Shown: positions 1 through 64,000 of the stretch, in pieces
How the letters are laid out: each line of letters starts with the position of its first letter
Numbering within the stretch: the stretch's first letter is position 1
From: Phytopythium helicoides
Lineage: Eukaryota > Oomycota > Peronosporomycetes > Pythiales > Pythiaceae
Direction of reading: 5' to 3'
DNA length: 64,000 bases
Assembly: GCA_024867545.1 (NCBI GenBank)
Contig: JANFNE010000003.1
Coordinates: forward strand, 248,001 to 312,000
Position numbers and translations under genes: made by a program
The notes under the pieces: generated by a model
Told to the model about the DNA's origin: nothing
Databases searched by the model: none
What the model saw: the letters and a program-made list of their open reading frames with translations, nothing else

Positions 1-3000
1 CGAAATATATTAAGTGAAGAGCAAGAGGCTATGCGGGACCAAGAAGGCTCGTCAAATCGCATGGCTGATGTCTCGACGCGCGGAAGCCTTTTGATTCGCA
101 TGGACCTAGACTCTCTAGAGAGCCATGCGAACTTGATGACAGAGCCCACAAACATGCAGCTGTGTTACTGCCTCTTGCAAAACACTAATGAATTGCACAT
201 CCGAGTCATTGACGACGGCGATAAGTCTTGGCGATTCAACGTCCACTCTACACGCGCGTGGCATCCTACTTCCAGCGCATCACCTGTTGCGCTTTCGAGG
301 CCGTGCCGATTTCCGTTTCAGATTTTGACAGACCAACGGTTTGTTGTAAGTTGTGGAGCCGCATCAGACTATAGAGCGAGCCAAGTGGATCCACCAGATT
401 CGCTTGGGAGCGGAACAAGCGATGGCGCTCGAGATGCCTCGAAGAACAGCTCTTAGAGGTCAAGGAAGAATTGAAAGTTCGCACTCAGGTGCCTCAGACG
501 GCACCAACAATCTCTTCTCGAAGTATTGGACCACGTTCAAACTCTGTCTACATTCCGTCGCAAGTACAACCCCAAGCCGAGGAAGTTGAAGACGGAGTGA
601 CCAAAGGATTGGTGGATTTCCAACTAGCAGGATTGCAGGATAAAATACCTCACGTTACAGAGGCAGAGCGTCGATATGTCATTTTGAGTGAGCGCGGCCA
701 GATCAATGTCTTCGAAAGCGAACTTGCAGTCTCAGATCGTCCACCTGTGTACAAAGGTCAAGTTCTGGACTTTGCTGTATCAACGAAAGCGGCTCAGTCG
801 GGAAACTCTCCACAGCGCCATCTATTGAAGCTATTTGGTCGAGATTTTTCGTCATTGGTAGCTCAAACTGTGCACCCGTTGTCAGTCATTGTTCGAGACA
901 CACTATCTGGGCCAACAGCAGCACGAGCTGGCTACTTCTTCCCTTCGTCTCAAGAGGAACGTGATCTATGGCTCACAGCACTGAATAGCTGTATTGGCAT
1001 TCAGAAAGGGCGAAGCACTGCTTGCAGACGAAAAAGTGATTCTTGCTTTAGAACAGGAAGACAAACCTTCAGATTCTCCTACTAACGAATTAACAATCGG
1101 TGCTACGGGAGAACCCCCTGCCAATATGGATGACAACGAGGGCAAACCTACTCCAAGCAATTTCCCAGGCGCCGTAATGGAAGGGTTGCTTATCCCCTGG
1201 AGCTCCAAAAGCCCATCGAGTTTAGTAAAAGGAGCCAAAACAAAAGTCCCCGAACCGCTCTTTGTGGTTCTAGGTTGGGTCCAGGCTTGATGGGATTTGT
1301 ATCTCAAGATGCTGCAGTGGGTGAGAGCAAGGATGTATCCAAACCAGTGATAGACGTCGAGATAACTCATGTTACAGACTGGGAGGCCCCGCGCTCGACT
1401 ATTGGAAGTGATAGAGATTTCCCTCTCGAGAGCCTGGGCTTTAGAGTTGATGCATTGGCACCTGGTGGCACAACTGGTTCGCAACGGAGCTTTACTTTGC
1501 TGCCCCAAACGTCTCGCCAAGAGAGATTGGATCCGAATGATCCGCCAGGAAGTAGAGTTTGCATTGGCTGAGCGCTACTTGGACGAGGACGCACAAACCT
1601 TTCGCACGACTTGTGGCTCAAGATTTGAATGCAAAAGCTCATGCTCAGGCGGATACTGGATCAAAAATCGAGGGCTATGTGCGCGTTCGCCACCACTTCC
1701 TTGGTGCTATGTGGCGTGAGAGGTACCTGGTACTCAGAGGCAGTCGAATAATAGTTTATACTACCGCTCGGGATGCTGCAGTTGACGAGCTCTCCAAGAA
1801 AGCGATTCGAGGCGCATGAGGTTGTTAGTGCAGCCAAATGGACCCCCGTTGCAGGAGGTGGCAGTGGTCGTGGAGGGGATCGGCGCTACGGATTTCGAAT
1901 TAACAACGAAGACGGAGGTTACTTGGAGTGCACTGTCAGTTCAGAAACCGAGGCTCGCATGTGGATGGATGCCGTATTGTCAGCTTCTTCTGTGGATAAA
2001 TCCAAGTCAGGATTGCCAAAGTGGCTAAATCGCGATCCCGCACTGCCATTTATCAGCGGAGCCACCATGGAAGGCTACTTGCTCTTAAAGGATCGAGTAA
2101 AGCGCAGCCGATTTGCACCGTTATCGACTCTATCCACTCGTAGCTGGAAGTCACGCTATTGCGTCTCATGGGTACACACTTGCTGCTGTATGATAACCAA
2201 AAAGAGGCTATATCAAGCGATATGAGCGCAGATACCGAGTGAGGTAAAGCCCCCACTTTCCGTGTACGAAGTGACCAGCGCCGTCATTTTCGAGTCTGGC
2301 AAGCTAACTGGCGCAGACCGGGCAAGTGAAGCTGATACATCAATAAGCGAGTTCGAACTGGAGTCGGATGCCGTCAAATTTACTTTTTGTGTCAGCATTG
2401 GTGGCGAGCTACGAGCCAAAGCTCAGTCAACGCTTGAGCGCAAGCGTTGGATAAATGCAGTGGAGGATGCGCTTGCTCAAGCTGCGGCGTGTGTTGACGA
2501 GATCGTTCGAGTTGCCCAAACGCAACAAGATCGAGCAGTTGTTCAGGAACAGGTAAAAACCAAGCTTTTACAAGTCCAGACTGATGCATTGCGTCAGTCT
2601 ATACTTCTAAAGGAGGCACTCCAATTTACAGCTACGGACAACGACGTCACAAGCGATGAGTCCGATTCTGACAAATACTACGAATCCGATAGTGGAGAAA
2701 ACGCAATGGAGAGCAATGCTCTTCGGCAGCGCTCCAAGTCGGATTATCTTGATCGCAGTCCCGAAAGCTCTCCAATGCGTCGTAAGATTCGCTTCAGGCG
2801 CGCCTCCTTTTTCGTTTCCCCAGGGAGAAGCAAGACAAAAGGACGCAACCAAGAACAAAAGTGACAGCACCGACTCTTGGACAGCTTTGGCATCAGTCTC
2901 AAATCTCTTCACTTGCTTTTTACGATGCTTTCCTCCATCAGAAGTACCCCACGACCGCGTAAAACCGGCAAATAGCAGGCGAAGTATCGCTCCACTGGGT

Positions 3001-3099
3001 GTACCTGGGTTTCCATCAGCAGCGGCACTCGCAAACCCTCTATACGAATGCGACTACTACAAAGACGACGGGTACGATCCGGATCAAACAAGGTGGTGA
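1..3099 (+). pseudogene. Multi-PH-domain protein, frameshifted, 5' end outside window
   Basis: Successive reading frames carry pieces of at least four or five pleckstrin-homology domains, which normally bind phosphoinositides or proteins at membranes. Hallmarks are strands like 'WRERYLVLRGSRIIVYTT' and 'MEGYLLLKDRVKRS', and C-terminal Trp helices such as 'ERAKWIHQIRLGAEQA', 'EERDLWLTALNSC', 'EARMWMDAVLSAS' and 'LERKRWINAVEDAL'. The frame changes near 372, 437, 1000, 1272, 1530, 1610, 1805, 2165, 2245 and 2830. Across each point the homology continues in a new frame without any GT..AG intron, so these are small indels. The frame is open to base 1, so the gene begins upstream. The tail after the last PH piece is Ser/Asp-rich and ends at 3099. 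Ten lesions in 3 kb next to intact genes argue for a genuine pseudogene, although assembly error cannot be excluded. Confidence 0.75.
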
Positions 3100-3299
3100 G
3101 TGAATACAAAGTAGACACACCACGTCGACATCAACGAAATATTGGTGAGAGGGTAAATCTGAATTATTATAGTGCAATCTTCAACATTGGAAGTCTCTTT
3201 GTGCCTTTCATCGATTTGTCTCCGACGTTTCCATCCCTGCCCCCGACAGCTTCGATCTTGCTCACTAGACATTCTTCGCTCTCAAGATCAAGTGGCTCC

Positions 3300-4643
3300 A
3301 TGAACTCGACGACAAGAAGCAGCCCCACCAACCTTCTCCGTGAGCTCAAGCTGCTCGGCGCCAAGCCCAAAAGCTGCCTCTTCGCCTGCGGAGGAACCAC
3401 CACACTCAACAAAAACATCCACCTGCGCTATACCAAGCACGCCAACGACCCCGATGCCGTCTCGTCGATCCAATTCCCGACCGATCCAGACAATGGGAAC
3501 ACCAAAATGGCACACCTGATAGCTGCATGCGACCAAGCCACCTTCGGCAAGGGAGACGAGCTCGTACTCGATCTCAACTACCGCGCCGCGTTCTCCTTGC
3601 CATTCGAGGACCGCTGGACGACGAGCTTGGACTTGGCGGAGACGGACATCTTGAGTCAGGTGAAGTCGGTGTTGGCTCCAGACGTCGTGAAGGTTCGCGC
3701 TCGACCGTACAAGTTGAACATCTACAAGGAGGGCGGATTCTTCAAGGCGCACCAGGACACACCCCGAGGGAGCGACATGTTCGGGACGTTGGTGGTGTGC
3801 TTGCCGTCAGCTTTTGTGGGTGGTGAGTTCGAGGTGGAGCACAAGAGAGTGAAGGAGGTGTTTGCTTGGGGTGGAGAAGGTGGTGGAGAGTGTGCTGGTA
3901 GCAGTGCGTCTGGGACGTCGTCGTCGTCAGGGTCGACTGTGCAGTGGTGTGCGTTCTACTCGGACTGCACACACCAGGTGTTGGAGGTGAAGCGTGGGTA
4001 TCGAGTGACGTTGACGTACTTGTTGGAGAGCGACTCGAGGGAGACGCGTCTTCCGTTGAGCGTGTCTGCGAGTCCATTTGTGGTGAAGTTGGAGGAGTTG
4101 ATCAAGCGGATGAAAGCGATGGACTCGAAGGGTTATTTGGGTTTTGCGCTTGAGAATGATTACAAAGTGGAGGAGTTGTCTTCGGATCCTGTGCTGAAAG
4201 GCTTCGATCGTTTTCTTGAGTGTGCTCTGAAGTCTCTGGGATTCGAACCGATTGTAGTGCCGGTCTTCTTGGCAGCCGCTAAAACTAGCAAAAGGAAAGG
4301 CACAAGCGAAGACAACGAGAATAGTAGCCATGTGGATTGCGATGAAGATGAATGGTCTAGTTTTGATCGTCGGCTCTACAGCAATGGAATTACTGCCCAG
4401 GCTGCTGAAACGTGTGAAAACTATCTTAGCAGCTGGTCAGGTTTTCTCTATCCTAACAGTGGAAATATGATCGGCTACGGGGACATTGAAAGTGACTGTC
4501 TTGGAGCTGACAATATCAGGGAAGTTCGTTGGATTGTTCGCCCAAACGACATGAAGTTTGCTAGACCCGTGGCACAGGGAGATTCGAGTGATGTGGTTAT
4601 GGTGAATTACTACGCTGCTGCTGCTTTCCTCGTGGAACTCTGA
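3300..4643 (+). CDS. 2-oxoglutarate/Fe(II)-dependent oxygenase (prolyl-4-hydroxylase-like)
   Basis: A 447-residue protein. The ATG at 3300 is chosen because the paralog at 13282 starts at the equivalent residue (M-x-S-T-T-R-S-S); the frame is open further upstream. The jelly-roll iron site is visible: H151-Q-D153 in 'FFKAHQDTPRG', the distal His225 in 'DCTHQVLEVKRGYR', and the 2-oxoglutarate-binding Arg235 ten residues later. This family couples 2OG decarboxylation to hydroxylation of a substrate that cannot be deduced here. A Gly/Ser-rich insert ('GGEGGG..GTSSSSGS') lies between the two iron-ligand segments. No signal peptide or membrane segment is evident. The first ~330 residues are nearly identical to the inverted paralog, but the last ~110 differ strongly. 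No intron is needed. Confidence 0.85.
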   Translation: MNSTTRSSPTNLLRELKLLGAKPKSCLFACGGTTTLNKNIHLRYTKHANDPDAVSSIQFPTDPDNGNTKMAHLIAACDQATFGKGDELVLDLNYRAAFSLPFEDRWTTSLDLAETDILSQVKSVLAPDVVKVRARPYKLNIYKEGGFFKAHQDTPRGSDMFGTLVVCLPSAFVGGEFEVEHKRVKEVFAWGGEGGGECAGSSASGTSSSSGSTVQWCAFYSDCTHQVLEVKRGYRVTLTYLLESDSRETRLPLSVSASPFVVKLEELIKRMKAMDSKGYLGFALENDYKVEELSSDPVLKGFDRFLECALKSLGFEPIVVPVFLAAAKTSKRKGTSEDNENSSHVDCDEDEWSSFDRRLYSNGITAQAAETCENYLSSWSGFLYPNSGNMIGYGDIESDCLGADNIREVRWIVRPNDMKFARPVAQGDSSDVVMVNYYAAAAFLVEL

Positions 4644-5072
4644 TAGCTCTGTGCTCGCCCTCGGGTTTTGGAGGAATACATATTTTTGGTATCATGAACT
4701 ATCATGAACTTTCATTTTCGTTTGATTCATCTTCTCGGTGCTTGTGTAAGTATAGTGCACGCGAAAACAACGCTGAGCAAACGATGCGGACCCCAATTCC
4801 AAAATAGACAAGGAAACAGATGAGATTGTCAGCTTGAACTTGCTTAGTCTATTTTTGTGGTGATAGCAATTTTAAGAATCCGAGTATAAAGTGGTGTGAG
4901 CTCCGCTTCATCGCATGAACGAACATCGTCCAGTCTTGTTTGTGGGATGAGAAACTGACTTCATCGGAAAACCATCGATCGAGTCACTGTACTCAGCGCA
5001 AGTATCTAAATTTGAATTGTAAAGGTGATCTTCTTGGTTCGACCGCACTTTCAGTTTGCCTTCTCACGCGCA
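4644..5072 (+). other. Intergenic, 3' flank of oxygenase and 5' flank of TM gene
   Basis: About 430 bases between two same-strand genes. It is AT-richer than its flanks, with a short direct repeat 'atgaactatc' near 4694-4715. No RNA gene or coding similarity was seen. It must hold the oxygenase 3' UTR and the promoter of the next gene. Confidence 0.5.
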
Positions 5073-7295
5073 ATGACAATGAGACGTGAATACTCATACT
5101 GGAGGAGCAAGTTTCGTCCTGTCATCGTAGCTGCAAGTGTTGCTCTGGTTGGACGAGTCGTGATTGCTCCTCTCCTGTTATTAGCGCTAGTGACGAGCAC
5201 CAAATACCTGTCAAACGCTACCGTTCTCATTGGGACTGATCACAGCTACTTCGCTTACAGCCAACTTGACCCGGTCATGCGCGGTGGATGTCGAGGGTGT
5301 CACAAAGGGTGCGCCAGAGCCTTCGTGAGACTCACACATTTCAACGGAACCAGCGTGCTCAGCAAACCAGCATACGAGGACATGTTTTCCATTCCCGACG
5401 ACGGATGGGACTTCAGTGTGCTCAGCTCCGAAGCATCCGAGCTTGCGATATCCATGGATGCAGACCAAGACACCACGTGCATGAGTGGCGTGAACGAGTG
5501 GGGGTCGCCAGTCACCACCATCGCTGCATCCGTGGATCGGATCCTACACTTGATAGCTGTACTCAACCTGGAACCGTCTATTGCTCCTCAAATGATGCTA
5601 GAGCTTCAGAATGCTGCCGATCCGGACACACAAATATGTGATACTCGCTGGGTGATCGAGTCACACTTGAGATTGTACAAGTTCCAAGCCGTGGCAAAGA
5701 CGCTCGACTACTCGTCTTTCGCGATAGGAGACCTATCCATCTTCCCAGAGTACACCGAATGTCGCGGGAACTTGCCCAACGTTGGGATCGTCGGCGAGAG
5801 ACTCGCGCTGAGAACGGGGAGAGAAGATCCACTCGAGATCGTTCCGGAACTGCTACAATTGTTCCCATACGCATTCACAAGCGACCTCCCTAAAGTGTCT
5901 CGCCTCGTTCCCGCCAGTGGGACTCATTATCCTGTCTCCGAGGTGGTTCAACCCATGTTTCGAGCCTATTACGGTGGATGTCGAGTCCGTGCAGTGAATA
6001 CGTCTGGCATTTATGTTGAGGATGCGTGTGTGTTGCAGTCGCACTGGGAGAACTATGGCCTTCTCATCCAGTACCCGGAGGATATTCCGGTGTGCTCGGC
6101 GACGGACATCTGCATTCACAACTACTATTCCTCCTTGTGGGAGTTTTTCACCTACGTGGATCCCGTCGTCGACGGACGAGTCGTCGTACTCGTCAACTCG
6201 TTTCGTCTTCGATATGCCGACAATGTTGGTGTGAGCGTGCTACCTGGTGTGGTGGTCGCTCAGATTCTCGTCATGGGGATCGTGTGTCTCTATCAGACCA
6301 TCTCTCATCGCAAGAACTGTCTGTCCGTCCGTCTTGTGCAGATATGGGTGTATCGGTGCCAGAACGGTCGCATGCAAGTGGTCTACTTGGCTCAGGTCAC
6401 CTACCACCTCGCCTACAACTCGGATCTGTATTTCCTCGGACTTACCACCGGCACATTGTCGGTCGAATCTGCGATCAATCTGACACTCAGCTTCTTCGCG
6501 CTCTCGTACTCGTTCATCAACCTGGTGAAGGCCCGTATGGGGAAGCAGCGACTGGACCGGCATTTCCGGATGACGTGGGAGATTCTGCAGTTGGTCGTTG
6601 CTGCTGCTTTCGGGACTCTATTGTATACGTATCGTGTCACTTCTGTTGCTGCGGTGATGGATTACAATGGGGAGTTGCTGCGTAAGACGACGGCTCGAGG
6701 CGCAAAACTGTGCGGCATTCAAGATTCGTGCATCGTGTTTACTGTGAATCTGGTGTTTCTAGCGGCTATTGTTGGGTTGGTTTTGGCTTTAGTCCCTCAA
6801 GTGATTGCACTGGTACTGGACAACTGCAATCGACATCACAAGGGCTCAAACGTACTTATAGTCGTTCAACCTTCGGGGAAGCATAGTGCGAAGCATTTGA
6901 GTAACCCTACAGTGGACATAACGAAGTTGAGACTGACAAGTTTTGAGCGCGAGTGTCTTGGTTCTCCTTTTAGTGAGCTCTTCGTTGACTGTGATGACTT
7001 TGCCTACGAGATATCTTCCGACGACACACGTTTGTCAAGTGTGGATGCTGTGCTGCTTTGCGGATTCCTATACCACGGTGACTACCTGTACAAGGCTGGT
7101 GATGTGATGCTACTCTTGCTTTCACGCATGCTACCTCTATCCATACTACGCACGTTCAATATCGTGTTTTTGCGTTGGCATCTCGATCCCAAATCCAGAA
7201 CGGTTAGCCATCCTCTTGCATGTCCATGGTACAAAGCAAGCATAGAGTCGGTGCACACCACGTACGCCAAATCTATCAAAACATGCTCTACTTGA
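5073..7295 (+). CDS. Multi-TM protein with large Cys-containing ectodomain, copy 1
   Basis: Intron-free, 740 residues from the ATG at 5073; the frame opens slightly upstream only at a GTG. The family is not recognised by name. One N-terminal membrane segment ('VIVAASVALVGRVVIAPLLL') is followed by a ~350-residue soluble, probably luminal or extracellular domain with a 'CRGCHKGC' cluster and conserved Cys and Asn-X-Ser/Thr sites. About five further hydrophobic segments follow, for example 'VLPGVVVAQILVMGIVCLY' and 'VNLVFLAAIVGLVLALVPQV', then a ~150-residue cytosolic-looking tail. The topology (anchor, ectodomain, TM bundle, tail) suits a receptor or transporter, but no function can be assigned. 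It is almost identical to the gene at 9445, except for the extreme N-terminus, one loop after the last TM and the C-terminal tail. Confidence 0.8.
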   Translation: MTMRREYSYWRSKFRPVIVAASVALVGRVVIAPLLLLALVTSTKYLSNATVLIGTDHSYFAYSQLDPVMRGGCRGCHKGCARAFVRLTHFNGTSVLSKPAYEDMFSIPDDGWDFSVLSSEASELAISMDADQDTTCMSGVNEWGSPVTTIAASVDRILHLIAVLNLEPSIAPQMMLELQNAADPDTQICDTRWVIESHLRLYKFQAVAKTLDYSSFAIGDLSIFPEYTECRGNLPNVGIVGERLALRTGREDPLEIVPELLQLFPYAFTSDLPKVSRLVPASGTHYPVSEVVQPMFRAYYGGCRVRAVNTSGIYVEDACVLQSHWENYGLLIQYPEDIPVCSATDICIHNYYSSLWEFFTYVDPVVDGRVVVLVNSFRLRYADNVGVSVLPGVVVAQILVMGIVCLYQTISHRKNCLSVRLVQIWVYRCQNGRMQVVYLAQVTYHLAYNSDLYFLGLTTGTLSVESAINLTLSFFALSYSFINLVKARMGKQRLDRHFRMTWEILQLVVAAAFGTLLYTYRVTSVAAVMDYNGELLRKTTARGAKLCGIQDSCIVFTVNLVFLAAIVGLVLALVPQVIALVLDNCNRHHKGSNVLIVVQPSGKHSAKHLSNPTVDITKLRLTSFERECLGSPFSELFVDCDDFAYEISSDDTRLSSVDAVLLCGFLYHGDYLYKAGDVMLLLLSRMLPLSILRTFNIVFLRWHLDPKSRTVSHPLACPWYKASIESVHTTYAKSIKTCST

Positions 7296-7878
7296 AATTG
7301 TCTGGTGTGAAGTCATCAATGGCACCATCTCTCGGGTTCAATTCTCTTCTTCACACCGAGATGTGAGCGGATTTGCAATTGGCAGAGCATCTCTAACGAA
7401 CAGCGAGACCATGTCAGCAGATGAGTCTCCCTTCTCCTGTGCCCGTACCCAACGAGCATCAAACTCATGAAAGCACCGCAAACGCTGAGCTGAAAACCTT
7501 TGGTTCCGCAACAGCGAAACCCTCAAATTGTCCGTGGCAGTCCCGAGTTGCATATTCACAACATGGAATTGCCCATGTGATACACAATTCGCGATCTTGA
7601 GAGACTTATTGTCGGAAACAGCGCCTCCCACTTCCGCGAGTCCTCATGGGGAAGCATTCCGGCCCGGGGCAAACGCAAGAAGCCGAGCAGCGCCATCCAC
7701 TTTCCTACAGTACGACCCGACAGTAATCTCGCACGACGATTGTTCCACTGACGTGGCACGTTTCAGCCAACCACCGGAGGCCGCTGACGTCACAACCGCC
7801 GCCCATCTCCCTTCTGCCCCTCGAGTGGATCCGCTCGCCTTCTCGTCGCACTTTGCATCGTGCGTCCTCCCTCGCCCC
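7296..7878 (+). other. Intergenic / 5' region of hydrolase gene
   Basis: 583 bases. The hydrolase frame stays open upstream to about 7528 but has no ATG before 7879, and that stretch has no recognisable domain. An upstream exon or non-ATG extension is possible. No RNA gene or repeat was identified. Confidence 0.4.
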
Positions 7879-9192
7879 ATGCTGAGCTCGCTGTCACCTC
7901 ACGAGTGCGTCCCTGCAGCTCTCCATGAGCTTTGCGAGCTCCAAAAGCTGGAACTCGAGTCGCTAACGTGTGTCAATCGCAGCAACTACGCGGCTTCGCT
8001 CGCCATCGCAGCGCTCGTGTCGGCGCTCGCGCTCATGCTGGCGAGGACGGCGACGTCGGCGCTGAGCCATCGACGCATCGTCTGCGGTCGCTCGGCGCTC
8101 AACGACTTCGTCTCCGAGGTGCGTCGGCTTTGGATTTGGGTGGTTGGACCATCGGAGAAGCTGACTGAGGGAATGGGTGGACCGCAGCGACTGAGGCCGA
8201 CGCTCGACAAGTACTCGCCCACGTGGTGGGCCAACGCGCACGTGCAGGTGGTGCTGACCTTCTTGGTCCCCCAGGCGTCGATCGAGTACGACCGCGAGCT
8301 GCTCGAACTGAGCGACGGGGGATGTGTGGCCCTTGACTGGGCTCTCCCCAAGCAGACGGAGCCGGATGCTCCGATTGTCGTCGTCATGCACGGACTCACG
8401 GGGTGCAGTGCGAGCATGCGCTCGCTGTGCGCGTCTGCGCTCGAGCGTGGATACCGCCCGGTTGTGTTCAACAAGCGAGGCCATGGGGGTGTCAAGCTGT
8501 CGACGCCAAAGCTGCAGCCGTTTGGGTGCGTCCGCGACCTGGACCAGGCCCTCGACCGCATCCAGGAGCAGTTCCCGAACGCCCCGCTCTATGGCGTGGG
8601 TTTCTCAGCAGGCTCTGGACTCCTCTGCTCTTACTTGGGGGAGAAGGGTGACGACTCGCGTCTGCGTGCTGGGGCTCTCGTGTCGCCTGGTTACAACGCG
8701 CTCGAGCTCTTCTGCGGCGGCAAGATCCACCCATTCTACAACTACCTCATGACGCACAGCCTCCGGCAGTTTCTATCGAAACATGAAAACGAGCTGCGAG
8801 GCACAGTTGACGTCGACAGAGCACTCAAGGCGACCAGCATCAAGGAATTCGACGAGCACGTGTACATGACCATGCACGGCTACTCCGATATTGATTCCTA
8901 CTGGGAGCACAATAACCCCATGCGCGATGTCCACGACATCAAGCGTCCACTTCTGAGCTTAAACGCACTGGATGACCCTGTGTGCACCCGCGAGAACATC
9001 GCGTACGATGTGTTTGAAGACAATCCGCTCTGTATGTTGGTCGAGACGGCTGCTGGAAGTCACTGTGCATTCTTCGAAGGCCATCTCCGCCTCAAGTCCT
9101 GGGCCAACGACTTTGCCGTCGAGTACCTCGACTATGTGCGAGAGTTTGAAGCATCAAAAGGCACCACCAAGGGTGAGGCCATCGCTGGCTAG
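7879..9192 (+). CDS. Alpha/beta hydrolase of the ABHD1/ABHD3 (YheT) type
   Basis: 437 residues from the first in-frame ATG. An N-terminal hydrophobic anchor ('YAASLAIAALVSALALMLA', about residues 35-55) precedes the hydrolase fold. Family landmarks are in order: the oxyanion motif 'VVVMHGLTG', the nucleophile elbow 'GVGFSAGSG' with Ser243, the acid in 'LNALDDPVC', and the catalytic His in 'GSHCAFFEG'. Members of this membrane-anchored group are esterases or phospholipases acting on lipids, in animals including medium-chain and oxidised phosphatidylcholines. The exact substrate here is inference. The length suits the ABHD1/3 group (about 400-440). The gene sits alone between two copies of an unrelated TM family, so the neighbourhood adds no functional clue. 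Confidence 0.87.
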   Translation: MLSSLSPHECVPAALHELCELQKLELESLTCVNRSNYAASLAIAALVSALALMLARTATSALSHRRIVCGRSALNDFVSEVRRLWIWVVGPSEKLTEGMGGPQRLRPTLDKYSPTWWANAHVQVVLTFLVPQASIEYDRELLELSDGGCVALDWALPKQTEPDAPIVVVMHGLTGCSASMRSLCASALERGYRPVVFNKRGHGGVKLSTPKLQPFGCVRDLDQALDRIQEQFPNAPLYGVGFSAGSGLLCSYLGEKGDDSRLRAGALVSPGYNALELFCGGKIHPFYNYLMTHSLRQFLSKHENELRGTVDVDRALKATSIKEFDEHVYMTMHGYSDIDSYWEHNNPMRDVHDIKRPLLSLNALDDPVCTRENIAYDVFEDNPLCMLVETAAGSHCAFFEGHLRLKSWANDFAVEYLDYVREFEASKGTTKGEAIAG

Positions 9193-9444
9193 CATGCCTT
9201 ACAGATGCTCTTATGGGTCGTTCGTGTACCTCTATAAACTTGAATAAAGCAAGTGTTTCGTGTTCTGTCAGCTTCGAAGAAATCGAAAAGCAACCTTTTT
9301 GTTTCGTATCTCAGCAACTTGAATGCACACAATTGAGGGCAAGGTTCCCTCAGCATCGTTCGCATTGCTTGGTGTTCTCGGGTAGATAAATTTGGAGATT
9401 GGACCTAACACGTGGTATTGGACGAAATGGCCAACTGACCTGTC

Positions 9445-11691
9445 ATGGCCGTCGCAGTTAATGGCGAGGAGCAGCGAATGCCAAACAGGTGGGGAAGTTT
9501 CCGCCCTCCCATCGTAGCTGCAAGTTTTGCTCTGGTTGGACGAGTCGTGATAGCACCTTTGCTGCTAGCGGTGGTCGTGATTAAGACAAACTATATGTCG
9601 ACCGCGACCGTTCTCATTGGAACTGATCACAGCTACTTTGATTTCACTCCGCTGGACCCAGTCATGCGCGGTGGATGTCGAGGGTGTCACAAAGGGTGCA
9701 ACAGAGCATTCGTGAGACTCTCACATTTCAACGGAACCAGCGTGCTCAGCAAACCAGCATATGAAGACATGTTTTCCATTCCCGACGACGGATGGGACTT
9801 CAGCGTGCTCAGCTCTGAAGCATCCGAGCTCGCGACATCCATGGATGCAGACCAAGACACCACGTGCATGAGTGGCGTGAACGAGTGGGGATCCCCAGTC
9901 ACCACCATCGCTGCATCCGTGGATCAGATCCTGCACTTGATAGCTGTACTCAACTTGGAACCGTCTATTGCTCCTCAAATGATGCTGGAGCTTCGGAATG
10001 CTGCCGACCCAGACACAAAAATATGTGATACTCGCTGGGTGATCGAGTCACACTTGAGATTGTACAAGTTCCAAGCCGTGGCAAAGACCCTCGAGTACTC
10101 GTCTTTCGCGATAGGAGACCTATCCATCTTCCCAGAGTACACTGAATGTCGCGGGAACTTGCCTAGTGTTGGGATCATCGGCGAGAGACTCGCACTGAGA
10201 GCAGGGGGAGAAGACCCACTCGAGGTTGTTCCAGAACTGTTGCAATTGTTCCCATACGCATTCACAAGCGACCTCCCCAAAGTGTCTCGCCTCGTTCCCG
10301 CCAGTGGGACCCACTATCCTGTCTCCGAGGTGGTTCAACCCATGTTTCGAGCCTATTACGGTGGATGTCGAGTCCGTGCAGTGAATACGTCTGGCATCTA
10401 TGTCGAGGACGCGTGTGTGTTGCAGTCACACTGGGAGAACTATGGTCTTCTCATTCAGTACCCAGAGGATATTCCCGTGTGCTCGGCGACGGACATCTGC
10501 ATTCACAACTACTATTCCTCCTTGTGGGAGTTCTTCACCTACGTGGATCCCGTCGTCGACGGACGAGTCGTCGTACTCGTCAACTCATTTCGTCTTCGAT
10601 ATGCTGACAATGTTGGTGTGAGCGTACTACCTGGAGTGGTGGTCGCTCAGATCCTCGTCATGGGGATCGTGTGTCTCTATCAGACCATCTCTCATCGCAA
10701 GAACTGCCTGTCCGTTCGTCTGGTGCAGATCTGGGTGTATCGGTGCCAGAATGGCCGCATGCAAGTGGTCTACTTGGCTCAAGTCACCTACCACCTCGCC
10801 TACAACTCGGATCTGTATTTCCTCGGACTCACCACCGGCAAATTGTCGGTCGAGTCTGCGATCAATCTGACACTCAGCTTCTTCGCGCTCTCGTACTCGT
10901 TCATCAATCTGGTGAAGGCTCGTATGGGGAAGCAGCGACTGGACCGGCATTTCCGGATGTCGTGGGAGATACTGCAGTTGGTTGTTGCTGCGGCTGTCGG
11001 GACTCTATTGTATAGGTATCGTGTCACTTCTGTTGCGGCAGTGATGGATTACAATGGTGAGTTGCTGCGTAAGACGACGGCTCGAGGCGCAAAACTGTGT
11101 GGCATTCAAGATTCGTGCATCGTGTTTACAGTGAATCTGGTGTTTCTGGCGGCTATTGTTGGGTTGGTTTTGGCTTTAGTCCCTCAAGTGATTGCACTGG
11201 TACTGGACAACTGCAATCGATATCAGAATGTCTTGAATAGGGGAGCCGTAAAACCGGCCAATGAACATGGTATGGCTCTCGTGTGTTATCCCATTATGGG
11301 TGATGCAAACTTGAGACTGACAAGTTTTGAGCGCGAATGTCTTGGTTCTTCTTTCAGTGAGCTATTCGTTGACTGTGATGACTTTGCCTACGAGATATCT
11401 TCCGACGACACACGTTTGTCAAGTGTGGATGCTGTGCTGCTTTGCGGATTCCTATACCACGGTGATTACCTGTACAAGGCTGGTGATGTGATGCTACTCT
11501 TGCTTTCACGAGTTCTTCCTTCATCTGTACTTCGTTCGTTCAATATCGTGTTTTTGCGTTGGCATCTTGATCCCAAATCCAGAACGGTTAGCCATCCTCT
11601 TGCATGTCCATGGTACAAGGCAAGCAGAGAATCGTCGCTGACCGCACAAACTAAGCGTTCTTGCTGCTCTGACCTGCCTGGACAGAGCTAA
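9445..11691 (+). CDS. Multi-TM protein with large Cys-containing ectodomain, copy 2
   Basis: 748 residues from the ATG at 9445, no intron. A paralog of the gene at 5073 with the same layout: N-terminal TM ('PIVAASFALVGRVVIAPLLL'), long ectodomain with the 'CRGCHKGC' cluster, then a five-TM block and a tail. The ectodomain and TM block match copy 1 almost residue for residue. Three short stretches differ: the first ~25 residues, the loop following 'VLDNCNR' (unrelated sequence and slightly different length), and the last ~15 residues. The function is unknown. Near-identity over 2 kb with clustered differences indicates a recent duplication with local replacement, or gene conversion of the central part. 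Confidence 0.8.
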   Translation: MAVAVNGEEQRMPNRWGSFRPPIVAASFALVGRVVIAPLLLAVVVIKTNYMSTATVLIGTDHSYFDFTPLDPVMRGGCRGCHKGCNRAFVRLSHFNGTSVLSKPAYEDMFSIPDDGWDFSVLSSEASELATSMDADQDTTCMSGVNEWGSPVTTIAASVDQILHLIAVLNLEPSIAPQMMLELRNAADPDTKICDTRWVIESHLRLYKFQAVAKTLEYSSFAIGDLSIFPEYTECRGNLPSVGIIGERLALRAGGEDPLEVVPELLQLFPYAFTSDLPKVSRLVPASGTHYPVSEVVQPMFRAYYGGCRVRAVNTSGIYVEDACVLQSHWENYGLLIQYPEDIPVCSATDICIHNYYSSLWEFFTYVDPVVDGRVVVLVNSFRLRYADNVGVSVLPGVVVAQILVMGIVCLYQTISHRKNCLSVRLVQIWVYRCQNGRMQVVYLAQVTYHLAYNSDLYFLGLTTGKLSVESAINLTLSFFALSYSFINLVKARMGKQRLDRHFRMSWEILQLVVAAAVGTLLYRYRVTSVAAVMDYNGELLRKTTARGAKLCGIQDSCIVFTVNLVFLAAIVGLVLALVPQVIALVLDNCNRYQNVLNRGAVKPANEHGMALVCYPIMGDANLRLTSFERECLGSSFSELFVDCDDFAYEISSDDTRLSSVDAVLLCGFLYHGDYLYKAGDVMLLLLSRVLPSSVLRSFNIVFLRWHLDPKSRTVSHPLACPWYKASRESSLTAQTKRSCCSDLPGQS

Positions 11692-11902
11692 AATGATTTT
11701 AAGATAATGCGGCTCAAGACGTGAAGAGACCCACCCTCGACTCTTGTGGACTCATAACACCGAAATTGCTGTCAAAAACGTCAGCCGCGAGCCGGAGATT
11801 CTATCTTATGGATTACAGCCATGAAGTTAAGACTGAAGAAGTGACAAACAACTATGTTTCTCGACAGTTTTACTTCACTGGCAATGCAATGCACCATTCA
11901 CA

Positions 11903-13282
11903 TCACCCCATGAAGCGCAACATAAAGGAGGGTGTAGGTTGAAGCTCGAGTAGGAAAGCAGGGGCAGCGTAGTAGTCTGCCACAGTCGTAGTAAGCTCAT
12001 TGCCCCGCGCCAAAGATCTGACCAAGTTCATGCGAGTTGGGCGAACAATCCAATCGACCTTGTCGACAAACTCGATGCCCAACGCAGAGCGAAAGAGCCC
12101 CTCTCCAGTGCCATCGTAGTAGCCATCGCCAATGTTCCGCCGAGCCTTTGGGTCCTGCTTGAATCCTTCCCATTCACCTCGGAATGTGTTGCACGTCTCA
12201 GCTTCTTGAGTAGTGAGTCCTTTTGAGTAAAGTTGCTCGCTAAACCGTTCTGGGGTTCCCCAACTGTCATTTGGATCGTCAAAATCACCGGTGCTGGTGT
12301 TCTCGGGAGCTAAGAAGACCGGCACAACAAGCGGTTTGAATCCCAGAGACTTCAGAGCACACTCAAGAAAACGATCGAAGCCTTTCAGTACAGGATCAGA
12401 AGACAACTCCTCCACTTTGTAGTCGTTCTCAAGCGCAAAACCCAAATAACCCTTCGACTCCATTGCTTTCATCCGCTTGATCAACTCCTCCAACTTCAAC
12501 ACAAATGGACTCGCTGACACGCTCAACGGAAGACGCGTCTCCCTCGAGTCACTCTCCAACAAGTACGTCAACGTCACTCGATACCCACGCTTCACCTCCA
12601 ACACCTGGTGTGTGCAGTCCGAGTAGAACGCGCACCACTGCACAGTCGACCCTGACGACGACGACGTCCCTGACGCACGGCTACCAACATACTCTCCACC
12701 ACCTTCGCCACCCCACGCAAACACCTCCTTCGCTCTCTTGTGCTCCACCTCGAACTCGCCGCCCTCAAAAGCTGACGGCAAGCACACCACCAACGTCCCG
12801 AACATGTTGCTCCCTCGGGGTGTGTCCTGGTGAGCCTTGAAGAACCCGCCCTGCTTGTAGATGTTCAACTTGTACGGTCGAGCGCGAACCTTCACGACAT
12901 CTGGAGCCAACACCGACTTCACTCGACTCAAGATGTCCGTCTCCGCCAAGTCCAAGCTCGTCGTCCAGCGGTCCTCGAATGGTAAGGAGAAGGCGGCGCG
13001 GTAGTTGAGATCGAGCACGAGCTCGTCTCCCTTGCCGAAGGTGGCTTGATCGCATGCAGCTATCAGGTGTGCCATCTTGGTGTTCCCTTTGTCTGGATCG
13101 GTCGGGAACTGTATCGATGAGACGGCATCAGGGTCGTTGGCGGACTTCGTGTAGCGCAGGTGGATGTTTTTGTTGAGTGTTGTGGTTCCTCCGCAGGCGA
13201 AGAGGCAGTTTTGGGGTTTGGCGCCGAGCAGCTTGAGCTCACGGAGAAGGTTGGTGGGGCTGCTTCTAGTCGTCGATTTCAT
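11903..13282 (-). CDS. 2-oxoglutarate/Fe(II)-dependent oxygenase, paralog of 3300-4643
   Basis: 459 residues from the ATG at 13282; the frame is open further upstream but starts there with TTG. It has the same iron site as its paralog: H-Q-D in 'FFKAHQDTPRG', distal His in 'DCTHQVLEVKRGYR' and the 2OG Arg in 'GYRVTLTYLLE'. Residues 1 to about 330 are nearly identical to the plus-strand copy, including the Gly/Ser insert. After 'ALKSLGFKPLVVPVFLAP' the two proteins diverge, with this one ending in a different tail ('PTPSFMLRFMG'). It lies inverted with respect to copy 1 and converges on the TM gene ending at 11691. No intron or lesion was seen. Substrate unknown. Confidence 0.85.
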   Translation of the reverse strand: MKSTTRSSPTNLLRELKLLGAKPQNCLFACGGTTTLNKNIHLRYTKSANDPDAVSSIQFPTDPDKGNTKMAHLIAACDQATFGKGDELVLDLNYRAAFSLPFEDRWTTSLDLAETDILSRVKSVLAPDVVKVRARPYKLNIYKQGGFFKAHQDTPRGSNMFGTLVVCLPSAFEGGEFEVEHKRAKEVFAWGGEGGGEYVGSRASGTSSSSGSTVQWCAFYSDCTHQVLEVKRGYRVTLTYLLESDSRETRLPLSVSASPFVLKLEELIKRMKAMESKGYLGFALENDYKVEELSSDPVLKGFDRFLECALKSLGFKPLVVPVFLAPENTSTGDFDDPNDSWGTPERFSEQLYSKGLTTQEAETCNTFRGEWEGFKQDPKARRNIGDGYYDGTGEGLFRSALGIEFVDKVDWIVRPTRMNLVRSLARGNELTTTVADYYAAPAFLLELQPTPSFMLRFMG

Positions 13283-13624
13283 GGTGCTGCTTATCTTAGA
13301 GGTGGAAAGTTTTTGAATGGGACCATGAATCATTTCAACGGTTTTCAGTTGGGATTTTGAAACTGTACGGACCAGTGAAACAAACTTGTTGATGTGCTTT
13401 GACGAGATCAATTCATTCGCGTTGAACGCTTCGTTGATGAAACACTCTGAGCCGGTGATGGTACATGTAGCTGTGGCCCGGATGTCGAAACTGCTACCAT
13501 ATGCTTCGGTTGGTTCTGATGCCGCCAGTTGACGAAAAAAAAAAAAAAAAATCTAGAAATGGCACTTGACACGAGTAATTGCCGTCCACAGTATAATCAG
13601 GATTATAGTATTGAGTCGCATTAC
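13283..13624 (-). other. Intergenic with 17-base A tract
   Basis: 342 bases between the oxygenase start and the kinesin stop. A run of 17 A lies at 13535-13551. Nothing coding is seen. It holds the oxygenase promoter and the kinesin 3' UTR. Confidence 0.5.
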
Positions 13625-15828
13625 CTAGGGTGCTTCATTTGCGTGCTGTTTGCGCTGCTGCTCGAGCTCGCTCTTATGCCGCTTCTCCATACGCTGCATC
13701 TCGTCTTCACACTCAGCCAGCTTCTCACGTAGCTCTCTGATCGTTTCCTGCATGCACTCAATTTCTTCTGCATGTTTTCGGTCACGCTTCCTCGCTGACG
13801 GTAGATCCTCTGTCTGTCGTTGCTGCCGGGCTGCCATGCTCTGGTAATGAGCTCTGATCTGCTGCAACTGATCGCGCATCTCGTTTCCGATCTCGGCTCG
13901 AATTTGCACCTCTAGTTGTAGCTTCTCGGCGCTTAGCTGTGACAGCTGTAGCCTCAATTCTTCGTTTTCTAGCTCCATCTTTGCCTGGAGATTATGACAA
14001 CAGTGAGCCTCGCTTCAAGCACCTCGAACGAAACCACAAACAAAACGTACCCAACGTAGATCTTGCTGATCTCTATCTCTCATGGATTCCATCGGAGATG
14101 TTCCCATACTGACAGTTTCTGCCTTAATGGTAGGCATCTCACTTGCTGACGCGTATTCCGAGTGCAGTTTCTTGGACACAGCATCACTTTGCTCACTCGC
14201 TGACTGCACAGCTACCGGATGGTGTCGCGAAATCGACGGGGGAGCTGGCTTTACTATTTCACCCGCCTCCGACTCGGCGACTGATGCACGCTTCCGCTTC
14301 CTTAGCCGACCGTTCTGGTCGTACGTAGCAGGCACCGCACATTTCTGGGACACAGATGACCGACGATGTGTGTGCACGAGCTCTCGGGCGACGGCGCTGT
14401 ACTTCAGTGTCCGCAATGTTTCGTCGAATTCGTGTCCTGAAGGGTTGACGGCTACGATCATTACCAACGGCCCATGCTTCCGTCCAATGAGATTTTCCTG
14501 AAAGAGCTGTACACGACACGCTATAATGTAAGTGAACAAATAATCGAGCGCAGCATTCGTCAGGAACCAATGCACGCACACGAGTGAGCTTGGACTCCCG
14601 GAATGGCACCATCTTCTGGAGATTGGGCGGGTGCTGCTGATTCCAGCGCAGCGTCTCAAGGCACCGCATGAGATTCATCAGTGAGCCGTTGATCTTGCTG
14701 GCCTCTTGAATACGAAGTCCCTTGGCTCCTGTCTTGGCACTTCGTTCCGACCCAGCAAGGTCGACAATCGACACTTTGCTCCGCACCTTGAGCTTCCCCT
14801 TCACCTTGTGATAAAAGTGGAATGTAAAGACGCAGTGACTACGGCTTGAGTCTGAGTTGCTCTTTGTTTCTGCGACCTTCAGAATGAAGCGGGTAAGAGC
14901 CACCCAACAGCGTGAAATGAAGATGCAAGCCACAAACCTGTTTGTTTTTCTTGCCCATAGCGAGGATGTCGTCTCCTTCGGCGACCGAAGTAATTTCACG
15001 CTCCGTGGCCCCTTTCACTTGGATCTTGCCGTCACAGTCCTGCAACCTCAGCGCGTGGCGCTTGCGCTGCGGAGGCGGGATGAGGTCAAACACATTCTCG
15101 TTGTAGATCTCGAGGTACGACGCCGTAATTTTGGCCACTGGCTGGGCGTCGTTCTCCTTTCGGCGCGCCATCTCGTCCATAACAAACCGCAGCGCGCGCG
15201 GGAGCACGCCCGGGGCGTCGTCCGTTCCCGAAATGGTGTACGTCTTGCCCGAGTTGGTGACTCCGTACGCAAACACGAGTCCGCTTTTGCCCGCAAACGC
15301 AGCCTCCAGCACGGGTCGCGTGGTCTCCCTGAACAGCTCCTCCTGTTGGGTATCGGGGCGAAAAATCCGCGAGAAGCGGAACGACGTGGCCGCGCCAGTC
15401 GACCTGTACGCCTGCGCGGTCTTGGGCGGCAGCGCGAGCATCGTCGAGTCCGTCACGACGCGGAAGCACTCGTCGCTTGGCTCTCCCTCCCCCGCCGCAG
15501 CCTCCTCCTCCATCGGCCGGATGCGGATCACAATCTGCCAGCACCAGCGTCGCCATCAGCCAAAAAAAAAACTCCTGCAACTCTCATCATCATCCCCAGC
15601 CACCTGCACGCGGTGCGCCGGGTCCAGCTCGTTCTCCAGCGCCGCGCTGTAGCTGAGCTTCCTCGCGATGAGCAGATCTTCCGGCGCCAGCTCGCTCTCG
15701 CGCCCGTTGCGCAGCCGAATGGCGCGCGCCACCTCGTCCTTGGTCGGCCGCTTGCTCTGCGCCTCGCGCGCGTTCCCGGGCGCCTCCGGAGCCGCGGGCG
15801 ACGCCTCCGGATGCTCCGTCGCCGCCAT
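13625..15828 (-). CDS. Kinesin motor protein, kinesin-6 (KIF20/KIF23)-like, five exons
   Basis: Five exons read on the minus strand: 15828-15604, 15534-14938, 14876-14580, 14506-14051 and 13984-13625. Introns are 61-73 bp with GT..AG ends, and all four are phase 0, giving 644 residues. The ATG at 15828 is the first in frame; the open frame extends a little upstream from a GTG. After a ~75-residue leader the motor begins with 'IVIRIRPM'. The P-loop is 'GVTNSGKTYT' (about residues 166-175), switch I 'SNSDSSRSH' and switch II 'VDLAGSERSAKTGA'. The 'YGVTNSGKT' form instead of 'GQTGSGKT' is typical of kinesin-6. The last exon is a strong coiled coil (Glu/Lys/Arg/Gln heptads), expected to dimerise. 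Kinesin-6 motors act on central spindle microtubules in cytokinesis. Subfamily placement rests on short motifs only. Confidence 0.88.
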
Positions 15829-16218
15829 AAATTCGACAGTCGCGTTGCGATGCTGGCGGACGAGCGTGGAGCGCGCTGCGAGCGCCGAGAGACCAGCGGG
15901 AAGCGCGGCGGGCGACGCGGTCACCAAGGCGCTCAGCTCAATGCTCTACCCGCCCGCGAAAAAAAAAATATTCAAAAAAAATCTGACGCGTCAGTTAATT
16001 GTTGTAATATTGGTGTCGTAACCGATTTATTGCGGTTAAGAACTAAATGAAGAAAGACTATCTGGTAGCCAAATATAGTATAAATGACGCCTTGGTAGTC
16101 GCGATTAGGAGACCGGGTAGGCAATCCTTTTGACGAACAATTATCGGTTAGCAATGCTGGTACATTGCAATCGTTTCGAACGCCTGCCAGACGACAAAAA
16201 GGGGGAAATCCTTGCGAG
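15829..16218. promoter_or_regulatory. Divergent intergenic region between kinesin and EMC10 genes
   Basis: 390 bases separate two divergently transcribed genes, so it must contain both promoters. It includes A-rich runs around 15959-15980 and an AT-rich stretch to about 16090. No confident core promoter motif was assigned. Confidence 0.5.
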
Positions 16219-17514
16219 ATGAGGGTCGCTGCGCTGCTGCTGGCGCTCGCGGCGCTGCTGCTGGCCGCCGTGGCCGTCGCCGACCCGCGGGAGGTCGAGA
16301 GCTCCGAGTGCGTCGTCTCAGCTGTCTGCTCGTGCCGCTCGCGCGGAAATCGGCGCGGTATTGACCGAGTTACGACAGGTTCCAGGAGGAGTTCGGCGAC
16401 GAGTTGGAAACCGGAGGAGTCCGCGCTGTGGACGCTGAGGCGCGGCTGGAGCTGCAGCTGGAGCATCAGCTGGGCCGCGGAGCCGCGTTCTCGCCACGCG
16501 GGAAGGTCGAGATCGTGCAGAGCGCGGGTGCAGCCAAGCCCAAGGTGACGTTTTCCGGCGTTCCCTCGCTCTCGGACGCCGAGGTGGAGCTGCTCGAGGT
16601 GCGCTGCTGGCTGCGGTTGATGCGGTGGGAGGCTGGTGTTGATGGAGGCTGCTGCGGGTTTGAGCAGGGCATGCTGCGCTCGAACGAGCTGTACACGGTG
16701 CGCGCCAAGGCCGACCCGGAGGACCCAGCGTCGCCCTACGTCATGGCATCCGTCCCCGTGGTGCGTGAACTGTTGATAATGACTCAAGCAGTTGGCGGGG
16801 TGAGGCTAATGGAGGCGGTGGCTGCTGTTGTCAGTGCTTGCTGGCGGCGACGCGGATGCGCGAGGACTTTTCGTTCCACCTGACGGACGACGGGAAGCTC
16901 ATGGCCATCGACTTTGTGACCCCGTACGTCTCCCAGGCTGCATGCGCCGAGTATCAGAAGGTTTGTTTTCTTGCTGTGGGAAGTAGAAGGTGTGGATGCG
17001 ACGCTAATCAGAGTGGTACGGAATGGTGCAGCGCGGACTGAGCACCGCCAAGCTGTCTCCTTATGGCACCGCTCTCAAGGCACAGGATGGACCTGCGTAC
17101 GTGTCTGTTTCTTGTTGCATGAAGGAGGAGCACCCGCTCTAACAGAGTCCGGCACATCTCTGTTGATTGCGACGCAGTCCACCCAAGAACATTGTGGTCC
17201 GCCGTGACAAGGCGCCGCAGGGTGTCAAACCCGTGCAAAATGACAACGAGGAACCGCCCGCCGAGGAATCGCAGTCGTTCCTGCGCAAATACGTGCGTTT
17301 GTGTATCGCATCATTACATCATTATGGAGTTGTTTGACGGGTGGTGCGGTTGCTGATGAGCTGTGTTGTGTTGTGACTGGTGTGTGAATGAATGCAGTGG
17401 TATATCATCCTCCCGATCGTCATCATGAGCCTGTTCGGTGGTGGCGACGCTGGTGCTCCGCCGGCTGGAGGTGCTCCCGCTGCTGCTGGTGCCGGTGGTC
17501 CTCGTCGCCGCTAG
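16219..17514 (+). CDS. EMC10: ER membrane protein complex subunit 10 (EMC10), seven exons
   Basis: Exons 16219-16307, 16379-16598, 16668-16760, 16835-16960, 17032-17096, 17178-17292 and 17398-17514 join in frame to 274 residues. Introns are 69-105 bp, GT..AG. A clear signal peptide ('LLLALAALLLAAVAVADP') is followed by a luminal beta-rich domain, a linker, then a C-terminal membrane segment with a Gly/Pro-rich tail ('KYWYIILPIVIMSLFGGGD'). That matches the tail of animal EMC10. EMC10 is a luminal-side subunit of the ER membrane protein complex, an insertase and chaperone for multi-pass and tail-anchored proteins. The last three exons are duplicated as a pseudogene at 22064-22525. No lesion was seen in this copy. 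Confidence 0.88.
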
Positions 17515-17810
17515 TTGCAGGTTACGACTGCGCTTCATTGTATGTAGCGCGGTTGGCTCTGCTTGTGTTTGTCGAGCTGACTCATAGAACCGCAGATAGG
17601 TCTTGGTGATCACTTGGCGACTAAAGACCGAAAGAGGAAAGTAACGACTTCGCATTGGTGTTTTGGGGGTACCTGTTGAGGTTGCTTTTGATCAAACGGC
17701 CATCTACGGTATCTATTCCGTATACCTTGTCCGTCCTCTATTAGCTTCGATGTCTTGCAAGCCATTCATGCATTGACCTTCACGCTGTTGAATAGATTCT
17801 ACTATTGTCG

Positions 17811-20800
17811 TCATTGCAGCTGACTAGCATCCAAGAACTTGTCCAGACGGCGATTCAACTCGTAGTACTTCATTGTTCTAGCTGCGACTGAAATGAGACT
17901 CTCATCTGACGATTCAAGTTTCTTGGTGGCCTCCTGTGCGTCTGCAACCAGGGAGCAAAACCAAGCAGCGCTTTCTGCTTTGCAACTATCTTCAAGCTGT
18001 GAAATAACTCCCTCGATACGATCCCAAAGCTCCTCATACAACGAGAGCTCGAGCCGTGTGCCTTGGACCTGCACCATCGCCTCGCGTGCAGAACATATCG
18101 TGTCCGGAATTGTCTCCAGACTTGCTTTCACTGTAGCGTTACTGGCTTGTTTGTTTGTCAGTCTCGCTAACGCATCAACCACAGTAGAGATCTTGATCCG
18201 TCGAGACGGTACCAATGCACACATTCGCTTCACAAGTTCCCACTCATCGTCTGTAGCGATGGCGGGACGTAGCGGCAGTTGGCCCCGTTTTGCACAAGCT
18301 TTCACGACAACATTGTCGAGATCTCCCCACGGAAGACACAGATGCGTATCCTTGCCAGCATCCACAGCCTCCACAACACGCAGTGCCTCCACGATACACA
18401 TACCCAAAGAGTAGATATCCGACTCGTAAGTTGGACGCGCGCCAGCTTCAAAACATTCTGGAGCCACCCAATGTGATGCGCCGGATATTCCCGCGCTATC
18501 ATGATCACTAGTGAGCGTACTCAAGCCAAAATCCGTCACCTTCGCCTTCATATCACTTCCCACTAGGATGTTGTTCCCCTTCAAGTCACCATGTGCCACG
18601 TTGCGTGCATGAAGATACTGAACACCAAGTGCTGCCTCATGGAGTTTCACCCATAACTCATCTGGATGCTTCTCCAAATAGCTGACCAACGTGCCATTCG
18701 TGGCGTATTCACACACAAAGAATGGATTGCCGACATGACAAGCACCGAAAAGCTGAATGACATGAGGGTGTCTGAACGTGAACCAAATATCGACCTCGCG
18801 TCGGAACATTGCGAGATCATGCGCTTTCGAGGTCGAGTCCGCAGGATTCGTAGTTGCGGTGGAGTCCACCAATGATACAGTAAACGATGAAAGCGCACTA
18901 GAAGTGCCGCTGCTTTCATCGACACCAAGCTTCTTGACCACCACCTCCGAATCCAGCCATCGAGCTCGATACACACTCCCAAACCCACCAGCACCAAGAC
19001 GATCCGCTTCTGCGATAACCAGCTCATACCACGGAATGAACCACTCCGGAATGGATCCTTCTCCTTCGAGCTTGCTCTCGAGAGCTTCAATAGTCTTCTT
19101 CATCACCTCCTTCTGATCTGACGTGTACTTGGAGCCAGGGTTGTTCGTCTCCGCCTTCAACGTCGCGATCAACGCAAGCCGTTCGTGATCGGTCTGCAGC
19201 TCATTGAGGCGAAGATAGAGATCGGACACCCCAGCAACGAAGACATCTTGCTGCTGATCATCCCACTGTTTTCTTCTTTCCCTGGTGTTATCGGTGCTCT
19301 CGCCAAGCGATTGCCACAGCGCCTCCATCCGTCGATGAAATGTGACAATGCTGGTGGAAGTGACTCTCGTGGACGAAAGTCGCATGGCAAGGGTTTGGTC
19401 TTTGGTCATTGAAATCGCCGCGTGAAAGTCGACCAACAGAGAATGAAACTGTGCTAGCAATGATATAGGCTGTGGAGAGTTCAGGAAGCGCTCGTGTAAA
19501 TGTTTGAGATCGGCGAACCCTTGTCGGTGTTGTTCGTTGGTGCACTTCTCCATGAGGTGTACAAGAGACACCCACGTGTCTTGTGCTTGTCCGTATCGAT
19601 AGTTGTCAAACGTGGTGACCGCGTGTTGGTCTTCAGGTTGGCAGTTTTCTGGTTTAGCCAAGTGCTCCATCTCACAGACGACCGCCGACAGGCTCATACG
19701 TTTGACAGGATCCTTGCAGCACATGCGCCACACTAAATTTCGAGCGTGTCCATCTGCGCATTGCGGCTCATATCGTGTTCTTCTGTTGGTCAACTCCAAC
19801 TCTGGTTTCCACTCCAATTTCAAATCTGGGACCTCGATTTCATCTTCAAGTCTCCACGGAACGCTCGCAGTTGCTGCCTCCAGCACGCACATTCCCAGCG
19901 AGTACACGTCAGAACCAAATGATGGTGCTTCGCCTTCCAGAATCTCCTGGTGCCATCCACCGTATCGGACCATCAATTGAAGACCCACCAGTCGTCAAGC
20001 CACTCAGCCCGAAGTTCGACAACTTCGCCAAACCGTCACTCCCAATCAAAATATTGCTGCATCTCAGATCGCCGTGAATAATCTTCCGCTCGTGGAGGTA
20101 CTGAAGACCCAACGCAGCCTCAAGCAACAGCTTCCACATCGTTTGATCTTTATTCGCCATTTTGATTGCGCTGAACATACTCAAACAACGAACCACCACT
20201 TGCGTACTCGCACACGAATAAGTCCAAGCCAGGTACAAGATCAACATTACATGCCCCATAGATTTTGATGATGTTGGGGTGTCGTAACTGTTGCCATAGT
20301 CCAGCTTCGTCTTGAAACGACATATGTGCTGCGTCAGGTACAAAGAGTTTAACCACGACGACGGCATCGAGCCACTTAGCGAGATAGTTGCCACCAGCAT
20401 TGCCACTTTTGAATAGATCATTTAGCTCCAATTCACACGGCGGCACGAAGAGAACTGTTGTGTGAGCCACTTGATGTGCTGGGCTTGTTTGATGGAGTTT
20501 GGTGTACCGAGTGAGATATTGCACCAGTTCATGATCGCCTCGATCTGTGGCGAATCGAATTGCTGAATTTCCTTCGTTGTCGGTGGCATTCACATCTGCA
20601 CCGCATGCTTCTACGAGATACCGAACCACATCCATGTGCCCCTTGATTGTGGCAATCGTCAGAGCAGTGTAGCCTAAATTGGTCTTCGTATTCACGTCTA
20701 CTTCGCATGCTTCGACGAGATACCGAACAACTTCAACGTGGCCTTCACTAGCGGCCCACGTTAGTGCTGTCCATCCACCTTTGCCTGGTTCGTCGATGTC

Positions 20801-21802
20801 CATGGCAAACGCTTCAACGAAATACCGAACGACATCAAGATGACCCTCGCAAGCAGCCCACATCAGCATGGCGTGCCTCTCATTGACCATCGATGTACTG
20901 CATTCCTCAGCAAGATACCGAATCACGTCGAGATGACCGTTTCTTGAAGCCCATGCCAGCATGGTGCATCCATCATCGTCCATCGCATTCACATCCGCAC
21001 CACATTCTTCAACAAGATACCGAACCATGTCAACATGACCCATACGAACGGCCCACATCAGTATGGCGCGTTCCTTCCTGCACACAGCTCTCACTTCTGC
21101 TCCACATTTTTCAACAAAATACTGAATCACATCGATATAACCGTTCCTGGCTGCCGATACTAGCATTGTTGATCCTTCTTCGTCCGTCACATTCACGTCG
21201 GCACTGCATTCTTCTGCGAGGAACCGAACAATTTCAATATAACCCTCACGGGCGGCACATGTCAGCGCTGTCGACCCGTCCTCGTCCACACCATTCACAT
21301 CTACACGCCATTCTTCCGCCAAGTACCGAACCACATCAAAGTGGCCGGTCCTGGCAGCACACATCAATACTGTCGACCCATCTTCGTCCGTAGCATTCAC
21401 ATCCGCACCCCATTCTTCAGCAAGATACCTGACTACATCAGCATGCCCAAACGTAGCACCCAACATCAGCGCTGTGTAGCCCTCGCTGCCCTTCACATTC
21501 ACGTCCGCTCCACAATGCTGAGCAAGATACCGGACCACGTCCAAATGGCCGTTTGATGCCGCCCACATCAGCGCAGTGTACTCGAACATGCCCTTCGAAC
21601 TCACATCCGCGCCACATTCCTCGGCGAGATACCGAACAACGTCAATGCGGCCCTTGCGAGCAGCCCACTCCAACGCAGTAGACCCATCTTCGTCCTCTGC
21701 AAGCACATTCACACCTGCCTGGACCAGTTCCTTGAGTCGCCCAAGACGGCCCTTCTTCGCAACTTGCAAGACTTCCTCCAGCTCCGCTACACCCATCGCC
21801 AT
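17811..21802 (-). pseudogene. ANK-pseudokinase-kinase gene A (two frameshifts)
   Basis: Copy A of the family, about 1,330 codons if read through. ATG at 21802 ('MAMGVAELEEVL'), where the frame first opens with GTG three codons earlier. Order: about 13 ankyrin repeats (21790 to about 20480), TKL pseudokinase K1 (about 20430-19640), helical bundle HB1 (about 19640-19110), kinase K2 (about 19060-18170) and helical bundle HB2 to the stop at 17811. K1 lacks a glycine-rich loop and has 'HGDLRCSN' and 'LSNFGLSG' (Asn for the DFG Asp). K2 is intact: 'LGAGGFGSVY', 'VVVKKL', 'HGDLKGNN', 'VTDFGLS', 'VAPE'. K1 is broken by an apparent 1-base deletion near 20158 and an extra C near 19946; the intact paralogs read straight through at both places. 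Otherwise the frame is clean, so this is either a young pseudogene or an assembly error. Confidence 0.78.
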
Positions 21803-22063
21803 GGTCACCGACTCCTAAGTTGCTCGCAGCGAGCTGCTTCTCGTCTGTCTCCCTGACAAGCGCAGCCAAGGTCATTGATCTTCCCACGTGGCCTCGTACC
21901 CATCCACTCCTCTGCTACCTTTGTCAAAACAATACCTCTTTTTGTTTATCGATACAATTTTGACAAATGATGAGCATTTTCATCTCTATATCTCATAACC
22001 TCTATTTATACATTAAATACTTTGCTTGTCACGAAGGTGAACCCATTGGGGTGTGACGTGTGC

Positions 22064-22525
22064 GAGCTGAGCAGCGCCAAGCTGTCTCCTTATGGCACGG
22101 CTCTCAAGGCCCAGGATGGACCTGCGTTTCTCGTTGCATGAAGGAGAAGCACCCGCTCTAACAGAGTCCGGCACATCTCTGCTTTTTGCGATGCAGTCCG
22201 CCCAAGAACATTGTGGTCCGCCGCGACAAGGCGCCGCAGGGTGTCAAGCCCGTGCAAAATGACAACGAGGAGCCGCCCGCGGAGGAATCGCAGTCGTTCC
22301 TGCGCAAATACGTGCGTTTGTGCATCGCATCATTATGGAGTTGTTTGACGAGTGGCGCGGTTGCTGATGAGCTATGTTGTGTTGTGACTGGTGTGTGAAT
22401 GAATGCAGTGGTATATCATCCTCCCGATCGTCATCATGAGCCTGTTCGGAGGTGGCGACGCTGGTGCTCCGCCGGCTGGAGGCGCTCCCGCTGCTGGTGG
22501 TGCCGGTGGTCCTCGTCGCCGCTAG
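22064..22525 (+). pseudogene. Truncated duplicate of EMC10 exons 5-7
   Basis: Homology to EMC10 starts inside exon 5 (compare 17032-17514) and runs to the stop at 22523-22525. It includes the exon encoding 'PPKNIVVRRDKAPQ' and the terminal membrane exon. The first five exons' worth of sequence is missing, the copied exon 5 has lost its normal donor context (GTTTCT instead of GTACGT), and the following intron is shortened by a small deletion. There is no start and no signal peptide. It is carried as a passenger of the kinase-gene duplication. Confidence 0.85.
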
Positions 22526-22820
22526 GTGCAGGTTACGACTGCGCCTCATTGTATGTAGCGCGGTTGGCTCTGCTTGTGTTTGTCGAGCTGACTCATAGAA
22601 CCGCAGATAGGTCTTGGCGATCACTTGGCGACTAAAGACCGAAAGAGGAAAGTAACGACTTCGCATTGGTGTTTGGGGCTGCTTGTTGAGGTTGCTTTTG
22701 AGTAAGCAGTCATCTACGATATCTATTCCGTATACCTTGTCCGTCCTATATCAGCTTCGATGTCCTGCAAGCTATTCATGCATTGACCTTCACGCTGTTG
22801 AATAGATTCTACCATTCTCG
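22064..22820. repeat. Duplicate of 17032-17810 (EMC10 3' end plus spacer)
   Basis: This block repeats, in the same orientation, the 3' part of EMC10, its 3' flank and the spacer that runs into the kinase gene stop. For example, 'ctattccgtataccttgtccgtcct' context recurs at 17720 and 22725. Its upstream limit near 22064 marks the junction of a tandem duplication of about 5 kb whose unit contained the EMC10 tail and one kinase gene. Confidence 0.8.
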
Positions 22821-25800
22821 TCACTGCAGCTGAATAGCATCCAAGAACTTGTCCAGACGGCGATTCAGCTCGTAACATCGCATCGCCTTTGTCGGATCAG
22901 ATTTTAGGTCCTGAGGTGTCAGTAACAAGTTCCTGGTTGCCTCATCCGTGTCTGCGACCAATGAGCAGAATCTATCTCGATACTCATGTGAATTACAGCA
23001 GCCATTCTGAGAGTGAACCCACTCTAACCGATCCCAGAGCTTGATGAAGAGCTGACACTCGCAAATTGTGTTAGAAGCATCTCTCAGCATCGAGAATGCT
23101 GATGAGATAACGACTGAAATAGCCTCAAAGCTCAATGTTTTGGCTGAAAAAGTGGGTTGGGAAGGTATCTCGATAATCTGCCTTCCTGCAAAACTTGCAA
23201 GTTTGTCGACGACTGCAGAGATTCTCATTCGTTTCAATGGATTCGACGCACACATCTGACAAATGAGATCCCAATGCTCATTTGTGCAAATTCCTGGTCG
23301 CAGGGGTAATGTACCCCTTTTTGCGAGTGCTCTGACTTCAACATTATCAAGTTTTCCCCATGGGAGACAAAACAATTTATCCTTACCACCATTTGCTGCC
23401 TCCACAACCCGAATTGCTTCCACGATACACATACCCAAAGAGTAGATATCTGACTCGTAAGTTGGACGCGCTCCAGCTTCAAAACATTCTGGAGCCACCC
23501 AATGTGATGCGCCGGATATTCCTGCCCTATCATGATCACTAGTGAGCGTACTCAAGCCAAAATCCGTCACCTTCGCCTTCATATCACTTCCCACTAGGAT
23601 GTTGTTCCCCTTCAAGTCACCATGTGCCACGTTACGCGCATGAAGATACTGAACACCAAGTGCTGCCTCATGGAGTTTCACCCATAACTCATCTGGATGC
23701 TTCTCCAAATAGCTGACCAACGTGCCATTCGTGGCATATTCACAGACGAAGAACGGTTTCCCGACATGACAAGCACCGAAAGAGCTGAATCACGTGGGGA
23801 TATCTGAATGTAAACCAGAGGTCAACTTCGTGTCGGAATGTCATTAAATCTTTCGCCCTCGTTTTCGTGTCTCGTGCGCAACGACTGAAAGGAGCAGAAG
23901 AACTCAACTTCATGGATGTCAGCAGTGACCACTTCGACGTCTTGCTCATTTGTTCGTCCACATCGAGCCTCTTGACCGCCACGTCTGAGTCCAGCCATCG
24001 TCCTCGATACACACACCCAAATCCTCCAGCACCAAGACAATTGAGTTCGTCAACGACTAACTCATACCACGGAATGAACCACTCAGGAATAGAGCTTTCT
24101 CCTTCCAGCTTGCTCTTGATAGCACCGACTGTTTTCTTCATCACCTCCACTTGGTCAGGGTGTGTATTTGGATCGATGGTTTTCAGCTTCTGTGTTCAAT
24201 TTTGTAATCAATGCTTGCCTCTCTTCATCTGACTTTAGTTTGTTCAGATGGAGATATAAATCAGATACTCCTGACATGAAAGCGTCGCGCTGCTGCTCAT
24301 CCCATCGCTGATGTCTTTCTTTAGTATTCTCGATTGTCTCTCCCAGAGATCCCCAAAGAGACTCCATTCGTCGATAAAACGTAACAACGCCAGTGGTAGT
24401 GGCACTCGTTGCCGATAAACGCATGGCTAGGGCTTGGTCAGGGGTCATTGAGATTGCTTTATTGAATTCAGTCAAAAGTATGTGAAATTGTGCCAGCAAA
24501 GTAATAGGATGAGGAGCGTTTCCAATATACTCATGCAATCGTTTGAGATCTTCAAAAGCGTTGCAATATTGATCGTTGCGACACGATTTCATGTGCTTAG
24601 TGATGCTCGACCATGTTTGTTGCACTTGACCATTCCTGTAGGTATCGAGAGTCATCGAAGCAATGTTACATTCATATTTGAATGCTCCTTTCCCAGCCAC
24701 ACGGCCAAGCTCACTCACAATTGACGACAAGCTCATGCGTTTTCTGGGGTCTTTGCAGCACAAGCGCCATACCAATATCTGTGCATCCCCAACGGGACAT
24801 TTTGGGCCATACCAACTTCCTTTGGTGCTCTCAGGTTCCCAAAGCAGTTTGTTGCATCTAGTCCAGATATCGTGATCACTCCACGGAGTCTTTCCAGTTG
24901 TAGCCTCCAGCACGCACATACCTAATGAGTACACATCCGAAGCAAAAGTCTGTGCCTCACCTTTCAGCACTTCAGGCGCTACCCATTGCTTTGGACCAAC
25001 ATTTCCGGAGCCACCCAACCCGAAGTTTGAAAGCTTCGATAATCCATCACTTCCAATTAAGATGTTGCTGCATCTCAAGTCCCCATGAATAATTTTCCGT
25101 TCGTGAAGATACTCAAGCCCTAAAGCTGCCTCATACAAGTGCTTCCATATCCAACGATACTTTTCGTTGTACAGATGGTATAACCACCTCCACGTCATCC
25201 GATCCTCGTCATCTCTGTGGGTAAGCTCCACTAATTGCAATAGGGATCCTCCACTTGCGTACTCATACACAAAGAGCTGCAAGCCGACCACGTCTGAAAC
25301 ATCGCATGCGCCATATAGCTTGATGATATTTGGGTGTCGCAGCTGTTGCCAAGCTCTAATGCTATCCCCAAATGAAGAATGCTTGGAATCCGATACAAAT
25401 CGTTTGACTGCAACATCTGCATCAAGCCACTTAGCGAGATATTCACGACCAAATCCATTGGCATTTTCAAGAAGCTTCATAAATGCCAGTTCCGATGGTG
25501 GAATGAGTAGCATATCGACGGATGCTACTGATAAAGGTTTTATGTCGGTTTCAGGATTTTTTGCAAGCCGGATGAGGAATTGTAGCATTACTTGATCGCC
25601 TCGATTAGCAGCGTATTGTGCTGCTGAGTGTCCATTATTGTTGGTCGCATTCACGTTCGCTCCGCAATCTTCAGCCAGATATCGAACCATATCAAAATGA
25701 CCTCCATGCGCAGCCATCATCAAAACAGTCAATCCTTGCTTATCTTTTGCATTGACATTCGCGTCACATTTGCTCGCAAGAAGCTGAACAATATCAAAGT

Positions 25801-27415
25801 GACCGTTCTCTGCAGTTAACATCAGTGCAGTATATCCGTCCCAATGATTTGTATCTACTTCTGCTCTACAATCTCTGGCAAGATACCGAACGACAGCAAA
25901 GTGGCCTTTCTTAGCAGCCAGCATCAATGCTGAGTGGCCTTCTCGCTTCATATTTACTTCCGCGCCACATTTCCTCACTAGATATCGGACAACATCAATG
26001 CGACCCACGTCAGCAGCTCTCATCAATGCAGTGAATCCACTTTCGCCCTTCACATTGACATCAGCCCCGCATTTTCCAGCGAGATACATGACAACATTGA
26101 AGTGACCATTGTCAGATGCTTTCGTCAGAGCTGTATACGCGTGCTTGTCCTCTGCGTTCAGGTTTGCGCCGCAGTCATGAGCAAGATATCTGACCATTCC
26201 TAAGTGACCGTTCTCGGCTGCCATCATCAGCGGTGTTTTTCCCAGTTCATCCTTTGCATTCACACACCCCGACCATTCTTTAACGATGTTCTGAACCACG
26301 CAAAAGTGGTCTTCATCAGCAGACTTTGTTGGTACAGAGTATCCGGCGCTTGTAATGCATTTTCCAGCAAGATACTTGACCATTTCAAAATGGCTCTTCG
26401 CAACAGCTATCATTAGCGCAGTTTTCCCGTGATCACTCTTCGCATTCACGTCGGCATCACACTCTTGAACAAGACGCCGAACAGCACGGAAACAACCTTT
26501 TTCAGCAGCCCTCATGAGTGCGGTGTATCCACCCTCGCCTTTCATGTTCACGTCTGCGCCGCATCTCCGAGCGAGATACCGAACCACGTGAAAGTGGCCG
26601 TTGTCAGAGGCTCTCGTCAGTGCTGTGAATCCGCTCTTGTCTTCTTCATCCACATTTGCGCCAAAAACACCCGCAAGGTACCTAACCACGTCAGCATGAC
26701 CCTTCTCAGCAGCAATCATCAGCGCTGTGCATCCTTCCGAGTGTATAATGTTCACGTCGGCGCCGCATTCTCCAACAAGGCACTGGACAACACCAAGGCG
26801 GCCCTTTGTTGCAGCGGTCATTAACGCTGTATACCCGTTCTTGCCCTTCGTGTTCACTTTGGCTCCGCATTTTCTAGCGAGATATAGAGCGACACTGAAA
26901 TAACCATTGTCAGAGGCTCTCGTCAGTGCTGTATATCCGTACTTGTCTTTGATATTCACATTCGCGCCGCAAGTATGAGCCAGGAATCGAACAACACCAA
27001 AGTGACCGCTCTCGGCTGCCATCATCAACGCAGTTTTCCCTTCATCATCCTTTGCATTCACGTCTGCGCCGCATTCTCCAACAAGACACCGAACGATGTC
27101 ACACCGCCCCTCCTTCGCAGCGATCATCGCCACCGTGCATCCGTTCTTGTCCTTCGCACTCAAGCCCCCGCATTTTTCTTCGAATTCTCTAGCGAGATCA
27201 TCCGAACACGAGGAGGCAACGAACTCATAAACTCGTCGTATCTGCTTCCTTCTGCTCTTGGGAAACACGCTCCACATCGCTCCACGGCGTCTTGACTTGT
27301 GCGAACTCGCCCTTGAGAACACATTTTGAACCCATTGTACCCATCCATCCATCGATATCAGCCGCACAAATTTTTTAGTCAGTTGTAGCCATGGCGGTCT
27401 CATCACCAATGTCAT
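22821..27415 (-). pseudogene. ANK-pseudokinase-kinase gene B (two frameshifts, 16 ankyrin repeats)
   Basis: The longest family member, about 1,530 codons. First ATG 27415; a second candidate is 27352. About 16 ankyrin repeats follow a basic ~80-residue leader. K1 has 'HGDLRCSN' and 'LSNFGLGG' (no DFG Asp), again without a glycine loop; HB1 follows. K2 has 'LGAGGFGCVY', 'VAVKRL', 'HGDLKGNN', 'VTDFGLS' and 'VAPE', so it looks catalytically competent. The frame breaks near 24160 (one extra base before the K2 linker) and near 23783 ('gaaagagctg' where paralogs have 'gaaaagctg'). Most of B is diverged from A, C and D, but about 23430-23745 is nearly identical to them in DNA. The HB2 tail also differs ('FIKLWDRLEWVHSQ'). 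Confidence 0.78.
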
Positions 27416-27559
27416 GCACGAGAGATCGAGAGCGAGACAACATCGTGGACTACGACAATTACCTCTTGTTTCACCGAGATTCCTACCCTCTGCCCTCTCC
27501 ACTACAGTTATACGGGACTTCCAGTATTTTCTACACTGAGTCCACAGCGTAGACTGGTT

Positions 27560-28340
27560 ACCACATGTGGTGGTGATCCCTCACTACCACGATATTGGAA
27601 TTTTTCTTGACGTCAATGCGTCCTGAACAGCTAGCGCCGAGGCGAAACGCCTGTCGCTTGCTCGCAATGGCCTTCCTCCGTGGGTCCGCACTCCGGTGGG
27701 GGACACCAACTGAATCAACTCGGCACTGTCGATGACTCGGGTGGTTGGCCGTGCTTCGACTGTGATCTGCAACAGTGCAAGTCCTCTCGAGCCACCTGAC
27801 CGCGGAAAAGAGGATAACGCGCGCTTCACATGCTGGTTGTCGCCGCAAAAGCTAGCCGAAAAGGCCGCGTCGAGTTGAGCAGCGTCACTCCCGGTCGTCG
27901 TCGTCGTCGTTGGGGGAATCCAGCTGCTCGGAGAGCCGGGAAATGCGGCCGCTTGGACTGAGAGAAGAAAGGCTGCGCGTCGAGTACCGTGGCTTGCTCA
28001 ACCAGCCAATCGTTCCTCCATAGAAGGGAGCTCTCCATACCGGTCGCATCGAGCCGCTAGGATCGGGAGTAGCGGCATTGCAAATAACTTTAGAGTTTGC
28101 ATTGGGATCCACGACGCGATCATTGAGCTCTCAGCAAGCCTTCTCCGCGTCCAAGAAATCCCAGTCGAGTTTTGTGGTGTCCGTTGAGTCGACGAGACAG
28201 TCCTCATGATGCTCGGCTCCTTGCTGGGCTTCTAGGACTCCTTGTATGGGTAGCGTTCGTATCCCTTCGTATCGTGCTGAGGCTGCATCACTTGCGATCT
28301 GTTTATTTATGTCGGGAAATCCAGCATTCGGAACCAAGAA
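27560..28340 (-). pseudogene. Decayed dispersed gene remnant, copy 1
   Basis: The spacer between kinase genes B and D carries scattered minus-strand fragments ('WRAPFYGGTIGWLSKPRY', 'DSPNDDDDD', 'ALLQITVEARPTTRVIDS'). Related fragments recur at 53050-53960 (minus) and 32500-33480 (plus). Shared DNA includes the stretch ending 'gagagctca' after a diagnostic 'gactcaacggacac' segment. Frames are broken repeatedly and no product could be recognised. It is probably the relic of a multicopy gene or mobile element that travels with this locus. Confidence 0.5.
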
Positions 28341-28567
28341 GCTAAAATCTCATTATGCTTGGTTTAGCCTTCAAGGAACGGATACGAAGTGATTTTCAAG
28401 TTCAACTGATATTATCCAACTGCAGTTCAAGTCCCCTTTTTTTCTTCTTTTTTTTGGTTGGTATCTTCTACCTAACAACATTTGCTTGGCACCAAAAACC
28501 CACCAACGAAAGTAAGCATCCCACATGGCATTCACAATGACAATATAGCTACACACGACTTATCTTC

Positions 28568-31500
28568 TCACTGCAGCTGAATAGCATCCAAGAACTTGTC
28601 CAGACGGCGATTCAACTCGTAGTACTTCATTGTTCTAGCTGCGACTGAAATGAGACTCTCATCTGACGATTCAAGTTTCTTGGTGGCCTCCTGTGCGTCT
28701 GCAACCAGGGAGCAAAACCAAGCAGCGCTTTCTGCTTTGCAACTATCTTCAAGCTGTGAAATAACTCCCTCGATACGATCCCAAAGCTCCTCATACAACG
28801 AGAGCTCGAGCCGTGTGCCTTGGACCTGCACCATCGCCTTGCGTGCAGAACATATCGTGTCCGAAATTGACTCCAGACTTGCTTTCACTGTAGCGTTACT
28901 GGCTTGCTTGTGTGTCAGTCTCGCTAACGCATCAACCACAGTAGAGATCTTGATCCGTCGAGACGGTACCAATGCACACATTCGCTTCACAAGTTCCCAC
29001 TCATCGTCTGTAGCGATGGCGGGACGTAGCGGCAGTTGGCCCCGTTTTGCACAAGCTTTCACGACAACATTGTCGAGATCTCCCCACGGAAGACACAGAT
29101 GCGTATCCTTGCCAGCATCCACAGCCTCCACAACACGCAGTGCCTCCACGATACACATACCCAAAGAGTAGATATCCGACTCGTAAGTTGGACGCGCGCC
29201 AGCTTCAAAACATTCTGGAGCCACCCAATGTGATGCGCCAGATATTCCCGCGCTATCCACATCATTAATAAGCGAGCTGAGACCAAAGTCCGTCACCTTC
29301 GCCTTCATATCACTTCCCACCACTATGTTGTTCCCCTTCAAGTCACCATGTGCCACGTTGCGTGCATGAAGATACTGAACACCAAGTGCTGCCTCATGGA
29401 GTTTCACCCATAACTCATCTGGATGCTTCTCCAAGTAGCTGACCAACGTGCCATTCGTGGCGTATTCACACACAAAGAATGGATTGCCGACATGACAAGC
29501 ACCAAAGAGCTGAATGACATGAGGGTGTCTGAACGTGAACCAAATATCGACCTCGCGTCGGAACATGGCGAGATCATGCGCTTTCGAGGTCGAGTCCGCA
29601 GGATTCGTAGTTGCGGTGGAGTCCACCAATGATACAGTAAACGACGAAAGCGCACTAGAAGTGCCGCTGCTTTCATCGACACCAAGCTTCTTGACCACCA
29701 CCTCCGAATCCAGCCATCGAGCTCGATACACACTCCCAAACCCACCAGCACCAAGACGATCCGCTTCTGCGATAACCAGCTCATACCACGGAATGAACCA
29801 CTCCGGAATGGATCCTTCTCCTTCGAGCTTGCTCTCGAGAGCTTCAATAGTCTTCTTCATCACCTCCTTCTGATCTGACGTGTACTTGGAGCCAGGGTTG
29901 TTCGTCTCCGCCTTCAACGTCGCGATCAACGCAAGCCGTTCGTGATCGGTCTGCAGCTCATTGAGACGAAGATAGAGATCGGACACCCCAGCAACGAAGA
30001 CATCTTGCTGCTGATCATCCCACTGTTTTCTTCTTTCGTTGGTGTTATCAGGTGCTCTCGCCAAGCGATTGCCACAGCGCCTCCATCCGTCGATGAAATG
30101 TGACAACGCTGGTGGAAGTGACTCTCGTGGACGAAAGTCGCATGGCAAGGGTTTGGTCTTTGGTCATCGAAATCGCTGCGTGAAAGTCGACCAACAGAGA
30201 ATGAAACTGTGCTAGCAATGATATAGGCTGTGGAGAGCTGAGAAAGCGCTCGTGTAATTGTTTGAGATCGCTGAACGCTTGTCGGTGTTGCTCGTTGGTG
30301 CACTTCTCCATGAGGTGTACAAGAGACATCCACGTTTCTTGTGCTTGTCCGTATCGATAGTTGTCAAACGTGGTGAGAGCGTGTTGGTCTTCAGGTTGGC
30401 AGTTTTCTGGTTTAGCCAAGCGCTCCATCTCACAGACGACCGCCGACAGGCTCATACGTTTGACAGGATCCTTGCAGCACATACGCCTCATGATATGTTG
30501 CGCTTTAGGGACAAGGCAAGGAGGCTCACCAAACAAATATTCTTCAAAGTTTGTCTCTGGTTTCCACTTTTTTTTGCAATCACGAGCGGCCAGGTCTAGG
30601 TATCCACCCCACGGAGCTTTCTCAGTTACAGCTTCCAACACACACATACCCAAAGAGTACACATCAGAAGCAAATGACGGTGCTTCGCCTTCCAGAATCT
30701 CTGGTGCCATCCACCGCATCGCACCAACTGTCGAAGACACACCACTCGTCAAACCGCTCAGTCCAAAATTCGACAACTTCGCCAAACCATCACTCCCAAT
30801 CAAGATATTGCTGCATTTTAAATCTCCATGGATAATTTTCCGCTCATGAAGATACTCGAGACCCAATGCTGCCTCATGCAGCAACTTCCACACAACTTGA
30901 CTCTTTTTGTCATGCTGATGGAATAGCACATAGTCCAACAATGACTCTCCACTTGCGTACTCGCACACAAAGAACTGCAAACCGGAGACACGAGTAACAT
31001 CACATGCACCATACATCTTGATCACATTCGGGTGTCGCAACTGCTGCCACACTCGTGCTTCATTCTGAAACGAGGTATGCGCAGCATCCGGAACAAAAAG
31101 TTTAACCGCAACATCTGCATCGAGCCACTTCGCCATGAAATCTCCGCCGACGTTGCCAGTTTCGACGACCTTTGTGAGTGCCAATTCATAAGGTAGAACT
31201 AATAAGAATATCTGTCAGATGAAGAGCTGGATCTGATTGCGGAAGCTTGGTCAATCGTTTAAGAAGTTGGGTCATACCGCGGTCGTCTCGGTCAGCTGCG
31301 TAACGAGTTGCTGAGTTTCCGTGTTTGTCAGTGCCTTCCACGGAAGCACCACAATCTTCAGCGAGATATCGAACCACTTCGATGTGGCCCTTTGCAGCAG
31401 CCTTCATCAGTGCCGTGGATCCTTCATCGTCCTTTTCATTCACGTCCCCGCCACAGTCTTCAGCAAGGTACCGTACAGCTTCAATACGTCCTTCTTCAGC

Positions 31501-32365
31501 GGCTGCCATGAGGGCTGTGGATCCGCGATCACTTTTTGCACACACGTCCGAGCCACACGCTTCAGCGAGGTACCGAATCACGCCAACATACCCTCTCCTA
31601 GCTGCTTTCATGAGAGCTGTCGAGCCATCTCCTTCGATCGAATCTGCATCATTGGTACCCACGTCCACCCCTCTCTCTTCAACGAGATATCGAACTACCT
31701 CGAGATGGCCTCTTTCAGCCGCGTTCATTAGTGCTGTGCACCCGAATATGTCCTTCGCATTTACGTCCGCGCCACATTCACCGGCAAGATACCTGAACAA
31801 CTTCAATGCTACCACGCACAGCAGCAAGTAGCAGCGCTGTTAGCTCACAGTTGTTTCGCGCATTCACATCATCACCGCATGCGTCAGCTAGATACCGCAC
31901 AACGCTGATGTGGCCATTCTCAGCCGCCTGCATGAGAGCCGTTGAGCCATAGATGTTCTTCACGCCCACGTCCGCTCCGCTCTCAGCGAGATACTGCACC
32001 ACAACGGCGTGACCGTTTTCAGCAGCCCACATCAGCGCCGTGAACCCGTCTTCTTCATCTTGTAAATTCACGTCTGCACCACATTCTCCAGCAAGGTACT
32101 GAACAACCTCAATGTGACCATTTTGAGCAGCTTTCATCAATGCTGTCTCTCCATCGTCGTCTCCATCATTTACTTCTGCACCGCATTCCCCAGCGAGAAA
32201 TTGCACTACATCGACTCGACCCTCGCTCGCGGCCCACATGAGTGCTGTGCATCCCTGTTCGTCCTTGGCGTCCATTTCTGCACCTGCCTCGAAGAGCTCC
32301 TTCACCCGAGCAACGTCCCCATCCCTCGCAGCTTCCAAGACGCCTAGACGCTCCTCAACTCCCAT
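28568..32365 (-). pseudogene. ANK-pseudokinase-kinase gene D (three frameshifts)
   Basis: About 1,266 codons from the ATG at 32365 ('MGVEERLGVLEAARDG', matching the start of copy A). About 11 ankyrin repeats, then K1 ('HGDLKCSN', 'LSNFGLSG'), HB1, K2 ('LGAGGFGSVY', 'VVVKKL', 'HGDLKGNN', 'VTDFGLS') and HB2 ending 'LDKFLDAIQLQ'. Apparent single-base insertions sit near 31792 (inside an ankyrin repeat), 31201 (ankyrin-K1 junction) and 30050 (HB1, extra A relative to A and C). From HB1 to the stop the DNA is almost identical to gene A, whereas the ankyrin half is different. K2 has the 'LSSLINDVDS' activation-segment variant shared with C and E rather than the 'LSTLTSDHDS' variant of A and B. Confidence 0.78.
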
Positions 32366-32499
32366 GGCAATGGGATTTCCTACCGTGGGTTGTCGCCTTT
32401 CACTGCCCAGAAGTGGATGATCGATCACTGATCACCCATTTTGGCTCATGCAAAGTAATACCTGTCAAAACCAATTCTCGAGCACCAGGGCACTTCAAC

Positions 32500-33480
32500 C
32501 CCATGGTTCCCAACGTTGTATCTTGCGACATAAGCACAAGAACTGCGAGCGATAGACTCTGCATGACACGCGTGTTTCTCATTAGCAGTGGAGTGCCTGG
32601 AATCCAGCAAGTAGCCGAGCGTCATGGAGATTGTCCTTGGCTGCTCGAAGACGCTGCTGGATTCCTCGGTCTCGTTGAAGGCTGGCTGAGAGCTCATTGG
32701 TTGCATCTCGGGTTCCAACGCAAGAAACCAAATTCTCTGCGCAGCGTTGCTCTTACCATAAAGTTCTCCAAACACTCCAGGAAAGACTGGCTGGCAGCGG
32801 CTTCCAGCTCCTCTCCGCGGCCCGACATCGCCATTCGGGATTTGGCGGCATGAAGTCCAAGCGCCGGCAATTTCCCGACCAGTTCGACCCAGGGCCTCCC
32901 AAGCTGCTGGATCCTTCCTTCCTTCCTTCCGACGACCATGATGACTAGGAGCAACACTGCACATCATGCCTCGACCTTCCAGCTCGCAGGACCGACCTGA
33001 GAAGTTCGCTAATCCTCTTTTCCGCGGCCAGCTGGTTCGGGTTTCCTTGCTCTGTTCCCACAGTGACCAAGGCCGAATCCTCCCGAACTACCACAGCGCC
33101 GTTGATTCAGTTGGAGACCCGCGGGGTTCGCGGACTCAAGACGGAGGACGGTATTATGCAAACAGGCGACGGGCGTTTATCCCTGGCGCCAGCGAGTGAA
33201 GACGGAGACGACAGAGACGACGGAGCTAACAGAGACGACGGAGCTAACAGAGACGACGGAGCTAACAGAGACGACGAAGACGAAGGAAATGACGGAGACG
33301 ACGGAGGCAACGGAGGCGACGGAGATGACGGAGATGACGGAGATAAGGACGATGAGGACGATGGGGGAGACGACGGAGCCGCTGAAGACTTAACCGAGCC
33401 TGTCGTGGGAGAAAACAAACGGGTAGCATTCACACGCAAACATAGCCAATCTCCTAGCGAGGGAGATTAACGGTTAGCCG
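32500..33480 (+). pseudogene. Decayed dispersed gene remnant, copy 2, with acidic repeat tail
   Basis: Upstream of gene D and downstream of gene C. Parts are inverted relative to the copy at 53050-53960, sharing 'ggtattatgcaaacaggcga' and neighbouring sequence. A plus-strand frame 33063-33470 would encode an acidic protein ('SEDGDDRDDGANRDD..') ending 'HSQSPSEGD', but it has only short unique flanks and no recognisable domain. Upstream pieces are in other frames. Probably not a functional gene. Confidence 0.45.
33196..33400 (+). repeat. GAC/GGA-rich minisatellite (acidic codons)
   Basis: Imperfect tandem 9-18 bp units such as 'gagacgacggagctaaca' (three near-perfect 18-base copies around 33208-33264) followed by GACGGA/GATGAC units. 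Read in frame it gives Asp/Gly/Glu runs. A related array lies inverted at about 53150-53305 with fewer copies of the 18-base unit. Confidence 0.8.
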
Positions 33481-34008
33481 ACTTTAGGCAGTCAGTCGAG
33501 ATCGTGCAGTAAAAAGTTATCTTTCGCTCCTGCAACCGGACGAGGGGGAAATCATTGCCATCGGCATTATGATCGTTTTGTCCCCAATGCTGTGATACGG
33601 TAAGCTTTCCAGGTGAAGTTTTGCGGAAGATATGGGAGGGAAGCTGATCTGTGATGTGGTGATGTGATGTGAAGCGGCGTGATCTAAGCAGCGTGAGGGT
33701 GTTGTGGTGTGGAATTCAGTACGGCTACGCGCAAATATCTGTCCAGTGCGAGCAAAAGGAGCCACTGAAGGCGGAACACGTCTTTCCTTCTTGATTTTGG
33801 TGGTAAGTTGCGTTAGAACTTGAGTGGTTTGATGGAAATGACAACGCTGAGATTCAGCAGCATGCAGCAATATGGTGGATAAGTACTGCAACATCTGCTC
33901 AACAGTTGTGCTTGCTGACGCTCAATCAAGTCCAAAGCGCTTTATCGCTTCTCACATCCAGCCATTTGATTGTCGTCTTTTATGCTCCAAAGAGGAGATA
34001 CACCAAGG
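33481..34008. other. Spacer 3' of kinase gene C, duplicated inverted near 52.5 kb
   Basis: 528 bases without a gene. The sequence is repeated, inverted, at about 52478-53040 downstream of gene E. Shared landmarks include the 'gatacggtaagc..tccaggtg' stretch and the 'cagtcagtcgagatcgtgcagtaaaaagt' region. It is the conserved 3' flank of these two kinase copies. Confidence 0.6.
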
Positions 34009-37000
34009 TCATTGCAGCTGAAGAACATCCAAGAATTTGTCCAGTCGGCGATTCAGCTCATAGCACTTCATTGTCCTGATGGCTATTGGGATGAGTCTCT
34101 CATCCGACGAGGCAAGATTGTTGGTAGCCTCCTTTGCGTCTGCAACCAGGGAGCTGAAAATTGACTGACTGTTGCTCGTGGACTTGTCCTCAAGTAAAAC
34201 AGAAACTGTCTCAATTCGGTCCCAAAGCTCCAAATACATCGGTATCTCTCTTTGGATGTCCAGTCGTTGTGCCACCTCGATGCGCGCCATAGCTATACTG
34301 TCTGGAATAGACTCCATATTCGCTACTACAGTAGTTTTGGCACCATGGCAGTTCGCCAATATTGCAAGCTCATCAACTACAGTCGAGATCTTGATTCACT
34401 GAGACGGTACCAACGCACACATTCGCTTCACAAGTTCCCATTGATCATTTGTGCATTTTTCTGGGCGTGGAGGTGATGTACCCCGTTTTGCGTGGACTTT
34501 CACTGCAACATTGTCGAGATCTCCCCACGGAAGACACAGATGCGTATCCTTGCCAGTCTCCACAGCCTCCACAACACGCAATGCCTCCACAATACACATA
34601 CCCAAAGAATAGATATCTGACTCGTAAGTTGGACGCGCGCCAGCTTCAAAACATTCTGGAGCCACCCAATGTGATGCGCCGGATATTCCCGCGCTATCCA
34701 CACCATTAATAAGCGAGCTGAGACCAAAGTCTGTCACCTTCGCCTTCATATCACTTCCCACCACTATGTTGTTCCCCTTCAAATCACCATGTGCCACGTT
34801 ACGCGCATGAAGATACTGGACGCCAAGTGCTGCTTCATGGAGTTTCACCCATAACTCATCTGGATGCTTCTCCAAGTAGCTGACCAACGTGCCATTGGTG
34901 GCGTATTCACACACGAAGAATGGGTTGCCGACATGACAGGCACCAAAGAGCTGGATGACATGAGGGTGTCTGAACGTGAACCAAATATCGACCTCGCGTC
35001 GGAACATTGCGAGATCATGCGCTTTCGAGGTCGAGTCCGCAGGATTCGTAGTTGCGGTGGAGTCCACCAATGATACAGTAAACGATGAAAGCGCACTAGA
35101 AATGTCGTTGCTTTCATCGACACCAAGCTTCTTGACCACCACCTCCGAATCCAGCCATCGAGCTCGATACACACTCCCAAAACCACCAGCACCAAGACGA
35201 TCCGCTTCTGCGATAACCAGCTCATACCACGGAATGAACCACTCCGGAATGGATCCTTCTCCTTCGAGCTTGCTCTCGAGAGCTTCAATAGTCTTCTTCA
35301 TCACCTCCTTCTGATCTGACGTGTACTTGGAGCCAGGGTTGTTCGTCTCCGCCTTCAACGTCGCGATCAACGCAAGCCGTTCGTGATCGGTCTGCAGCTC
35401 ATTGAGGCGAAGATAGAGATCGGACACCCCAGCAACGAAGACATCTTGCTGCTGATCATCCCACTGTTTTCTTCTTTCGTTGGTGTTATCGGTGCTCTCG
35501 CCAAGCGATTGCCACAGCGCCTCCATCCGTCGATGAAATGTGACAATGCTGGTGGAAGTGACTCTCGTGGACGAAAGTCGCATGGCAAGGGTTTGGTCTT
35601 TGGTCATTGAAATCGCCGCGTGAAAGTCGACCAACAGAGAATGAAACTGTGCTAGCAATGATATAGGCTGTGGAGAGTTCAGGAAGCGCTCGTGTAAATG
35701 TTTGAGATCGGCGAACGCTTGTCGGTGTTGTTCGTTGGTGCACTTCTCCATGAGGTGTACAAGAGACACCCACGTTTCTTGTGCTTGTCCGTATCGATAG
35801 TTGTCAAACGTGGTGACCGCGTGTTGGTCTTCAGGTTGGCAGTTTTCTGGTTTAGCCAGGCGCTCCATCTCACAGACAACCGCCGACAGGCTCATACGTT
35901 TGACAGGATCCTTGCAGCACATGCGCCATACCAAGTCACAAACGTCACCATATTCACATTCTGGCCCGTATCCGATATATTTGGCTGGGGGACACTCTGG
36001 CTCCCACATCTTCTTATATGCTAATGCCCAAAACTCGTCTTCATTACTCCATGGATCACTCCCAGTTGCTGCCTCCAGCACACACATTCCCAACGAGTAC
36101 ACATCAGAAGTAAAAGATGGTTTCTCCCCTTCCAGAATCTCTGGTGCCATCCACCGTTTTGAGCCAATTAACGAAGAAACACCACTCGTTACGCCACTCA
36201 GACCAAAATTCGACAACTTCGCCAAACCGTCACTCCCAATCAAAATATTGCCGCATCTCAGGTCGCCGTGAATAATCTTCCGCTCATGAAGGTACTCGAG
36301 ACATAACGCTTCCTCATGCAAGAATTTCCATATCCCTCGACGATTGAGATCGGACTCATTGCGTCTGATGTAGTCTAGCAATGACCCACCACTTGTATAT
36401 TCGCACACAAAGAAATGGAAACCTGCAATGCGATGGACATCACATGCCCCGTACATCTTGAGAACATTGGGATGTCGCAATTGCTGCCACAAGTGCGCTT
36501 GGTCCTGAAATGAAGTGTGTGCTGCTGCTGAGACAAAGAGCTTAGCCACAACGTCAGTATCGAGCCACTTCGCGAGGTAGTCGTTGGTAGCCGTTTCTAT
36601 GCGCTCTGTTAACGCGACTTCAGTTGGAGGAATGAGCAAAATGTTGGTCGGTGCTGCTTGCAATACTGAATTGTTCTGAGGAAGCACTGCATAACGATGA
36701 AGCAATTTCAGCATTTCTTGGTCGCCTCGATCTGCAGCGCACCGAATTGCTGAGCTGCCATTATTGTTCGTGATATTCACGTCAATGCCACATTTTTCAA
36801 CGAGAAACCGAGCCACGTCAATATTACCGTTTTTAGCGGCTTTTATCAACGCTGTGTCCCCATTACTGTTCTTTGCATTCACGTCCGCGCCGCATTCAGC
36901 CACAAGGTATAATGTAAACTCGAGATAGCCTCGCTCAACAGCACTCATCAGCACTCTGCAGTTTTTTCTTTCCTCTGCAATTACCTCCACGCCGCACTTC

Positions 37001-38060
37001 CCATCGATAAACATTCCAAAATACACATAACCCTTGAACGCAGCCCAAAGCAGCAAAGTAGGGTCATCAGAGCTCACATTCTCTCCGCATTCTAGAATGA
37101 GACGCCGAATACGGTTCACCTGACCATTCGAAGCTGCTTCCATTACCACTGCATACAGTTTCTTGTACCCTCCAGCGAGACAGCGCAAGACATCAGATTG
37201 GCAATATAGAGCGGCAATAGTCATCGCGTTTTCTCCTTTGATGTTTTTCACTGTCACATTTGCACCGCATTCTTCAACCAGAAACTCAACCACACGAGCA
37301 TGTCCTCTTTGGGCCGCCACAATAAGCGCTGTATTCCCGTGGCAGTTTTTCACATCCACCTCTGCATTGAGCTTCCCAGAAAGGAGCCGTACAACGCCGA
37401 TGTGACCCTCGTAAGCGGCCTGAAGTAGTGCAGTAGATTGAAAGCTACCTTTCGCATTTACGTTCGCATTGCATTCACCAGCCAAACACCCGACCACCTC
37501 AATATGACCTTTAAAAGCTGCCACCGTCAACGCTGTGTCTCCATCCTCATCCACAGCGTTCACATCTGCGCCACATTTTGAGCGAGGTAGCGAACTACTT
37601 CAAGATGACCGTTGTAAGCAGCTTGTATTAGCGCAGTGTACCCATAACAGTCCTTCACATTAACGTCTGCATTGAGTTCCCCAGCAAGGTGTCGTACAAC
37701 TTCAGCGTGGCCATTATCGGCCGCCACAATCAAAGCTGTGTCTCCAAAGTTGTCCTTCATGTTCACGTCCACGCGACATTCTCCGGCTAGGTAGCGTACA
37801 GCATTGATACAGCCATCTAGGGCTGCCAATATCAAAGCTGTGCTTCCGTCCCAATCCGTAGCATTCAGATCTGCGCTGCATTCCTCAATGAGGTAGCGAA
37901 CAACTCCAATTTGTCCTTCTTGGGCTGCAACCATCAGCGCCGTGCATCCATTTCCATTCCTAGCTTCCAAGTCCACTCCTCGCTCGATCAACGCCTTGAC
38001 TTGCACTCGGTCACCCTTCCTTGCAGCCTCGAAGACATCGCCTGCCCTCTCCGTCTCCAT
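34009..38060 (-). pseudogene. ANK-pseudokinase-kinase gene C (one frameshift, one stop)
   Basis: About 1,350 codons from the ATG at 38060. About 14 ankyrin repeats, K1 ('HGDLRCGN', 'LSNFGLSG', no glycine loop), HB1, K2 with all catalytic motifs ('LGAGGFGSVY', 'VVVKKL', 'HGDLKGNN', 'VTDFGLS', 'VAPE') and HB2. One base appears missing near 37577 within an ankyrin repeat ('LAQNVAQM' where a 'CGADVN' motif is expected). A TGA at 34396-34398 interrupts 'VPSQ(R)IKIST'; the paralog E has CGG there, so this is an Arg-to-stop change late in K2, and the downstream 117 codons remain clean in the same frame. HB1 and K2 are close to A and D, but HB2 matches E instead ('REIPMYLELWDRIETV'). Confidence 0.78.
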
Positions 38061-38640
38061 CTCCGTCTCCGTCTCCACAGCCTCTATATCCTCGCTTGTC
38101 CCCCCTCAGCAGATCTTCATGTGGACTAAGGCTTTTTATGCACAAATACAATATGGATTTCTATGTATGCTCACGAAATGATAAACCAAGCGGAGATCAT
38201 GATAGTGAAGATGCAATGGAGAGTTGCGTCCTCCTCGACTGCAGGCCTACGTATTAGCCTCGTAAAACCAACCATGACTCATGTTCTTCACTATTGGGTC
38301 ACCCAAGAAGGTCCGCTATCGTGGTCTCTTGAGAATTCGTTTGACTCCACTCCAGAGCGCTTCCCAAAGTAGATGTCATGTGGAGACCTCTCGAGGTGGA
38401 AGAGTTGTTGGGGCTGAGAGTTTTCACAGTGGGTGGACAGGATGTAAGTGCCGTGGAAAAGCACTCTCGATCCGTTCTCAAACCATTTCGGGCAATAATC
38501 AAGGAGATTATTTGAGGGAGAGATTTGCGCTCCACATATAATTGGTGTCAGTCACCATGTCGATATCGGACTTACAACTTAGGTCGCGAAGTCGTGTTTT
38601 CTGCTTTGACTCTTTCAGCGTCTGAACTCCTAACAGATCT
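38061..38640. other. Intergenic between kinase gene C and PSD gene
   Basis: 580 bases. It contains the upstream region of gene C (minus) and the 3' flank of the decarboxylase gene. No coding similarity, RNA gene or tandem repeat was identified, apart from a CTCCGT-rich run that is the 5' end of gene C. Confidence 0.45.
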
Positions 38641-40232
38641 CTACGCAAACCGGCCGATGCTCTTGCCGAGAATCAGCTGATAGATCAAAATACAGTAAGA
38701 TCTCGGGTTCCCATCACTGGAATGAGAGGAATGAAAACAACGACACACCTTATCACCAGGCTTGATGGTAAACTCGAAGTTCTCGGGTGCTTCGAAAACC
38801 AGAACGACCGTTGATCCGAGCTGACAACAGTCATTGATATTTATGTCAGAAACAACAACAACCAACAACCAACAGAAAATCATACCTTGAACTGAGCCAT
38901 TTCCTCTCCACGCGAAGCCGTCGGGGAGCCTGCATACGACTTCGAAATACACTTACCCACAAGGGAGTCTTGCTCCTTGGTGTTCGTGCGGAACTCGGGC
39001 TCGCGCGAAAGCACAATCGATCCAACGTTGGTCGCACCGACCTGCCGTAAGCGAAAAGAATCCATGCTCCCACTCTCCTAGCAGAGCGAACGCGCTCGTT
39101 CTCAACAAACAGGCTCGGGACCAATCGAGCCGCGATCTTGTTAACCGGGAACAGGTTACCGGGGAAATGGCGGCGCTCAGACACACTCCAGTCGACCGGA
39201 GAGTGGATCCGATGGTAATCGCCGGGGGCAAGATACAGCACGCAATGATACATCTTCTTGCCTTGCTTGTCTTCATCGTGGGCAGAGGTGAAGAACGACG
39301 GAAGCCCTCCCAAAAACTCGTCGAGGCGGTACCGAGCACCCTTGATCTGCTCAAGCGTGGGCACCTGACGACGAGTTGTCGACAACTCCAAACGACGCAA
39401 CCGTGCCGTCCACAGGACTCGGCAAGTGACGACGGTCAGCGTCAAACACCCGGCGCCCGTCCTTGAGCGGCCGCGAAAAGAACTCGCCCAGATTCGCGTA
39501 GGTTTCGAGTGGGTATCTGTCACATCAGATCAGGACGTGAGGTCAACATCTCCTATCCTCACATAGAACCCCCGCCTTCCTACCTCATCTCATCCAGTTT
39601 GCAGTCGAACACGGCCGTCCACGCCTTGTACATGGGTCCACGCAGCCAAGGTCGGTCTGGGATCACACAGTAGACAGCAGCAATTAGCCATACTCCAGCC
39701 AAACCTGCCAATCCAAGCCTCCACGTACAGCTCCTTGTCGTGCACTTGGCCCCACAGCCGCGAGGCGGCACGGTACGGGATGAGCTTGAGCGACTGCAGC
39801 TGGCGCTCGGTGGCCATCGTCTCCTCGAAGGCCGTGCGCTCTCCTGGCAGGCGGCGCAGCGCCGGCGCGGGGTGCTCCTTTCTCTCTTCGTCCGTGGGGT
39901 TGTTGAGGTGGTGCCACTGCAAGAAGCCGATGAGCGAGAAGCCCAGCGCCGCGGGGACCTTCCAGTCGCGCGAGAACACGCCGCCGCTGGGCTCCTGCTG
40001 CTTGGCGCCGGCCGAGGAGGACGCCAGGCGACGCCCGCTGAAGCTGAAAGCAGCACCAACCGAGTCAGAGACGGAAAAGGCCGTATCTTGGGCTCCACAG
40101 CGCATATTCGGCCGCAGAGAGCTCGTTGCAACTGCGAGAAAGAGCAGAGAGCGCACACCTGCACGAGCGAGCGGACAGCGCCGCGGGGGCCGCGCGACGG
40201 CGAGGGAACGCCACCACCAAGCGCGTCGCCAT
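38641..40232 (-). pseudogene. Mitochondrial-type phosphatidylserine decarboxylase, interrupted frame
   Basis: PSD makes phosphatidylethanolamine from phosphatidylserine and self-cleaves to form its pyruvoyl cofactor. Exons on the minus strand: 40232-40159 (Arg-rich, mitochondrial presequence-like), 40043-39729, 39656-39584, 39516-38886, 38820-38749 and 38676-38641, with introns 65-115 bp. Landmarks are 'FLQWHHLNNP' (membrane anchor), 'LPSPVDGTVASFG', 'YLAPGDYHRIHSPVDW', 'HFPGNLFPVN' and the self-processing 'LGST' at the start of the exon at 38820. Apparent one-base shifts occur near 39650, 39372 (extra base in 'tcgtcgtcag'), 39088 and 39042, with homology continuing across each. PSD is usually important, so either a paralog exists elsewhere or these indels are assembly errors. 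The call is solid; the pseudogene status is not. Confidence 0.72.
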
Positions 40233-40335
40233 GGCTATTGGCTCGGACGTGAGTCGGATTGACAGCGATTTATAGTGGGTATCTCTTTCAGTGTGGTTTA
40301 CATGCAATATATATTATCGAATGAAGGATGATGCC

Positions 40336-43300
40336 TTACTTGTGCTGGTGATTGCAGTGGCGAAGGGCGAGCAGTGCGAGGACGCGGAAGAAGACGATGA
40401 TGAGCAGTACGGCGCCAACGTTGGACCAGATCTCGTCGTGCTTCATCCAGAACATGCTTTCCACGAATTCCTTGACGGTAATGTTTTCTGGCAGCGTGGG
40501 TGGAGCGTTTTCCAAAATGGCACAGCCGAATTCTTCTCCCGTTTGGTTGTTGCTTGGGCAGTCGGCGAACATGGTGGCTGCCATGATCGCAAGGATGTAC
40601 TTCTGAGGAGTGATGTGGTAGATGAACTTATACCCTGTGGGAAGAGTTGATGCTTGTGGATTGAAGCCCATGTGCACGATGAAAATCGATGTCAGCAAAG
40701 TGCCGACGCTAGCTGCGATTTCCATTGTGGGGAACATGACAGCAAAAAGCATGCTGAAGTATGTTTGAACGAGGACAAGCAGCACATTCGAAAACCATAA
40801 AATGGCAAACTGCTCGCCACCGGAGAACCCAACAATCGGAAAGTAGCTGGCCGTGAACAGCAATGAGCTGAAAACCACAAATGGAATTTCCACCACAGTT
40901 GACGCAAAGAAGTACCAGAAAGGGCGATAAGTTTGCGCAGAGCGCTCACGGTAAAATGAACTCCGATCTTCGAAAGCAAGCGGGAGTGCGCTGTCGAAAC
41001 TAATGACACCATTGAAGATGATGGTAACGTACAAGATCCCGATCCCAGAATGGACACCCTCCAGGCTACGGTACTCAGCTCCTGCAAACAGGAGGGCATA
41101 TGCAACAGAAGCTATAAGACCCGCAAAGCATCTCGTAAGAGTATATGCCGAGCTCCGCCAGTACATGCGAAAGAACCGAGTCAGCAGAAAACGCATCTGT
41201 GTCCACTCACTAGCAGCGCACTTCGACGAAAAGGCGATCTCAGGTTCGGACGATGACGGAATACACACACCTTCTCCACTCAACGTCGACACAAGTCGGT
41301 ACTTCAATGCACTCTGAGTAAACACAGCTGCAAAGTCTGGCTGCGAAAACTCACAAGTACCAGGCTTTATCTTCTCATTACTGTCAATATTGCCAGCAAT
41401 ACCCGCACCAATCACATCCAGCATCCACGCCGCCGGGTTCATGCCCTCTTCAAATCTCAAAACTCCATCAATCGACTCAAAATACTCGATCATCTCACGA
41501 GCTCCATCCTTCAAGTCGCCAAAAAACACCATCTCTCCACCACGCTTCAGCAACAGAAGCTTATCAAACACTCCAAACACCTCCGGTGACGGCTGGTGAA
41601 TGGTACAAACCACAGTCACCCCAGTATCTGCCACTTTCCGCACTCCTTCCATGATATGCTTCGCAGCACGAGCATCCAACCCACTCGTCGGCTCATCGAG
41701 GAACAACACACTCGGTCGAGCTGCCAGCTCTACTCCGATCGTCAACCGTTTCAACTGCTCGCGAGAACTACCTCGGATGATGTTGTCGGCGATCGGTGAT
41801 AGCTCCAGAAGATCGATACATTCACTCACCCAGTTACGCTTGACTTCATCAGAGACATCCGAACCCTGTCGAAGGAATGCACTGAACAACAGAGCCTCAC
41901 GAAAAGTAGCAGTCTCCGAGTGCACATCCATCTGCTCGCAGTATCCAGTTGATCGACGGATCGCCAAATCTGTTGCTGGGTATCCGTTGAGTAGCACTTG
42001 TCCAGTCATGGTACCACCAGTCTTGCGACCAGCGATGACGTCCATGAGTGTGGTCTTTCCGGCTCCGGAAGCTCCCATGAGCGCTGTGATGGTATGTGGC
42101 ATGGCGTATCCGCTGACTCCCTTGAGCAGGTCGATGTTTTGTTTTCTGTTGTTTGGATCTGGGACAGAGTACCAGATATCCTTGAACGCGAGTGTGACGG
42201 GTTTTGAACAAGGTTCTGGCCTTGATGTTGACCAACTTCTGCCATCATCGTATCGTTGGTCGCGTCTAGTGCTACCGCATTCGGTGTTACGCTCTCTAAG
42301 TAGCTATGAAAACCTTGAATCTGATCAAAATCAGTCGAAGGATCATCCGTTATGGCGTTTACCGTAGTTGGAGACTCAAATTTATACAACTCAAGAGCCC
42401 ACTTCGTCATGGCCATGAATACTGCGTATGAGAGCAACAAATACACAAATCCAAGCCAGATCCAGTGCTTTTCTGTTGGAACGCCATACGCTCGAAGGTA
42501 GAACTCGCCCATTGTACTATTGTTCGTGGCGCAGTAGTCTATCCCATCGTATACACAAACATCAAGGCTCTCGTGACGATACTGGAGTACCATTATGCTG
42601 CGTAAGCTCCACGCCATGGGATTCACCCAATAGAGCCATTTCAAGTATGGTGGTATCATCCCCGTTGTAATCGCAGCTCCAGCAAACATGATGTACAAAA
42701 ACATCGAGAGCATACTGACAGAATTTAAGACTTGGAGGTTGGGAGATACCGCAGCCATGAAATAGAACCAAGCCGAAAAACACAATCCCGTCAACAACAG
42801 GAGCATCTCGAACAGCAGAAAAGATAGGGCAGATGAAACAAAGCCGCATCCCCAGTAAATGATCGAGCCGCAAATCAACGTCTCGATCGTAGCTAGAGGA
42901 ACATTGCAAAGAGCATTAGCTGCTAGGTAGGAAGAGGTCCGGTAGAAGTTGGCTCCTCGCTGCTTATAGAATATGCTCCGTGCTTCCATGAACATGACAT
43001 TGTCGATTGTTTGGCGCAATCCGACAAATAGTAGTAGCGTAAGTACTGCGCCACCCACCACCATCGTCTTGGTTGGATCAAACTGGTAAAAGAGTGTGCC
43101 GTACAAGGAGCCAATTATGATTGCTGCAGCCACTCGCCAAAAAATGTACGTCGGGTTACATAGTGTGAGCTTGATCTGGCGCTTGAGTATGGTTTCTGTG
43201 CTAGCTGCAAAAGTCTCGGCAAAAATAGGCCGCAATGGCAAACCTGCGTTCTCTGTACTGGACTGAATGGGGCCTTCGGGTACTGCACCAGCATGCACGT

Positions 43301-44359
43301 TTGAGAATGCCAATGCAAACTCACTTGCAGTTCTTGGGGGATTCTCACCGCTTGGCAGTGGTATCTCGTATTGATACTGTTTGTCCGTCCCAAAGTCCAC
43401 AAGGAAATCAGCAACGTTCCGATCTTGAGGGCACTTGTACCCAATTCGCTCAAAATAGTCGCGTGAATTGCAGCATGGACCGAAGTAAAGAAGCTCTCCC
43501 GCATTCAGCACGATCACATTGTCAAAGAGACCAAATATCTCTGGTGATGGTTGCAGCAATGACATTACAACCGTCCGGTTCATTTTTCGCGTTGATGTTC
43601 TCTGCGACGAGACAATATCGAACGCAGTGGCGCTGTCGAGACCAGTAGTCATGTCGTCAAATAGGAACATTTCCTTGTCCCAAAGAGCATCTCTCCCATG
43701 GATGTTCGTCTGCGTTCACCACCCGATACCCCTCGCGTCATCGCGTCGCCAAGAATTGTGTGCTCACAATCATCAAGACCGAGTTCTCGAATGACAGTAT
43801 GAAGACGGCTTTCACCCAAGATGGAGTCGGACGTATAGTCTTCAGCATCATGGACATTACCGTTCCCACAGCATTGAAGCGCAAAAGCAAGCGTTTCGCT
43901 CACAGTCAAATTCGGGAAATGGATGTCTTCTTGCGCCACGAAAGCCACATGCGATGGAATGGTTTCTAGGATGGTAGATCTCTCGACGCCATTGTACGAA
44001 ACGCATCCCTCAATGCGTGACTTCTTGCCTTCGGGAAATCGACTCGCAAGAACCTTGAGTAGCGTGGACTTCCCCGAGCCTGGTTGGCCAAGGATGAGTG
44101 TCATGGTACCGGGAGTAAACGTGACAGAGATATTCTTGAGGACGTGTTTAGTGACAAACTGGTTCTTCGAGAAGATTCCGGCTGCCACACTTCTCATGTC
44201 GGATAGCACAGTTGGGGCAGCGATTTTGCTCTGGTTCACCACGATCGAGTCGACACATACCGAAAGACCCGCACACCAAATTGTGAGTCCCCGCGACCCA
44301 TTATCCTGGTCGATATCGAGTATACTCTTTTTGCTCTCAAATTCATTGCGAGTTTGCAT
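40336..44359 (-). pseudogene. PDR/ABCG full-size ABC transporter 1 (two frameshifts)
   Basis: About 1,340 codons from the ATG at 44359 ('MQTRNEFESKK'). Order NBD1-TMD1-NBD2-TMD2, the reverse topology of pleiotropic drug resistance pumps that export lipids and xenobiotics from the plasma membrane. NBD1 has Walker A 'GQPGSGKST', signature 'VSGGERRR' and a Walker B 'FLFDDMTTGLDSA' with Asp in place of the usual Glu. NBD2 has 'GASGAGKTT', 'REQLKRLTIG' and 'LFLDEPTSGLDA'. TMDs show repeated hydrophobic blocks and PDR motifs such as 'MEARSIFYKQRGANFY'. The frame slips by one base near 43668 (before Walker B) and near 42197 (before NBD2). No introns are required. It converges on the decarboxylase gene's 5' side about 100 bases away. 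Confidence 0.82.
41390..42195. repeat. NBD2 tract nearly identical (inverted) to 58813-59612
   Basis: About 800 bases encoding the second nucleotide-binding domain of ABC transporter 1 are almost base-for-base the reverse complement of the same region in ABC transporter 2, while the flanking coding sequence is clearly diverged. The limits are where identity falls off by eye. Confidence 0.75.
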
Positions 44360-44507
44360 AGCTGCGGTCCTAGAATCTTGGCAGTTTGGCGGTTAGCTTA
44401 GAAATACGGAAGTGCTAGTGCTGCTTTAGGTGTTAGATGTTGATCGCATCAAGCAAATGTGCACGAGACACCGACATACAGGCAACACTAATGGAAGATA
44501 TCGTTTT

Positions 44508-44850
44508 CTACAGGCCGCTCTGGAGCCAGGCTTTCCCACCGGCCGTCTTGTTCTGTCGCATGAACTGAAACTGCCGTATACGAGCCAGACGGTCGCGAAC
44601 GCTGGTTTTGCCACGTGAGCGACAGCCGTAAAGCATTCCCTGAAATTGCATCCACTCACCACCAGTCTTCTTTAGTCGTTTCAGGTGCTGCTTCATGAAT
44701 GTGTCTGTCGGCGTCAGCTGGAGCTGAAGTGGTCAGGATAGAAATTTGTCTAGCGAAATGAAGGTTATCAAATTCTGGCTCATAGGCTACTGATCTCCGG
44801 CGTGAAAATTGTTCGTGCTGTGCTGTCGCACTCGCTCCTGTTTGGTTCAT
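44508..44850 (-). CDS. Small hypothetical two-exon protein
   Basis: Exons 44850-44660 and 44601-44508 join over a 58-base intron (GTGAGT..CCAG) to 94 residues. ATG at 44850 ('MNQTGASATAQHEQ'). The product is hydrophilic, with a basic C-terminal half ('RDRLARIRQFQFMRQNKT') ending 'GGKAWLQSGL'. No membrane segment, signal peptide or recognised domain was seen. The splice-site quality and uninterrupted joined frame support a gene, but it is short. It stands divergently to eIF3j and upstream of ABC transporter 1. Confidence 0.45.
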
Positions 44851-45452
44851 TTGCAGTAGTGATGTAAGGTGGCAGCTTTACTCCAATTATTGTATTCACG
44901 GCGACACACAATTGCAAGTAGACAAACACCTTTGTAATCTACTGTAGGTGTTTGCTCTGACGACTACGACGCTACAGCGTTGCGCCAGAAACTGCCATGT
45001 TGCTGGAAGGACTTGCTTGATTCAGATTTTTGCCGACCCAGCTCATATCCGCACATTCTCCTTCCAGGTCTTTTTGCGTGATTCGCCTGGTCAGAGTGCA
45101 CCACTGATGAGCCGTACCAAGTGCTCGTGCCCTCTATCGAAGAAAAAAAAAATGATCGCGAGGAGCCGACCGATGTGCCGGATCTCCCTTCCAGACAACG
45201 TCAACCACTTGCAACACCATTCGAGCGCGGCATCAGCACTTACCACACACGTCACATATTCCTGCCAGCGCGCGCCGCATGTACCAGCAAAACGGTGCTT
45301 ATCGTACCTTTTTCCCGGCACCACTCGTCGTGCGTCTTCCGCCAATGGAAGTGCGGCCGCAGTCATCGAGAAGCCGCCGCGGCCGCATCCATCGCCCGCC
45401 GCCTACGAGCCCCGCAGCCCCCGCGCGCCTTTAAGCGCCTGCCGCATCGACA
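44851..45452. other. Divergent intergenic region upstream of eIF3j
   Basis: 600 bases. GC content rises sharply toward 45350-45450 next to the eIF3j start. A short A run lies at 45143-45151. No RNA gene or similarity was seen. It presumably carries the promoters of eIF3j and the small minus-strand gene. Confidence 0.45.
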
Positions 45453-46387
45453 ATGGACTCGTGGGGTGCGTGCTCGCGTTTTCGCGGCGTTCCGGCGGTC
45501 CGAAACGGCTCCAGGCTGACGAAATGGCGCTGACTGTCCGCAGATGACGACGAGTTCGAAGTGCCCTCGTGCGTGGCGGCCGCGGCGTTGGGAGCTCGAG
45601 CGGCAGGAGCTGACGCGGTGCTGGTGGTCGCAGGGTGGTGGAGCAGAAGAACGTAGTGGCGAGCTGGGAGGACGAGGAGGAGGAGGAGGAGGAGGAGGCC
45701 GCGCCGGCCGCCGCCGCCGAGAGCGCGGCCCCCAAGGGCCCCCTCAAGCCCAAGCAGGTCCGCAGGTCTCGGCTGGAGCTGCTGCTCGTTCGAGGGAGCT
45801 GACAAGCGCTCGTGCTGCACGCGCAGATCAAGAAGATGAAGCTCAAGGAGCAGGAGGAGAAGCGCAAGCTCGAGATCGCGCTGACCAAGGCGCGGCTCGC
45901 GGAGCAGGCCAACGAGACGGCCGAGGAGCGCAAGGCCCGCGAGAAGCGATCGATCGAGGAGGCGGACTTTGAGCTCGCCATCGACGCGTTCGCGAGTGCC
46001 CCCAAGCCCGCGCCGTCGGCGGGAGGGGAGCTGGAGCAAAGCATCAGCTCGATGCGCCTGCTGTCGCTGGCCGACCACGAGCAGCTCGGCGAGGCCGTGG
46101 CGGCGCGCATCGCGACGTCCAACTCCAAGTACGCGCTCGAGTTCCTCAAGGTGGTGCTGACCAAGGGCTCGGTCAACCTCACGGCCGACGACATGAAGGA
46201 CATCACGACGATCATCAACGTGATCAAGAACGAGAAGATCGCGGCTGCCAAGCCCAAGGGCAAGAAGAAGAAGCAGACGGGCAAGCAGGGCTACGCCAAC
46301 GTCGAGCGGCCCGCCACGGGTGGCGGCGGCGGCAAGAACTACGGCGACGACGAGTACGGCTACGACGACTACGACGACTTCATGTAG
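45453..46387 (+). CDS. Translation initiation factor eIF3 subunit J
   Basis: Exons 45453-45465, 45544-45568, 45634-45757 and 45827-46387 (introns 65-78 bp) join to 240 residues beginning 'MDSWDDDEFEVPS'. That is the standard eIF3j N-terminus: a 'W-D-D-D-x-F' start, then an acidic Glu run and 'VASWEDEEEEE'. A Lys/Glu-rich helix ('KKMKLKEQEEKRKLE') follows, then the folded eIF3j core around 'LADHEQLGEAVAARI' and the basic 'KGKKKKQ' segment, ending in the acidic 'YDDYDDFM'. eIF3j binds the 40S decoding centre and modulates mRNA recruitment during initiation. The first two exons are very small (13 and 25 bases). The stop is 137 bases from the convergent ALDH stop. Confidence 0.88.
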
Positions 46388-46524
46388 ACGGATTTTGCTA
46401 TTTCGCGTTGTTCTCCACAGCGCTAGGCTTGTCGTTGAGTGCCAAGGCTCGCCAACTCATTCGTTCAATTAGATCTCCGATCAACGCACTTCAACTGCCT
46501 CCATCCATCCAATGTTCATGCAAA

Positions 46525-48122
46525 TCAAACAGACGCCTTGATAATCACGGCGACGATGGCGATGATCACCACGACAGGCAGCGCCTTCAGCAGGCGGAAC
46601 TGGAACCGCGTGAACGGGTACAGCGCGACCTTGAGCAGCCGCAGCTTGCCCGACGTGTACGGCGGGTACCGCGCCGGGATGTCCATCATGCCGTTCTTGT
46701 AGATGACGGTCTTCTTGTGCGAGAAGGCGTCGACGCCGTGGCGGCCGTGGTAGGCGCCCATGCCCGAGTTGCCCACGCCGCCGAACGGCACGTGTGGGTT
46801 CGACAGCTGCATGAGGCAGTCGTTGACCATCATGCTGCCGGCCGACGTCTCGCCCACCACACGCTCCTTGAGAGCGCCGTTGGAGCTGAAGTGGTACAGC
46901 GCGAGCGGCTTCTCGTTGGTCTTGACGAAGTGCAGCGGCATGTCAAAGTCGCCCGCGGGGTAGTAGTAGATGGGAAGCACGGGTCCGAAGATCTCGTCGG
47001 CCATGGCCGCCGACTTGTGGAATGCGTCAAAGTCCGTCTTGAAGTTGAGCACGGTCGGGGCGATGTAGCGCTGCTTCTCGTCCGTCTGTCCGCCCGTGAC
47101 GGCGAACGCCTTGTCCTTCTGCACGATGGCGTCCACGCGCACGAACATGCGTCCGTTGACGATGCGCGCGTAGCTGTCCGACTGCGCGGGGTCGTCTCCG
47201 AACATCTTCTTGATCTCTGCCTTCATCAACTCGACGAGCTTGTCGCCCACGCGCTCGTCCACGAGGATGTAGTCTGGGCGCACGCAGGTCTGTCCCGAGT
47301 TGACGAAGGCGCCCCACGCGAGGCGCTTGGCCGCGAGCGCCAGATCAGCCGAGTGGTCGACGATGGCGGGCGACTTGCCGCCGAGCTCGAGCACCGTGGG
47401 CGTGAGGAACTCTGCGGCTGCGCGCGCGACGATCTTGCCTAGGAAGCTGCCGCCCGTGGCGAGGATGAGGTCGAAGCGCTCGCGGAGCATGGCCTTGGTC
47501 TCCTCCACGCCTCCGTAGACGTATCGCACGTATCTCTTGTCGACGTGCTTGTCGAGCAGCGCCATGAGCGCGTTGTTGGTGTGCATGACCGTGTCCTCTC
47601 CCGGCAGGCGCAGCAGCACGCAGTTGCCTGCGGAAATGGCTGCAATGAGCGGCACGAGCAGCAGCTGCACGGGGTAGTTCCACGTGCCAATGACGCACAC
47701 GACGCCGAGCGGCTCGCGCACAATGTAGGAGAAGTCCTGGGAGGTTGACGAGGTTGCTGGCGCGCAGCTCCGGCTTGGTCCAGTCGCGCAGGTAGTCCAA
47801 GGTGCTCCTGCACCTCGATCTGCGCGAGCCCGAGCTCCATGGCGAAGCTCTCGCCCGGATGCTTGCGCAGGTCGCGCCACATGGCCGCGCTCAGCAGCGC
47901 CTCGCCCTCCGTCAGCACGCGCTGCACCTGCCGCAGCAGCTGCCGCCGCGTCTCCAGCCGCTTCGTCTCGCCAGTCGCGAAGCTCACGCGCAGCGCCGCC
48001 ACGTCCGCCGCCGTGTCCTGCTTGCCCACGTCCGGCACGGCCGCCGAGGTGCTCACCGACCCGTACATGTCGCCTGCAGCAGGATCTGGAATGGACACAT
48101 ACACGGGGGAGGAGGAAGCCAT
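46525..48122 (-). pseudogene. Fatty-aldehyde-type dehydrogenase (ALDH3-like), two frameshifts
   Basis: About 530 codons from the ATG at 48122 ('MASSSPVYVSIPD'). ALDH signatures: 'VCVIGTWNYPVQLLLVPLI', the Rossmann-side 'ATGGSFLGKIVARAA', the general-base motif 'VLELGGKSPAIVD', the catalytic Cys in 'NSGQTCVRPDY', and 'HVPFGGVGNSGMGAYHG'. The C-terminus ends in a hydrophobic anchor ('LPVVVIIAIVAVIIKASV'), as in microsomal ALDH3A2 enzymes that oxidise long-chain aldehydes to acids with NAD. Two apparent single-base insertions near 47800 and 47740 put ~60 bases ('YLRDWTKPELRASNL') in a different frame, which still reads as ALDH. Everything else is clean. Two close lesions could be assembly error. 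Confidence 0.8.
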
Positions 48123-49264
48123 GGAAGTGGTGTGGACTACACCAAGTGGAGAACCAGCGCCTGGAGGACGTAGCGCGGGTGGAGATCGCGGGAGCGCGGA
48201 TGGAGGTCGACGGGCGAGTCGGCGAGTGAGCGGAGGCGCGCGAGGGCCGCGGAGAGAGCGATGGAGCGGCGGAGCGACGCCATGAGCGCGAGGTGGAGCG
48301 GGAAGGCCGAGGATTGCGTTGATGGCGGGGTTTTGGCCAATTGGGGCGCGCAGAGGCGCGATTAACGAATGTTGATTCGGCACAGAGGCGAGTGCCATCA
48401 TCAGAGTGGAACTGTTTACCGAGTTGAAGGTGGAGGGAAGACGTGGGTGTTAAATTGACGTGCACATGATCTGGAGAGTTGCCACTGTTGACCGCAGCCG
48501 AGGAAGCTTAGATTGCTTTCATGAGTAGACAATCCGTCGCGGCGATCGTCCCGATACAATAATGCCTGGGCTTGCTTGAGAACGGGAGAGCCGATGATAT
48601 AGATTTGCCATGGCCGTTGCTTCCTACCCACCTGGCCCTCTGCCCCAACGACAACTCCAGCCCAAATGGTCTCAACATGGCAGAGCTATAGAATATTGGT
48701 AATCAGTATCCGATGTCGTCATGCCGTTCATCTTGGTTGATTGCTTTAGAATGAAATAGTATTTTTAGATGTGAGATCTGGCGGACATTCGCTTTTTTCT
48801 TCTTCTTCATGGACACCCTGGAATCCAAGCTCATCAGCACAGTGGTAAATCTAAGCAGCATGATTGCTTGGTGTTGAATAGATCGGACGCGTCGTTAATT
48901 ATCTGATAGCACTTCTCGTACTGCGCGTCAGGATCCAACAGACCAAGAGAGGCTCCTGTATGGTGATTCGAGTTAAAGTGCACGTGCAATCAACGAAAGG
49001 ATGGAAACAATCGCTGCCACTACGATACCGAAGCAGCAGCCGCTAGCGATGGTTAACGAAATCCCGCTGGACTGGAGATCAGAATGTACTCTCACTCAAA
49101 ACGTATTTTCTACATGAAGGCGCAGTGGGAGTCCGCATGATGAGGAGACACAAGGTTATGTTTCGTATGTTAGAGTTTTCATACAAGTTATGAAATATGT
49201 ATGATAATTATTTTAAAAGGTACTTGATTTATAGATATCTAGCCAATGCTGATGGAAGAGGGCG
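48123..49264. other. Intergenic between ALDH and kinase gene E
   Basis: 1.14 kb between two divergently transcribed genes. The ALDH-proximal 300 bases are GC-rich; the rest is AT-richer, with a T-rich CTT stretch near 48790. No RNA gene, ankyrin or ABC similarity was seen. Confidence 0.45.
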
Positions 49265-52200
49265 ATGGGGAGTGAGCTGAGCAAGGATGTCAACGCCACC
49301 ACCGATATGAAGAGGAAGGAGGGTCTGAGAGAAGCCTGCACGGACGCGAGTGCCGATGGTGAGAGGAGGTGGAGACCGCTGTTGAGTGCCGCTTACAGAG
49401 GTAGCATTAGTCTCGTTCGGCGCCTTGTCGAAGAATGCGGGGCAGACGTCAACGCTACGAGCAATGCTGGGTGGACTCCACTTATGGTAGCTGCCCAGGA
49501 AGGTCACATCGACATAGTTCGGTGTCTCGTTGAAGAATTTGGCGCAAACGTACATATGGAAACCGACGACAGGTCGACAGCGTTCATGGTGGCTTCTGTC
49601 AACGAGCGCATTGAGGTGGTTTTATACCTCGCCACGGGATGCGGTGTGGACGTGAATTTGAAGGTCAAGGAGGGATACACAGCGTTGATGTGGGCCGCTG
49701 GCAACGGCCATATTGATATTGCTCGGTGTCTCGTTGAAAAATGCGGTGCGGATGTGAGTGTCACCGACAGCGATGGAAATTCTGCAATTCGGTGCGCAGC
49801 TGATCGGGGCGACCATGATATGCTGCAACTTCTTACGCGGTACACAAGGCTACCTCAATTTGATTTACCACTCGAATTGCATTCCGCCGATGTTTTGTTC
49901 ATTCCACCGTCTGAGCTGGCACTCGTACAAGTTGTCGAAAATGGCGACATAGGTGGAGAATATCTTGGAAGGTGGCTCGATGCCGACGTCGCCGTCAAAC
50001 TCTTTGTCCCGGATGCAGCTTATTCCATGTTTCACGAAGAAGCTCTTCTGTGGCAACGACTGAGGCATCCAAATATTATCAAAATGTATGGCGCGTGCGA
50101 TGTTCTGCGTATCCCTGGCGTACGATTCTTTGTCTGCGAGCTCGCAACTGGTGGGTCGTTATTAGAGTTTGTCAAAGGCAATTCGAGTGCCGGTATCGAC
50201 CGGTCAATATGGGGGTACTTGTATGAGGCAGCCCTAGGTCTCAAGTATCTTCATGAGCGAAAGATTATTCACAGAGACTTGAGATGCAGCAATATTTTAA
50301 TTGGGAGCGACGGATTGTCGAAGTTGTCAAATGTTGGTCTCAGTGGTTTGAAAACTGCTTCTTCGGTAGTTGGAGCAGTGCGATGGATGGCACCAGAATT
50401 ACTCGAAGGGGACGCAGCATCTTTTTCGTCGGATGTGTACTCGTTGGGAATGTGTATGCTAGAAGCTAAAACAAGAAAAGTTCCGTGGAGTGGTTATAGA
50501 GAAAATCAGGTTCGTCGACACAAAACCCTCTGGCAGCCTGAATCGCGCTTGGACAGCAACATTTTCTATCAACCGGGGAATCTGTCCGGGGATGCTCGAG
50601 AGTTGGTGTGGCGGATGTGCTGCAAGGTTCCTAACAAACGGATTGGTCTGCGATCAGTCGTGTTGGAGCTCGAACGGTTCGCGATGAGCTCTCAACCCGA
50701 ATCTGAGCCTATCACCATCAGATTTGACAGCTACATGAATGGTCAAACTCAACATATATGGACTGAAGTTGCCAAACACATGCAGAATTGCATTAACGAG
50801 TTATATTGCCACTCATTTGAGGACCTCAAGGAGCTGTACGAACGTTTTGCTTACTCACCTCTTTCCATTTGTCTAGTTGCCGAGTTTTATGCTATCTTGT
50901 TAGAGTTTCACACAGTGATCTCGATGACTCACAACCATTCATCCAGCGTTTTCACATTTCAACGACGAATAGAGACACTCCGGCGGTCTCTTGGTATGAC
51001 TCTAGATATTTCTGAAGAAAGACAACGTCGATGGGATGAGCTCGAGCGCGTTGCTATTATGTCTGGAGTGTCTGACATGAACCTTCGTCTGAAAAAGCTG
51101 GAGCTTGACTCAGAAAGGTTTGCATTGATCACGTCATTAGCAATGGAGGCTGAGACTCAAGGCTCCCAGGACACAACTGGTCAACTAGATGTGGTAACTA
51201 TCGAAACTGTGAAGAGCACGCTCCAAGGAGAACACTCGGATCCGAAGTGGTTTATTCCTTGGTACGAGTTAATTGTTGACGAGTTTACCCGTGTTGGTGC
51301 TGGAGGCTTCGGGAGTGTGTATCGAGCAAAGTGGTTGGATTCAGATGTGGTAGTCAAAAAGCTTGGTGGGAATATTCACGGAAGCACTAGCTCAATGGCG
51401 TCTTAGACGACCTGGTTGCTCAACTCAAGCGTTGCTAAAAATTACGGAGTTCAGACAGCGAGAGCACACGAGTTCACAATGTTCCGACGCGAGGTCGATA
51501 TTCGGTTCACGTTCAGACACCCTCATGTTATTCAGCTTTTCGGTGCTTGTCATGTCGGCAACCCATTCTTTGTGTGTGAATACGCCACGAATGGCACGTG
51601 GGTCAGCTATTTGGAGAAGCATCCAGATTAGTTATGGGTGAAACTCCATGAGGCAGCACTTGGTGTTCAGTATCTGCATGCGCGCAACGTGGCACATGGT
51701 GACTTGAAGGGGAACAACATAGTGGTGGGAAGTGATATGAAGGCGAAGGTGACGGACTTTGGTCTCAGCTCGCTTATTAATGATGTGGATAGCGCGGGAA
51801 TATCCGGTGCATCACATTGGGTAGCTTCAGAATGTTTTGAAGCTGGCGCGCGTCCAACTTACGAGTCGGATATCTACTCTTTGGGTATGTGTATCGTGGA
51901 GACACTGCGTGTTGTGGAGGCTGTGGATGCTGGCAAGGATACGCATCTGTGTCTTCCGTGGAGAAATCTCGACAATGTTGCAGTGACAGTCCACGCAAAA
52001 CGGGGTACATTACCTCCACGCCCAGAAAAATGCACAAATGATCAATGGGAACTTGTGAAGCGAATGTGTGTGTTGGTACCGTCTCAGCGGATCAAGATCT
52101 CCACTGTGGTTGATGAGCTTGCAATATTGGCGAACTGCCATGGTGCCAAAACTACTTTAGTAGCGAATTTGGAGTCTATTCCAGACAGTATAGCTATGGC

Positions 52201-52477
52201 GCGCATCGAGGTGTCACAACGACTGGACATCCAAAGAGAGATACCGATGTATTTGGAGCTTTGGGACCGAATTGAGACCGTTTCGTTTTTACTTGAGGAC
52301 AAGTCCACGAGCAACAGTCAGTCAATTTTCAGCTCCCTGGTTGCAGACGCAAAGGAGGCTACCAAGAATCTTGAATCGTCGGATGAGAGACTCATCCCAA
52401 TAGCCATCAGGACAATGAAGTGCTATGAGCTGAATCGCCGACTGGACAAATTCTTGGATGCTCTTCAGCTGCAATGA
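49265..52477 (+). pseudogene. ANK-pseudokinase-kinase gene E (frameshift plus stop)
   Basis: The shortest copy, about 1,071 codons, ATG 49265. It starts 'MGSELSKD', which fits an N-myristoylation signal (Gly2, Ser6, Lys7). About five ankyrin repeats. K1 differs from its relatives in having a regular 'HRDLRCSN' loop but 'LSNVGLSG' in place of DFG, so the metal-binding Asp is still lost. HB1 and the start of K2 ('VGAGGFGSVY', 'VVVKKL') are diverged. The frame is lost between about 51370 and 51470, and from 51470 on the DNA is nearly identical to genes A, C and D. A TAG at 51629-51631 replaces the Glu codon in 'EKHPDELW'. Downstream, K2 ('HGDLKGNN', 'VTDFGLS') and HB2 are clean, with 'VASE' instead of 'VAPE'. 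The junction looks like a conversion tract. Confidence 0.78.
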
Positions 52478-53049
52478 CCTTGGTGTATCTCCTCTTTAGA
52501 GCATAAAAGACGACAATCAAATGGCTGAATGTGAGAAGCGATAAAGCGCTTTGGACTTGATTGGATGTCAGCAAGCACAACTGCCGAGCAGATGACGCAG
52601 TACTTATCCACCATATTGCCGCATGCTGCTGAATCTCAGCTTTGTCATTTCCTTCCCGTAGGAACGATCGATAAAGTTACAAACCACTCGAGTTCTAACA
52701 CAATTTACCACCAAAATCAAGAAGGAAGGACGTGTTCCGCCTTCAGTGGCTCCTTTTGCTCGCATTGGACAGATATTTACGCGTAGCCGTCCTGTACAAT
52801 TCCACACCACAACATCCTCACGCTGCTTAGATCACGCCGCTTCGCATCATATCACCACATCACTGGTCGGCTTCCCTCCCAATTCTTCCGCAAAACTACA
52901 CCTGGAAGGCTTACCGTATCACAGCATTGGGGACATAAGTGATCATAATACCGATGGCAATGATTTCCCCTCGTCCGGCTGCAGGAGCGAAAGATTACTT
53001 TTTACTGCACGATCTCGACTGACTGCCTAAAGTTGACTAACTGTTAATC
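52478..53049. other. Spacer 3' of kinase gene E
   Basis: 570 bases without a gene. It is the inverted counterpart of 33481-34008 and shares its landmarks, including the 'gagcataaaagacgacaatcaaatggctg' context just after the kinase stop. Confidence 0.55.
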
Positions 53050-53960
53050 TCATACTAGTTCGCTAGGAGATTGGCTATGTTTGCGTGTGAATGCTACCCG
53101 TTTGTTTTCTCCTACGACTGGCTCGGTTAAGTCTTCAGCGGCTCCGTCGTCTCCCCCCATCGTCCTCATCGTCCTCATCGTCCTTATCTCCGTCATCTCC
53201 GTCGCCTCCGTCGCCTCCGTCGCCTCCGTCGTCTCTGTCATTTCCTTCGTCTTCGTCGTCTCTGTTAGCTCCATCATCTCTGTCGTCTCCGTCTTCACTC
53301 GCTGGCGCCAGGGCTAAACGCCCGTCGCCTGTTTGCATAATACCGTCCTCCGTCTTGAGTCCGCGAACCTCGCGAGTCTCCAACTGAATCAACGGCGCTG
53401 TGGTAGTTCGGGAGGATTCGGCCTTGGTCACTGTGGGAAAAGAGCAAGGAAACCCGAACCAGCTGGCCGTGGAAAAAGGATCGGCGAGGCTTACAGGCAC
53501 GGCGTTGCCGTGACTGCGAGCTGAAAAGGTCGAAGAAAGACTTGGCAGGGCCGCTCCTGGTCGTCGTCGTTGTCGTCAGAAGACTCCGGCTCCTTGGAGT
53601 AGCTGCGTGGCCCCGGGTCGTGATCCGGGAACGGCGGCCGCTTGGATCCCATCTTGAAAATTCTCGACTGAGAGAGCGTCGAGTGCTTCGGCATGCTCAG
53701 CCAGGGAATCGTTCCTCCCAATAAGGGAGCCCTCCATAACTGTCCCATCGAATCGCTAGGACCCGATGGAGCGATGTTGTGGAGGACTGTGCGTTGGAAT
53801 CCACGACGCGGCCAATGAGCTCTCGGCAAGCCTTCAACGTGCCCGAGAATATCCAGTCGAGCAGTGTAGTGTCCGTTGAGTCGCCTAGGCAGTCCTCATG
53901 ACGCTCGCGTCTTCGCTGGGTTCGAGGCACTCCATGCTAATGAGAAACAAACGTGTCATG
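53050..53960 (-). pseudogene. Decayed dispersed gene remnant, copy 3
   Basis: Minus-strand fragments include 'DSTDTTLLDWIFSGTLKACR', 'WRAPLLGGTIPWLSMPK' and 'TKAESSRTTTAPLIQLET' followed by an acidic Asp/Gly run. They are spread over several frames with stops between them. Related copies lie at 27560-28340 and 32500-33480. The product is not recognised and there is no intact frame. Confidence 0.5.
53150..53305 (-). repeat. Acidic-codon minisatellite, shorter relative of 33196-33400
   Basis: TCC/GTC-rich tandem units on the plus strand ('cgtcgcctccgtcgcctc'), equivalent to GACGGA units on the minus strand. It has fewer copies of the 'gctaac'-containing 18-base unit than the array at 33.2 kb, so copy number has changed since duplication. 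Confidence 0.75.
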
Positions 53961-54140
53961 CAGATACTATCGCACGCATTTCATTCGGTTATGTGGTAAG
54001 TTGGGAACCAAGGGTTAAAAATACGAGATCTGGAGCTCAACCTCTTTTGTTTATCTATGCCACCCCAAATTACACTACCACGATTTGAAGAAGCCCCACT
54101 CCATCCGGTGGAAGATGCCCTTTTAGCAGCAGTGCTAGTG

Positions 54141-54491
54141 TTCGAATTACAACGATGATCAGCACAGATATGCCAGCATTCTTCGAGATCTTGTCGAACC
54201 CTTCAAGAGCACATTCTCAACGATCTCCTTCAATGTCATGTTTGCTGGCGGTGCCGGTGACGCAACCTCCCGCATTTCACCATCAAGCGTAGTCTCGTCC
54301 GAATTTTCGCTTGGACAGTCTCCAAATACCATGGCCAACGCAACCGATATGGTGTACGCCTGCGGGGCAATGTGATAGTCGACTTCGTAACGTGCAGATA
54401 TAATCGACACTGACAGATTGAATCCCATAAACACCGCGTAATTTGCGTTGAGCACAACTCCAACAACTGCTACAACTTCGATTATTGCCAT
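54141..54491 (-). pseudogene. ABCG transporter C-terminal fragment
   Basis: A frame from about 54491 matches the end of TMD2 of the ABC transporters in this window. Compare 'YHIAPQAYTISVALAMVFGD' with 'YHITPQKYILSILAAAVFGD', then 'CPSENSD' and 'PAPPANMTLKEIVENV'. The N-terminal 90 percent of a PDR transporter is absent and the fragment runs out of homology at 'GSTRSRRM'. It is a truncated relic. Confidence 0.75.
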
Positions 54492-54659
54492 GAGATGTAA
54501 GAAGAGGTTCCCAAGAAACGGTTACGTTAGCATCGCGAGCACTTATGTGAGCAACTCACAGTGAGCCATACGAGAAAGAATGTCTGTCCACCCAAAAACC
54601 GGGCCAAAATATGAAAGCTTGCAGTAAAAGCAAGCGCCGCAAACAGACGATCTCCCACG

Positions 54660-54890
54660 CTCAAAGCAAACGAGACTTTCAGCACTGATTCTCGCTGCCG
54701 AAAATTGCTACACCGATGTAGTTCGATGCCTTGTTTAGGTTTACCAAGCAGACGTGGATGCCGAAGACTATACGAGATACAAGCCTGCTCGAAATACTGT
54801 CAGTCGAGAGAATCATGAAATCCTGGAAATCCTGAATAGATACGCAAAACATCCTAGCACAACCAAGAAAAGAGAACCATTGATACGGCG
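54660..54890 (+). pseudogene. Ankyrin-repeat relic of a sixth ANK-kinase gene
   Basis: One plus-strand frame reads 'LSALILAAENCYTDVVRCLV', then an in-frame stop, then 'VYQADVDAEDYTRYKPARNT' and '..ENHEILEILNRYAKHP'. These correspond to the last two ankyrin repeats of the family ('ADVNATDNEGNSAIRFATDR', '..LTRYTKLHQTSP'). No kinase sequence follows. It is too short and broken to be a gene, but the match to the repeat/K1 boundary is specific. Confidence 0.6.
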
Positions 54891-55152
54891 CGCTGTGAGT
54901 CTACGCTTCCGCTAAATACTGCAACTCTTTAACCGATACCACCAAGAACCATCCTAAGAACTTGTAGTCGCCCAACAACCCACGAATGGGGGCGGTGAAA
55001 ACGTTTCTAATAGAGCTACGAGATGAACAAATGCGACTGGCAATACTTCCACCCATCTGTTGGGGATCTCTGAAACTCTTGTTTGTCATGTTCATCCGAC
55101 TAAATGAGCTGAGTTCTACACTTGTAGTACCCTTTGATATATACAAATCACT

Positions 55153-55877
55153 CTACTCATCTTCAGGTTGACTTGGAGATACTTTTTTATTGGCCTTGAA
55201 CCAAGCTTGCGCTTCTCGCTGCTTGGCCTGGGTAGCTCGTTCCTCCGCCCAGCGCGCATCTAATAGTGTCTTCACTCGATCCAGCTCAATAGACAACTGA
55301 TTGAACTTCTGCTGCCGTTCACGGAGCACATAAGCAGGGAAAGGACCGGGAGTTCCCCAATATGAAGGCATTGCGTCTTGTAACTCCATATACGCATTCT
55401 CGTAAGCCCTCTGAGTCATCTTGTGGATGCTCTCACACTCTTCCAGCGTGATCCAATCGCTCACTTTGAGTTTGTGTCAGTAAACAAGCACCACACTTTA
55501 GACGCAAAGGTAGATAGTCACGCACCAGGGTAATGGAACCTTGGTTGACTTTGAGTGACCTCAAGAGCGAATGATGCCGCAGCGCAGCAGAGAATCGCTA
55601 GTAATGGATTGCGAAGGCTCAATTTCAGCATAAACAGTCCCAAGCCCGTGACGAAAGCGAAGAAAGCGCCGATCAGCGTCGCAAACTGCCCACCAACCAG
55701 CAGGAGGTCCTTCCACAGGTTCTCACTCCGAACTGGCGTCGCTCCTTCGCCATAATAGCCCGAGCTCGAGTTGTAGCGCCGTGACGATCGCTGGTAGTAC
55801 ATGCTCTTCGCTCCTGGATGTTCACTTGCTCTTGTGAAGGTGGCTCCCTCACTCCGCGCCTCACAAATTGAAGCCAT
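55153..55877 (-). CDS. Small membrane protein with charged C-terminal helix, two exons
   Basis: Exons 55877-55526 and 55463-55153 join over a 62-base intron (GTGCGT..AAAG) to 220 residues; ATG at 55877. About 70 hydrophilic Ser/Tyr-rich residues lead into a long hydrophobic region ('FATLIGAFFAFVTGLGLFML', 'NPLLAILCCAAASFAL') that could form two membrane segments or a hairpin. A soluble helical tail follows, rich in Glu/Arg/Lys ('LSIELDRVKTLLDARWAEER') and ending 'SPSQPEDE'. The family is not recognised. The shape suggests a small organelle-membrane protein with a coiled-coil tail. The frame and splice sites are clean. Confidence 0.7.
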
Positions 55878-56476
55878 GGCAGTCTCAGATCACCCCATCA
55901 CCTCTCATTTTCATGCTTGGCCCAAATCATTAGGCAAAAAAGCCTAATGAGACTGGAGTTGGCGACTGCAGACTGCACTGCAGGTGGCGGATACGGATAG
56001 GGTAGTAGCAGCATCCACATCGATCACAAGCTCCCACAAGTAAATGGAGACCTTATAGACACCAGTTGCACCCATGCAGAAGTCGATCCTGGTATTGGTT
56101 CTCATAGGACTGGAGCAGGTGCACGAACCTAAGGTTACCACCACTTCAGCTACCTCATAGAGTGCGATCGGGCCGAAAACGATGGGTCTGACGACGGTGC
56201 GGCTTCTCGCGATAGCAGTTAGAACCGTACATCATGCTAATCGCAATGCTTGCTGTCCTAGTTCGAAAAGAGTGAATTTTATCACTCTCCCCGCGTCTCT
56301 ATAATCGACGTGGAGAGCATCCGAGGAATGACGTGGAGCCGAAGCTCAACGCCATGAAACGACAAATTCCATGGTATACCGAGGGCGTTCTGTAGCCCAT
56401 TTGTTCATGATATGCAGCCTGGCTAGTGGCTACATTCGGGTCAATCGAGAATCTCGCTCAAAATCATCAAAGTGAT
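55878..56476. other. Divergent intergenic region upstream of ABC transporter 2
   Basis: About 600 bases between divergent genes. The transporter frame is open from a GTG at 56426, but the first ATG is 56477. A small inverted pair around 55935-55950 ('ggcaaaaaagcc') is too short to interpret. No RNA gene was seen. Confidence 0.4.
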
Positions 56477-59400
56477 ATGGAGGCCATGATCACGGCTTCA
56501 AATCATTTGTGCAGGATGTGCGGTGGTGCTGGATTCGGAGCTCGTGTTGCTCGACATAGTTCCTACTCACATGAGGCACCATTTTCGAATCCTTCCTCAA
56601 TCGACGAGTTGATCCAGGACCAATCGATGGTGGTTCAAATACCAAGCATGTTTGATCGACAAGAATCACCACAGCTCAATATTCGCTGCTCTAGCCTGAC
56701 AGTTGCAATCGACAAGATCCGCTCCAGGAAAGATGGCGATGAAACTGGCGTTGTGCTCGATTCAGAGACAAAGGCAGACGGCAGTTCAAAGAGGAAAAAA
56801 CAAGTAATCACCACCTACCTGCTCAAGAACGTCACGGGAGTGTTTGAACCAGGAACCATGACGCTCGTACTAGGCCAACCTGGATCTGGCAAGTCGACTC
56901 TGCTCAAGGTCCTCGCTGGCCGGTTTCCTACTAGCAAGACTACTCGAGTTGAAGGAGAGGTAATGTACAGCGGAATCGACCGTTTGACGATCACCAAGTC
57001 GCTTCCCCGCAACGTATCATACGTCGCCCAAGACGATATTCACATCCCACTGATGACTGTCCGCGAGACCCTCGAGTTTGCACTCGAGTGTTGCGGAAAT
57101 GACATCGTGAGTGGAAACGCGATGCCGTGGGCTGATGAAGACGACTGTGGCGAGGGTAAGCTTTCTACGAAACCTTCAAGTGGCTCTGTCGACTTGATTT
57201 TAAAGCAACTCGGTCTCGAGGATTGCCAGCACACCATCATGGGGGACACCATGACTCGTGGCGTATCTGGTGCTGAGCGCAAGCGCGTAACAATGGGTGA
57301 AATGCTTTTCGGCAACAAACAACTCGTGATCCTCGACGAGATCACCACGGGTCTCGACAGCGCAATCGCGTTTGACATTGTGGCCTGGCAAAGGAAGATT
57401 GCGATCGAGAAGAAGAAGACGGTCGTGATGTCGTTACTGCAACCGTCACCTGAAATCTTTGCTCTATTTGACAATGTGCTGGTGCTGAGTGCGGGCGAGG
57501 TCATGTACTTTGGACCATGTACCAACGCAACTGACCACTTTGGGACTTTGGGATATGTTTGTCCTCCGACGCGTGATGTTGCCGACTTTCTCGTGGATCT
57601 TGGAACCGACAAGCAGCACCAGTACCAGGTATCAAATGTCGTGCTGCAAAACCATATCCCGGCCCTACCCCAAGAATTTGCAGAGGCATATTCTGCTTCG
57701 ACAGTCAGCGAAGAAATGCTCGGCAAACTTCGTGAACCGGTGGAGTACGCAGACTGTCAATGGTTCCTGCAACGACCAATATTCTACCAGTCATTTTGGG
57801 CCAACATGATGACATTACTCAAACGACAAACTACTCTCTCTGTTCGGGATCGAATGTACCTGATGGGAAGAGTATTTGTCATTGCAGTAGTTGGACTGAT
57901 CTATGGGACGCTCTTCTTCCAATTTGACCCGACAGAGATCACTGTGGTTGCAGGCGTGGCATTCACGGTCACATTATTTCTCGCCGCCAAACAGTCCGTT
58001 GAAAACCCAATCTTCATGGAAGCTCGTGCCATGTTTTACAAACAACGAGGTGCTAACTTCTATCGGACATCTTCATATCTCCTGGCTTACTCGCTATCGC
58101 AGATTCCGTCGGTTCTCATTGAGACAGCGGTGTTGGGCTCAATCATATACTGGGCGTGTGGCTTCGTGCCTGCTGCTGGTAACTTCCTACTCTTCGAAGT
58201 CTTTCTGTTCCTCACGGCAATGACGCTGTCGGCATGGTTTTTCTTCGTCGCTGCTGCATCTCCAAACATCCAAATCGCAGAGCCACTCGGCATGCTATCG
58301 TTGTTATTCTTCATCATTTTTGGAGGTGTCATCATCACCAAAAGCTACGTTCCCGATTACCTGATCTGGATATATTGGCTGAACCCGTTGGCGTGGACAT
58401 TGAGAAGTCTTCTTGTGCTCCAGTATCGACACGAAAGTCTTGACGTCTGTATCCACAAAGGAATCGACTACTGCAGCATATACGGCAAAACCTTGGGCGA
58501 GTATTATCTGAGCTCTTACGATATCCCATCCGGCAAGCACTGGATATGGCTCGGTCCCATCTTTCTCCTTCTTTCCTACACCACCTTTATGCTAATGGTG
58601 TATTGGGCGCTGGAGTACTGTCGCTATGAAACACCCGAGAGCGATCGAAACCGCGTCATCACCGTCAAGAGAAGAAACCAGTTCAGCCATACTGATACCA
58701 GTGAGCATTGAGAACTTCCATCTCGTCCATACACCAAAAAATGGGCTTGAGGAACCAAACTCTGTCAGGATCGATTTACCCGAATGTCACATTTTGCATC
58801 CAATTCAGCCCGTCACGATTGCGTTCAAGGATATCTGGTACTCTGTCCCAGATCCAAACAACAGAAAACAAAACATCGACCTGCTCAAGGGAGTCAGCGG
58901 ATACGCCATGCCACATACCATCACAGCGCTCATGGGAGCTTCCGGAGCCGGAAAGACCACACTCATGGACGTCATCGCTGGTCGCAAGACTGGAGGTACC
59001 ATGACTGGACAAGTGCTACTCAACGGATACCCAGCAACAGATTTGGCGATCCGTCGATCAACTGGATACTGCGAGCAGATGGATGTGCACTCGGAGACTG
59101 CTACTTTTCGTGAAGCTCTGTTGTTCAGTGCCTTCCTTCGACAGGGTTCGGATGTCTCTGTTGAAGTCAAGCGTAACTGGGTGAGCGAATGTATCGATCT
59201 TCTGGAGCTATCACCGATCGCCGACAACATCATCCGAGGTAGTTCTCGCGAGCAGTTGAAACGGTTGACGATCGGAGTAGAGCTGGCAGCTCGACCGAGT
59301 GTGTTGTTCCTCGATGAGCCGACGAGTGGGTTGGATGCTCGTGCTGCGAAGCATATCATGGAAGGAGTGCGAAAAGTGGCAGATACTGGTGTGACTGTGG

Positions 59401-60670
59401 TTTGTACCATTCACCAGCCGTCACCGGAGGTGTTTGGAGTGTTTGATAAATTGCTGTTGCTGAAGCGTGGTGGAGAGATGGTGTTTTTTGGCGACTTGAA
59501 GAATGGAGCTCGTGAGATGATCGAGTATTTTGAGTCGATTGTTGGAGTTCGGAGATTTGAAGAGGGCATGAACCCGGCGGCGTGGATGCTGGATGTGATT
59601 GGTGCGGGTGTTGATGGCAGCAATGATGATAGCAAGACCATGCTCGGTGATGGGGAGGACTTTCAGCCAGACTTTGCAGGTGTGTTTGCTGAGAGTGAAC
59701 TGAAGCAGCGATTGATGTTGACTTTGAGTGAGAGGGTATGTGTACTCCGTCACCATCATTACCGCAGATCGCTTTTTCGTCGAAGCGAGCGGCTAGTGAG
59801 TGGACACAGATGCGATTTCTGCTGACTCGGTTCTTTCGAATGCACTTGCGCGACTCAGATTACAACGTGACACGGTGCGCAGTCTCTATTGTTGTTGCAC
59901 TTTTGTTCATGCTCGTATTCGTCGGTGCCGAGTACGACAATTACCAAGGTGTCAACTCGGGGATCGGGACGCTGTACCTCACCACCATTTTTGTTGGCGT
60001 TATTTCATTCGACAGCGTGCTTCCTTTCACCATGAATGATCGCCCTGCGTTCTACCGAGAGCGAGCATCACGCACATACAATACGTTCTGGTACCTCTTT
60101 GCGTCGAGCATGTCAGAAATTCCGTACGTGGTGCTGAGTACGCTGCTCTTTACGGCAATTTTCTTTCCGAGCGTCGGGTTCTCGGGTGTAGGCCGTTTCT
60201 TCCTCTTCTGGCTTGTGAATGCACTTGCAGTGCTGACACAAACGTATCTAGGCAACCTATTGGCACTCCTCATGCCGACAATTGAGGCTGCAGCAGCAGT
60301 TGGGATGCTGCTTATCGCAATCTTTGGCGTACACATGGGCTTCAACCCACCTGCTTCAACTCTGTCTGAAGTTTACAAGGTTATCTACCACATCACTCCG
60401 CAAAAGTATATCCTGTCGATCTTGGCGGCTGCAGTGTTTGGAGACTGTCCGAGTGGAAATCCAGATAGCTCTATGCTTGGTTGTAAAGTACTCGTAGACG
60501 CACCTCCCACACTGCCGGCAAACGTGACTGTGAAGGAGTTCATTGAGGGGGTGTACTGGATCAAGTACGACGAGATCTGGTGGAATATCGGTATCACTGT
60601 GCTAATCATCGTTGTTCTTCGCATTCTGACCCTGTTGACATTGCGTTCCGTGAACCATCAAACCAAGTGA
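56477..60670 (+). pseudogene. PDR/ABCG full-size ABC transporter 2 (frameshifts at about 58690 and 59735)
   Basis: About 1,400 codons, ATG 56477. NBD1 'GQPGSGKST', signature 'VSGAERKR' (second Gly of the usual GG is Ala) and Walker B 'LVILDEITTGLDSA'. TMD1 includes the PDR motif 'MEARAMFYKQRGANFY'. NBD2 'GASGAGKTT', 'REQLKRLTIG', 'LFLDEPTSGLDA'. TMD2 ends 'LLTLRSVNHQTK'. The predicted role is ATP-driven export across the plasma membrane. The NBD1-TMD1 half runs to a stop at 58711, and NBD2 continues in another frame that overlaps from 58626, so one shift lies near 58690. A second lies near 59735, where 'gagagggtatg' has one base more than expected for 'LSEG..PSPSLPQIAFSSK'. Neither break has plausible intron ends. 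The gene is a diverged inverted paralog of transporter 1. Confidence 0.8.
58813..59612. repeat. NBD2 tract nearly identical (inverted) to 41390-42195
   Basis: The counterpart of the tract in ABC transporter 1. Only a handful of base differences were noticed across about 800 bases, against strong divergence on either side. Confidence 0.75.
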
Positions 60671-60846
60671 AGACTCATGGTAGTGAGCGAGTAGCTAATG
60701 GAAATGCAAGGGTGGATGCTCTAGACTACACCTCCATCCAATTTAGATGGTTTATACAAGAAATTCAAGTACATACGCGTTCTATTGTGCAATTTGTTTT
60801 ACACTCGATCCTTGTTCGTGGCCTGTCGATATCAAGCTAGTGCCAG

Positions 60847-61625
60847 TCAAGCCTTCACAATAACAGCCACAGGAGACTCGAGCGACTGGAACGTCGTAGT
60901 CACGCACGAGCTCTCTACACCCACTCGCATCTCGATCTCAACACACTTGCTTCCATCACTGACAATCAAACCGTGTCGGCTCTGGCGGTACACCAAGTAC
61001 AACACGACTTGAATGGAGCTCAGCACGACGCCAAACGAGTTGGGAACTAGCAAGTACATGTCGTGCTTGACGATACCCCACGTGAGCCAGAGCGACGTGT
61101 TAAGCACGATGGCACTGCACATGAGAACGGGGATAGATGCCGACGACCTGGTGACGATCACGTGCTTGATCTTCTCGAGTGGCGACAGGTACAAGACAAA
61201 GTTCATGACGACTGCGAGGTACCCGAGTACATTGGCGACCTGACTGTCGGTCTGGTGGATCACACCAGTCTGTGCTAGGATCAGGTACAGCGTCACGGGG
61301 ACGAAGATGACGAGTCCGAGTCCGACTGCCTTGGCCACATACACGCGGTCGGTGCACCAGTAGGTATAGACGACGATGTAGATGGCGGAAAGCGCCTCGG
61401 CGAGCACGGACACGAAGAATAGCGGAAGATGTTTCCCTTTGGGTAGGCGTAGACGGCCCAGAGGTGGTTGTTGATCCACATGGCAACGAGCGGCGAGACG
61501 ATCATAGTGCCGACGCTCTTGTTCTTGTGTACGTGGTAGAGCTCTGGGATGGGGCTGATGGTGAGTGCAAGTTGGGAGATGGTCGTGAGCACCGTGAGCG
61601 TCGAGACGAGCGCCGAGGTTGTCAT
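60847..61625 (-). pseudogene. SWEET (MtN3/saliva) sugar transporter, one frameshift
   Basis: About 259 codons, ATG 61625 ('MTTSALVSTLT'). SWEETs are seven-TM facilitators moving mono- or disaccharides down their gradient, built from two three-helix MtN3 repeats joined by a linker helix. The first repeat shows 'SPIPELYHVHKNKSVG' and 'VSPLVAMWINNHLWAVYAY'. The second shows 'LGYLAVVMNFVLYLSPLEKI' and 'PVLMCSAIVLNTSLWLTWG', with the conserved Pro and Asn of the transport pore. The frame slips by one base near 61425 between 'YPKGNIF' and 'PLFFVSVLAEALSA'; both halves are otherwise clean. The C-terminal ~35 residues are cytosolic. Oomycetes carry many SWEET-like genes. This one could be intact if the indel is an assembly error. 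Confidence 0.8.
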
Positions 61626-62374
61626 GGTGGATGATGGCGTTGGTATGTGTGGTCTGGTGTGTGTGATGCTGTCTGAGCTTGATGAGGAGCTGGTAAATGC
61701 CTGAGTGAGCTTCTGGCAGATGTCAATAGCTAGGTCGATGGTAAGGTCGGTGACATTCGGAGGCAGTTCTTGTGGTCAAATTGGTAGGCCTTCATCCACA
61801 TCGACCACGTCGATCGATAGCCTGTCACTGGTTTGGTGGAGCGCCGCAGACTTCCGGTGCATGAGCTCAGTTCAGTAGTTATCAGTGAACCGCCATGACA
61901 CGACAACGCTCGTCTAATCACCAGAGTGGTCGAACGCCAGCTCATCCATCACATCGGTCGTAGTGGCCACGAGACCAAGTGGGGATGTCCATTGTGCCAT
62001 CAGGTCACCAGATTGGACGAGCGACTTGCGCGCGTCGCATGCGTGCGTTACTTTATGTGGGCCACGCGCACTCTTTCTCTCGCTTTCGCCCATTCTCATT
62101 CTCGAGGCATATTGGTGAAGGCACGAGAGCTGCGCATGGCTGGTTGGTTGGCATAGTGATCAACCATTTCGCTGGTGATTCTGATCTAATGTCGTTCAAG
62201 ATATCACAATAATGCATGTTTTCAGGCTGAAGGTGAGATCAAAACCCAGAGATGCGTAGCGCGATAACTTTTTATTGTGTCATTATCTTTTCCATCTTGA
62301 GCATGCAAATGAAAGGCAGAGCGTGGGATCCGTAGGCTAAAGCCGTCGTTCAGGGAATTTCAGTACCCGCCCGA
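61626..62374. other. Intergenic, nothing recognised
   Basis: 750 bases between the SWEET start and the stop of the next minus-strand gene. No frame with recognisable similarity, RNA gene or repeat array was found. Confidence 0.45.
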
Positions 62375-63878
62375 TTATTCCGCACGATGTGGATGAACAC
62401 TTGCTCCTTCGATGACCACATCTGAAGCGGTTGTTTCACCAACAATCGCAGCCGGTGACGGTTGCTGCGCAGACGACACTGGCGCCGATATTTTCTGGTC
62501 GAGTTTGGGTCGGATGACGGCATTGTTATTCTTTGCTTGTGCACTCTTTCCAGCCTCACGCGCTGGCTTGCCAAACATTTTGAAACCCACCCACCCAACT
62601 GCTGACATGAATGCAGTCTTGACGAACTCGACAATCTGGTCGGACCACCACGACGTGATAAGCACCGATCCAATCGCTTTGATTCGACGCGCTTCTGCTT
62701 CCCTGCGAGCCGCCTCAATGTCTGAGGCGACGCCATCAGCCAGTCGATTGGCCACGCTAGAAGCGTAAAACCACCCGAACGCAGCAAGAGAAGCAGCTAG
62801 ACCCAGAGCAATGGCGTAGATAGTTCTCTGACGGTATGATCCATTTTGTGCGGAACGCACTGCGATGCCGGCCGCGATGGTGAAGACTTCGGTGAGAATT
62901 ACAGTAACCGCTTGAGCAGTCTTCGAGTACGACACATCCGCTCCCAAACACTCAAGTGACTTGGTCTCGACTTTCGAGTCCAATACGGTTGTGGACGAAA
63001 TGAATCCGCAAGAATAAACGTGGGAACCCGAGCAACCAACAATATCACTCTCTTTGAGGCAGCTGCAGTGGTCTGTGCATCCGTAATAGTTGCCGTTGCA
63101 GTATGTATCGCAGACACAGGAGCTGCAAGCTGACACTGTGTGGGTCGACGAGCACTTTTCATTGTTGTAGACGATTGTCCCGAGCAAGAACGCAAGCGAC
63201 AGCGTCACCACTAGCTCAATTATAATCTTGAGAAACGATTGGGTCTTGGTTGGGTAGCGTGGCTTCTGCGTCTTGCTACTCTTGAAAAAGCATTTACGCG
63301 CAATGGGGATCAATATGAGCCCTGCCCACTTGTTCAGGTCGGCGAAAACGTCCATCAGCGCTTCAAACGAATTTTCCTCAGGCATCAATGGCTTTAGTAG
63401 GAACTCGACAATCCAGCCCTTGCTTTTGTCTCGAAGCTCTTGTTTTCCTTCATTATCCACTACCGCCATCTTCTTTGCAACGTTGCTTTCCCCTCCAGCC
63501 ACCACAGCCTCTTGGGGCCGGCTTGTGTAGTATGCGAAAGTCTTTGCAAGTACAGCAAAGAGGAGGGAGACTATAATGTAGACACTGCAGATTGTTGCAT
63601 AATCTCTCGAGTCCATTGGTGGGGCTTCGTACACACTGGCGCTGCTATACGTATCCCACGTTGCGTCGCATGTTTCATTGCCTGGAGCCGTGCACGTCGC
63701 ATGTATCATTCCACTCTGTTCCGTACAAGTGAAGCATGTGCATCCATAGTTTTCAGCTGCGCTGAGTGCGTCGTCACACGATGAGAGCGACCAGCAGAAG
63801 TCTGGCAGCAACTGGTTGAAGCAAGACTGAGGCTATTGAAGCTAGCATGAGGCCGGCAGCTTGTACTGAGAATCGCAT
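62375..63878 (-). pseudogene. Cys-rich multi-TM protein with signal peptide, one frameshift
   Basis: About 500 codons. The likely start is the ATG at 63878, encoding a signal peptide ('MRFSVQAAGLMLASIAS'). Near 63830 the frame must shift by one base to continue as 'QSCFNQLLPDFCWSLSSCDD', which opens the mature Cys-rich ectodomain. From there the frame is clean to 62375. Features in order: Cys-rich ectodomain, TM 'ICSVYIIVSLLFAVLAKTFA', cytosolic loop, TM 'FLKIIIELVVTLSLAFLLG', a second Cys-rich segment ('CSSCVCDTYCNGNYYGC'), two more TM stretches, an amphipathic helix, and a Lys/Ala-rich tail. The family is not recognised. The alternating Cys-rich loops suggest a cell-surface protein. Confidence 0.65.
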
Positions 63879-64000
63879 CTTGATCGTAGTCTTGTGAGAT
63901 CTGGGTGGAAAATTTGCGTCTGGTCAAGCCTCGCCTACAGAAGACTAGAAGGTTTCATCGGTCCAGCAGCAAGACGGTGTGACAAGCATCGATTGAAATA

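Follow-up and report, generated by a model that had tools for sequence, protein, structure and literature searches.

In Janus kinases a pseudokinase stands before the active kinase, with FERM and SH2-like domains in front, and in RNase L an ankyrin array is followed by a pseudokinase and then by an RNase domain. Plant proteins of the WTK1/Yr15 family carry a kinase and a pseudokinase in one chain and have themselves been compared with Janus kinases, according to the available part of that report (PMC6170490). Among fungal NOD-like receptors (NLRs) with ANK, WD or TPR repeats, the repeats are described, in the sections at hand, as highly alike within a gene, as variable at sites in the inner helix or loop, and as exchanged within and between members of a family (PMC4986451, PMC2873952). 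For the oomycetes, the accessible portions of an account of the Phytophthora infestans kinases (PMC3019232) list a TKL kinase with 15 ankyrin repeats before the kinase (PITG_06288) and the dual-kinase proteins PITG_04344, 05862 and 07317, and report ankyrin repeats in 3 kinases only.

The window, a stretch of 64,000 nucleotides from the oomycete Phytopythium helicoides at G000:C24:248001-312000, holds five copies (A to E) of a gene whose stop-to-stop frames read, in order, ankyrin (ANK) repeats, a first kinase domain (K1), a linker, a second kinase domain (K2) and a C-terminal stretch. A first-pass annotation had already proposed five copies with this order at these places, and the frames, the Pfam matches (ankyrin and protein-kinase matches in the 10 window pieces searched) and the existence of a family of at least 62 rows bear it out. 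The copies and their neighbours lie as follows, with domain limits of the copies approximate:

14259-15555, minus strand: frames that we take to be kinesin motor-like and that overlap in different frames (an intron or a break)
17811..21814, minus strand: copy A, placed by tblastn with L011, an open member about 18 kb beyond the window; ankyrin ~21800-20470, K1 ~20456-19643, linker ~19643-19040, K2 ~19040-18128, C-terminal stretch to 17811
22821..27580, minus strand: copy B; ankyrin ~27180-25490, K1 ~25486-24685, K2 ~24081-23148, C-terminal stretch to 22821
28568..32431, minus strand: copy D; ankyrin ~32365-31225, K1 ~31205-30404, linker to 29800, K2 ~29800-28888, C-terminal stretch to 28568
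34009..38105, minus strand: copy C; ankyrin ~38060-36640, K1 ~36633-35850, linker to 35250, K2 ~35250-34336, C-terminal stretch to 34009
40336-44392, minus strand: presumably, from its translation, an ABC transporter of PDR type
45803-46387, plus strand: a frame that we take to resemble translation initiation factor eIF3 subunit J
46525-48507, minus strand: an aldehyde dehydrogenase frame, with relatives at 85, 84 and 74% and Phytophthora kernoviae at 67%
49253..52477, plus strand: copy E; ankyrin ~49340-49890, K1 ~49892-50678, linker to ~51233, K2 ~51233-52150, C-terminal stretch to 52477
51632..52477, plus strand: open 3' piece of copy E (part of K2 and the C-terminus), one part of a mosaic seen in dS and in DNA-level matches

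In translation, K1 of copies A, B, C and D reads HGDL(R/K)xxN in the catalytic loop and S-N-F-G at the DFG site, with N in place of the DFG aspartate; K1 of copy E reads HRDLRxxN and S-N-V-G, and the glycine loop of the window K1s is degraded. The proposal that the first kinase looks catalytically dead agrees with these readings. Its statement that the second carries all catalytic motifs fits K2 of A to D, where glycine loop, Lys and Glu are present along with HGDLKGNN, DFG and APE; E has the same motifs with ASE for APE.

The same layout is widespread in this genome. A K1-K2 query taken from copy C and stopping within K2 was run against the 49 Mb assembly and returned at least 62 rows, 5 of them inside the window (copy B not among them). 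Two rows on contig C19 report the same 1261-aa frame and were counted as one place. At 53 of the 56 listed places outside the window, K1 and most of K2 lie in one open frame with no stop, the exceptions being C14:974853 (2 stops) and C8:44850 and C20:132934 (K1 partial), and frames of family members reach 4032 aa. Given so many rows, and so many open places, the domain order is not a product of chance. Protein searches returned 1677 and 449 relatives, 120 of each set being listed; organism names among the matches listed include Phytophthora, Nothophytophthora, Globisporangium and Pythium oligandrum, and depositors' names are of the kind Tkl protein kinase. Two proteins of Nothophytophthora (P0300, P0303) have armadillo repeats after two kinase domains, and in one of Globisporangium (P0273) a formin domain is joined to two kinase domains. 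A pair of kinase domains within a single oomycete protein is seen here in window copies, genome members and listed relatives alike, the Pfam kinase matches being to PF07714 and PF00069, and the comparison supports one chain of ankyrin repeats, a degenerate K1 and an intact K2 that recurs throughout the genome and elsewhere among the oomycetes.

The family offers concrete genes that show several features which a sensing system would be expected to have: many copies, arrays for binding that vary, paralogs of mosaic make-up, a pseudokinase that is conserved and a kinase of non-RD type. The best reading, to which we would give about an even chance, is that of an expanded oomycete repertoire of intracellular sensor kinases. 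The ankyrin array would bind a partner or a protein of foreign origin, K2 would be restrained or switched allosterically by K1 together with the helical parts and would signal through phosphorylation, and the repertoire would be renewed by duplication, conversion and pseudogenisation.

A serious alternative, although we place it below even, is that these are ordinary cytoplasmic signalling kinases of development or the spore stages, expanded by tandem duplication and without non-self sensing, whose arrays bind internal partners and vary through relaxed constraint and slippage. It is in keeping with the P. infestans account, whose accessible sections give TKL genes as the commonest clustered kinase genes and more than two thirds of the kinases as under transcriptional regulation during the life cycle (PMC3019232), and with an overall ankyrin dN/dS below 1. 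The location of the variation speaks against it. The repeats are mostly 34 residues long. A pattern picked out 119 units in 25 proteins; two longer upstream stretches bring the number to 232, of which 149 are distinct as DNA. Entropy peaks at position 16 (3.3 bits), 13 (2.9) and 30 (2.4). In an AlphaFold2 model of an open relative, P0001 (mean pLDDT 84.9, pTM 0.84), the first helix of each repeat contains positions 13 and 16, and position 30 comes just after its second helix; variation is concentrated at a pair of sites in the first helix and a third close to where the second ends. Over 87 nearest pairs, and at positions picked from the same data, pN at 13, 16 and 30 was 1.35 times the overall pS (bootstrap 1.03-1.76) but dN/dS against their own pS was 0.91, with 0.51 at the other repeat positions; pN/pS at 13 and 16, chosen afterwards, was 1.20-1.29 on non-independent pairs (1.20 and 1.27 at identity thresholds of 85% and 75%). 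For the ankyrin part as a whole, where repeats in unequal arrays were perhaps aligned out of register, dN/dS was 0.26-0.84 among the 40 pairs with the closest K2s, 37 of which reached 0.50 or more. The largest array, in L039 (G000:C30:389500-397700), has 69 matched units in one stretch; L039 comprises 2691 open codons upstream of L016, in a whole frame of 4032 aa.

Further difficulties for the view of ordinary kinases are an ankyrin part that two contigs have in common and a K2 of non-RD type. L020 and L022, on different contigs, have in common an ankyrin part that is 97.6% identical over 1061 nt, yet their K1 dS is 0.32. L025 and L027, which lie in tandem, agree at 97-100% over some 2.5 kb up to mid-linker and at 72-100% thereafter, and copy E is itself a mosaic, the first 152 codons of its open 3' piece (K2) lying at dS 0.13 from C and its 5' piece at dS 1.63. 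In a run test for mosaics, 4 of 300 pairs went beyond all 300 shuffles, and K2 dS was lower than K1 dS in 167 of 193 pairs, these pairs being non-independent. Copies A and B are 93.9% identical over 653 bp of 3' end and flank and 71.8% over 1.9 kb of the genes. Such mosaics are a sign of exchange among paralogs, which we infer took the form of conversion or unequal exchange. As for K2, the last kinase is non-RD, without the HRD arginine, in 184 of 186 cases, whereas the catalytic-loop motif was found in 7 of 8 control kinase loci and reads HRD in all of them, a small control since two of its loci, L004 and L006, overlap and two others, L001 and L002, share one motif.

Internal homogenisation was scored as at least 85% self-match over 102 residues, which approximates the criterion of at least 100 residues in the available text of PMC4986451. 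Eight of the 27 own-genome ankyrin stretches show it, or 6 of 25 genes, since L039 and L016 belong to one gene and L040 and L013 to another; it was found in 0 of 74 listed proteins from elsewhere, in which short-read assemblies may collapse repeats. The variable and homogenised repeats, the mosaic paralogs and the non-RD K2 lend indirect support to a receptor or self/non-self role, as the first-pass annotation had suggested. We would go only tentatively as far as an oomycete class of non-self or allorecognition receptors, a rather unlikely extension in our estimate, with a pseudokinase-kinase pair in place of the NOD ATPase that NLRs of fungi and plants employ; recognition would fall to ankyrin arrays that are hypervariable and evolve in concert, the pseudokinase would switch and the non-RD kinase would signal, with dozens of paralogs reshuffled via gene conversion.

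The window copies themselves are damaged, and none of the five has an open frame through the whole gene. Copy A has 2 frame changes, both within K1, copy B has 2 (at the linker end and in K2) and copy D has 3; in copy C the ankyrin part carries 1 frame change and the K2 C-lobe 1 stop, and copy E has 2 in-frame stops, both in K2. Constraint lasted until recently, because dN/dS between window pieces is 0.20-0.35 (12 window-vs-window comparisons computable, 1 not), and the copies are probably recent pseudogenes, a local set of recently broken members. That they are intact, with breaks that are assembly errors, would agree with this low dN/dS and with the neighbouring transporter locus, which is likewise split, over three overlapping frames, and so is probably also broken or misassembled. 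We nevertheless hold it to be improbable, given the in-frame stops in C and E and the open frames, up to the full length noted above, of nearly all listed relatives in the same assembly.

The dead first and live second kinase can be followed well beyond the window. The domain search yielded kinase domains in 145 proteins, of which 25 are open members from this genome and 120 are listed others. When 108 K1-like domains were chosen as matching K1 better than K2, 107 of them, among the matches listed, were without the HxD or DFG aspartate (74 DFG only, 13 HxD only, 20 both), the exception being P0023. Scoring without this choice covered 115 proteins with at least two scorable kinases (25 own, 90 listed others), leaving out 28 single-domain proteins and 2 with no domain long enough. 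The first kinase lacks an essential aspartate in 105 of them (25/25 own, 80/90 listed others), and the last has both in 109 (24/25 own, 85/90 listed others). Twelve further own-genome loci have 10 full K1s (7 without the HxD and 3 without the DFG aspartate) and 2 truncated ones, with K2 intact in 12/12. The first-pass annotation had raised the prospect of both domains being equally catalytic in intact orthologs; as far as residues tell, this is not so in the present genome, in which the HxD or DFG aspartate is missing in 35/35 scored K1s. Elsewhere the answer is mixed, for 10 of the 90 listed two-kinase proteins keep both first-kinase aspartates, namely P0023 and nine in which the first kinase matches K2 better (P0046, P0053, P0060, P0070, P0079, P0082, P0090, P0109 and P0116). 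Three of these, P0070, P0079 and P0082, lost an aspartate in the last kinase, so the reverse order, live then dead, exists as well. A more distant set, P0241-P0310, consists of the new proteins of the second listed search, 32 of 70 with a Globisporangium name; in the 61 with at least two scorable domains the penultimate kinase is degenerate in 61/61 and the last has both aspartates in 58/61, motif columns in such distant domains being dependent on the alignment.

Lys, Glu, Asp, Asn and Asp of K2 are kept in 24 of 25 own members and 79 of 88 listed others, gaps not being counted as faults. The own-genome member that fails is L032 (G000:C32:4022-9220), whose K2 is degenerate (N171S, D184E, DFG to EFS). 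In a quick tree, 118 K1-like domains were split from five K2s at SH-aLRT 100, and 22 changes of aspartate state across them suggest that in this further pseudokinase-kinase case the catalytic residues were lost via differing routes. Mutual exclusion of the two aspartate losses was not significant on independent pairs allowing for relatedness (median p 1). Median dN/dS is 0.26 for K1 (183 pairs), 0.28 for K2 (214), 0.36 for the linker (191) and 0.38 for the C-terminus (218). Judged from sequence, K1 is a maintained pseudokinase under purifying selection like K2, and it may still bind nucleotide or keep residual activity. That it is an unorthodox active kinase, and the protein a dual kinase rather than a pseudokinase-kinase pair, is very improbable: K1-like domains do retain the ATP lysine (25/25 own, 72/83 listed others), the alpha-C glutamate (25/25, 73/83) and at least one aspartate (98/118), with both in 10 of 115 first kinases, but at least one of the two essential aspartates is missing in 117/118, the glycine loop is degraded, and lysine and glutamate are lost too in many distant first kinases.

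Between and after the kinases the first-pass annotation had placed helical bundles; the linker and C-terminus are indeed predicted to be helical, on the open relative P0001 and not on the window copies themselves. Family searches gave no clear match of the linker to any known family. A crude hydropathy scan of own-genome frames gave no 19-residue window above 1.6 in 28 of 30.

Set beside known systems, the family consists of oomycete kinases, as do the dual-kinase proteins of P. infestans and the Oomycete Subfamily 1 TKLs, and in the accessible sections of that account ankyrin-pseudokinase-kinase proteins are not described as one family (PMC3019232). It is like Janus kinases in that its motifs place a pseudokinase on the N-terminal side of an active kinase; among the PDB sequence matches of L011's K1 the top two are chains of JAK1 and TYK2, and the best of K2 are EGFR-KDD, TYK2, CTR1, then B-Raf and others. 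The JAK likeness drawn in the first pass stands for this order and does not extend to membership, there being no FERM or SH2 Pfam match in 10 window pieces (E 0.01) or five relatives (1e-5), and the family differs in its ankyrin front end, its linker of about 200 residues and its non-RD K2. With RNase L, whose chains take ranks 2-12 when the P0001 model is compared by Foldseek, it shares an ankyrin array ahead of a pseudokinase, after which comes a second kinase and not a C-terminal RNase domain; with query-normalised TM-scores of 0.17-0.18, the two have only the domain order in common.

The family is also like plant tandem kinases (TKP/WTK) in that a single chain bears two kinase-type domains of which one is degenerate; unlike the kinase-pseudokinase WTK1/Yr15, as described in the available text (PMC6170490), it is mostly pseudokinase first, has an ankyrin front end and is found in oomycetes. 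Membership of the NOD-like receptors was looked for in the same Pfam searches, and there was no NACHT or NB-ARC match (10 window pieces, E 0.01; five relatives, 1e-5); a kinase pair stands in place of the NOD. The ankyrin repeats are nevertheless like those of fungal NLRs, so far as the sections at hand describe them, in within-gene homogenisation, location of the variable sites and exchange between paralogs (PMC4986451), and the variable arrays, mosaics and non-RD K2 resemble the features by which fungal NOD-like receptors diversify. The layout as a whole, an ankyrin array with a dead kinase and a live one, resembles that of immune sensors found in animals, plants and fungi.
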